Of a stretch of 34,842 nt of DNA, positions 1 to 34,842 are shown in pieces. The stretch's first letter is position 1. Each line of letters begins with the position of its first letter. A model generated the notes under the pieces. That model searched no databases. It saw nothing but the letters and a program-made list of their open reading frames with translations, and was not told the origin of the DNA. This stretch comes from an uncultured Helicobacter sp. (GTDB lineage Bacteria; Campylobacterota; Campylobacteria; Campylobacterales; Helicobacteraceae): assembly GCA_947177485.1 (NCBI GenBank), contig CAMWUR010000022.1, positions 1-34,842 of the forward strand, in the 5' to 3' direction. The position numbers and the translations under genes are program-made.

Positions 1-100
1 CGCACCTCCCGCCAATTCTACTCGCAATGACATTCATCGGAGGTGCGACTTTGGTTGCACTCATGATTGGATTGTGTGCGGTTAAAATCGCATTCCGATT
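1..100. repeat. Degenerate tandem copies of a two-hairpin intergenic repeat
   Basis: Bases 1-9 match the closing arm of the hairpin unit seen at 34651-34716. A second, fuller copy follows: the lead-in CTCGCAATGACATTC (21-35), a first hairpin at 43-60 (arms GTGCGACT and GGTTGCAC around TT) and a second at 76-93 (arms GTGCGGTT and AATCGCAT around AA). Relative to the right-hand copy the arms carry four changes, all A to G or C to T, and all keep pairing as G-U in a + strand RNA. The family is unnamed here; it may be a terminator, a REP/MITE-like element or a processed RNA structure. The preceding gene lies outside the window. Confidence 0.7.
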
Positions 101-124
101 TGAACAAACAGCAATCATTCGCTT

Positions 125-153
125 TTGTGATTCTATAATCCTTGCGCTATAAT
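125..153 (+). promoter_or_regulatory. Putative sigma-70-type promoter of the pseudouridine synthase operon
   Basis: TATAAT at 148-153 lies 17 bases downstream of TTGTGA (125-130), which matches the -35 consensus at four of six positions. A second TATAAT sits at 134-139. The RBS-like AAGGA follows a few bases before the ATG at 174. Inferred from sequence only. Confidence 0.5.
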
Positions 154-173
154 GTGCAGAAATAAGGAATATC

Positions 174-1160
174 ATGCGAGAGACATTCCACAATACGCGC
201 GCAGGGCGGCTCGATTCCGTCCTTGCTGCGCTGCTTGGCACGAGCCGCAATCAGGCGGCGCAATTGCTCAAAGCAGGCGCTGTTACGGTGAATGGAATCG
301 CGCACAACGCCTCGTGGAAACTTTGCGGCGGCGAGGTGTTGCATGTTTGCAACAAGCAAGCAGAAGAGCAGCAAACGCAAGAAGTCGCGTTTGATGTGCC
401 GATTCTCTATGAGGACGATTGCCTGCTTGTGCTAAACAAGCCGCCCATGCTCGTTGTGCATGGCGCACCGAGCGTGCGCGAACCGACACTTTGCGACTGG
501 CTCACTCAAAAGGGCTACTGCCTCTCGACTCTTGCGGGGGACAATCGGCATGGAATCGTGCACAGGCTCGATAAACAAACAAGCGGCGCGATTGTGATTG
601 CCAAAGACAATGCCACACATAGTGCGCTAAGCGCGCAGCTGCAAAGCCGCGAGCTTGGGCGCTATTATCTCGCGATTGTCGATAGGGAATTGCGCGAGGA
701 TACGATTTTTGCATGTGATATGGCGCGTTCAGCGCACAATCGACTCAAAATGGGTAAAGTGCCGCAAGGCAAGGGACGCTTTTCGCAAAGCTTGTTTGCC
801 AACCTCGCCCCATCAAAGCGCGGCGATTCTGCGCTTATTGCCGCCAAGCTCAAAACGGGGCGCACGCATCAGATTCGTTGTCATCTTGAGAATCTCGGGC
901 GGCATATTTTGGGTGATAGGCTCTATGGCTATCGTGGGAGCTATGAGGGCAGAATCATGCTGCATGCCTATATGCTCTATCTCACACACCCAAAAACACA
1001 AGAAAGTTTGATTCTTAAAGCGCCTCTTTTCTTAGATATGTTAAGATACCTTTCGCAAAATTATGATAGGGAGAGGATAGATGAGGTCTTGGAGCATGGC
1101 TCTATCATTGCTGCTTTTGGGCTTCTTGATGAAAGGCTGCACGCCTGCGGCACAGAGTGA
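174..1160 (+). CDS. RluA/RluD-family pseudouridine synthase
   Basis: Predicted to isomerise uridine to pseudouridine in rRNA or tRNA. Residues about 1-58 look like an S4 RNA-binding domain, followed by the catalytic domain with the family motif HRLD at 130-133, whose Asp133 is the expected nucleophile, in the context HGIVHRLDKQTSG. The length of 328 aa fits the RluA/RluD family. The start ATG at 174 follows AAGGA. The last 80 bases overlap the next gene in another frame. It is the first gene of the run that continues through trmB and ftsEX, the same order I recall for the HP0745-HP0750 region of H. pylori. The exact target uridine cannot be read from sequence, so no symbol is given. Confidence 0.9.
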   Translation: MRETFHNTRAGRLDSVLAALLGTSRNQAAQLLKAGAVTVNGIAHNASWKLCGGEVLHVCNKQAEEQQTQEVAFDVPILYEDDCLLVLNKPPMLVVHGAPSVREPTLCDWLTQKGYCLSTLAGDNRHGIVHRLDKQTSGAIVIAKDNATHSALSAQLQSRELGRYYLAIVDRELREDTIFACDMARSAHNRLKMGKVPQGKGRFSQSLFANLAPSKRGDSALIAAKLKTGRTHQIRCHLENLGRHILGDRLYGYRGSYEGRIMLHAYMLYLTHPKTQESLILKAPLFLDMLRYLSQNYDRERIDEVLEHGSIIAAFGLLDERLHACGTE

Positions 1161-2298
1161 TTTGACTTTGCCCGAAATGGGCGAGGTGCAATATTTGGTT
1201 GATATTGATAGCGTTGCGTTTGAATGGAAGAGTTTTGCAGAGCGCCCTGAAGTTTCGGGCTACAATATCTACCGCAAGACGCTTGCAGAACAAGGCTATA
1301 CCCTCATCGATTCGCTCAATTCGCGCTTTACGACACACTATGTCGATTCGCCTCTTGCGCCCAGCACGACCTATCTCTATCGTTTCGCCACGAAAAATGC
1401 AAATGGTGCGGCAGGCGTTGCGACACAACCCTTGCAAATCACCACACGAGCATTTGCGCCACCCACGCATGTCCAAGCTGTGGGCAACTATCCGCGCAAA
1501 GTCAAGATTCTGTGGCGTCCGCACAAAGATTTGCGCACACAAGGCTATATTATCCAACGTGCAGAGGGCAAAGACTTTGTCGAAGTTGCGCGCATTGCCA
1601 ATCGCTTGCAGGTGGAATATTTGGACACAAATCTCAAAGATTCGACAGAATATTTCTACCGCGTGTTTGCTTTCACGGCGAGCGATATTCGCAGCGCGCC
1701 ATCTCCTGTCGTGAGTGCGCGCACCAAGCCTATTCCTGCCATGCCGCAAGGTGTGTTTGCCTCGTTTGATTTGCCCAAAATGGTCACGATTCGTTGGCAG
1801 AAAAGCCCACAAAGCGACATTGCAAGCTATGAAGTCTCGCGCACGATTCTAGGCGGAATCAGCAGCGAGGTGCTTGCAAATGTCGCCGCAACAGAGACGA
1901 GCTACACCGACAAAAGCGAGATTGATGGTGTGCGCTATGGTTATTATGTTGTCGCAATCGACAAGGACGGATTGCGTAGCGAGAGGCAGAAAAGCCCGAT
2001 TGAAGGTGGCACGCTCGCCGCGCCCGCCGCACCGACAATCCAAAGCATTGGCACAGAAAAGGGTTCGGTGATTTTACGTTGGACTGGGGATTCTCGAAGT
2101 GTGCAATACACAATCAACAAGCAGCAGAGTAGTTTTTTTGGTAAAAAGGAACGTTATATTTCCATTCCCTATACCTATTTCTATGACCACGAAGTCGCGC
2201 CGGGCGAACAATATCTCTATAATGTGATTGCGATTGACAAATTTGGATTGCAAAGCTCGCCGAGCGAAACGGTGAGTGTTACGCTCGAGGGTCGGTAA
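1081..2298 (+). CDS. Lipoprotein with four fibronectin type III domains
   Basis: A predicted lipoprotein: hydrophobic residues 6-17 precede Cys20 in the context LMKGC, a loose lipobox. Four FnIII-like modules follow, at about 30-122, 126-216, 220-304 and 316-403, each with the recurring Y-x-hydrophobic-Y/R-V-x-A pattern (for example YNIYRKT, YFYRVFA, YYVVAIDKDG, YNVIAIDKFG). FnIII modules usually bind proteins or glycans; no catalytic residue is seen. The start at 1081 is preceded by GGGAGAGG and is needed to include the signal peptide, so the 80-base overlap with the upstream gene looks real. It corresponds in position to H. pylori HP0746, and its place before trmB and ftsEX suggests an envelope role. 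The function is unknown. Confidence 0.85.
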   Translation: MRSWSMALSLLLLGFLMKGCTPAAQSDLTLPEMGEVQYLVDIDSVAFEWKSFAERPEVSGYNIYRKTLAEQGYTLIDSLNSRFTTHYVDSPLAPSTTYLYRFATKNANGAAGVATQPLQITTRAFAPPTHVQAVGNYPRKVKILWRPHKDLRTQGYIIQRAEGKDFVEVARIANRLQVEYLDTNLKDSTEYFYRVFAFTASDIRSAPSPVVSARTKPIPAMPQGVFASFDLPKMVTIRWQKSPQSDIASYEVSRTILGGISSEVLANVAATETSYTDKSEIDGVRYGYYVVAIDKDGLRSERQKSPIEGGTLAAPAAPTIQSIGTEKGSVILRWTGDSRSVQYTINKQQSSFFGKKERYISIPYTYFYDHEVAPGEQYLYNVIAIDKFGLQSSPSETVSVTLEGR

Positions 2299-3464
2299 TG
2301 CCACATTTGCTGCTGTCCAATTTGCCCAAAGTGTCCTATCCTTTCACACAAGGAGATTATACCTTTCTTGCTTGCCTTGCCAATGTTTCTGATTGTTCGC
2401 AGCTTTTGTGGGTGCGATTCCATGACATCGACTTTTTTCTCATCGCCTATCGCAAGGATTGCAAGATTATCCTAAAGGCGCACAAGCAGACTGCCCCGAC
2501 ATTAACGAGCATTGTGCAAGGAGCTTTGGCAGTGTGTCGGCAGGCATTTTGTGATTCTGTGCTTGCCGACAACCTCGCAACGCGTGCGCCAAAAAGCATA
2601 CAGAGTTCTCATCTGCTCGATGTGCGCGAGCTTTGCGCGCTTGTTGCAGAGAATCTGGGCAAGGATATGCGGCTTGAGATTGGCTTTGGCAGCGGGCGCA
2701 GAATCCTCAATCTCGCCGCAAACAATCCCGACACTCTTTGCATAGGTGTCGAGATTCATCGCCCCTCAATCGAGCAAGTGTTGCGGCAAATGGAATTGCA
2801 GAATCTGCACAATCTCTGGATTGTCAAGGCAGATGCGCGCTCGCTGCTCGAATGCCTGCCGAGCAATTGCCTTAGCGAAATCGCGCTACATTTTCCGATT
2901 CCATGGGCAAAACGTCATCGCCGTGTTTTGACGCAAAACTCTTGCGAGCAGGTTGGGCGCGTTTTGCAAAAGGGCGGCAAGCTCCATTTGCGCACCGATG
3001 ATGAGGGTTATTTTTGCGAGAGTCTCGAGTTTCTTTTGCAGTTGCCAAGCTGCCATTGCGAGATTGGCAAGAATCGCGCGCTTGATGTTGTGAGCAAATA
3101 TGAGTCGCGTTGGTTGCGGTTGCAAAAGCAAATTTGGGATTTGCTTTTTGAATGTGAGGACGAATGCGCGCCGCGAGATTCCGTGCGTTTTGGCTTTACG
3201 ACAAATGATGTCGCATATCTTATGCAGCTCTTTAGCTCGGACTTTACGCCTAGCAGGCATTGCAAAGACGGCATTTTGCTTGCTATTACAGCACTCTATC
3301 GTACAGAATCTGCCCTCATAGTCTCGCTTTGTCTTGGCAATGTTGCCTATCCGCAGACGGTGTTTTTGGTCATCGATGGCGCAAAAGCCTTCTATTGTCC
3401 CGTATTGCTACCGATTCAATCCAATCTTTTAGCGCATGAATGGCTTAAGGGAGGGAGACAATGA
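2298..3464 (+). CDS. trmB: tRNA (guanine-N7-)-methyltransferase
   Basis: Transfers a methyl group from SAM to N7 of G46 in the variable loop of tRNA. The SAM-binding glycine motif LEIGFGSGRRIL lies at about 126-137, an acidic residue ends the next strand (GVEIHRP, about 150-156), and FPIPWAKRHRR at about 199-209 matches the TrmB signature normally written FPDPWPKxRHxKRR. The protein is 388 aa, clearly longer than the roughly 240 aa E. coli enzyme; the extra length is about 120 residues at the N-terminus plus a C-terminal tail, as I recall for the H. pylori homologue. The second residue of the signature is Ile rather than the usual Asp. ATG at 2298 overlaps the upstream TAA by one base and the stop overlaps ftsE, indicating translational coupling. 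Confidence 0.9.
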   Translation: MPHLLLSNLPKVSYPFTQGDYTFLACLANVSDCSQLLWVRFHDIDFFLIAYRKDCKIILKAHKQTAPTLTSIVQGALAVCRQAFCDSVLADNLATRAPKSIQSSHLLDVRELCALVAENLGKDMRLEIGFGSGRRILNLAANNPDTLCIGVEIHRPSIEQVLRQMELQNLHNLWIVKADARSLLECLPSNCLSEIALHFPIPWAKRHRRVLTQNSCEQVGRVLQKGGKLHLRTDDEGYFCESLEFLLQLPSCHCEIGKNRALDVVSKYESRWLRLQKQIWDLLFECEDECAPRDSVRFGFTTNDVAYLMQLFSSDFTPSRHCKDGILLAITALYRTESALIVSLCLGNVAYPQTVFLVIDGAKAFYCPVLLPIQSNLLAHEWLKGGRQ

Positions 3465-4147
3465 GCAAGGACGTCATCATTGCAGCAGAGAAATTGTTTT
3501 TGGGCTATAAGCGCGAAGAGCCCGTTATCAAGAACGCATCGTTTCAGATTCGAGAAAAAGAGTTTGTGTTTATCAGCGGACCAAGCGGCAGCGGCAAAAG
3601 CACGTTATTGCGTTCGCTTTATGGTGGAATGTCGCTTTATGGTGGCGCGCTAGAGATTCTAGGAATCGATATGCAAAATCCAAACGAACAAGACATTGAG
3701 GAGCTGCGGCGGCATATCGGGATTATTTTTCAGGATTATAAGCTCATCAAAGATTGGAATGTGGAACGTAATATCATGCTTCCTATGATTATCAATGGCT
3801 ATTCTAAGGAGCTTTGCCGCTCGCAAACCGCGAAGCTGCTCAACCACATCAAGCTTTCGCATAAGGCAAATAATTATCCGCTTGAGCTAAGCGGTGGTGA
3901 ACAACAGCGCGTGGCGATGGCGCGCGCATTAGCGCATAATCCGATTATGATTCTTGCCGATGAGCCCACGGGCAATCTCGATGACCAATCGAGCGACATT
4001 ATTTGGAATCTGCTCAAGGGCGCAAACGAGCAGCTCGGCATTTGTGTGCTTGTGGTAACGCATGCGCATAAGATTCCGAATCTTGGGGTGGGCATGCTCT
4101 GTCGACAGCTCCATATTGACAAGGGGGGGATTTATGAAGTCTCTTAA
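3461..4147 (+). CDS. ftsE: Cell division ATP-binding protein FtsE
   Basis: ATPase of the FtsEX complex, which at the septum controls peptidoglycan hydrolysis through a periplasmic EnvC-type partner. Walker A GPSGSGKST is at 40-48, the Q-loop in IIFQDYKL near 90, the ABC signature LSGGEQQR at 143-150 and Walker B MILADEP at 163-169. The length of 228 aa is normal. ATG at 3461 overlaps the trmB stop (ATGA). The 3' end holds a run of seven G (4123-4129) that also forms the Shine-Dalgarno region of ftsX, so a slip there would change the FtsE tail and might affect ftsX translation. Directly followed by ftsX and an EnvC-like gene. Confidence 0.95.
   Translation: MSKDVIIAAEKLFLGYKREEPVIKNASFQIREKEFVFISGPSGSGKSTLLRSLYGGMSLYGGALEILGIDMQNPNEQDIEELRRHIGIIFQDYKLIKDWNVERNIMLPMIINGYSKELCRSQTAKLLNHIKLSHKANNYPLELSGGEQQRVAMARALAHNPIMILADEPTGNLDDQSSDIIWNLLKGANEQLGICVLVVTHAHKIPNLGVGMLCRQLHIDKGGIYEVS
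4123..4129 (+). repeat. Seven-G homopolymer at the ftsE-ftsX junction
   Basis: GGGGGGG codes for part of the FtsE tail (Lys-Gly-Gly) and ends five bases before the ftsX ATG at 4134, where it also serves as the likely ribosome-binding sequence. Helicobacter and Campylobacter use longer G tracts for phase variation; seven is below the usual unstable length. Confidence 0.75.
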
Positions 4148-4955
4148 GCGGCATTTGTCGCTTATCATTCCGCTACTCGCGATTCTCTTTAGCCTGCAAG
4201 CCATGCTTAGTATCTTGCGAATCCAAGATTCTTATGAGCTGACATTGCGCAATAGCTATTCAATTATTATTGCTGCGGGCAGGGAGCTCAAGAGTGATGA
4301 GATTGCGCTTCGCATAAGCGAGTTTCAATCCCTAGAACCCATCGATGCCGAGAGCATTATCAATAAGATTCAAGGCGAGGTGAGTGAAGAGAATCTCGAG
4401 CGCCTCAAGGGCAGTCTGCCATATTATTATTCAATCATGCTTTCGCAATTCCCCAATCAAGCGCGTCTTGTGCAAATTACTAATGTGCTCAAAGACGTCA
4501 AAGATGTCAAGCGCGTGGAGAGCTTTAGCAAGGCGCATGACCGAATCTATCGCTTATTATTGATTCTCAAGGGCACAATCATGCTATTTGGAACCATTCT
4601 TGGTATCGTCAGCGTTTTGTTGATGATAAAACAAGTCGAGATTTGGTATTTTGAGCATAGCGAGCGAATCGAGATTATGATGCTTCTTGGCGCACCAAGT
4701 TGGTTGCGCAATGGCTTGCTGTTTCGGCTCGCAATGATGGATTCTGTGGTTGCTACGCTCATCGTGAGTTTGGGTAGCCTCTATCTTAGCATGCAAACAT
4801 TCCTTACAAGCTTGCTGCATGAAATTGGCGTGAGCGATAGCATCTTTATGCCCGAATTTGACTTCATCATGCTATTGCTTTGCGCACTGCTCATCGCGAA
4901 TCTCTCGGTGTTTATCGTGATTGCGAGGATTACCAAAGAAAGGAAAAATGCATGA
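4134..4955 (+). CDS. ftsX: Cell division membrane protein FtsX
   Basis: Integral membrane partner of FtsE, expected to pass ATPase conformational changes to a periplasmic activator of cell-wall hydrolases. A first membrane segment lies at about residues 9-23, followed by a periplasmic domain to about 140, then three membrane segments near 150-170, 205-230 and 245-265. This is the FtsX four-helix layout, in 273 aa. The start is placed at ATG 4134 (MKSLKRHLS), 14 bases inside ftsE, because the upstream in-frame extension is out-of-frame ftsE coding DNA. The stop overlaps the next gene (ATGA). Confidence 0.9.
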   Translation: MKSLKRHLSLIIPLLAILFSLQAMLSILRIQDSYELTLRNSYSIIIAAGRELKSDEIALRISEFQSLEPIDAESIINKIQGEVSEENLERLKGSLPYYYSIMLSQFPNQARLVQITNVLKDVKDVKRVESFSKAHDRIYRLLLILKGTIMLFGTILGIVSVLLMIKQVEIWYFEHSERIEIMMLLGAPSWLRNGLLFRLAMMDSVVATLIVSLGSLYLSMQTFLTSLLHEIGVSDSIFMPEFDFIMLLLCALLIANLSVFIVIARITKERKNA

Positions 4956-6181
4956 GGCTCGCTTGGTTTTTGATTCTCTTTGCGCTGCTGTTTGCACAGA
5001 ATTTTGACAAAGAGATTGAGAAAACTTCGCAAGGACTAAGCGAACGTTTGCAACGCGAAAAAGCATTGAACAATCGCCTCGAAGAGCTTGGCAATGAAGT
5101 TGAGAAATACAACAAACAGATTCAAGATTTGGATAAAAAGATTTCGACTTCCTCGAATCTCGTGGCGCGCAACAAAACGCTTGTGAAACAAAAGGTCGAG
5201 GAACTTGGCAAGCTCGACAAGGAACATATCGCCTTGCAATCGCAACGTGAGGGAATCGAAAGCGAGCTTGTGCGCTATCTCTCTGAAGAGCTTGCGTTTG
5301 TCATTTTGCTTGAGGAATACAGCCTAAGCTCGCCTGAAGAGATGATACAACAAGATGTTTTTAGTGTGCTTAGTGCGGATTCAAAGCAGAAAATCAACAC
5401 ACTCACAGAGCAACAGAATCAGATTTTGAACCAAATCAAGCAGGTTGAGGACAAGATTGCAACAATCAAGGATTTGATAGAGACAGAGAACAATCGTCAA
5501 AAGGGGCTCGATGATGCACGCAAGAAGCACAAAGAAGCCTTGATTGGATTAAGTAGCCAGCTCAAGCGCTATAATAGTGAACTCAATAAAATTTTGCAAG
5601 AACGTGAGAATCTGCAGCGGCTGCTTGAGACATTGAATATCAAAAAACAAGAGGAACGCGAAAAGAATGCACGCCAAAAGGAACGTGAACTTGCGCAGAA
5701 GAATATGTCGCAATCCTCGCAGACGAGCAGTATTCAAAAGATTGACGTGCGGCAGGTGGGTAGCTCATATCATAATGTGCGTACAACGAAATATACGGGC
5801 ACAAAAACGATTGCACCACTTGATAAATACAAAATCGAGCGCAAATTTGGACCCTATTATGACCCCATCTACAATCTCCAAACATTCAGCGAATCGGTGA
5901 CGTTTATCCCGCTCGAATCGCATGCGAAAGTCAAGAGTGTGCTCGCAGGCGAGGTGATTTTTGCCAAAGAAGTTCCGCTGCTCAAAAAGGTTGTTGTTAT
6001 CAAGCATGCCAACAATCTGCATACAATCTATGCACAGCTTGATGAGATTGCAACAGGCGTGAGTGTGGGCAAGAAAGTCTCGCGTGGATTTGTGATTGGC
6101 AGGGTGGAGAATAAGCTCATGCTTGAGGTTACACAGAAGAATCTACATCTTGACCCATTGGAACTGATTAGCGTAAAATAA
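4952..6181 (+). CDS. EnvC-like coiled-coil protein with degenerate LytM (M23) domain
   Basis: A short signal peptide (MRLAWFLILFALLFAQ) is followed by a long, highly charged coiled coil (about 20-265) and a C-terminal M23/LytM-like domain (about 300-409). The positions that carry the zinc ligands in active M23 peptidases are replaced: the HxxxD region reads LESHAKVKS and the HxH region reads LMLEVTQ. This is the pattern of EnvC, which does not cut peptidoglycan itself but activates amidases and is held by FtsX. Direct coupling to ftsX by an ATGA overlap supports a FtsEX-EnvC module. The start is at 4952, since upstream in-frame codons lie inside ftsX. H. pylori has a similar gene in this place (HP0750). 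Amidase activation is inferred. Confidence 0.85.
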   Translation: MRLAWFLILFALLFAQNFDKEIEKTSQGLSERLQREKALNNRLEELGNEVEKYNKQIQDLDKKISTSSNLVARNKTLVKQKVEELGKLDKEHIALQSQREGIESELVRYLSEELAFVILLEEYSLSSPEEMIQQDVFSVLSADSKQKINTLTEQQNQILNQIKQVEDKIATIKDLIETENNRQKGLDDARKKHKEALIGLSSQLKRYNSELNKILQERENLQRLLETLNIKKQEEREKNARQKERELAQKNMSQSSQTSSIQKIDVRQVGSSYHNVRTTKYTGTKTIAPLDKYKIERKFGPYYDPIYNLQTFSESVTFIPLESHAKVKSVLAGEVIFAKEVPLLKKVVVIKHANNLHTIYAQLDEIATGVSVGKKVSRGFVIGRVENKLMLEVTQKNLHLDPLELISVK

Positions 6182-6228
6182 AAAGCACTCAAGTTTTTAT
6201 GGGCTTATGCCGATTATAGTAGGGAATA

Positions 6229-6237
6229 TGTTATAAT
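6229..6237 (+). promoter_or_regulatory. Extended -10 promoter upstream of flaG
   Basis: TGTTATAAT is a perfect extended -10 element (TG-n-TATAAT). It lies in the 86-base gap between the EnvC-like gene and flaG, about 30 bases before the start codon. GCCGATTA at 6209-6216 resembles a sigma-28 -10 box, but no good TAAA lies at the right distance, so flagellar sigma control is only a possibility. Confidence 0.6.
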
Positions 6238-6267
6238 GGCATAATAAACTATCAAGGAGGATAGATT

Positions 6268-6687
6268 ATGGAATCAATCCAAACAACACTCACAACCAAC
6301 TATGCACCAAGCATTGCACCAATGCCAGCTGCATCAAGTACCCCCACACCCAGTGTTCCCAAAATGCCCAGTAGCACACCATCTGTCGATTCGAGTCGTT
6401 TTGTCGAAGAAAGTGCGACAAACCCTCAAGGTTTTTCACAAACTTCCGATGTAGAAGAAGACACAAAGGAGAGAATTGCAGAGCTCGTGGATAAGCTCAA
6501 TGCGGTGTATAACCCGCTCAATCTGTCGGCGTCCTTTGGCTATAATGACGACATCAAAGCCATGTATGTCGAGGTGAAAAGAATCGACAATGGCGAGGTT
6601 TTGCGCCAGATTCCTAGCCAAGAGGCGATGCGCTTGATGGTAGCGATTCGCGAGATGCAAAGTGCAATTTTCGACACTGAAGTCTAA
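6268..6687 (+). CDS. flaG: FlaG-family flagellar protein
   Basis: Flagellar protein that modulates filament length or polar flagellum assembly in relatives. The first 65 or so residues are Pro/Ser/Thr-rich and look disordered. The conserved FlaG/YvyC fold follows (about 70-139), ending in the family hallmark RQIPSQEAMRLM at about 112-123. It is 139 aa long. ATG at 6268 is set by a strong Shine-Dalgarno AAGGAGG (6254-6260). First gene of the flaG-fliD-fliS block, 15 bases before fliD. Confidence 0.9.
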   Translation: MESIQTTLTTNYAPSIAPMPAASSTPTPSVPKMPSSTPSVDSSRFVEESATNPQGFSQTSDVEEDTKERIAELVDKLNAVYNPLNLSASFGYNDDIKAMYVEVKRIDNGEVLRQIPSQEAMRLMVAIREMQSAIFDTEV

Positions 6688-6702
6688 ATCTAAGGAGAAA
6701 TT

Positions 6703-8829
6703 ATGGCAACACAACAAGTAATGGGGCTTGGAAGCGGCTTCCTTGACAACACACTCTTTGAAAACCTCAAAAAGGTGCAAGAAGAAACGATTATCGAGCC
6801 TCTCACCAAAAAAATGCAAACCAACCTCGACAAACAAACAAGTCTCACAGAGATTATGACGCTTGTTGAGACGCTCAAGACGAATGTAAAGAAATTTACC
6901 GATGGTGATACGTATAATAAGCGCAAGGCGACCACCACAGGCGATGGAATCTCCGCAACAATTAGTACTGGTATCCCTACGCAAGACATCACCATTGAGG
7001 TACATCAGCTTGCTAAAAACGATTTGACACAGCTTGGCAAAAAGTATGAGAGCCGTGATTCGACATTTTCGACGACCAATACAACGTTGAAGTTTAACCA
7101 CAATGGCAAGGATTATCAAATCGACATCAAAGCCGGCGAGACTTTGGCTGATGTTGCCCAAAAAATCACAGACACAACGGACGGTGCTGTGATGGGGATT
7201 ATCATGAAAACCGGGGGCAACGAACCCTATCAGCTCATGATTCAATCCAAAGACACAGGCGAGGCAAATCGCATTTATTTTGGCAATACCTTGACGAGTT
7301 CACTTGTTCGCGGAGGGCGACTGAATTCTAACTTTGACCTCACGATTAAGGACGCAAACGGTAATGACAAAACGTTGAATATCGACGTCAAAACCACATC
7401 AAGCAGCACAACGCAAAACAATGCTGCGGCGATTGTCAAAGCGATTGAAGACGCAATGAGCGCCGACCCTGACCTCAAAAGCTTGCTCGATGATGGCACA
7501 TTCAATCTCGGGCTTGTCAATGACGGCAAAAGCTTTATCATCAACGATAGTCGCGGATTGGATTTTAGTATTGCCGAAGGGCAATTCCCTACGGGTGCTC
7601 AACCCACAGGTCTTGACGCGCTCGGTCTTAAGGCAGGCACAACATCTGCTGGCACAGACGACTTTACCGGCAGCACAACCGTCAAAGGCGGTGCTGTGGG
7701 TGGTTGGATTTCTGTGGGTGGTGTGCGGCTTGACCTTTCGACTATCACAAGTGCGAGCAACACAGCCGAGCAGAATCTCACCGCAATTGTCGATGCGATT
7801 AATAACGGAGGTGGTGATGTCCAAGCAAAGGCTGTTGATGGCAGACTCGTTGTGAATGATACGAGAGGCAATGGCAATGTGCAAATCATTTTTGATGCGA
7901 GTAATACGAGTCAAGAGAATGCCGACATCATCAGCAAGCTTGGAATCACTGGTGGTTTCCATTCATCTGCAGCAAACTTTTTGAAAGATGCGGGTATTAC
8001 GAATGTACAGCGCGCTCAAGACGCGAAGTTTAGCTGGAATGGAATCGAGATTTCTCGCCCGACCAACACGGTGGATGATGTTGTGAATGGAATCAGCGTG
8101 GAGCTCACCAAAGAGCACACAGGCACCGACCATTCTGTGCTTCGTATCACACGCGATGATGATGATATTTTCAAGGGAATCGATGAGTTTGTCAAAGCAT
8201 ACAATGAGCTCATCACCAAGGTTGAAGAAGAGACTCGTTATGACGAAAAAACAAAAGTCAAAGGGAATCTCAACGGCGAGAGCGCGATTACGGGTATTCG
8301 TTCGATTCTCAAAAATATTCTTAATTTCACTGCCGGTTCGGGCGTTAGCGTGAGTATTTCGAGCTATGGCTTTAGCTTCGATGATGATGGTAAGCTCAAA
8401 ATAGATGAGAAGGTCTTGAAAGAGAAATTCAAAGAAGACCCTGAACTCGCGGTTGCATTTTTCAAGGGTGGCGAGTTTACCGTCGGCGGTTTTGAAATTG
8501 CGAAACGTGATGCGAATGGCAAAGTGATTGAAGGTGAGTTTGAGCGCATTGGTGGCACAAAGAAGACAATCGATGGGCTATTCACACAATTTTCCGATGC
8601 GATTAATAAGATGATTACGGGTTCAAGCTCGACACTCAAGTCGTATGAGCAGAGTCTCAAAGACGACTATAAACGCGTGGAAGAGGACAAGAAGAATCAG
8701 CAAGAGCGGCTTGACCAACGTATGGAAGCGACAAAAAATCGTATGAATGCGTTTGATGCGATGATTAGCAAAATGACTCAAGCGCAGCAAACATTGCAAC
8801 AGATGATTAATGCATCATCAAAGAGCTAG
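6703..8829 (+). CDS. fliD: Flagellar hook-associated protein 2 (filament cap)
   Basis: Forms the cap at the filament tip under which exported flagellin folds. The N-terminal FliD domain (about 1-100) contains VMGLGSGFLDN and DITIEVHQLAKND. A large variable central region follows, and the C-terminal FliD domain (about 480-708) ends in a heptad-rich helix with MTQAQQTLQQM. At 708 aa it is at the long end, close to the roughly 685 aa H. pylori protein. ATG at 6703 follows AAGGAG. Flanked by flaG and the chaperone gene fliS. Confidence 0.95.
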   Translation: MATQQVMGLGSGFLDNTLFENLKKVQEETIIEPLTKKMQTNLDKQTSLTEIMTLVETLKTNVKKFTDGDTYNKRKATTTGDGISATISTGIPTQDITIEVHQLAKNDLTQLGKKYESRDSTFSTTNTTLKFNHNGKDYQIDIKAGETLADVAQKITDTTDGAVMGIIMKTGGNEPYQLMIQSKDTGEANRIYFGNTLTSSLVRGGRLNSNFDLTIKDANGNDKTLNIDVKTTSSSTTQNNAAAIVKAIEDAMSADPDLKSLLDDGTFNLGLVNDGKSFIINDSRGLDFSIAEGQFPTGAQPTGLDALGLKAGTTSAGTDDFTGSTTVKGGAVGGWISVGGVRLDLSTITSASNTAEQNLTAIVDAINNGGGDVQAKAVDGRLVVNDTRGNGNVQIIFDASNTSQENADIISKLGITGGFHSSAANFLKDAGITNVQRAQDAKFSWNGIEISRPTNTVDDVVNGISVELTKEHTGTDHSVLRITRDDDDIFKGIDEFVKAYNELITKVEEETRYDEKTKVKGNLNGESAITGIRSILKNILNFTAGSGVSVSISSYGFSFDDDGKLKIDEKVLKEKFKEDPELAVAFFKGGEFTVGGFEIAKRDANGKVIEGEFERIGGTKKTIDGLFTQFSDAINKMITGSSSTLKSYEQSLKDDYKRVEEDKKNQQERLDQRMEATKNRMNAFDAMISKMTQAQQTLQQMINASSKS

Positions 8830-8854
8830 AAACGAATGACACAAGGAGTGGATA

Positions 8855-9247
8855 ATGCTTAAAGGAAAAAATGCTTATGGTTCGTATGCACAGAGTGCTG
8901 TTTCAGTCGAATCTCCTGCAAAGCTGGTCGAAATGCTTTATGAGGGGATTCTACGCTTTGCTGTTTCAGCAAAACAGGGAATTGAGGAAGAGGATATCGA
9001 GAAAAAAATCCACTTCATCAATCGTATCACTGATATTTTTGCCGAGTTGATTAGCTCGCTTGATTATGAGAGAGGAGGGCAGGTTGCCCACTATCTCACA
9101 GGGCTCTATACCCACCAAATCAAGCTGCTCACACAAGCGAATATTGAGAACGATACAACAAAAATCGACATTGTCATGCGCGTTGTGCGCGGGCTTTTGG
9201 AAGCTTGGAGAGAGGTGCATCCTGATGAGTTGGGCAACGCAGTTTAA
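8855..9247 (+). CDS. fliS: Flagellin export chaperone FliS
   Basis: Cytoplasmic chaperone that binds the C-terminus of flagellin and prevents premature polymerisation. The 130 aa, all-helical protein carries family features near the N-terminus (AYGSYAQSAVSVESPAKLVEMLYEG, residues 7-31 in outline) and in the middle (ISSLDYERGGQVAHYLTGLY). ATG at 8855 follows AAGGAG. It is 25 bases after fliD, and its end overlaps the next small gene by 23 bases. Confidence 0.95.
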   Translation: MLKGKNAYGSYAQSAVSVESPAKLVEMLYEGILRFAVSAKQGIEEEDIEKKIHFINRITDIFAELISSLDYERGGQVAHYLTGLYTHQIKLLTQANIENDTTKIDIVMRVVRGLLEAWREVHPDELGNAV

Positions 9248-9476
9248 GATTGCCATTGCGGGGAGAGACGCCGCAAAAGTGTTGCAAGCTTTTGAGGCGC
9301 TCCCGCCATTGGAACGACTCAGCAAAGAAGAAGCACAAGAATTGTATGATTATCTGGAACAAAGTGTTACCATTCTCGGAGAAGCGCGTGAGCACGAAGC
9401 AGATGAGATTGCCAAGATGAAGAAAGTCCGACAATTTCTCAAGACGAATCCCTATGGCGGTGGTAACCCTGTGTAA
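9225..9476 (+). CDS. Small protein in the fliT position
   Basis: An 83 aa, charged and probably all-helical protein with no signal or membrane segment. The start at ATG 9225 (MSWATQFKIAIAG) is chosen because upstream in-frame codons read through fliS in the wrong frame, and AGAGAGG precedes it by about nine bases. It overlaps fliS by 23 bases and so is probably translationally coupled. In many bacteria the gene after fliS encodes FliT, the FliD chaperone; position, size and helix content fit that, but no diagnostic residue is visible. H. pylori HP0754 has the same position. Treat the FliT role as inference. Confidence 0.75.
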   Translation: MSWATQFKIAIAGRDAAKVLQAFEALPPLERLSKEEAQELYDYLEQSVTILGEAREHEADEIAKMKKVRQFLKTNPYGGGNPV

Positions 9477-9493
9477 TCTAACAAAGGCAGAGT

Positions 9494-10390
9494 TTGAACC
9501 AATTCCAACCCCTTACCCTTGCAGATAGAGGGCTCGTTGAGTCCTATCTGCGAGAATATCCACCAGAAGTGTCCGATTTATCTTTCACAAACCTTTACCT
9601 ATGGCATTTTTCGCGCACGATTCGGTTTTGTGAAATCGCGGGCACGCTCTGTATCGAGACAACCTATCCCGAGCAGTTCCCATTTGTCTTTTTCCCTATC
9701 GGTGGTGGCGATAAATTGCAGGCAGTCGAAAATCTGATTGCGCATTATCAATCACAAAATATTCCCTTTTGTATCCATTCTCTTTCAGAAAAGGACAAAG
9801 CCGAGCTTGAGGCACTCATGCCCGAGCGCTTTGTCTTTGAACACAACCGCGACCGCTCGGATTATATCTATGAAACAAATAGCCTCATTGAGCTTAGGGG
9901 GCGGAAATTTCACAAGAAAAAAAACCATGTCAACCAATTCTATGAAAACTATCCTGATTATCGCTATGAAACGCTCACAGAAAGCAATCAAGAAGAGTTG
10001 CTCGCCACGTGGAATCGTTGGTTTGCGAGCCTCTCTCCCACGCAGAGTTTGAGCAACGAACATATTGGAATCTGCAATGCTATTACGCATTTTGCTGATT
10101 TAAGCTTTACATGTGGGATTGTACGTGTTGGCAGCGAGATTGTTGCTTTTAGTTTGGGTGAGGCACTCAACAAAGAGACTGCTGTGATTCATATCGAAAA
10201 AGCAAATATTCGCTATCATGGCGCATATCAAGTCATCAATCAGCTTTTTCTAAAACATGAATGGAGCGGCTATCGGTTTGTCAATCGTGAAGAAGATTTG
10301 GGGATTGAAGGCTTGCGCAAGGCAAAGTTGAGCTATCAGCCATATTGCATTTTGGATAAATACGAGGCAAGATTGATGAAGGAGGGGTGA
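9494..10390 (+). CDS. DUF2156 protein (GNAT-like, phosphatidylglycerol lysyltransferase C-terminal fold)
   Basis: 298 aa, soluble, similar to the C-terminal catalytic half of phosphatidylglycerol lysyltransferases without the membrane half. Recognisable features are the N-terminal SDLSFTNLYLW (about 23-33), the RKFHKKKNHVNQF segment (about 137-149) and the EKANIRYHGAYQVINQLF region (about 235-252) of the paired GNAT folds. The start is a TTG at 9494 (MNQFQPLTL), which gives the usual family N-terminus; no ATG fits. A run of eight A (9917-9924) encodes the conserved lysines. It follows the fliT-position gene by 17 bases and abuts the next gene. Substrate unknown; aminoacyl or acyl transfer is inferred. 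Confidence 0.75.
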   Translation: MNQFQPLTLADRGLVESYLREYPPEVSDLSFTNLYLWHFSRTIRFCEIAGTLCIETTYPEQFPFVFFPIGGGDKLQAVENLIAHYQSQNIPFCIHSLSEKDKAELEALMPERFVFEHNRDRSDYIYETNSLIELRGRKFHKKKNHVNQFYENYPDYRYETLTESNQEELLATWNRWFASLSPTQSLSNEHIGICNAITHFADLSFTCGIVRVGSEIVAFSLGEALNKETAVIHIEKANIRYHGAYQVINQLFLKHEWSGYRFVNREEDLGIEGLRKAKLSYQPYCILDKYEARLMKEG

Positions 10391-10909
10391 ATGGACAATG
10401 CAAAGTTTGCACGACTAGGGCGCATTTTAGAGTTGTTGCATAAAGGGGAGAGTTTATCAATTAAAGAATTGAGCGAAGAATTTGGCGTCAGCGAACGTAC
10501 TTTGCAACGTGATATTTATCAACGTTTGGGCGATAGAGTCATCAAAATCAATGGTACTTTTCAGCTCACACAAAAAGAAAAACATCAAAGTCGCGATGCA
10601 ATGATTATGCAGGTCGTGCGTGAAGTCTGCCAAGAAATGGGTGAAGAATTTGCTTCGCGAATCGATGAGATTTTTGCGCTTGCACAAAAAGCATCCAAAC
10701 AACAGCCAAGCACACCTCGCATTCCCGATTCTGCTCCTATGCTTAAGGTTACCTATTGTCTTGCCAACAACACATATAAAATACGTCTCGTGCCACAAGG
10801 CATTCTTTTTTATGACAATCAATATTGGTTGCAAGGCGTGAGCGACCAAGGTGCGGAGAAAATCCCGCTTGTAGCAATTTCTAAAATGAAGCCCATTAAA
10901 GTTAAATAA
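10391..10909 (+). CDS. Short HTH / WYL-domain transcriptional regulator
   Basis: 172 aa. An N-terminal winged helix-turn-helix (about 6-58) has the DeoR/YafY-like signature LSIKELSEEFGVSERTLQRDI. The C-terminal part (about 115-172) resembles a reduced WYL domain, including the PQGILFYDNQYWLQGVS strand. Typical YafY/WYL regulators are about 300 aa, so this is a compact form, which many Campylobacterota seem to have. ATG at 10391 follows GGAGGGG and directly abuts the DUF2156 stop. Its targets are unknown; the operon downstream across a 121-base gap is a candidate. Confidence 0.75.
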   Translation: MDNAKFARLGRILELLHKGESLSIKELSEEFGVSERTLQRDIYQRLGDRVIKINGTFQLTQKEKHQSRDAMIMQVVREVCQEMGEEFASRIDEIFALAQKASKQQPSTPRIPDSAPMLKVTYCLANNTYKIRLVPQGILFYDNQYWLQGVSDQGAEKIPLVAISKMKPIKVK

Positions 10910-11001
10910 TCATTTGCCTGAATGGTATCAATGAGTATTTTCTATACATTGTCTTTTATGTCGCCTATTTTTTGCTGATTTTTTTGTCATCACAGCCTTT
11001 T

Positions 11002-11010
11002 TGTTATAAT
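11002..11010 (+). promoter_or_regulatory. Extended -10 promoter of the secretion/competence operon
   Basis: TGTTATAAT, identical to the element before flaG, lies 20 bases upstream of the ATG at 11031, with AAGGGCGGG as the ribosome-binding sequence between. The 121-base gap before it is very AT-rich with periodic T runs, as in Campylobacterota promoters. No clear terminator of the upstream gene was seen. Confidence 0.6.
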
Positions 11011-11030
11011 ATATAAACAAAAGGGCGGGA

Positions 11031-12206
11031 ATGAAACATAAGACTCCTATTTTTTATGAGGCACATCGAAAAAAGTTTTTAGATACAAATGCCAAAGAGA
11101 TTCGAAAGATAAAGCTTTTTACACCCATAATCGCTATCATGCCTGCCGAGTCTTTTTATGTTGCACACTTGAATGAAACACAAAATGATTCAGAATCTTT
11201 TGCGCATGCTTTATTGCAACTCAATCTCGATGGTAGCGAGGAATATTTTTTTGCGCGTCCAAGCCCAAAAGTGGGCTATATCTACCCACAATCTCTTTTG
11301 CGCCACGAGATTATGGAGCTCCAAAGGCATTCATTTGCCTCATTGGTTGCTGTCCCTTGTGTCGCGATTCTGCCAGCGCTTGTGCCTAGCGATGTGCCCA
11401 CACTCGTTGTTTGGACAGGAGAGGACAATTTTGTCGCTATCCTTTTTGAAGGATTAGTGCATTTTTTTCAGGCGCTCAAGCCCGGCGATTCTATTGCCGC
11501 AATCCTTGCAAATCTGATTCCTGTGCTCAATTTTCATCAGCTTTTTCCGCAGAATGTTTTGAGCACAATTCAAAATGATGCAATTGTTGATTTTTGCGCT
11601 ACAAGCGGAATCGAGCTGGCACTAATCGAGGCTTGTTTTTGTAATGAAAAAAGCATGGAATTTGTGCAGCAAAACCCACAAATATGCTGGGTTGAAGATT
11701 CAAAGATTGAATGTGTAAATTTTAGCAAACTTATGCTTTGCATGTCGTTTGTTTGTTTTGCCGTTTTGGCGATGCCTCTATGGGAATATTGGGACGCATA
11801 TTGGCATTATCAGACGCAAGAACCTCAAGAATTTAGCGAAACAAGTGGGGTAGATGTCGATAGATTCTATATCCAAAGTCTCCTTGCAGATTCGGATTTT
11901 CCTCTAGAATCTCTTGACGATTCTTTGTGGCACAAACTCTACGAAATCAACCATTTTGACATGCAATATTTAAGTCAAATGCTCTTAGATTTTACAAGTC
12001 CTGACATCTTGCGGGGCGTGAATATCCAAAAAGTAAAAATGGATTATGCCGCAAAGATTCTGCAGTTTGAATTGAGTGCTGTTGATTATGGAATGCTTGT
12101 TGCAGTACTGGAGCGATTGAAGCAAATCCATGCTAAACCTATTTCTGTCAATCAAACGCAAAAACTGAATGGATATTATCTTGTTCATATTGGAATTGTG
12201 CTATGA
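11031..12206 (+). CDS. GspL/PilM-MshI-like inner-membrane assembly protein
   Basis: 391 aa with the topology of GspL: a cytoplasmic domain of about 230 residues, one membrane helix at about 233-252 (KLMLCMSFVCFAVLAMPLW), and a periplasmic part of about 135 residues whose last 80 could form a ferredoxin-like fold. Sequence similarity to GspL or PilM is weak, so the assignment rests on topology and position as first gene of an operon with secretin, GspE and GspF. In type IV pilus systems the same job is split between PilM and PilN; MshI is the MSHA equivalent. It may correspond to one of the poorly conserved Cts proteins of the Campylobacter competence locus. Its stop overlaps the next gene (ATGA). 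Base composition is AT-rich. Confidence 0.55.
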   Translation: MKHKTPIFYEAHRKKFLDTNAKEIRKIKLFTPIIAIMPAESFYVAHLNETQNDSESFAHALLQLNLDGSEEYFFARPSPKVGYIYPQSLLRHEIMELQRHSFASLVAVPCVAILPALVPSDVPTLVVWTGEDNFVAILFEGLVHFFQALKPGDSIAAILANLIPVLNFHQLFPQNVLSTIQNDAIVDFCATSGIELALIEACFCNEKSMEFVQQNPQICWVEDSKIECVNFSKLMLCMSFVCFAVLAMPLWEYWDAYWHYQTQEPQEFSETSGVDVDRFYIQSLLADSDFPLESLDDSLWHKLYEINHFDMQYLSQMLLDFTSPDILRGVNIQKVKMDYAAKILQFELSAVDYGMLVAVLERLKQIHAKPISVNQTQKLNGYYLVHIGIVL

Positions 12207-13075
12207 AGTTTCTGCATTTTATCTTTGGAATCATGCAGCAAGTTGAGCGTTATTTGGCTGCAAAAAGCGTGAGTGAACGAACAATTATTTTTATTTTATC
12301 AGGACTATGTATGGGTGTTTTATCATGGAGATTTATTGTTCCAACGATAGAAGAATATACAAAGGATTTTTATAGATTAAGCGATTTGCGCAAGGCAGAT
12401 TGGCAAAGCGTAATCGAGCAGGAAACGTATTTGCAACACTTCAAAAATAAGCAAGTTGCATTAGAAATCTTGACGGAACAAATCCAAGAAAGTTATGTTG
12501 AGATTGAGCAAACACACAGGATATGGCAGGATATTTTGGGCGAAATTTCCAAGATTATTGTGGATACGGATAGGATTCCTAAAGAGATTCAAACAACAAA
12601 TGATGGGAATAGTTTAATTCTCAAGGGAAATGCAGAATGGTTATCTTTATTAGAGCTCATTAATTTGCTAGAGCGAAACATTGTCTTTTTGCAAGTCGAT
12701 TCGATTGCATACACACAGAATCTCGAGGAATTAAATTATGAATTAAAAATTAGTAACCCTATCAAGACATTTGAAACAATTGGGCGCAACGAAGATGCGA
12801 TTCTAAGATTTTTGGACAACTCATCGCACATTCGAACGTCTGTGCCAAAGATTGAATTTCCAAAAGTCTTGACTACTCCACAACAAACAGCAGAGAATCC
12901 ATCGATTGTCGTTCAGGCTTTTATGCTGAATCATGCAAAAATCAATGGAGAATGGTTTGTTGTTGGTGAACATAAAAATGGGATTCGATTGATTGGAATC
13001 GAAAAATGTGGCGTGATGCTCGAAAGGGCGCAGCAGAAAGTGTGCATTAATATAGACATTTCAAGGAAAAAGTGA
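12203..13075 (+). CDS. PilO-PilP-like (MshJ-MshK-like) fused assembly protein
   Basis: 290 aa. After a short cytoplasmic N-terminus comes one membrane helix (about 26-44), then a coiled coil (about 55-115) and a region of about 125-195 with the PilO/GspM ferredoxin-like pattern (LILKGNAEWLSLLELINLLE). The C-terminal 60 residues read like a PilP/GspC homology region (INGEWFVVGEHKNGIRLIGI), which in other systems is a separate protein touching the secretin. I therefore read it as a PilO-PilP fusion; the fold matches are by eye only. It overlaps both neighbours by 1-4 bases and lies directly before the secretin, as expected for its partner. Confidence 0.55.
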   Translation: MKFLHFIFGIMQQVERYLAAKSVSERTIIFILSGLCMGVLSWRFIVPTIEEYTKDFYRLSDLRKADWQSVIEQETYLQHFKNKQVALEILTEQIQESYVEIEQTHRIWQDILGEISKIIVDTDRIPKEIQTTNDGNSLILKGNAEWLSLLELINLLERNIVFLQVDSIAYTQNLEELNYELKISNPIKTFETIGRNEDAILRFLDNSSHIRTSVPKIEFPKVLTTPQQTAENPSIVVQAFMLNHAKINGEWFVVGEHKNGIRLIGIEKCGVMLERAQQKVCINIDISRKK

Positions 13076-14535
13076 TGAATAAATGGTTTTTAGGATTTTT
13101 GCTGGCAACTGCAATTGCATGTCCCATTAGTATTGTCAGTAATGGTGAGGTTTCCTTAGAAGAACTTCTTGTTAAATTGAGTCTCGAGTGCAAAATGAAT
13201 ATTGTTGTTAAGGATTCCTATTCTACACAACGAATCAAAGAAATTTTTCCCATTCTCCATCTTTCGCAGATACCCATTCAGGATAGCATGGAGGTTTTGC
13301 TCCATGAAAATGGGCTTTTTTATGAAATAGAAGATTCTGTATTGCGGATTTTTGGAACAAAAACGCAAGTCTTTCAAATCCATTATGTTGCAACAGAACG
13401 AAGTGGTGTGAGCAGCACAGAGGTATCAATTAGTCGTAACGATGGCGGCATGGGTTACCGTGCAAATAGTGGGAACGAACATGATATTTTTGAAAAGAGT
13501 GGCGGAAGTCGTTCCGGAGTCAATATTACGACAGAAGATAAACTCAATTTTTGGAGCACGATTGCAACAGAATTGCACCATATTCTCTATCGTCCCGGTG
13601 AAATGTCGCCCATGCATGTTGCCTCGCAAGATACGAATGGAACTGCAAGAACATCAAATATTATTATCAATAAAGCTGCGGGATTAATCACGGTTACAGG
13701 GACAAAATCACAACTAGAACGCGTTACAAATTATTTGGATATTTTGCAAGATTCTTTAACGCGACAAGTCATGATTGACCTTTCAATTTTGACAATTACT
13801 CATAATAATACACATACAACAGGAATCGATTGGAATCAACTCTATTCGCTCCAAAATTTTAGCACAATTCCACAAACAGATAGCACACAAAATGGCTTTA
13901 TGCAGTTAAGCAATGGAGAGTTTAGCTATTCTCTCAACCTTTTTCCACAGAATATTACTCTAAATAGAATTGTAGAGTTTTTAAGTCAATATGGTGAAGT
14001 TAGTACATTATCCAACCCTAAATTGCTTACATTAAATAATCAGCCCGCTATGATAAGTGTGGGCGATGTGATTCGTTACCGCAAAAACACGGTATTTCAA
14101 AGCAGTGCAAATACGACAACAAATACAAATACAGATACAGAATATCCCTCTGTTTTTGCGGGTGTTTTGCTCGATATTACGCCTTCTATTTTTGAAAATA
14201 ATCTTATGCTAAAAATCAATCCTTCAATCACGAGTTTAAAAGGGCGCGAGATTCAAAATGCGGCACAAGCATTGGATTCCCCACCAAATCTAAGTGCAAA
14301 TCAGCTTTCGTCTATTGTTTATGTGAGCAATGGCAAGAAAATTGTGATTGGCGGATTAATCCGAAAAAATTCCAATATGGAATATTCAGGCATTCCTATT
14401 CTTATGGATATTCCTTTATTAAGTTATCTTTTTTCTTATAAACAAGAGATTCAAAACACCGTAGAAATGGTCATTGTCATTACGCCTTATATTGTTCCTA
14501 TTGATAATATCAATTCTATGGAGGAAAGTCAATGA
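13075..14535 (+). CDS. Type II/IV secretin (GspD/PilQ/MshL/CtsD family)
   Basis: Outer-membrane secretin ring subunit. N-terminal signal sequence (KWFLGFLLATAIACPIS), an STN domain at about 24-85, a poorly conserved N-domain region to about 230, then the secretin core (about 300-475) with SNPKLLTLNNQPAMISVGD, VYVSNGKKIVIGGLI and the terminal MVIVITPYIV. At 486 aa it is short, closer to MshL or Campylobacter CtsD than to classical GspD. The in-frame GTG at 13072 is an alternative start, but ATG 13075 overlaps the upstream TGA by one base and is preferred. Its gap-free place before the ATPase gene indicates one machine. Confidence 0.9.
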   Translation: MNKWFLGFLLATAIACPISIVSNGEVSLEELLVKLSLECKMNIVVKDSYSTQRIKEIFPILHLSQIPIQDSMEVLLHENGLFYEIEDSVLRIFGTKTQVFQIHYVATERSGVSSTEVSISRNDGGMGYRANSGNEHDIFEKSGGSRSGVNITTEDKLNFWSTIATELHHILYRPGEMSPMHVASQDTNGTARTSNIIINKAAGLITVTGTKSQLERVTNYLDILQDSLTRQVMIDLSILTITHNNTHTTGIDWNQLYSLQNFSTIPQTDSTQNGFMQLSNGEFSYSLNLFPQNITLNRIVEFLSQYGEVSTLSNPKLLTLNNQPAMISVGDVIRYRKNTVFQSSANTTTNTNTDTEYPSVFAGVLLDITPSIFENNLMLKINPSITSLKGREIQNAAQALDSPPNLSANQLSSIVYVSNGKKIVIGGLIRKNSNMEYSGIPILMDIPLLSYLFSYKQEIQNTVEMVIVITPYIVPIDNINSMEESQ

Positions 14536-16085
14536 AACATATTGATTGGGAAGAATGTTACAAAAAATGCCTCGATGGCTCGATGAAGCCTGAAGACATA
14601 GAATGTTCTCTTGATGAGGTTTTGCGCAATCTTGCACAGATTGCAAAATTGCCCTATATCGAGCTACAGCCTGAAAAAATTGATGCAACTTTGTTGCGTT
14701 CCTTTTCTGTTTTTAATGCGACAAAATTTTCAACTCTGCCGCTGAAAACTGACGATGCTAAAATCCATTTTGCTTCGCTCAATCCTTTTAATCCACTTAT
14801 GCGCCATACTCTCCAAAATATTTTTGGGACTAAAGAATATTCTTTCTGTTTTGCTTCGCCACAATCTTTTGCATTTGTGCTCGAATGGGTGAGTGTCGAA
14901 GCAAAAGCATTGTTGCTGCAAACGGCATTACTAGAGGAACATAAAGCCCCAATCCAAGATTCCACAACTTTGCAAAGTTTTGTGGCATTATTACTCGAAG
15001 AAGCGTTGCGATTATGCGCAAGTGATGTGCATATTGAATCGAGAGATGATACGTCGATTCGCATGCGTATCGATGGTTGTCTTATCGAAAGATTTTGCTT
15101 TGATTTTGCATTATTTGCGCCGCTTTCTTCACAGCTAAAGCTGATTTCTAAGCTCGATATTTCCGAAAAACGCAAGGGGCAAGATGGGCGATTCTGTTTG
15201 CCATTTTTTCCAAAAGTAGATTTTAGAATCTCGACAATCCCAATTGCAGGTGGAGAATCGATTGTGATACGAATCCTCGATAATTCACGGCAAAAACTGA
15301 CGCTCAATCAATTAGGATTTGCATTGGATTCCATAGAAATTTTGCGGCGAACAATCCAAAAAACACATGGGATTTTGTTTGTTACAGGACCAACAGGAAG
15401 TGGCAAATCAACGACTTTGTATGCGTTGTTACAGCTTTGCGACAAAGAACGACAAAAAATCATCACTATCGAAGACCCGATTGAATACGAAATGCAAGGA
15501 ATCACGCAAGTTGTGCTCAATAATAAAATCAATTTTGGTTTTTCAGAGGTTTTGCGCAATATTTTGCGTCAAGACCCAGATATTCTGATGATTGGCGAGG
15601 TGCGAGACCAAGAAACTTTGCAGCTCGCGTTTCAGGCTTCGCTCACAGGACATCTTGTGCTTTGTACTCTACATACAAATGATGCGCTCGAAAGCATCAC
15701 ACGTCTTTTGGATATGGGAATCGAACCCTATTTTCTCGCTTCTGCCTTATTGCTTGTTGTCTCGCAACGGCTCGTGCCAAAACTTTGCCCACATTGTCGT
15801 GAATCGTATTCGATAGACTATGAAGATTCTAACACGACTTTTTATCGTTCTAAAGGCTGTGCGCGGTGCTATGGGCGGGGGTTTTTGGGACGAGAATTAC
15901 TCTATGAAATTTTACCAATGACAAAACATCTAAAAGAGGCGCTGCATCAGAAAGCCACTCAAAAAGAGCTCCTAAAAATCGCTAAAAACGAGGGCTTTGT
16001 GCGTATGGTTGAGCAGGGTTTGACAAAGGCAAAATCGGGCTTGATGACGCTTGAAATTTTACATGGAATCCAGAATGACTTTTGA
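14532..16085 (+). CDS. GspE/PilB-type assembly ATPase (CtsE/MshE-like)
   Basis: Hexameric ATPase that drives pilus or pseudopilus extension. A GspE N-terminal domain (about 20-130) precedes the core. Walker A GPTGSGKST is near 286-294, the Asp box in ITIEDPIEYE near 315, Walker B ILMIGEVRD near 350, the His box TLHTNDA near 380. A zinc-binding tetracysteine follows (LCPHC near 417-421 and CARC near 442-445), typical of the GspE/PilB extension ATPases and absent from retraction ATPases such as PilT. 517 aa. ATGA overlap with the secretin gene. No pilT-like retraction ATPase is in the window. Confidence 0.93.
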   Translation: MKHIDWEECYKKCLDGSMKPEDIECSLDEVLRNLAQIAKLPYIELQPEKIDATLLRSFSVFNATKFSTLPLKTDDAKIHFASLNPFNPLMRHTLQNIFGTKEYSFCFASPQSFAFVLEWVSVEAKALLLQTALLEEHKAPIQDSTTLQSFVALLLEEALRLCASDVHIESRDDTSIRMRIDGCLIERFCFDFALFAPLSSQLKLISKLDISEKRKGQDGRFCLPFFPKVDFRISTIPIAGGESIVIRILDNSRQKLTLNQLGFALDSIEILRRTIQKTHGILFVTGPTGSGKSTTLYALLQLCDKERQKIITIEDPIEYEMQGITQVVLNNKINFGFSEVLRNILRQDPDILMIGEVRDQETLQLAFQASLTGHLVLCTLHTNDALESITRLLDMGIEPYFLASALLLVVSQRLVPKLCPHCRESYSIDYEDSNTTFYRSKGCARCYGRGFLGRELLYEILPMTKHLKEALHQKATQKELLKIAKNEGFVRMVEQGLTKAKSGLMTLEILHGIQNDF

Positions 16086-17274
16086 GATTATTTATAGCCA
16101 AAATGATGTTTTGCACACCACAGAATTTCAGGCAGAAAGTCGTGAAAGTGCTATCCAACATTTTAAACAAAATCAAAATATCCAACTCATAAAAATCACA
16201 CAGATTGCGACAAAAAGAAGCCCACTTTTTTGCAAAACTTTGAGCACAAAAGAGCTTTCTATTGTATTCTATCAATTTGCCATTCTCTTAAATGCTGCTA
16301 TTCCATTGCGCAATCTGCTCGAGAGTCTTGCACAATATCCCCACCCTAAAGTTCAGGCAATGTTTGCGCATGTTTTGCGCGCTGTACAAAATGGGCAACA
16401 GCTATGCGATGGATTTGCGCCTTTTCGTAAAGAGCTTGGCATTGGAATTGAGCTCATCGCCTTAGGAGAAAAAAGCGGAAATCTACCCCAAACTCTGCTG
16501 CTTTTTGTTGATTTTTTGCGCAATAAAGAGCAAAATCAGAAGCGCCTTTTAAACGCGCTTGCGTATCCAATTTTTTTATTCATTGCAATTATTGGTGCGC
16601 TGTTTATCATTATCGGATTTCTATTGCCCCAATTTGAAAGTCTATTTATGAGTTTTAATAAACAGCTTCCTCCGCTTACACAATTCCTTTTTTCTTTGCA
16701 GATTCTCATAACACCTCTTTTTTTGGCAGGCTACGCGATAAGTTCTTGCGCAATCGTACTTTTTTGGATTTTGTTGCGTCAAAATGAAACATTGAATCGA
16801 AGCTTTGATGCATTCTTGTTGCGGATTCCATTTATAGGAAATCTTTTACGTGCGCAACATCTATTCTTTTATTTTTCGACAATGAAACTCCTATTTGCCG
16901 CAGGCTTTGTGCTCGATAATGTCCTCGACCTTTGCACCAAAACATGTGCAAATAGCGCCTTGCGTGCGCGACTTGCAATGATTCCAACGTATCTCAAACA
17001 GGGGCAAACCTTGAGTGATTCGATGCAGCATGTGCATGTTTTTACACCTATTGTGCTTGCGCTCATTGCGGCGGCGCAAAAGAGTGGCGAAATGGAAAAA
17101 ATGCTCCACACAGCCGCCGAGCTCTATGGGAGCGAATCGGCGCACAAACAAGCGCAGCTACTTGCGCTCATCGAACCGCTTATGACTTGCCTTATGGCAG
17201 GTGTTGTGCTGCTCATCGCATTGGGCGTGTTTTTACCTTTGTGGGAGCTGAATGCAGTTGGCGCGCAGTGGTAG
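16075..17274 (+). CDS. GspF/PilC-type inner-membrane platform protein (CtsF/MshG-like)
   Basis: Polytopic platform protein on which pilins are assembled. It has two repeated GspF domains of about 120 residues, each ending in membrane helices: LAYPIFLFIAIIGALFIIIG near 165-190, FLAGYAISSCAIVLFWILL near 220-240, and a final helix near 370-395. 399 aa from ATG 16075. The in-frame TTG 16051 and ATG 16063 are alternatives that add 8 or 4 residues. It overlaps the ATPase gene by 11 bases and is the last gene of the operon, converging on glmU with one base between the stop codons. No pseudopilin or prepilin peptidase gene follows. Confidence 0.9.
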   Translation: MTFEIIYSQNDVLHTTEFQAESRESAIQHFKQNQNIQLIKITQIATKRSPLFCKTLSTKELSIVFYQFAILLNAAIPLRNLLESLAQYPHPKVQAMFAHVLRAVQNGQQLCDGFAPFRKELGIGIELIALGEKSGNLPQTLLLFVDFLRNKEQNQKRLLNALAYPIFLFIAIIGALFIIIGFLLPQFESLFMSFNKQLPPLTQFLFSLQILITPLFLAGYAISSCAIVLFWILLRQNETLNRSFDAFLLRIPFIGNLLRAQHLFFYFSTMKLLFAAGFVLDNVLDLCTKTCANSALRARLAMIPTYLKQGQTLSDSMQHVHVFTPIVLALIAAAQKSGEMEKMLHTAAELYGSESAHKQAQLLALIEPLMTCLMAGVVLLIALGVFLPLWELNAVGAQW

Positions 17275-17275
17275 G

Positions 17276-18826
17276 CTAGCGTCCCCCACCCACGAAATGC
17301 AGCAGCTCGAGCTCATCGCCTTCTTTGGGTATGTGGCTGCTCCATTGGTCTTTTTTGAGTACTTCTCCATTGAGTGCAATTGCAACAACTTTAGAATCCA
17401 CGCCTAATTTGCGCAAAATACCTTGTACATGCAAGCCTTTTTCCACACTCTGCCATTCTCCATTAATCTTGAGCTGTGTTTGTGCTTTGGTTTCTGTGTT
17501 GGTTGTTGCCACAGGCTGCTGCCAGATTCCGTTAAAAAAACGTTCATAGAATCCATCGATATTTGCCTGCGGTGTGCGCGAGATACCAAGTGCACCATTT
17601 GGAATATCTTTGGTAATCGTGCTACCTGCTGCAATCATAATACAATCACCAATATTCACCGGTGCAACAAGCTGTGTATCACTGCCGATGAACACATCTT
17701 TGCCAATTTTTGTGTGATGTTTTTCCTTGCCATCATAATTGCAAGTAATCACACCCGCGCCAATGTTGCTGCCACTGCCAATCTCGCAATCGCCCAAATA
17801 ACTCAAATGCCCTGCCTTGATGCCATGCAAAATTGCCTTTTTAGTTTCAACAAAATTTCCAATATGAGCTTTGGTAATCATACTCTGTGGGCGAATATGC
17901 GCAAAAGGTCCCACATCGCTGCACACAATCTTACTATCTTCAATCACACTATGCGCCTTAATGTGTGCGTCTTCAAGCATACATGCACCAAGAATCTGCA
18001 CGCCACTTTCAAGCTCGCATTCACCGCTAAATTGCGCACGCGAATCGATATAGATTGTGTGAGGCAAGTGCATGCGCACCCCCGCTTTTTGCCAGTGTGT
18101 GCGGATTTTATGTAACATTATTTCTTCGGCGATATTTAAATCTAGCTTAGTATTGACACCTTTAAAGTTCTCCTCGTTCACAATGAGTGAAACAAGCTCT
18201 TTGGAATCAGCGAGCAGAGAATGAATGATGTCGGTCAGATAATATTCTTTTTGTGCATTATCGTTTGTGAGCTTTGGCAGATATGCATGCAAAATGGGCA
18301 ACGGGAAGAGATAGACGCCGGCATTGACGGTCGTGATTTGTTTTTGCAGCTCTGTTGCGTCCTTTTCTTCGACAATGCCGATGATTTTTTTACCATTTAG
18401 AATCACGCGTCCATAGCCGCTGCCATCGTCTAGCTCGAGAATGCTCATCACGGTCGATTCCGCACCAAACTCGAGAAATTGTTGCAGCTCTTCGGAGCAC
18501 ACAAGCGGCATATCGCCATTGAGGACAAGCAGCCTTTCATGCTTTGGTGTGTATTGTTGTAAAAATGAGGCAATCGCCCCACCCGTGCCGGGGAGATTAT
18601 GATGGTCTTGACGCACGCAGCGCACACCAATAAACGAATCGCGCACCATTTTTTCGACTTTGTCAGCATGATGAAAGACGACAACGCTCACATCATCGCT
18701 GATTTTTTGTGCTTCATTGATGCTATAATAGAGCATCTCGCGTCCGCAAAGCTTGTGCAAGACTTTGGGCGTGCTCGAATGCATGCGGCTTCCTGCACCT
18801 GCTGCCAAAACCACAACAGAACACAT
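17276..18826 (-). CDS. glmU: GlmU fused to a C-terminal ThiS-like sulfur carrier domain
   Basis: Bifunctional GlmU makes UDP-GlcNAc: C-terminal acetyltransfer to glucosamine-1-phosphate, then N-terminal uridylyl transfer. Residues 4-22 hold the pyrophosphorylase loop LAAGAGSRM with PKVLHKL; NGDMPLV near 100 and VNAGVYLF near 168 follow. The left-handed beta-helix (about 250-425) has GPFAHIRP, GHLSYLGD and NYDGKEKHHT. Helicobacter GlmU normally ends near residue 430. Here a linker of about 20 residues leads in frame into residues 452-516 (17276-17473), which match ThiS: ALNGEVLKKDQW and LELLHFVGGGR. ThiS is the sulfur donor for the thiamin thiazole ring. No in-frame ATG separates the parts. 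The last residue, Arg, follows the Gly-Gly-Gly end that ThiS usually exposes. The start ATG is preceded by AAGGAGC. Confidence 0.92.
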   Translation of the reverse strand: MCSVVVLAAGAGSRMHSSTPKVLHKLCGREMLYYSINEAQKISDDVSVVVFHHADKVEKMVRDSFIGVRCVRQDHHNLPGTGGAIASFLQQYTPKHERLLVLNGDMPLVCSEELQQFLEFGAESTVMSILELDDGSGYGRVILNGKKIIGIVEEKDATELQKQITTVNAGVYLFPLPILHAYLPKLTNDNAQKEYYLTDIIHSLLADSKELVSLIVNEENFKGVNTKLDLNIAEEIMLHKIRTHWQKAGVRMHLPHTIYIDSRAQFSGECELESGVQILGACMLEDAHIKAHSVIEDSKIVCSDVGPFAHIRPQSMITKAHIGNFVETKKAILHGIKAGHLSYLGDCEIGSGSNIGAGVITCNYDGKEKHHTKIGKDVFIGSDTQLVAPVNIGDCIMIAAGSTITKDIPNGALGISRTPQANIDGFYERFFNGIWQQPVATTNTETKAQTQLKINGEWQSVEKGLHVQGILRKLGVDSKVVAIALNGEVLKKDQWSSHIPKEGDELELLHFVGGGR

Positions 18827-18862
18827 TTCTTGCTCCTTTGTTATTGTGAGGCTTTTTAGATA

Positions 18863-18871
18863 ATTTTAACA
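18863..18871 (-). promoter_or_regulatory. Possible extended -10 promoter of glmU
   Basis: On the - strand this reads TGTTAAAAT, one mismatch from the TGTTATAAT elements elsewhere in the window. It would start RNA about 30 bases before the glmU ATG. It lies in the 97-base divergent gap shared with motA. Confidence 0.4.
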
Positions 18872-18881
18872 CAAAATCCTA

Positions 18882-18887
18882 TATAAT
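18882..18887 (+). promoter_or_regulatory. Probable -10 element of the motA-motB-fliP run
   Basis: TATAAT, about 36 bases before the motA ATG at 18924, with a strong Shine-Dalgarno AGGAGG at 18912-18917. No TG extension. No sigma-28 or sigma-54 consensus was recognised in this gap. Confidence 0.5.
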
Positions 18888-18923
18888 TGCTATTTTGTGT
18901 AGTTAAGGCACAGGAGGAATCTT

Positions 18924-19691
18924 ATGGATTTAGCGTCAGTCATTGGTATGGTTGCCGTATGGGTGCTGCTTGGAGCAGCGATGTTGCAAGGAGCAGGGAT
19001 TGGTCCTTATATCGATATTCCATCTGTTCTAATTACCTTCGGTGGTTCGATTTCTGCTTTGATGATTTCCTACAAAATGGAACATATCAAAGGCTTCGTA
19101 AAATTCTTCTTGCTTGCGTTCAAGCCTGCTCAAGAATTTGATGTTCCTGCGCTTGTCAAAAAATTGGTGGATTATTCCACACAAGCGCGCCGAGACGGAA
19201 TCCTCTCGCTCGAACAAAGTGCAAATCAAGAAGAAAATGACTTCTTGCGCAAAGGCTTAGGAATGGCGATTGATGGTGGAGAAGCAGACACAATCCGCGA
19301 ACTTCTTGAGCTTGATATGGACCAAGCACTTGGTCGCCACAAAGAAAATGCAGGCATTTTTGCCACATGGGGTGCTCTCTCTGGTGGTTATGGAATGCTT
19401 GGGACGCTCATTGGACTTGTGGCGATGCTTTTGAACATGTCCGACCCAAGCGCGATTGGTCCTGCGATGGCGGTGGCGCTGATTACAACTTTTTATGGTT
19501 CTTTGATTGGGAATGTTTTGGGTTCTCCTATTAATAATATCCTGATTATTCGCGCCAACGACGAAGCGCTCGTGCAGCAGCTCATCATCGAAGGAATCAT
19601 GTCGATTCAACGTGGCGACAACCCACGAACACTTGAGCAAAAGCTACTCTCATTTTTGCCGCCTTCACAACGTGTGAGCCAATTTGAATAA
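18924..19691 (+). CDS. motA: Flagellar stator protein MotA, PomA-like
   Basis: Inner-membrane stator subunit that conducts ions and pushes on the rotor. 255 aa, four membrane helices at about 3-22, 32-52, 147-170 and 180-205, with a cytoplasmic loop of charged residues (ARRDGILSLE near 90-100) between helices 2 and 3. Helices 3 and 4 read GMLGTLIGLVAMLLNM and GPAMAVALITTFYG, which resembles PomA and MotP rather than the H. pylori MotA as I remember it (APTMGLVGAVMGL). Where PomA has Ala-Pro-Ala before GMLGTLIGL, this protein has Ser-Gly-Gly, so the conserved helix-3 proline is missing; the helix-4 proline (GSPI) is present. Ten bases before motB. Confidence 0.92.
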   Translation: MDLASVIGMVAVWVLLGAAMLQGAGIGPYIDIPSVLITFGGSISALMISYKMEHIKGFVKFFLLAFKPAQEFDVPALVKKLVDYSTQARRDGILSLEQSANQEENDFLRKGLGMAIDGGEADTIRELLELDMDQALGRHKENAGIFATWGALSGGYGMLGTLIGLVAMLLNMSDPSAIGPAMAVALITTFYGSLIGNVLGSPINNILIIRANDEALVQQLIIEGIMSIQRGDNPRTLEQKLLSFLPPSQRVSQFE

Positions 19692-19701
19692 GGACACATA
19701 A

Positions 19702-20487
19702 ATGGCGAAATGTCCACCTTGTGATTGCCCCCAAGTTTTGCCTCCATGGCTCGGAACTTTTGGGGATTTGATGAGTTTGTTGCTCACATTTTTTATTCTT
19801 CTCCTTTCGATGGCGAGTTTCGATGCCAAGCCCCTCACCGAAGCTGAAAGCAGCATGCGAGGAGCTTTGAGCATGTTGCCAGGCGGCGTCAAGACAGAAC
19901 CGGGTAAAAACCGCACACAAACGCAAGCCGAGATGATTCCCGAGTCTGAAACGGCTGCTGAAGTCAAGAGGGTTGAGAGTCTCTATGTCGAATTGCAACA
20001 AATGCTCCAAGTTTCAGATGGCACATCAGACATCACAAGCGATGGAGAAGAAGGCTTTGTAATGCGCCTCCCTGCCGGGCTTTTGTTTGAACCGGGGCAA
20101 ACAAGCATCAAAGACCAAGACGGCATGCAATTCATTCGCCGTCTTGCCATGATTGCGCGCAGCTATCCACCCAATATCTACATCGAAGTGCGTGGGCATG
20201 TCGATAGCGACCCCTTGCCACCAGATTCTGCATACCATGACAAATGGCTACTTTCAGCGATGCGTGCATTGAGTGTTGCACGAATCATCAAACAACATGG
20301 TTTTCCAGCGGAGCGGATTCTCACACTCGGGCGAGGCGACCAAGAGCCAATGAGTCGCGCGCGCGATGTGCGCAGCAAACTCGAAAATGACCGTGTCGAT
20401 GTGTATTTCTATCCCAAACGTCTTGATGAGGGTTTGAGCCCTGAAAAAGTCATCAATAAAAATGTTCTGCAATCTTCTTCGCGCTAG
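19702..20487 (+). CDS. motB: Flagellar stator protein MotB, PomB-like
   Basis: Stator subunit anchored to peptidoglycan. 261 aa: a cysteine-rich start (MAKCPPCDCPQ), one membrane helix at about 18-38 with the ion-binding Asp22 in TFGDLMSLLLTFFILLLS, a plug/linker region, and an OmpA-like peptidoglycan-binding domain at about 120-245 (EVRGHVDSDPLP, LSAMRALSVARII, NDRVDVYFYP). The helix and the Cys/Pro start are close to PomB of Na+ motors (CDCPP... TFADLMSLL) and unlike the proton-type H. pylori MotB (PYADFLSLL). Na+ coupling is inferred, not shown. The last 26 bases overlap fliP. Confidence 0.92.
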   Translation: MAKCPPCDCPQVLPPWLGTFGDLMSLLLTFFILLLSMASFDAKPLTEAESSMRGALSMLPGGVKTEPGKNRTQTQAEMIPESETAAEVKRVESLYVELQQMLQVSDGTSDITSDGEEGFVMRLPAGLLFEPGQTSIKDQDGMQFIRRLAMIARSYPPNIYIEVRGHVDSDPLPPDSAYHDKWLLSAMRALSVARIIKQHGFPAERILTLGRGDQEPMSRARDVRSKLENDRVDVYFYPKRLDEGLSPEKVINKNVLQSSSR

Positions 20488-21322
20488 TACGCTATTATTA
20501 CTTTTAGGCGCGGTCTTAGCCGCACCGGGCGACCCAATCACAACGCCGCAAGTCCCCCAGCCCGTGCAGCAGATTCAGCAAGAAGCACAAACGCGCCGCC
20601 AAGCGCCGCCGCTTGCTCCGATTCGCCCCACGCCGCCATCTGTCAATCTGACAATCGGCGCGCCAACAGACCCCGGCGATTTGGTAACATTGCTTAACAT
20701 TGTCGTTGTCCTCACCCTCCTTGTCCTCGCACCATCGCTCATCTTGGTGATGACAAGCTTTGCACGTATCGTCATTGTTTTTTCATTTTTGCGCACAGCA
20801 ATGGGAACGCAACAATCTCCCCCGACACAACTCATCGTGTCGCTTGCAATGGTGCTTACCTTTTTTATCATGGAACCTGTGGCAAAACAAAGCTATGAGC
20901 AAGGAATCCGCCCTTATCTTGATAGACAGATTAGCTATGATGTCGCATTTGAGATTGCTGCAAAGCCCTTTAAGGAGTTTATGATTTATAATACGCGCGA
21001 AAAAGACATTGGTTTGTTCTACCGAATCCGCAATATGGAATCGCCTCAAACCGTTGACGACATTCCGATTCTGATTGCCTTGCCCGCATTTATGATTAGT
21101 GAAATCAAAACAGCCTTTCAGATTGGATTCTTGCTCTATCTCCCATTTTTAGCAGTTGATATGGTGATTAGCTCCATTCTTATGGCAATGGGTATGATGA
21201 TGCTCCCTCCGGTGATGATTTCGCTGCCGTTTAAGATTCTTGTTTTTGTGATGGTTGATGGCTTCAATCTGCTGACAGGAAATCTTGTCGCGAGCTTCAA
21301 ATATGCTCCCGGAGCGGGCTAA
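20462..21322 (+). CDS. fliP: Flagellar export apparatus protein FliP
   Basis: Core component of the FliPQR export gate in the flagellar basal body. 286 aa. A signal peptide (about 1-20) leads into an unusually long Pro/Gln/Arg-rich stretch (about 22-65), then membrane segments at about 75-100 and 115-135 with the family motif SFLRTAMGTQQSPPTQLIVSL in outline, a periplasmic loop, and paired C-terminal segments (LPFLAVDMVISSILMAMGMM, GFNLLTGNLVASF). The H. pylori protein is about 248 aa, so the N-terminus here is extended. ATG 20462 lies inside motB, overlapping by 26 bases. glmU close to fliP is also seen in H. pylori; here motAB lies between them. Confidence 0.93.
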   Translation: MFCNLLRASTLLLLLGAVLAAPGDPITTPQVPQPVQQIQQEAQTRRQAPPLAPIRPTPPSVNLTIGAPTDPGDLVTLLNIVVVLTLLVLAPSLILVMTSFARIVIVFSFLRTAMGTQQSPPTQLIVSLAMVLTFFIMEPVAKQSYEQGIRPYLDRQISYDVAFEIAAKPFKEFMIYNTREKDIGLFYRIRNMESPQTVDDIPILIALPAFMISEIKTAFQIGFLLYLPFLAVDMVISSILMAMGMMMLPPVMISLPFKILVFVMVDGFNLLTGNLVASFKYAPGAG

Positions 21323-22435
21323 ATGGATTGTTCCTTACGTGGAATCTGTGGCGGTTGTTCGTTGCGCTTGCCCTATGAACAACAGCTGATGGACAAGGTG
21401 CAGCATTTCCAAGAGAATTTTGCTGACTTGCCAAAGCCCTCTGTGTTTGCCTCTCCTCCTTTTGCCTTTCGCGCTCGTGCCGAGTTTCGTGTGGTTTTCG
21501 AGAATGGCAGATTATCCTATTGTCTTTCTGGTCAAGATAAAAGGATAAAGATAAAATCATGCCCAATTCTCTTGCAACCCTTGCAGCAACTCTTTTCTCC
21601 ACTCATCGCGCTACTGGAACAAAGCGAGATTCTCGCGCACAAACTCTTTGGAATCGAGTTCCTTGCCTCAACGCAAAATGAAGTGCTCATGACATTGCTC
21701 TATCATAAAAAGCTCGATGATTTTTGGCTCGCATGTGCGCAGAATCTGCTCTTTGCGCTTTCGCAAAAGCTCGATTCGACCCTCTCGCTCATCGGACGTG
21801 CGCGCAAACAAAAGATTGTTTTGGGTGCTTCGTTTGTGCATGAAAGCTTTGTTGTCGCAAAACAGCGCTATGACTATCGGCATTACGAAAGCGCTTTCAC
21901 ACAGCCCAATCCCTTTGCCAACGCACAGATGTTGGAATGGGCATGCGCGCAAAGTGTGGGCACGCAGGGCGATTTGCTTGAGCTCTATTGTGGGCTTGGT
22001 AATTTCACGATTCCGCTATCACAATATTTTGAAAAAGTCCTTGCCACAGAAATTTCTAAGATTTCTTTGCGAGCACTGAATGAGAATCTTGCCCTCAATC
22101 ATGTGAAAAACACCCAAATTGCGCGCTTAAGCGCCGATGAAATGCGCGATGCGCTAGAGGGCGTGCGCCCATTTATGCGACTTGCGCATGTCGATTTGTC
22201 GTCTTATCGATTCGAGACGCTCTTTGTCGACCCGCCGCGCGCAGGGCTTGGTGATTGCGTGCTTTTTGCACAGCGCTTTCCACGTATTCTCTATGTTTCG
22301 TGCAACCCACAAACATTGCGCAAAGACCTCGAGACACTCACACAAACACATCGTGTCCAATCGCTTGCTGTGTTTGACCAATTCCCCTACACTCGACATC
22401 TCGAGAGTGCCGTTTTGCTCTCAAAATGTGCCTAG
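21323..22435 (+). CDS. trmA: tRNA (uracil-5-)-methyltransferase with N-terminal Cys cluster
   Basis: SAM-dependent enzyme expected to make m5U54 (ribothymidine) in the T loop. The C-terminal half matches TrmA: SAM site LELYCGLGNFTIPLS near 213-227, FVDPPRAGLGD near 301-311, catalytic Cys in YVSCNPQTL near 327-335, and FDQFPYTRHLE near 354-364. The N-terminus begins MDCSLRGICGGC: Cys3-x5-Cys9-x2-Cys12, with Cys80 in KSCPI. That is the 4Fe-4S ligand spacing of RlmD (RumA), which E. coli TrmA lacks. Which substrate it modifies, tRNA or rRNA, is therefore not fully certain, but the overall match favours TrmA. 370 aa; the start ATG directly follows the fliP stop. Confidence 0.85.
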   Translation: MDCSLRGICGGCSLRLPYEQQLMDKVQHFQENFADLPKPSVFASPPFAFRARAEFRVVFENGRLSYCLSGQDKRIKIKSCPILLQPLQQLFSPLIALLEQSEILAHKLFGIEFLASTQNEVLMTLLYHKKLDDFWLACAQNLLFALSQKLDSTLSLIGRARKQKIVLGASFVHESFVVAKQRYDYRHYESAFTQPNPFANAQMLEWACAQSVGTQGDLLELYCGLGNFTIPLSQYFEKVLATEISKISLRALNENLALNHVKNTQIARLSADEMRDALEGVRPFMRLAHVDLSSYRFETLFVDPPRAGLGDCVLFAQRFPRILYVSCNPQTLRKDLETLTQTHRVQSLAVFDQFPYTRHLESAVLLSKCA

Positions 22436-22444
22436 GTAGCTTTC

Positions 22445-24157
22445 ATGTTTCAGGCACTCGCTATCAAATACCGCCCCAAAACCTTTAGTGAACTCATTGG
22501 GCAAGATTCTGTTTCGCAAACTCTCTCTCTCGCGCTTGACTCGGGACGTTTGGGGCATGCCTATTTGTTTTCTGGGCTTCGTGGGAGCGGCAAAACATCG
22601 AGCGCAAGAATCTTTGCCAAATCGCTCAATTGCGACAAAGGACCCACAAGCACGCCATGCGGAGAATGCGAAAATTGCCGCGCCGCAGCGAGCGGCAGAC
22701 ATTTGGACATCATCGAAATGGACGCAGCAAGCAGCCGCAAGATTGATGATATTCGCGATTTGATTGAGCAAACGCGGTATGCACCGGCAATGGGAAGATA
22801 TAAAATTTTTATCATCGATGAAGTGCACATGTTGACAAAGGAATCGTATAATGCGCTGCTCAAAACGCTCGAAGAGCCACCAAATTATGTCAAGTTTATC
22901 CTCGCGACAACCGATGTTTTCAATATCCCACCAACGATTCTAAGCCGCACACAACATTTTCGATTCAAAAAGATTCCGCAAAAGGTTGTCGTGGCACATC
23001 TCGAGACGATTCTATCGAAAGAAAACATCGAGGGCGACACACAGGCGCTCGAGATGATTGCGCGCAGCGGGAATGGCAGCTTGCGCGATGCGCTCACGCT
23101 TCTGGACCAAGCGATTATCTATTCCAAAGGGCATCTGAACGCAACTCTTGTCGCACAAATGCTCGGAATCCTTGACCCAGAGATTCTGCAACGATTCTTC
23201 GATGCGCTTGTGCGCAATGAACGCGATGAGGTATTTGGAATCCTCGAAATGCTTGAGGGCTATGAATGCGAAATGGTGCTTGAAGAAATGGGTCTCTATC
23301 TCAAAAATGTACTCAAAGACCCCAATGCTCCCCTTTCGTTGCCGTTGCTTGACCGATTCTTTCGCATTCTCACCGACAGCACGCAGCTTTTGTTTCTCAA
23401 CGCCAACAATAGCTTTGTTCTCACGCTCACCGCGCTCAAAATGCTTGAAGCGCTCAAGATTGCCACGCTTGATGAGCAGATTGCCAAACTCGAAAATGAG
23501 CTATTCTCGAGCGCGAGCGCACCCGCAGTTTCTCGAGATTTGACAACCCCAACACAAGCTGTGGAATCCGCCGCTTTTGATTCTGCTTCGGGCACGTTTG
23601 CTCGCGAACTCTTTGCCGAGCTTGTGCAAAAAATCTATGCGCGCAGCTTTGAACTTGGGCAATGTTTTGAGGCACACATCACGTTTGTGCATTTTGAGAA
23701 TGGCGAGCTTTGTTGGCGTTCTAGCGCCTCTGGTGCATGCAAAGAGCGACTTCGGCTTGCATATAGCTTCATTCGCATGTGTGTCGAAGAAGTCTATGGC
23801 GTTGGGACAAAGATTGTTCCGCAAAAAGTGGGCGCTGTGGTAGAATCGCCACCCGAGCCCGCCACGCCAAGCGAATCCATTGCGCAAGGTGCGCTCGAAA
23901 CATCTGTGCCACCGAGTGCACCTGCGCCATCTTCTGCTGATTCCAAATCTTTGCCTGCGCCAAGCGAGGCAGATTCTGCACCAACGCAAGATGTGCAAGA
24001 ATCCGCGCCCGCTACCGCACCTGCGCCCGATTCTGCCGCAACGCAACCCAACGCAACACCAACGTTTGAGGAGCTCAAAGAGGAGTTTCCATTGCTTGGC
24101 ACAGTCAAGGAGCTTTTGGGAATCAAGCATATCGATATTTCTGATGTGAAGCCATGA
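22445..24157 (+). CDS. dnaX: DNA polymerase III subunit tau/gamma
   Basis: Clamp-loader ATPase of the replicative polymerase. The opening MFQALAIKYRPKTF is typical. Walker A GLRGSGKTS lies at 44-52, zinc-binding cysteines at 63, 72, 75 and 78, Walker B IFIIDEVHML near 120-129, and sensor-1 FILATTD near 153-159. The 570 aa protein has a low-complexity Pro/Ala/Ser/Glu-rich stretch (about 460-540) before a short C-terminal helix. I saw no convincing frameshift signal for a separate gamma form. Nine bases after trmA; overlaps tsaE by four bases. Confidence 0.95.
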   Translation: MFQALAIKYRPKTFSELIGQDSVSQTLSLALDSGRLGHAYLFSGLRGSGKTSSARIFAKSLNCDKGPTSTPCGECENCRAAASGRHLDIIEMDAASSRKIDDIRDLIEQTRYAPAMGRYKIFIIDEVHMLTKESYNALLKTLEEPPNYVKFILATTDVFNIPPTILSRTQHFRFKKIPQKVVVAHLETILSKENIEGDTQALEMIARSGNGSLRDALTLLDQAIIYSKGHLNATLVAQMLGILDPEILQRFFDALVRNERDEVFGILEMLEGYECEMVLEEMGLYLKNVLKDPNAPLSLPLLDRFFRILTDSTQLLFLNANNSFVLTLTALKMLEALKIATLDEQIAKLENELFSSASAPAVSRDLTTPTQAVESAAFDSASGTFARELFAELVQKIYARSFELGQCFEAHITFVHFENGELCWRSSASGACKERLRLAYSFIRMCVEEVYGVGTKIVPQKVGAVVESPPEPATPSESIAQGALETSVPPSAPAPSSADSKSLPAPSEADSAPTQDVQESAPATAPAPDSAATQPNATPTFEELKEEFPLLGTVKELLGIKHIDISDVKP

Positions 24158-24594
24158 ATGCGACGTACGAATATGTTTTGAGCCTCGATGAGCTCTTTGC
24201 ACCCAACGCGCTTTTCGCTGCCATTGATTCATTTCGCGATTCTGGCGGGCATGTTGTGATTCTTTGCGGCATGCTTGCTAGCGGCAAAACAACATTGGTG
24301 CAAGCTTATGCTGCACAGCGCGGAATCTCGGACATTTCTTCGCCTACATTCAGCCTCGCTCAATGCTATGCGGAGGATTTATGGCATTATGACCTCTATC
24401 GCTACACAACAGAACAAGCGCTTGCACTCGGAATCCTCGACCTCATCAGCATTGAGGGCTTGCATTTTGTCGAATGGGGAGAAAACTTAGGGGAAATTTG
24501 TAGGAAACTCGGTATAATGCCATTATTAAATATTGAGATAATGGAAGCAGCGGCAAACAGGCGCAAATATAGGATTTCGATATGCACATGCTAA
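24154..24594 (+). CDS. tsaE: tRNA threonylcarbamoyladenosine biosynthesis ATPase TsaE
   Basis: ATPase partner of TsaB and TsaD in forming t6A37 in tRNAs that read ANN codons. Walker A is [11 protein letters not shown] (about 39-49), diverging from the usual [17 protein letters not shown] near 62-70 and WHYDLYR near 79-85 are TsaE hallmarks, and FVEWGENL near 106-113 is the conserved C-terminal motif. 146 aa. Overlaps dnaX (ATGA) and lptB (13 bases). The order tsaE-lptB-rpoN is the one I recall in H. pylori. Confidence 0.92.
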
Positions 24595-25301
24595 GGGCTT
24601 TGCACGTCAGCAAGCAAATCAAAAAAACTCCCATCATCAAAGACATTAGCCTTGAAGTCAAAAGCGGCGAGGTGGTTGGGCTTTTGGGACCAAATGGCGC
24701 GGGCAAAACAACGACTTTCTATATTCTTTGTGGAATCTTGCGTGCAAGCAGCGGCGAGATTTTTTTTGACGAGAATGAGATTTCGCGTCTGCCATTGCAT
24801 ACACGTGCGCTTTATGGAATCGGATATCTCCCACAAGAGTCGAGCGTTTTTAAAGAACTAAGCGTTGAAGAAAACCTCATGATAGCTGCCGAGATTGCGC
24901 TTGCACCCAAAGAGAGACAAGACAGAATCGAAGAGCTCCTAGACGCATTCAATATCGAACCCATTCGTATGCGCAAAGGCATTAGCCTAAGCGGCGGCGA
25001 GCGGCGGCGCGTTGAGATTGCACGTGCGCTTGTCAAAAAGCCCAAATTTATTTTGCTCGATGAGCCCTTTGCTGGTGTAGACCCGCTTGCTGTGGGAGAT
25101 ATTCAGCAGATTATCGAACAGCTTGTGAGCCTTCGAATCGGTGTATTGATTACCGACCATAATGTCCGCGAAACTCTTGGTGTCTGCCACCGCGCGTATG
25201 TGATTAAAGCGGGCACACTGCTAGCAGAGGGCAGCAGCGACGAGATTGGCAATAATGAGCTTGTGCGCAAACATTATTTAGGGGAGAGTTTTCGGCTATG
25301 A
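24582..25301 (+). CDS. lptB: Lipopolysaccharide export ABC ATPase LptB
   Basis: Cytoplasmic ATPase of the LptBFG complex that extracts LPS from the inner membrane. Walker [10 protein letters not shown] at 36-44, Q-loop [10 protein letters not shown] near 82-91, ABC signature LSGGERRR near 136-143, Walker [14 protein letters not shown] near 156-168 and switch His in LITDHNVRE near 190-198. The LptB-specific DEPFAGVDP form identifies it among ABC ATPases. 239 aa; ATG 24588 is a close alternative start. Overlaps tsaE and rpoN. Confidence 0.93.
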
Positions 25302-26566
25302 AACTACGAACCAATGTTGCGCTTGCAAACAAAATTAAGCTTTCTGCCACGCTCCAAAGCTGGTTGCCTATTCTCCAAAGTCCGCTTGATGATTTAGAGA
25401 GCACACTCAACCATATTGCTGCCGATAATCCTTGCATGCGTGTTGACAATCCACGCGAACAAACACTCAATGCGCGTAGCAAGAAAGACAACAGAGCAAG
25501 CAGCAGCGGCACAGGTGTTAGTGACGCGATTGAACGTTTTTGTGTCGCCAAGCAGAGTCTCTATGAAACGTTGATAGACCAACTCTGCCCCCCGCTTTTT
25601 CCCACGCCCCGCTCGGTGAGGATTGCAGAGGAGATTATCGAGAATCTTGATGAATGTGGTTATTTTGAGGGCGATATGGAGCAAATTGCCGAGCAGCTTA
25701 ATGTGAACGTGGCGGAATGCGAGCGCGTGCGTGCGCGCTTTGCACATCTCGAGCCCGCTGGAATTGGCGCGGTTGATGTGCTCGAATCGTTTGCGTTTCA
25801 GCTCGAGGCGGCGGATTGTAGCAGCGAAGTCTATGACCTCTGCCTTGAGATTATGAAAGACCTCGAGCGGCATGCGAGGTTTAAGAAAAATCGGCATTAT
25901 GAAGCGGCAATGAAGGTGATTCAGACATTCAAGAATCCGCCCGCGATTGATTATTTTGAAGAAGTGCGCGCGGTTGTGCCCGAGATTTTTGTCATCGAAG
26001 AAGGAGGCGAAATCGAGGTGCGAATCAATGATGAGCAATATCCGCTCGTGATTATCGAAAATGAAAAAATTGCAAAGAAAGAAAGCTATCTGCGCAACAA
26101 AGTCAAAGAAGCAAAAGATTTAATCGATGCTTTAGAAATGCGTAAGGCAACACTTTATAAAATTGGGCTAATGATTGTCGAGTATCAATATGATTTTTTC
26201 AAAGGTGGCGAGATTCGCCCGATGAAGCTCAAAGACCTTGCAGATGAGTTTAACCACGCACCCTCAACGATTTCTCGGGCGATTTCTGGCAAATATCTTG
26301 AATGCAATCGAGGGATTTTTTCGCTCAAAAGCTTTTTTGCAACAGCCATTGACGAGGACACATCAAATGCTGCTATCAAAGATTATATCGCCGACCTTGT
26401 CAAAAACGAGGAGCGCAAGCGCCCGCTTAGTGATAACAAGCTTTTGCAGATTGTCGAGGATAAATTTGGCGTCAAGGTTGTGCGCCGCACAATTACGAAA
26501 TACCGCAAGCAATTGAATATTGCTAGCTCAAGCGAAAGGAAAAAATTGTATGAAATTTCTTGCTAA
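25298..26566 (+). CDS. rpoN: RNA polymerase sigma-54 factor
   Basis: Sigma factor that in Helicobacter and Campylobacter directs middle flagellar genes with the FlgR activator. 422 aa. Region I near the start ([21 protein letters not shown]) is less Gln/Leu-rich than in enterobacteria. The core-binding domain (about 95-260) is followed by the HTH ([19 protein letters not shown] near 320-338) and the RpoN box [12 protein letters not shown] near 395-406, which reads the -24 element. ATGA overlap with lptB. Its 3' end overlaps the following lipoprotein gene by 17 bases. No -24/-12 promoter was recognised in the window. Confidence 0.95.
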
Positions 26567-27683
26567 TGCCCTTGTAGTGGCGCTATTGTTATCGGCTTGT
26601 GCGTGGTCGCCAGAGCCAAATGATATGTATCAAACACAAATTCCCCTTGCTCCGCCAGAGGGCGAAGCGGGGCAGCAACAAGAGCAGCTGCGGCTCACTC
26701 CCCCGCCTGCTCCTCAAGTGGCAAACGCCACAGGCTATACGCGCACAGACCAGCCTGTTTCTGCACCATATCGCAATTATTTGGGCTATATCCCCACGCT
26801 TATCACGATTGATTATGGGCTCACCCAAAACAGCTACAATCGCTATGCGCCTGTCGTGGAATCCTATGCGCGCATGAGCGTGGACACGTTCAACCGCGAT
26901 TTTCCTTCGCTGCTTGCCGAGAAGGGTTTGCAGATTGTGCAATATTTTCCGAGTTATCCCATTAGCGTCCCTGATTCCAACGCATTGCCTGCTGTGTTCT
27001 ATTCGCGTGTGTATATCACAGTCAAAGAGTTTCAGGGCACGCAGCTCAACCTCACGCCCGAACAGATTAATGAGATTCAAAAAGCAAATGCAGAGGCGCA
27101 AAAGCGCGCACGCAACGCCCAGCGCAATGCAAACAGAAGATATAATGAGGATAGCGAAGATTCTGTCGTTGGCGCTGCAAGCGACCTAGCAAGCGCACAA
27201 CCTGAAACTGACGAAAGCGAGATTGAACAAATGGCGCGCCGACTTGCAGAGACTTCTGACCCATTGCTTGCGCAGAATAATGTTGCACCAAGCGGCGGGG
27301 CAGGGCGCACACAAGCCCCATTGCGGCAAAACACGTCCAAAAAGCAGCCGCCACCACCCAATCCATGGGAAGGAATCGACCTCCCGCCTCCAACGCCTAA
27401 GGCGATGATTATTTCGATTCGTGGCGAGATTCTCTTGCTTGAGCCCGGCAGCGGCGAGGTGCTATGGGCAGCGGCGAGTTTGTGGCGCGAAAGCGTGATT
27501 GATTTGCAGCAAGGCGAGTTTGATAAAGCCGTGCAGAGTTATATCTACCACCATTCACAAGGTATGCGTGATGAATTGTTGCAACAACTCCAAGCGGCAT
27601 CACCTGTCGTTTTGGCGAGCATGATTGATGAAATGCGGCTTATGAAAGGTTTGCCTGTCTATCCCGATGCGCCTGTGTGGTAA
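26550..27683 (+). CDS. Lipoprotein of unknown function
   Basis: 377 aa, predicted lipoprotein: signal peptide [17 protein letters not shown] with a good lipobox (LLSAC, Cys17). An N-terminal Pro/Gln-rich stretch (about 20-60) is followed by a folded region (about 70-175, YLGYIPTLITIDYGLTQNSY and YFPSYPISV) predicted rich in beta strands, a charged low-complexity coil (about 180-270), a proline run near 280-300, and a C-terminal region (about 300-377). I do not recognise the family. Start at ATG 26550, inside rpoN by 17 bases, preceded by AAAGGA; the longer in-frame form would bury the signal peptide. It follows lptB-rpoN and precedes the Yej permeases. Confidence 0.8.
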   Translation: MKFLANALVVALLLSACAWSPEPNDMYQTQIPLAPPEGEAGQQQEQLRLTPPPAPQVANATGYTRTDQPVSAPYRNYLGYIPTLITIDYGLTQNSYNRYAPVVESYARMSVDTFNRDFPSLLAEKGLQIVQYFPSYPISVPDSNALPAVFYSRVYITVKEFQGTQLNLTPEQINEIQKANAEAQKRARNAQRNANRRYNEDSEDSVVGAASDLASAQPETDESEIEQMARRLAETSDPLLAQNNVAPSGGAGRTQAPLRQNTSKKQPPPPNPWEGIDLPPPTPKAMIISIRGEILLLEPGSGEVLWAAASLWRESVIDLQQGEFDKAVQSYIYHHSQGMRDELLQQLQAASPVVLASMIDEMRLMKGLPVYPDAPVW

Positions 27684-27702
27684 ACCATATTGAGTATTTG
27701 CA

Positions 27703-28773
27703 ATGTTTGCGTATCTTTGCAAACGGCTTGCATTGTTATTGCCCACATTGCTTGCCATTATTACATTAAACTTTTTCATTATCCAAGCAGCCCCAGGTGG
27801 TCCAGTGGAACGCATGCTTGCCCAGCTCGAGAATCTCAACGTGGCGGATTCCAAAGGCGGGTTTGGCGCAGGGGGTGAGATTAGCACAACCATGCAAGGT
27901 TACAAAAACACGGCGATTACCGAGCAAATGCGTGAGCAGATTCAAAAGCTCTATGGATTCGATAAGCCGATTTTGGAACGTTATCTGTCGATGATTGCGT
28001 CCTATCTCACCTTCGAGTTCGGCGAGAGTTATTACAAACAGCAACAGGTGTGGAAACTTATCATCGAACGACTTCCTGTGTCGATTTCGCTTGGGCTGTG
28101 GAGCACGGTTTTGATTTATCTCATCTCCATTCCTCTTGGAATCAAAAAGGCTGTGGCGCATGGTTCACGTTTTGATGCTTGGAGCAGCCTTGTGATTATT
28201 GTTTGCCACGCGATTCCGACATTTCTTATCGCGATTTTGTTTATCGTACTTTTTGCGGGCGGAAGCTTTTTTGAACTCTTTCCACTCAAAGGTTTGAGTA
28301 GCGACTATGCGCACAATCTCGGATTCTTTGAACGCGCACTCGATTATCTATGGCATATCACTCTGCCTGTGCTCTCGCTCACGCTCGGCGGTTTTGCTGC
28401 GCTCACGCTTTTGTGCAAAAACTCATTTCTCGAAGAAATCCACAAACAATACACCATCACCGCGGCAATCAAGGGTGCAACGCATGTGCGCATTCTCTAT
28501 GGGCATGTGTTTCGCAACGCAATGCTTATCGTCATTGCAGGCTTTCCGTCAGCTTTTGTCGGAATCTTTTTGAGCGGTTCGCTGTTGATTGAAATCATCT
28601 TTTCTCTCGAAGGTTTGGGGCTTTTGGGTTACGAATCTGCGCTCAATCGTGATTATCCTGTGGTGTTTGGGACGCTCTATATCTTCACGCTTATCGGGCT
28701 TTTGACAACACTCGTGAGCGATTTGTGCTATCGACTCATCGACCCTCGAATCGATTTTGAGGCACGCACATGA
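27703..28773 (+). CDS. yejB: YejB-like peptide ABC transporter permease
   Basis: One of two membrane permeases of the YejABEF oligopeptide importer, the E. coli entry route for microcin C. 356 aa with six membrane helices; the first (about 7-28) runs into IQAAPGGPVERML, a signature of YejB and near DppB/OppB forms. The BPD_transp_1 region carries the EAA-type loop TAAIKGATHVRILYGHVFRN near 252-271 and ends in DLCYRLIDPRI. Nineteen bases after the lipoprotein; ATGA overlap with yejE. No YejA binding protein or YejF ATPase gene lies next to it. Confidence 0.88.
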   Translation: MFAYLCKRLALLLPTLLAIITLNFFIIQAAPGGPVERMLAQLENLNVADSKGGFGAGGEISTTMQGYKNTAITEQMREQIQKLYGFDKPILERYLSMIASYLTFEFGESYYKQQQVWKLIIERLPVSISLGLWSTVLIYLISIPLGIKKAVAHGSRFDAWSSLVIIVCHAIPTFLIAILFIVLFAGGSFFELFPLKGLSSDYAHNLGFFERALDYLWHITLPVLSLTLGGFAALTLLCKNSFLEEIHKQYTITAAIKGATHVRILYGHVFRNAMLIVIAGFPSAFVGIFLSGSLLIEIIFSLEGLGLLGYESALNRDYPVVFGTLYIFTLIGLLTTLVSDLCYRLIDPRIDFEART

Positions 28774-29774
28774 ACAACCGAGCACTCGCTTCTTTTGTGG
28801 CAAATAAACGTGCGCTCTATTCACTCTATTGCTTGCTATTTCTTTGCGTTTGCTGCCTTTTTGCGCCCTTTTTGGCAAATGACAAGCCTCTTGTTCTCTC
28901 CTACAAAGGCGAACTCTATTTCCCGATTCTCAAATTCTACCCCGAAAGCACCTTTGGTGGAGAGTTTGAAAACGAAACCCCCTATAAAGATGAGGACATC
29001 ATCAAAACCATTCAAAAAGAAGGCTGGATTCTCTTTCCGCCCATTCCTTATAGCTATGACACAATCATTTTTGATGTGCAATCTCCCTCTCCAGCACCTC
29101 CTAGCTTAAAAAATTGGCTTGGGACAGACGACCAAAGCCGCGATTTACTCGCGCGCTTGCTCTATGGCGTCGCCATTTCGCTTGCCTTTGGAGTCTTGCT
29201 GACCTTTTTTAGCACGATAATTGGTGTATGTATGGGAGCAATTATGGGCTATTTTGGCGGCAAAATCGATTTGTTCTTGCAACGTTTTGTCGAAATCTAT
29301 GCGTCCATGCCTGTGCTGTATTTGGTGATTATTTTTTCAAGCTTTGTTAATCCCAATTTTTGGTGGCTCTTGTTGTTTATGCTGTTTTTTTCATGGGTTG
29401 AGCTTGTTGCGCTTGTTCGTGCCGAGTTTTTGCGAGCGCGTAATCTCGACTATGTTCGTGCAAGCAAGGCGCTTGGTGCAAGCACGTCACGTATCATTTT
29501 TTACCATATCTTGCCCAACACTGCTCCACTTATCCTAAGTCTCTTGCCCTTTATCCTTAGCCATTCTATTGTGTTGCTCACGTCGCTTGATTTTTTGGGT
29601 TTTGGCTTGCCGCCGGGCTCACCAAGTCTTGGCGAGATTTTGTTGCAAGCAAAAGAGAATCTCCATGCGCCATGGATTGGAATCACCGCATTTATTTTTA
29701 TCGCGTTTTTATTGAGCCTGCTTGTGTTTGTGGGCGAGGGATTGCGCGATGCGTTTGACCCACGTTTGAGATAA
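28770..29774 (+). CDS. yejE: YejE-like peptide ABC transporter permease
   Basis: Second permease of the YejABEF system. 334 aa. After the first membrane helix (about 17-35) it has the long periplasmic insertion that sets YejE apart from DppC/OppC: YKGELYFPILKFYPESTFGG near 44-63 and ILFPPIPYSYDT near 88-99, followed by LGTDDQSRDLLARLLYG near 117-133. The EAA-type loop RASKALGASTSRIIFYHILP lies near 231-250, and the end is FDPRLR. The downstream yejF ATPase expected in other genomes is missing here; a 50-base gap follows. Confidence 0.9.
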   Translation: MNNRALASFVANKRALYSLYCLLFLCVCCLFAPFLANDKPLVLSYKGELYFPILKFYPESTFGGEFENETPYKDEDIIKTIQKEGWILFPPIPYSYDTIIFDVQSPSPAPPSLKNWLGTDDQSRDLLARLLYGVAISLAFGVLLTFFSTIIGVCMGAIMGYFGGKIDLFLQRFVEIYASMPVLYLVIIFSSFVNPNFWWLLLFMLFFSWVELVALVRAEFLRARNLDYVRASKALGASTSRIIFYHILPNTAPLILSLLPFILSHSIVLLTSLDFLGFGLPPGSPSLGEILLQAKENLHAPWIGITAFIFIAFLLSLLVFVGEGLRDAFDPRLR

Positions 29775-29790
29775 ATTAGGCAATTTGCGA

Positions 29791-29796
29791 TAGAAT
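29791..29796 (+). promoter_or_regulatory. Weak candidate -10 element upstream of the UPF0323 gene
   Basis: TAGAAT in the 50-base gap after yejE, about 29 bases before the ATG at 29825. One mismatch from TATAAT, no convincing -35. The gap itself suggests a new transcription unit. Confidence 0.3.
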
Positions 29797-29824
29797 AATA
29801 TCATTTTTGATATGGGGATTTGTC

Positions 29825-30490
29825 ATGAAACATTTACGCAAAATTTCGGATTGTGCCATTATTGGGACAATGGGAGCAATTGTTCTCGTGAGCATGAATG
29901 CATGCTCAAGCGATAATGCGCAAAGCAGTGGGCGCGGCGATAATGCCGCTGTGGCAAAGGCGGCGCAACAAGGCGCATTTGTTGTGATACAAGAAAACGA
30001 GGACGGGAGCTACAAGATTCTCGAGGAGCACCCAAGCGAGAACACACGTATTTTGCTCAAAAAGCCTGATGGTAGCGAGCGTATGCTCACTCAAGAAGAG
30101 ATTGATGCACTCGTTGCCGAAGAGAATCGCAAGATTGACAATGGCACAAGTCAGCTCACCAACCCCACAGGCGGTGGGCTTTCGCTTGGTGAAACAATCC
30201 TCGCGAGCGCCGCTGGTGCCATCATCGGGAGCTGGATTGGCAGCAAGCTTTTTAACAATAACAATTTCGCCAATCAGCAGCGCGGCGCTTATTCTTCGCC
30301 CCAAGCCTATGAGCGCAGCCAAAATGTGCGCCAAAACACTGCACGCGCAGCAAGCGGAGCAACAAGCGGTCGCAGCGGATTCTTCAGCCCCCAAAACAAA
30401 GCGCCCGCGACCACTTCGGGTAGCACATCGCGACAAAGCACTTCGACTGGTTCTGCTGCAACAAGTGGCAGCAGCGGCGTTGGAGGTTGA
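29825..30490 (+). CDS. UPF0323 family lipoprotein
   Basis: 221 aa lipoprotein restricted, as far as I know, to Helicobacter and close relatives. Signal peptide with lipobox in SMNAC (Cys about 25). Family features are [20 protein letters not shown] near 46-65, KIDNGTSQL near 104-112, a glycine-rich hydrophobic stretch [20 protein letters not shown] near 125-144 that looks like a glycine-zipper helix, and a Ser/Thr/Gly/Ala-rich tail. Start at ATG 29825 after GGGGA; the upstream in-frame TTG adds six residues. Followed two bases later by the glutathionylspermidine-synthase-like gene, the same pair as H. pylori HP0232-HP0233. Function unknown. Confidence 0.88.
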
Positions 30491-30492
30491 GA

Positions 30493-31668
30493 ATGGAAAT
30501 CACCAAACTAAAGGCTTTACAGCCCGAGTTTCTCGAAGAGATTGGGTTTAGCTGGCACACAGACCCTGATTCAACGCCCTACATCGCTGATGAGGCAGTC
30601 GCTGTGAGCGAAGACGAGGCGGAAGCATATTATGCTGCCGCGAATGAACTCTATGAGATGTTCATCGAAGCAGGGGAGTATGTGATAAAGAATAATCTCT
30701 TCTTCGAGCTCGGAATCCCATTTAACGCAGTGGATATGATTAAAATGAGCTGGGAAGACGAGATTCATTGGCATTTGTATGGGCGCTTTGATTTTGCGGG
30801 CGGGCTCGATGGGCAGCCGATTAAACTGCTCGAGTTCAATGCCGACACGCCGACAATGCTTTTTGAAAGCGCGATTGTGCAATGGGCGCTGCTCAAGGCA
30901 AATGGCAAAGATGAAACCATGCAATTCAATAATGTCTATGAAGCATTGCGCGATAATTTTAAGCGGCTCATCACGCTTGGCGAAGATATTTCCGCATTTG
31001 AGGAAATGTATGAAGGTTGGGGGATTTTGTTCTCAAGCATTGCGGACAATGCCGAAGAGGAACAAACCGTGCGCCTGCTTCAGCATATCGCCAAAGAAGC
31101 GGGATTCAACACGCATTTTTGCTATGCGCATGAGGCACATCTAAGCGCTGATGAGGGATTGTTTTGCAATGAGCAGAATTATGAGTTTTGGTTCAAGCTC
31201 GTTCCATGGGAGATGATTAGTGTCGATGAACCCGAAATGGCAGCGCTCATGACAGAAATGATGCGCAATAAAAACACGATTTTTCTCAATCCTGCCTATA
31301 CGCTTTTGTTCCAATCCAAGCGAATCCTCAAGATTCTCTGGGATTTATTCCCCAATCACCCACTGCTGCTCGAAACGAGCTTTGAGCCACTAGCGGGCAA
31401 AAAAATGGTCAAAAAGCATGCCTTTTCTCGCGAGGGCGAGAATGTCGCAATCCTCGAGCCAAATGGCAAAGCGTTGGTTGAAAAAGGCGGCAATTATGGC
31501 AATCTGCCCGCTGTCTATCAAGAATATGTCCCACTCAATGCGCATGCAAACGAACGTTATCAAGCAAATGTGTTCTATGCGTATGAGGCATGCGCGTTGG
31601 GCTTTCGGCGCGGTGGCGAGATTTTGGATAATTATTCCAAATTTGTCAGTCATTATATCAAGCCCTAA
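30493..31668 (+). CDS. Glutathionylspermidine synthase-like ATP-grasp protein
   Basis: 391 aa, similar to the synthetase domain of glutathionylspermidine synthase (Gsp/YgiC/YjfC group), which joins a carboxylate to an amine with ATP. Visible features are an N-terminal WHTDPDSTPYIADEAV (about 16-31), the substrate/ATP region FNADTPTMLFESA near 117-129, the FLNPAYTLLFQSKRIL segment near 263-278, and the conserved KKHAFSREGENVAIL near 309-323. No amidase domain is present, so it matches the stand-alone synthetase-like family, whose real substrate is unclear in this group. ATG 30493 follows GGAGG and gives this length; TTG 30487 is less likely. Nine bases before ileS. Confidence 0.82.
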   Translation: MEITKLKALQPEFLEEIGFSWHTDPDSTPYIADEAVAVSEDEAEAYYAAANELYEMFIEAGEYVIKNNLFFELGIPFNAVDMIKMSWEDEIHWHLYGRFDFAGGLDGQPIKLLEFNADTPTMLFESAIVQWALLKANGKDETMQFNNVYEALRDNFKRLITLGEDISAFEEMYEGWGILFSSIADNAEEEQTVRLLQHIAKEAGFNTHFCYAHEAHLSADEGLFCNEQNYEFWFKLVPWEMISVDEPEMAALMTEMMRNKNTIFLNPAYTLLFQSKRILKILWDLFPNHPLLLETSFEPLAGKKMVKKHAFSREGENVAILEPNGKALVEKGGNYGNLPAVYQEYVPLNAHANERYQANVFYAYEACALGFRRGGEILDNYSKFVSHYIKP

Positions 31669-31677
31669 GGAATCTGA

Positions 31678-34422
31678 ATGGATTATAAAGATACCCTGAT
31701 TTTGCCCGAGACGACGTTCCCGATGCGCGGCAATCTCCCCCAAAATGAGCCCAAAACCTATCAAAAATGGCACGATTCTAATGTCTATGCGAAGATGAAA
31801 AAGCAGCGCGAAGAAGCGCCACCATTCAATCTCCACGATGGTCCTCCCTATGCAAATGGGCATATCCATATCGGGCATGCGCTGAATAAGATTCTGAAAG
31901 ATATGATTGTCAAAATCCATTATTTCCATGGCAAAAATGTGCGCTACACGCCGGGCTGGGATTGTCATGGTTTGCCCATTGAACAACAAGTCGAAAAGAC
32001 ATTAGGCAAGGCAAAAAAGGATTCATTGCCTAAAAGCAAGGTACGCGAGCTCTGCCGCGAGCATGCCAAAAAATTTCTCGAGATTCAAAGCGATGAGTTC
32101 CAAAAACTCGGCGTGATTGGAGACTTTGAGAATCCTTATAAAACAATGGATTTTGCCTTTGAGGCAAATATCTACCGCGTTCTTTGCGAGGTGGCAAAAA
32201 AAGGGCTTCTTATTGAACGTTCCAAGCCCATTTATTGGAGTTGGGCATGCGAGACCGCGCTTGCCGATGCCGAGGTGGAATACCACGACAAGGTTTCGGA
32301 TTCTGTGTTTGTCGCATTTGATTTGAGCAAGCAGGCATGCGAGAAGCTCGGAATCGCGAGCGCAAAGGCTGTGATTTGGACAACAACACCTTGGACACTG
32401 CCTGCAAATCAGGCGATTTGCCTCAATCCACATGAAACCTATATTCTCACGAGCGAAGGGCTTATTTTTGCCAAACCCTTGCTGCAAAGTGCGGTTGAGA
32501 AAGGACTAAGCAAGGGCGAGATTGTGCGTGAGTTTGCCGCAAACGCGTTTGAAAATCTCAAGGCGAAGAATCCGCTCAATGGGCGCGATTCGATTCTGAT
32601 TCTTGGCGAGCATGTAACAATGGACGGCGGCAGCGGGCTCGTGCACAGTGCACCCGGGCATGGCGAAGATGATTATTATATTTGCCTCAAATATGGAATT
32701 GATGTCATCATGCCCGTTGATGACAAGGGGCGCTTTAGCGAAGAGCTCCGCCGTCTTGGGCTTTTGCGCAAAGACGCGCTCGATGAGCTCGTTGGCATGC
32801 ATATTTTCAAGGCGCAGGATAGAATCCTCGAGCTGCTCGGCGATTCGCTGTTGCTGCACACCAAAATCACGCATTCCTATCCCTATTGCTGGCGCAGCCA
32901 TGAGCCCGTGATTTATCGCGCCACAAAGCAATGGTTTATCGTCATGGACAAGCCCTTTTGCGAGGGCAAAACATTGCGCGAGCTCGCACTTGAAGCGATT
33001 GATTCCACAACCTTCTACCCCGCTGTGGGTAAAAATCGAATCCGCACAATGGTCGAAAACCGCCCCGATTGGTGCATTTCGCGCCAACGCGATTGGGGCG
33101 TGCCGATTGCCTTTTTTCGCGACAAAACCACGCAAGAAGTCGTGCTTGCACCCGAAGTTTTGGACTTTGTCGCGAACATGTTTGCGCAACATGGTTGTGA
33201 TGTGTGGTGGGACAAAACAACGCGCGAGCTGCTGCCGCCAAGCTGGCAAGACAGAAGCGAGCAGCTCGAGAAATGCGACAATATCCTCGATGTGTGGTTT
33301 GATAGTGGCAGCACATGGTTTGCCGTCTTGAATAGCGGAATCTACGATGCGGGCGGCTACCCCGCCGATGTGTATTTGGAGGGCAGCGACCAACACCGCG
33401 GCTGGTTTCAGAGCTCGCTTTTGCTAAGCTGCATTTTGCAAGGGCGCGCGCCCTATCGGAGCATTCTGACGCATGGCTTCACAATGGACGAGAATGGCGA
33501 AAAAATGAGCAAGTCGAAGGGCAATGTGATTGCGCCCGAAGATGTGCGCAAGGAGTTTGGGAGCGAGATTTTGCGGCTTTGGGTCGCGCTTTGTGATTTT
33601 CAAAACGACCAAAAGATGTCACAAAATATTCTGAAACAAACCGCTGAAAACTACCGCAAGATTCGCAACACATTGCGCTTTTTGCTCGCGGGCACGAGCG
33701 ATTTGCCCGAGCTTTCTTTGCAGAATCTTAGCGCGATTGATTGCTGGATTTTGCAGCATGCAAACAATGTTTTTGCGCAGGCGAGCGCGGCGCTGCTTTC
33801 GTATGATTTTTCGGTTGCGCTCCCGCTTCTTAGCCATTTTATCGTGAATGAGTTGAGTGGAATCTATCTTGATTTGTGCAAGGATATTTTGTATTGTGAT
33901 GCGGAAAATAGCCCACGTCGCCGTGCTGCACAAAGTGCTATGGCGCTGATTGCCCAAAAGCTTTTCGAGCTGCTCGCCCCGATTCTGACCTATACAATCG
34001 ATGAGGCGATAACGCATGCGCGTGGCTATCTCGCTGGCACAAACCACGATGTTTTCGAGCTACTCTACACGTCCATGCCGCCTCTGCCAAATGCGCAAAA
34101 TTTCGAGCCCTTGCTTGCCATACGTTCGCTGTTTCTCGAAAAGATTGACATGCTCAAAAAAAGCGGGGCGATTAAATCCACGCTCGAAGTCAGCCTCGTT
34201 GTGCCGCATGATTTTTGGTTTGCCGAAATGGGCGCGTGGCTCATGGTGAGCGAAGTGGGCGCGGAGATTGCGCATGATGGAATCCTCGCCGAGTTTGAGT
34301 TCGAGGGCGAGCGCTTCGTGCTCGCGCGCTCGAGCCTGCACAAATGCCCGCGCTGCTGGCAGTTTCTGGCACGCGCTCCACAGAGTTTGTGCCAACGTTG
34401 TGCGGAAGTCGTGCATGTTTGA
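31678..34422 (+). CDS. ileS: Isoleucyl-tRNA synthetase
   Basis: Class I synthetase charging tRNA-Ile, with editing of Val. 914 aa. HIGH motif in [12 protein letters not shown] (about 59-70), the CP1 editing domain near 190-400 with [12 protein letters not shown], the catalytic core with [10 protein letters not shown] and [15 protein letters not shown], and the KMSKS loop in [11 protein letters not shown] near 605-615. The C-terminal zinc knuckle is CPRCWQF with LCQRC near 890-910, as in bacterial-type IleS. Codon use is GC-rich at third positions compared with the secretion operon. Preceded by AAGGAAT; its last eight bases overlap a small membrane ORF. Confidence 0.97.
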
Positions 34423-34519
34423 TTTGTATGCGCCGATTACTTGGAAAGAAATCGCGCTCACTGCCGCTGTGATTTGGCTCGCAATGGGCGTGTCGTATTG
34501 GGCGCTGAAGCGGAAGTGA
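34415..34519 (+). CDS. Small single-pass membrane protein (34 aa)
   Basis: Begins [12 protein letters not shown] and has one hydrophobic helix at about residues 12-29 ([19 protein letters not shown]), ending in basic KRK, so N-terminus out or in cannot be fixed with certainty but the positive end favours the cytoplasm for the C-terminus. The ATG lies eight bases inside ileS with GGAAG upstream, which suggests translational coupling. Too short for statistical support; helix composition and the good start make it plausible. Unknown family. Confidence 0.5.
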
Positions 34520-34550
34520 GGTTTGGAATCTTATAAGAATCGCGCTATCT

Positions 34551-34640
34551 GTCATTGTGAGTCTGCAAAGCAGATGTGGCAATCCATGATTCTTATTTGC
34601 CCAACGTCATGGAGTGCTTCGGGCACACACTCGCGATGAC
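34551..34640. repeat. Long imperfect inverted repeat downstream of ileS
   Basis: Outer arms GTCATTGTGAG (34551-34561) and CTCGCGATGAC (34630-34640) pair over 11 positions, two of them G-U as + strand RNA. Inside are a small perfect hairpin TCTGCAAAGCAGA (34562-34574) and a GTGC/GCAC stem near 34615-34626. The GTCATTG-GAG end with GGCAATCCATG resembles intergenic repeats seen in many bacteria. The right arm sequence is shared with 21-31 at the other end of the window. Confidence 0.65.
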
Positions 34641-34650
34641 ATTCCTATTT

Positions 34651-34716
34651 GGAGGTGCGACTTTAGTCGCACTTGGTATGCGATTCTCGTTTATGTGCGA
34701 TTGAAATCGCACCTCC
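34651..34716. repeat. Two-hairpin intergenic repeat (intact copy)
   Basis: Outer arms GGAGGTGCGA (34651-34660) and TCGCACCTCC (34707-34716) are perfect reverse complements, and each half is itself a perfect hairpin: GTGCGACT-TT-AGTCGCAC (34655-34672) and GTGCGATT-GA-AATCGCAC (34695-34712). It can fold either as one long stem or as two short ones. A diverged copy lies at 39-97. Confidence 0.8.
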
Positions 34717-34770
34717 GATTCTATCTAGTTATCGTCTTAACTCGCGATTCGATTCTTTGTGTTTTTCTTC

Positions 34771-34820
34771 TAAGGGGGACAAGGGGTGCTACTTGCGAAG
34801 CGCTCCCCTTATCCCCCTTA
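34771..34820. repeat. C/G-run hairpin near the right edge
   Basis: Arms TAAGGGGGACAAGGGG (34771-34786) and CCCCTTATCCCCCTTA (34805-34820) pair at 15 of 16 positions around an 18-base loop that contains CTT-GCG-AAG. The single mismatch is C-A on the + strand but becomes G-U on the - strand, so RNA from the - strand would pair throughout. It could be a terminator or part of a repeat family; the next gene is outside the window. The stretch 34520-34842 holds this and the two repeats before it, and no gene that I can support. Confidence 0.65.
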
Positions 34821-34842
34821 TAATCCCCCAAACCCCTGCACG

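Follow-up and report, generated by a model that had tools for sequence, protein, structure and literature searches.

The chromosome of this uncultured Helicobacter is very probably an ordinary Helicobacter chromosome under extreme avoidance of the recognition sites of Type II restriction-modification (R-M) systems, and about 98% of its GATC and about 98% of its GGCC, the two most depleted words of all, have been lost. Avoidance of R-M sites is a known effect and the genus is rich in the corresponding enzymes; this case stands out by which words are lost and by how deeply. The window, that is, the whole stretch of DNA that was analyzed (34,842 bases), is contig C22 of assembly G000, which comprises 2.04 Mb in 97 contigs and is estimated to be 99.98% complete.

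An exact string count found no GATC in the window (1..34842, unstranded), as an earlier note made from the sequence alone had claimed, vs 161 expected under a Markov model based on tri- and dinucleotides and 148 ± 10 in dinucleotide shuffles; the roughly 130 sites that the note had expected thus compare with computed figures of 148–161. The codon-level rule that it had described is evident in the 26 open reading frames (ORFs) of the window: following a codon that ends in G, isoleucine is written ATT 232 times, ATA 19 times, and never ATC; following a codon that ends in A, it is written ATC 117 times and ATT 52 times; and aspartate preceding a codon that starts with C is GAC in 52 cases and GAT in none. 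Synonymous codon shuffling of the window genes yields 124 GATC vs 0 in the real sequence, and GAATC and GATTC are indeed very common (122 and 139, respectively). The AT-rich secretion operon recognized from its ORFs (GspE/GspF-like; 11031..17274, + strand; 39% GC vs 48% in the rest of the window) obeys the same rule, with 0 of 26 expected GATC and 0 of 7.5 expected GGCC. A GATC count of zero rules out Dam-type regulation at GATC within the window, a consequence that the note had drawn. The completeness of the absence is partly luck, given that, at the genome-wide rate, a window of this size would contain about 3.6 GATC, with P(0) of about 0.03; GATC is also missing from 11 of 73 stretches of 15–20 kb. 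Overlooked in the earlier note were the absence of GGCC from the same window (1..34842, unstranded; exact count of 0 vs 77 expected under the Markov model) and the strong depletion there of further words, namely, CTSAG, GGATG, GTSAC, CGWCG, GATATC, and others.

A genome-wide count against a Markov expectation and a count in sister genomes, both proposed in the earlier note, agree with the window. Over the 1.655 Mb (81% of the genome) covered by the word counts, GATC occurs 165 times vs 7,421 expected (0.022) and GGCC 78 times vs 3,867 expected (0.020); even where GC is under 40%, GATC stands at 0.043 of expectation. No 16S rRNA was found in the assembly; by IleS, the nearest relatives are uncultured Helicobacter genomes at 92–93% identity, and the sequence sampled from two incomplete sister genomes contains 0 GATC vs 363 expected. 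In the 28 relatives compared, GATC varies between 0 and a roughly normal level, and GGCC is below 0.1 of expectation in 24.

At least ten further words, all of the kind targeted by restriction enzymes, are depleted genome-wide, among them CTSAG, GGATG, GTSAC, CGWCG, GATATC, CTRYAG, CATATG, CCWWGG, GGNNCC, and TCTAGA. The depletion is sharply specific: CTSAG is low but CTAAG is not, and GTSAC is low but GTAAC is not. The depleted words are thus under-represented genome-wide, their neighbors are spared, and cognate systems are present in the genome or in close relatives, the pattern of Type II site avoidance. A homologue of Hpy99I (E 5e-104), an EcoRV-family enzyme, and a CfrBI-family enzyme are all resident in the genome; we take the specificities of these families to be CGWCG, GATATC, and CCWWGG, respectively, and three depleted words accordingly match resident restriction enzyme families. 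The methyltransferase stock of the genome consists of 9 D12-type matches, 16 N4/N6-type matches, and one C5 enzyme. One D12 methyltransferase (contig C2, L048:9279-10953) is accompanied by a partner of 200 aa, which matches no Pfam family and is GIY-YIG-like in appearance, and homologues of this unit are found in G004, G018, G024, and other genomes; its presence accompanies low CTSAG among relatives (p = 0.001, uncorrected, in a comparison of 29 genomes that are few and closely related).

The words were removed at the DNA level, almost entirely via synonymous codon choice. Coding sequences contain 132 GATC vs 5,141 in synonymous shuffles and, outside Trp-Pro, 24 GGCC vs 3,410. Trp-Pro is always written TGGCCN, so that GGCC is forced, and these codon pairs account for 34 of the 58 coding GGCC sites (the WPGNIREL motif in one predicted protein is an example); GGCC is also kept in 7 of 23 tRNA genes. 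Trp-Pro and tRNA sites outlast the freely changeable ones, which points to selection. The Trp-Pro pairs themselves are scarce, 34 vs 137 expected from composition in the genome sample, in which Pro-Trp numbers 94; the 8 vs 54 in a first, smaller sample overstated the scarcity relative to the larger one. Trp-Met, which forces GGATG, is only mildly low (45 vs 87 expected; Met-Trp, 83). The ratio of Trp-Pro to Pro-Trp is 53:186 when the genome is pooled with 23 other low-GGCC relatives vs 36:49 in GGCC-tolerant genomes (p = 0.0006), but taken alone, this genome does not differ significantly in the ratio from a small set of E. coli sequence (p = 0.11), and we therefore consider an effect of GGCC avoidance on protein sequence, in the form of Trp-Pro scarcity, to be likely but not proven.

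Under our preferred explanation, avoidance of Type II sites, the lineage would have long carried, lost, and re-acquired many R-M systems, and an unmethylated site would have been a liability both in the chromosome of the carrier and in DNA passed from strain to strain, for which reason GATC, GGCC, and at least ten other target words would have been removed. Contrary evidence is that the most depleted words, GATC and GGCC, are without a recognized nuclease, in the assembly for GATC and in the 81% searched for GGCC, and that among relatives the depth of depletion does not follow the cognate genes recognized so far, as detailed below for both words.

For GGCC, the agent was probably a CbeI-type system, composed of an alpha-class N4-cytosine methyltransferase and a nuclease, of which the methyltransferase is kept here. 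A D12 methyltransferase on contig C32 (L061:12069-12920) matches PDB 7m6b over residues 4–275, near full length (E 8e-85), and shares with it the LDPPYYS motif (DPPY); the other D12 enzymes of the genome, where compared, match it weakly. The structure is that of M.CbeI from Caldicellulosiruptor bescii (PMC8616854). This enzyme, once annotated as adenine-specific, is a GGCC methyltransferase of the alpha class that modifies cytosine at N4 (PMC3425538). The Helicobacter protein is homologous to M.CbeI over its full length and is therefore a putative GGCC enzyme, which, judging from this similarity, probably methylates GGCC in this genome. Homologues with 67–88% identity are encoded in the sister genome G002 and in G005, G006, G007, G008, G011, and G020, and in these relatives a Type II nuclease gene lies directly upstream of, and overlaps, the methyltransferase gene. 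This presumed partner nuclease (about 361 residues; PADLOC REase_II, E 1e-74) is intact in G002, G006, G008, and G020 and interrupted in G005, G007, and G011. In contrast to a complete CbeI system, the genome under study has no such gene beside its methyltransferase; an HNH nuclease gene occupies the nuclease position, and a CbeI-like partner was not found in the 81% of the genome searched. The simplest reading is that the methyltransferase outlived its nuclease. A second, broken M.CbeI-type copy, 68% identical and with six stops, is located behind the EcoRV system on contig C29 (L060:10541-10903; L195). GGCC is also very low in many relatives that lack both a C5 methyltransferase and a homologue of M.CbeI, and part of the family-wide avoidance of GGCC is therefore older or due to other GGCC systems. 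A search for an NgoPII-type GGCC nuclease gave no match, and no control matched either.

The single C5 methyltransferase was considered as the GGCC enzyme and rejected: its partner, in an AT-rich insertion, is a nuclease of the Bpu10I family, and most of the 16 relatives (out of 28) that have no C5 enzyme still have near-zero GGCC. The locus of this pair (contig C6, L052:7886-14764) holds a GMP synthase gene that is seemingly split. A 1279-aa ORF that joins the glutamine amidotransferase domain to a methyladenine glycosylase and several GNAT domains comes first, followed by the C5 methyltransferase and the Bpu10I-family nuclease and then by the ATP-PPase/C-terminal part as a separate ORF. In G006 (L094), a DpnII-type cassette is located at the 3' end of guaA, and both there and in G016 (L095) the C-terminus of the methyltransferase duplicates the tail of guaA (TSKPPGTI...). 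The guaA gene looks like a recurrent insertion site of R-M systems with target duplication.

For GATC, the agent is probably either a system of the DpnII/MboI type, which many relatives have and this genome no longer does, or an unrecognized resident one. Nucleases of this type are present in 15 of the 28 relatives, in six cases as a fragmentary, split, or interrupted gene, and a DpnA-like methyltransferase adjoins the DpnII-family nuclease at all 4 loci read in relatives; unlike these carriers, the assembly under study is without one. Searches for two of the three types of GATC cutter named in the earlier note came back empty: the whole assembly gave no match to the DpnII family (PF04556), and the genome gave none to the MutH/Sau3AI family (PF02976). 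The latter was rejected as the GATC agent, given the absence of PF02976 matches in the genome and the 28 relatives alike, with a positive E. coli control. The genome has no close relative of DpnA, the best match being 36% identical, to an enzyme of CcrM-like architecture, and a PDB comparison of two nucleases from D12-pair systems returned no GATC enzyme among the matches. The note had proposed that the lineage long lived with a GATC-cutting enzyme; the DpnII/MboI-type systems of the relatives support this for the lineage but not for this genome, whose assembly gave no nuclease of either family. Among the relatives (29 genomes in all, few and closely related), the presence of DpnII does not predict the depth of GATC avoidance. 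Restriction nevertheless appears to be the probable selective force against GATC.

The pressure against GATC probably persists or ended very recently. In a 645-kb sample containing about 35,600 one-step neighbors of GATC, the 63 GATC observed would, by our own arithmetic and with equal rates assumed, be regenerated after about 0.5% neutral divergence. Current or very recent pressure would fit an active GATC R-M system of an unrecognized type that is resident in the genome, for instance, the unit of a TSPPY-type methyltransferase and an HNH nuclease on contig C32 (L061:12927-14367) or a D12 system whose nuclease is unclassified. The proposal falls within the preferred explanation and departs from it only in taking the pressure to be ongoing; we regard it as possible, but hold it tentatively. 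Several Type II nucleases of the genome have no assigned specificity, and the HNH nuclease is conserved at 83–94% identity across distant Helicobacter genomes (L126-L132) with IleS only about 60% identical, which indicates recent exchange of the unit among genomes; the unit is broken in several others. Its association with low GATC is weak (p = 0.008, tenth-ranked word, over the same few and closely related 29 genomes) and not specific to GATC, as CCGG and CATATG rank higher. In addition, GATC is just as scarce where the unit is missing, in the sisters and in other genomes (G020, G024), and the genome lacks a close DpnA-type methyltransferase.

Somewhat unlikely, in our estimate, is a combined proposal: that the avoidance is now enforced by a non-resident agent, for example, through exchange with DpnII- or CbeI-type strains that selects for portable DNA, and that it is strong enough to alter proteins, leaving Trp-Pro at about one-quarter of expectation across these Helicobacter. 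Slightly more doubtful again is purely external pressure, whereby transformation or phage exchange with strains carrying DpnII- or CbeI-type systems would select word-free chromosomes in the absence of any resident nuclease. In its favor, no resident nuclease is recognized for GATC or GGCC, and among relatives the cognate systems occur patchily and in many cases are defective; the AT-rich, probably exchanged stretches are depleted too (the regions with GC under 40% mentioned above); and R-M genes are 70–94% identical between genomes with IleS only about 60% identical. This evidence is purely indirect, however, and recent loss of a resident system accounts for the same facts. A mutation or repair process in place of restriction, such as mismatch repair nicking at GATC or deamination of methylated cytosine in GGCC, is very improbable: avoidance in relatives is independent of the cognate genes recognized so far, which would fit it, but none of the 29 genomes encodes a MutH-family protein, deamination predicts enrichment of AGCC/GGCT and GACC/GGTC, found at 1.09 and 0.75, with TGCC/GGCA and CGCC/GGCG enriched instead, the far better survival of hard-to-remove sites (Trp-Pro codons and tRNAs) points to selection, and words with resident nucleases are depleted in like manner.

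Type II site avoidance, our preferred explanation, has well-characterized precedents. Rusinov et al. (2015) found that it grows with the lifespan of the R-M system and outlasts the loss of the system, and that a word can stay depleted in a genome that lacks the enzyme as long as its relatives have it, with GATC as a known outlier (PMC4687349). As in those cases, short, mostly palindromic Type II words are depleted chromosome-wide; unlike them, a single genome has both GATC and GGCC at 2% together with at least ten other depleted words, and residual sites forced by the protein sequence are seen in this Helicobacter genome. In whole genomes of H. pylori, the observed-to-expected ratios are 0.02 for GTAC, 0.04 for GTSAC, 0.17 for CGWCG, 0.90 for GATC, and 0.68 for GGCC (PMC3849833). 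The two share a genus and the near-complete loss of some R-M words, but GATC and GGCC, nearly normal in H. pylori, are the most depleted here, and GTAC (0.90) is close to expectation.

A bacterial chromosome in which two tetranucleotides have fallen to 2% of their expected number, along with at least ten more depleted words, is near the limit and provides a quantitative test case, since a count of regained sites sets bounds on how long ago an R-M system was lost. For genetic work in strains of this kind, DNA free of the depleted words would be the obvious material, and some Helicobacter methyltransferases that are annotated as Dam, and hence as adenine-specific, may in fact act on cytosine in GGCC. 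The residual sites, in Trp-Pro codons and tRNAs, mark the places where function outweighs restriction.

Follow-up and report, generated by a model that had tools for sequence, protein, structure and literature searches.

The cell-wall enzyme GlmU and the sulfur carrier ThiS are joined in one reading frame in an uncultured Helicobacter sp. (genome G000), and this fusion is real, conserved, narrowly distributed and unusual in its partner. In the explanation that we regard as the probable one, it is a true fusion whose carrier would work in place: a JAMM protease would trim ThiS, a MoeB-like E1 would activate it, and ThiG would take its sulfur while ThiS is still attached to GlmU. In the window (the whole stretch of DNA that was analysed, 34,842 nucleotides), the fused frame is located at 17276–18826 on the minus strand and runs through GlmU, a linker and ThiS as 516 codons without a stop. 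It has an ATG start, a TAG stop and a good Shine-Dalgarno site, AAGGAG (18833–18838, minus strand; duplex energy −7.9 kcal/mol). The earlier note on this DNA had described such a stop-free frame, and family models confirmed its parts above their cut-offs.

The GlmU part comprises residues 1–432 (17531–18826, minus strand) with the uridyltransferase and the left-handed beta-helix acetyltransferase. The full-length bifunctional GlmU model NF010939 matched residues 2–432 with 646.1 bits (cut-off 592). The catalytic residues of both domains were compared by alignment to 1hv9, and the equivalents of R18, K25, D105, R333, K351, H363 and Y366 (E. coli GlmU numbering) were identical; most GlmU catalytic positions were invariant among 29 relatives. 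GlmU is followed by a Thr/Gln/Ala linker of 19 residues (433–451; 17474–17530, minus strand) and by the ThiS domain (residues 452–515; 17282–17473, minus strand), which ends in HFVGGG. A complete ThiS was recognised at residues 453–515 by Pfam PF02597 (48 bits, cut-off 22.5) and by the NCBIfam thiS model TIGR01683 (65 bits, cut-off 37). Whereas ThiS is normally a free protein of 65–70 amino acids, here it is joined behind GlmU. Genes resembling type II secretion/competence D, E and F are located on the plus strand at 13072–17274, convergent with glmU-thiS, and end 1 base from its stop.

The same fused frame was open in the sister species G001 and G003 at approximately 90% identity and in G002 at 63% identity, i.e., in four of the five genomes of the genus, with G004 as the exception. 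The ratio dN/dS, calculated for G000 against G001 and G003, was 0.03–0.04 in ThiS, about 0.06 in GlmU and about 0.2 in the linker (0.03, 0.055 and 0.21, respectively, against G003). In ThiS, G000 and G003 differed by 29 synonymous and 7 nonsynonymous changes, and among close relatives the linker had one whole-codon, in-frame indel. A frame kept in this way, with low dN/dS and a whole-codon indel, is expected to be translated and useful, and by these ratios the ThiS part is under strong purifying selection.

When the ThiS domain was modelled alone with AlphaFold, the pLDDT was 93.6, and the top fold matches in the PDB were the ThiS structures 3cwi, 1zud, 1f0z and 1tyg. The domain is thus predicted to retain the beta-grasp fold of ThiS. 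It shares family and fold with free ThiS, as seen in E. coli (1f0z) and in the ThiS–ThiF (1zud) and ThiS–ThiG (1tyg) complexes. In the full-length model of the fusion, the ThiS domain was folded and had a loose tail (511–516), linker residues 433–446 were predicted to be disordered (pLDDT <50), and the beta-helix part of GlmU was predicted poorly, which may be expected when one chain of a trimer is modelled from few sequences. In the ubiquitin-like fold, the amino end of the ThiS type points away from the reactive tail. Attachment to GlmU therefore need not hinder E1 or ThiG, and one would expect three functional ThiS arms on each GlmU trimer.

The linker and its surroundings also bear on whether free ThiS is made after all, either by internal initiation or by proteolysis of the linker, the fusion then being a precursor or by-product. 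The earlier note had correctly observed that no ATG opens ThiS, but the linker does hold one in-frame GTG (codon 439; 17510–17512, minus strand), its sole in-frame ATG, GTG or TTG and a weak candidate for internal initiation. All three close species retain this GTG, at codon 439 or 440, behind a weak to moderate Shine-Dalgarno site (−3.5 to −4.7 kcal/mol), and the predicted disorder of the linker makes protease access plausible. The pairing in G000 (−3.5 kcal/mol) is, however, far weaker than that at the glmU start. In G002, moreover, GlmU continues into ThiS with almost no linker, the usual position of the ThiS start codon is ATA, and no in-frame ATG, GTG or TTG was found over the last ~40 GlmU codons. 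ThiS is nevertheless kept in that genome, where neither internal initiation nor linker cleavage would serve. Production of free ThiS was judged rather unlikely, and ThiS displayed on GlmU rather than lost, one of the two options named in the earlier note, is the best supported view.

The family name of the fused domain proves little by itself, since the HcyS-like protein of G000 is likewise accepted by TIGR01683, which therefore does not separate the two. The domain clustered with glmU-linked ThiS, apart from the HcyS-like carriers, with support of 100/100. This type of ThiS was present in 89 of the 90 family genomes having a full ThiG (121 genomes, counted by hand); three of the 121 had ThiS without a full ThiG, and these are incomplete assemblies. 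The other ThiS-family proteins of G000 are one HcyS-like and one MoaD-like protein. No other ThiG-type carrier was found in G000, so the fused ThiS is probably the thiazole sulfur carrier.

Of the genes that the earlier note had named for a genome check (a separate thiS, thiF, thiG and thiH), thiG was found in G000 (contig C11, 31577–32314; E 3.8e-102), with no second ThiG-type carrier. ThiC was also present. No ThiH, ThiO or ThiF-type E1 was found above cut-off in this genome, which is rated 99.98% complete, nor was such an E1 found beside thiG; the thiazole branch may consequently be incomplete or use unknown steps. A ThiH match of 33 bits was below cut-off and was judged from its sequence to be a different radical SAM enzyme, with a probable role in menaquinone synthesis. 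A single PF00899 E1 was detected in G000, which is MoeB-like and has no rhodanese domain. All three carriers would then depend on this one detected E1. Its gene is the last at L041:10015–11903 (contig C21), after an HcyS-like carrier gene, whose product ends in GGGSFCGFF, and a short secreted-type ORF.

In the Wolinella methionine route, the carrier HcyS has a residue after Gly-Gly and works with one E1 and a JAMM protease. G000 resembles this route in having a residue after Gly-Gly, one E1 and a JAMM gene. If the ThiS domain had been repurposed, for GlmU regulation, as a ubiquitin-like tag or in a different sulfur pathway, for example the synthesis of methionine via a protein thiocarboxylate, the co-occurrence of these parts with the HcyS-like carrier would fit, as would the failure to find ThiH, ThiO and a ThiF-type E1. 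This reading is nonetheless improbable, because ThiC and ThiG are retained, the ThiS type tracks ThiG across the family, sequence and fold remain those of ThiS, and the tree places the domain with the ThiG-linked type and not with HcyS. The arrangement of the genes also differs: in G011, those for the HcyS-like carrier, E1 and JAMM lie side by side, whereas in G000 the JAMM gene lies away from the HcyS-like gene and adjoins one for a sulfite reductase with TusA.

The more probable reading, a ThiS trimmed and used on GlmU, draws on the end of the protein. The earlier note had taken HFVGGG as the protein end; the motif is present, but a one-residue extension, Arg516, follows GGG and is itself followed by the stop codon (17276–17281, minus strand). 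The encoded protein ends in GGGR, which leaves the functional Gly-Gly short of the C-terminus. Since ThiS chemistry requires a free Gly-Gly end, the sequence suggests that the encoded end has to be trimmed; the same would apply to the free but tailed ThiS proteins of related genera. The tails found after the ThiS GGG in the genus are R, RLL, RCLP, RS and SR, the proteins of the relatives ending in GGGRLL, GGGRCLP, GGGRS and GGGSR.

G000 has one JAMM/Prok-JAB protein (contig C59), with 86 bits (Pfam cut-off 25) and an intact E...HxH-x7-S-x2-D motif; it scored under the cut-off of the desampylase model. JAMM genes (PF14464) were found in 20 of the 121 family genomes (genera g1, g2, g5, g8 and g9), and 3 of 22 genomes from elsewhere in the order also had one. 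Among 68 genomes sampled, residues after the ThiS GG were present in 17 of the 18 with JAMM and in none of the 50 without, and this association was seen for ThiS fused to GlmU or not. Fisher's p was 4e-15, a value in which related genomes are not independent; on the GlmU tree, the tail state changed five times, and only two of these changes are well-supported independent pairs. The exception was G048, with JAMM present and ThiS ending in GGG. By taking the end as GGG, the earlier note had missed both the extra residue and the association with JAMM. From these data we infer that JAMM trims the fused ThiS, and the link between JAMM and ThiS may be a more general result than the fusion.

In G000, the JAMM gene is directly followed by a gene for a sulfite/nitrite reductase with a C-terminal TusA domain (the pair at L146:379–3090, contig C59), and the same pair was observed in G002 (L151:1078–3786). 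Five genomes of genus g9 (G012, G023, G131, G032 and G133) have a JAMM gene, and no such ThiS or full ThiG was found in them.

In the proposed working of the fusion, the GlmU part would produce UDP-GlcNAc as usual, and each GlmU trimer would bear three ThiS domains, each tethered at its N-terminus by a flexible linker and with its C-terminus exposed. The JAMM metalloprotease would remove the residue or residues behind the Gly-Gly of ThiS. The exposed Gly would be adenylated by the single MoeB-like E1 and ThiS then thiocarboxylated, and ThiG would take the sulfur from ThiS still joined to GlmU. JAMM proteases act on ubiquitin-like carriers in the CysO-Mec+ system of Mycobacterium and, as desampylases, in archaea; the putative substrate here differs in being a thiazole carrier fused to GlmU. 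In a wider form, which we hold tentatively and at less than even confidence, ThiS would be a precursor needing JAMM trimming in the Campylobacterota with JAMM, and in one genus this precursor would work permanently on the GlmU trimer, with one E1 for three carriers.

Among the matches listed for 397 Campylobacterota genomes, which make a statement on the stronger matches, the long frame was found in G000 and G002 only, i.e., only in this genus, and the fusion was absent from the other genomes listed for the family and the phylum. No GlmU–ThiS fusion was found in the literature, a weak negative because 'ThiS' cannot be distinguished from 'this' in searching. Other candidate fusions were rejected: in G017, where a 594-residue open frame had suggested one, stops lie between the two genes; in Sulfurimonadaceae (L073) and in Oxalobacteraceae OM1 (L132, where the match had extended to residue 516), GlmU is terminated by a stop codon and unrelated sequence makes up the rest. 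A ThiS-like domain within a 292-residue open frame (G297:C2:107794–107994) is possibly another ThiS fusion.

In many other genera of the family, glmU is immediately followed by a separate thiS in the same orientation. In G004, from the same genus as G000, the genes are also separate, and the stop codon of glmU and the start codon of thiS share bases in the sequence GTGA, which makes a simple origin available: the tandem glmU and thiS of Helicobacteraceae would have become fused via loss of the separate stop and start. Absence from sister strains had been named in the earlier note as counting against the fusion; three of the four other genomes of the genus have it, and G004 does not. In the IleS tree, G002 was placed with the unfused G004, and a clade of fused genomes was rejected (AU p 0.0001). 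The GlmU and ThiS tree weakly favoured the fused clade (83/89), with the alternative not rejected (p 0.18). The sequences would fit two separate fusions as well as a single one that was later split in G004.

This history also bears on the link, suggested in the earlier note, between thiamin sulfur chemistry and the supply of cell-wall precursors. Such coupling, for instance by tuning one activity to the other, is very improbable: the physical linkage and the long-standing neighbourhood of glmU and thiS would agree with it, but the genes are separate and adjacent in most genera and in the sister G004, the two functions share no substrate and no known regulator, fusions exist both with and without a linker, and the overlap in G004 offers a simple origin. 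The fusion is most likely near-neutral and not a regulatory device. A sequencing or assembly error at the GlmU/ThiS junction, for which the 97 contigs of the G000 assembly might speak, has a negligible probability and was ruled out, because independent assemblies share the fused frame with many synonymous differences.

Compared with free ThiS, a phylogenetic partner of ThiG, the domain described here is distinguished by its position behind GlmU, by the residue after GGG and by the lack of a detected ThiF-type E1 beside ThiG. Fusions of ThiS are of a known kind; GlmU as the partner was found nowhere else here. Known fusions include ThiS–ThiG, MoaD–MoaE, actinobacterial sulfite reductase–ThiS and aldehyde ferredoxin oxidoreductase–MoaD (Iyer et al. 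2006, PMC1779556). As in these, the carrier domain is placed on another enzyme, and in the sulfite reductase and oxidoreductase cases it is also at the carboxyl end. Their partners, however, are sulfur or cofactor enzymes, whereas GlmU is a cell-wall enzyme, and the portion of that paper used here names no fusion with it. In the same portion, JAB proteases were proposed to free or trim ThiS and MoaD fused to other proteins, and thiamin pathways were reported to lack JAB proteins altogether (Iyer et al. 2006, PMC1779556). The JAMM and tail data suggest an exception to that absence.

The fusion indicates that selection can be maintained on a small ubiquitin-like sulfur carrier even when it is linked to an essential enzyme unrelated to it. 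This agrees with the layout of such carriers, in which the chemistry takes place at the carboxyl end and a fusion partner can be accommodated at the amino end. The co-occurrence of JAMM with tailed ThiS suggests that JAMM proteases may contribute to the synthesis of thiamin in certain bacteria. If this is true, a deubiquitinase-type enzyme would serve vitamin B1 synthesis in JAMM-bearing Campylobacterota.
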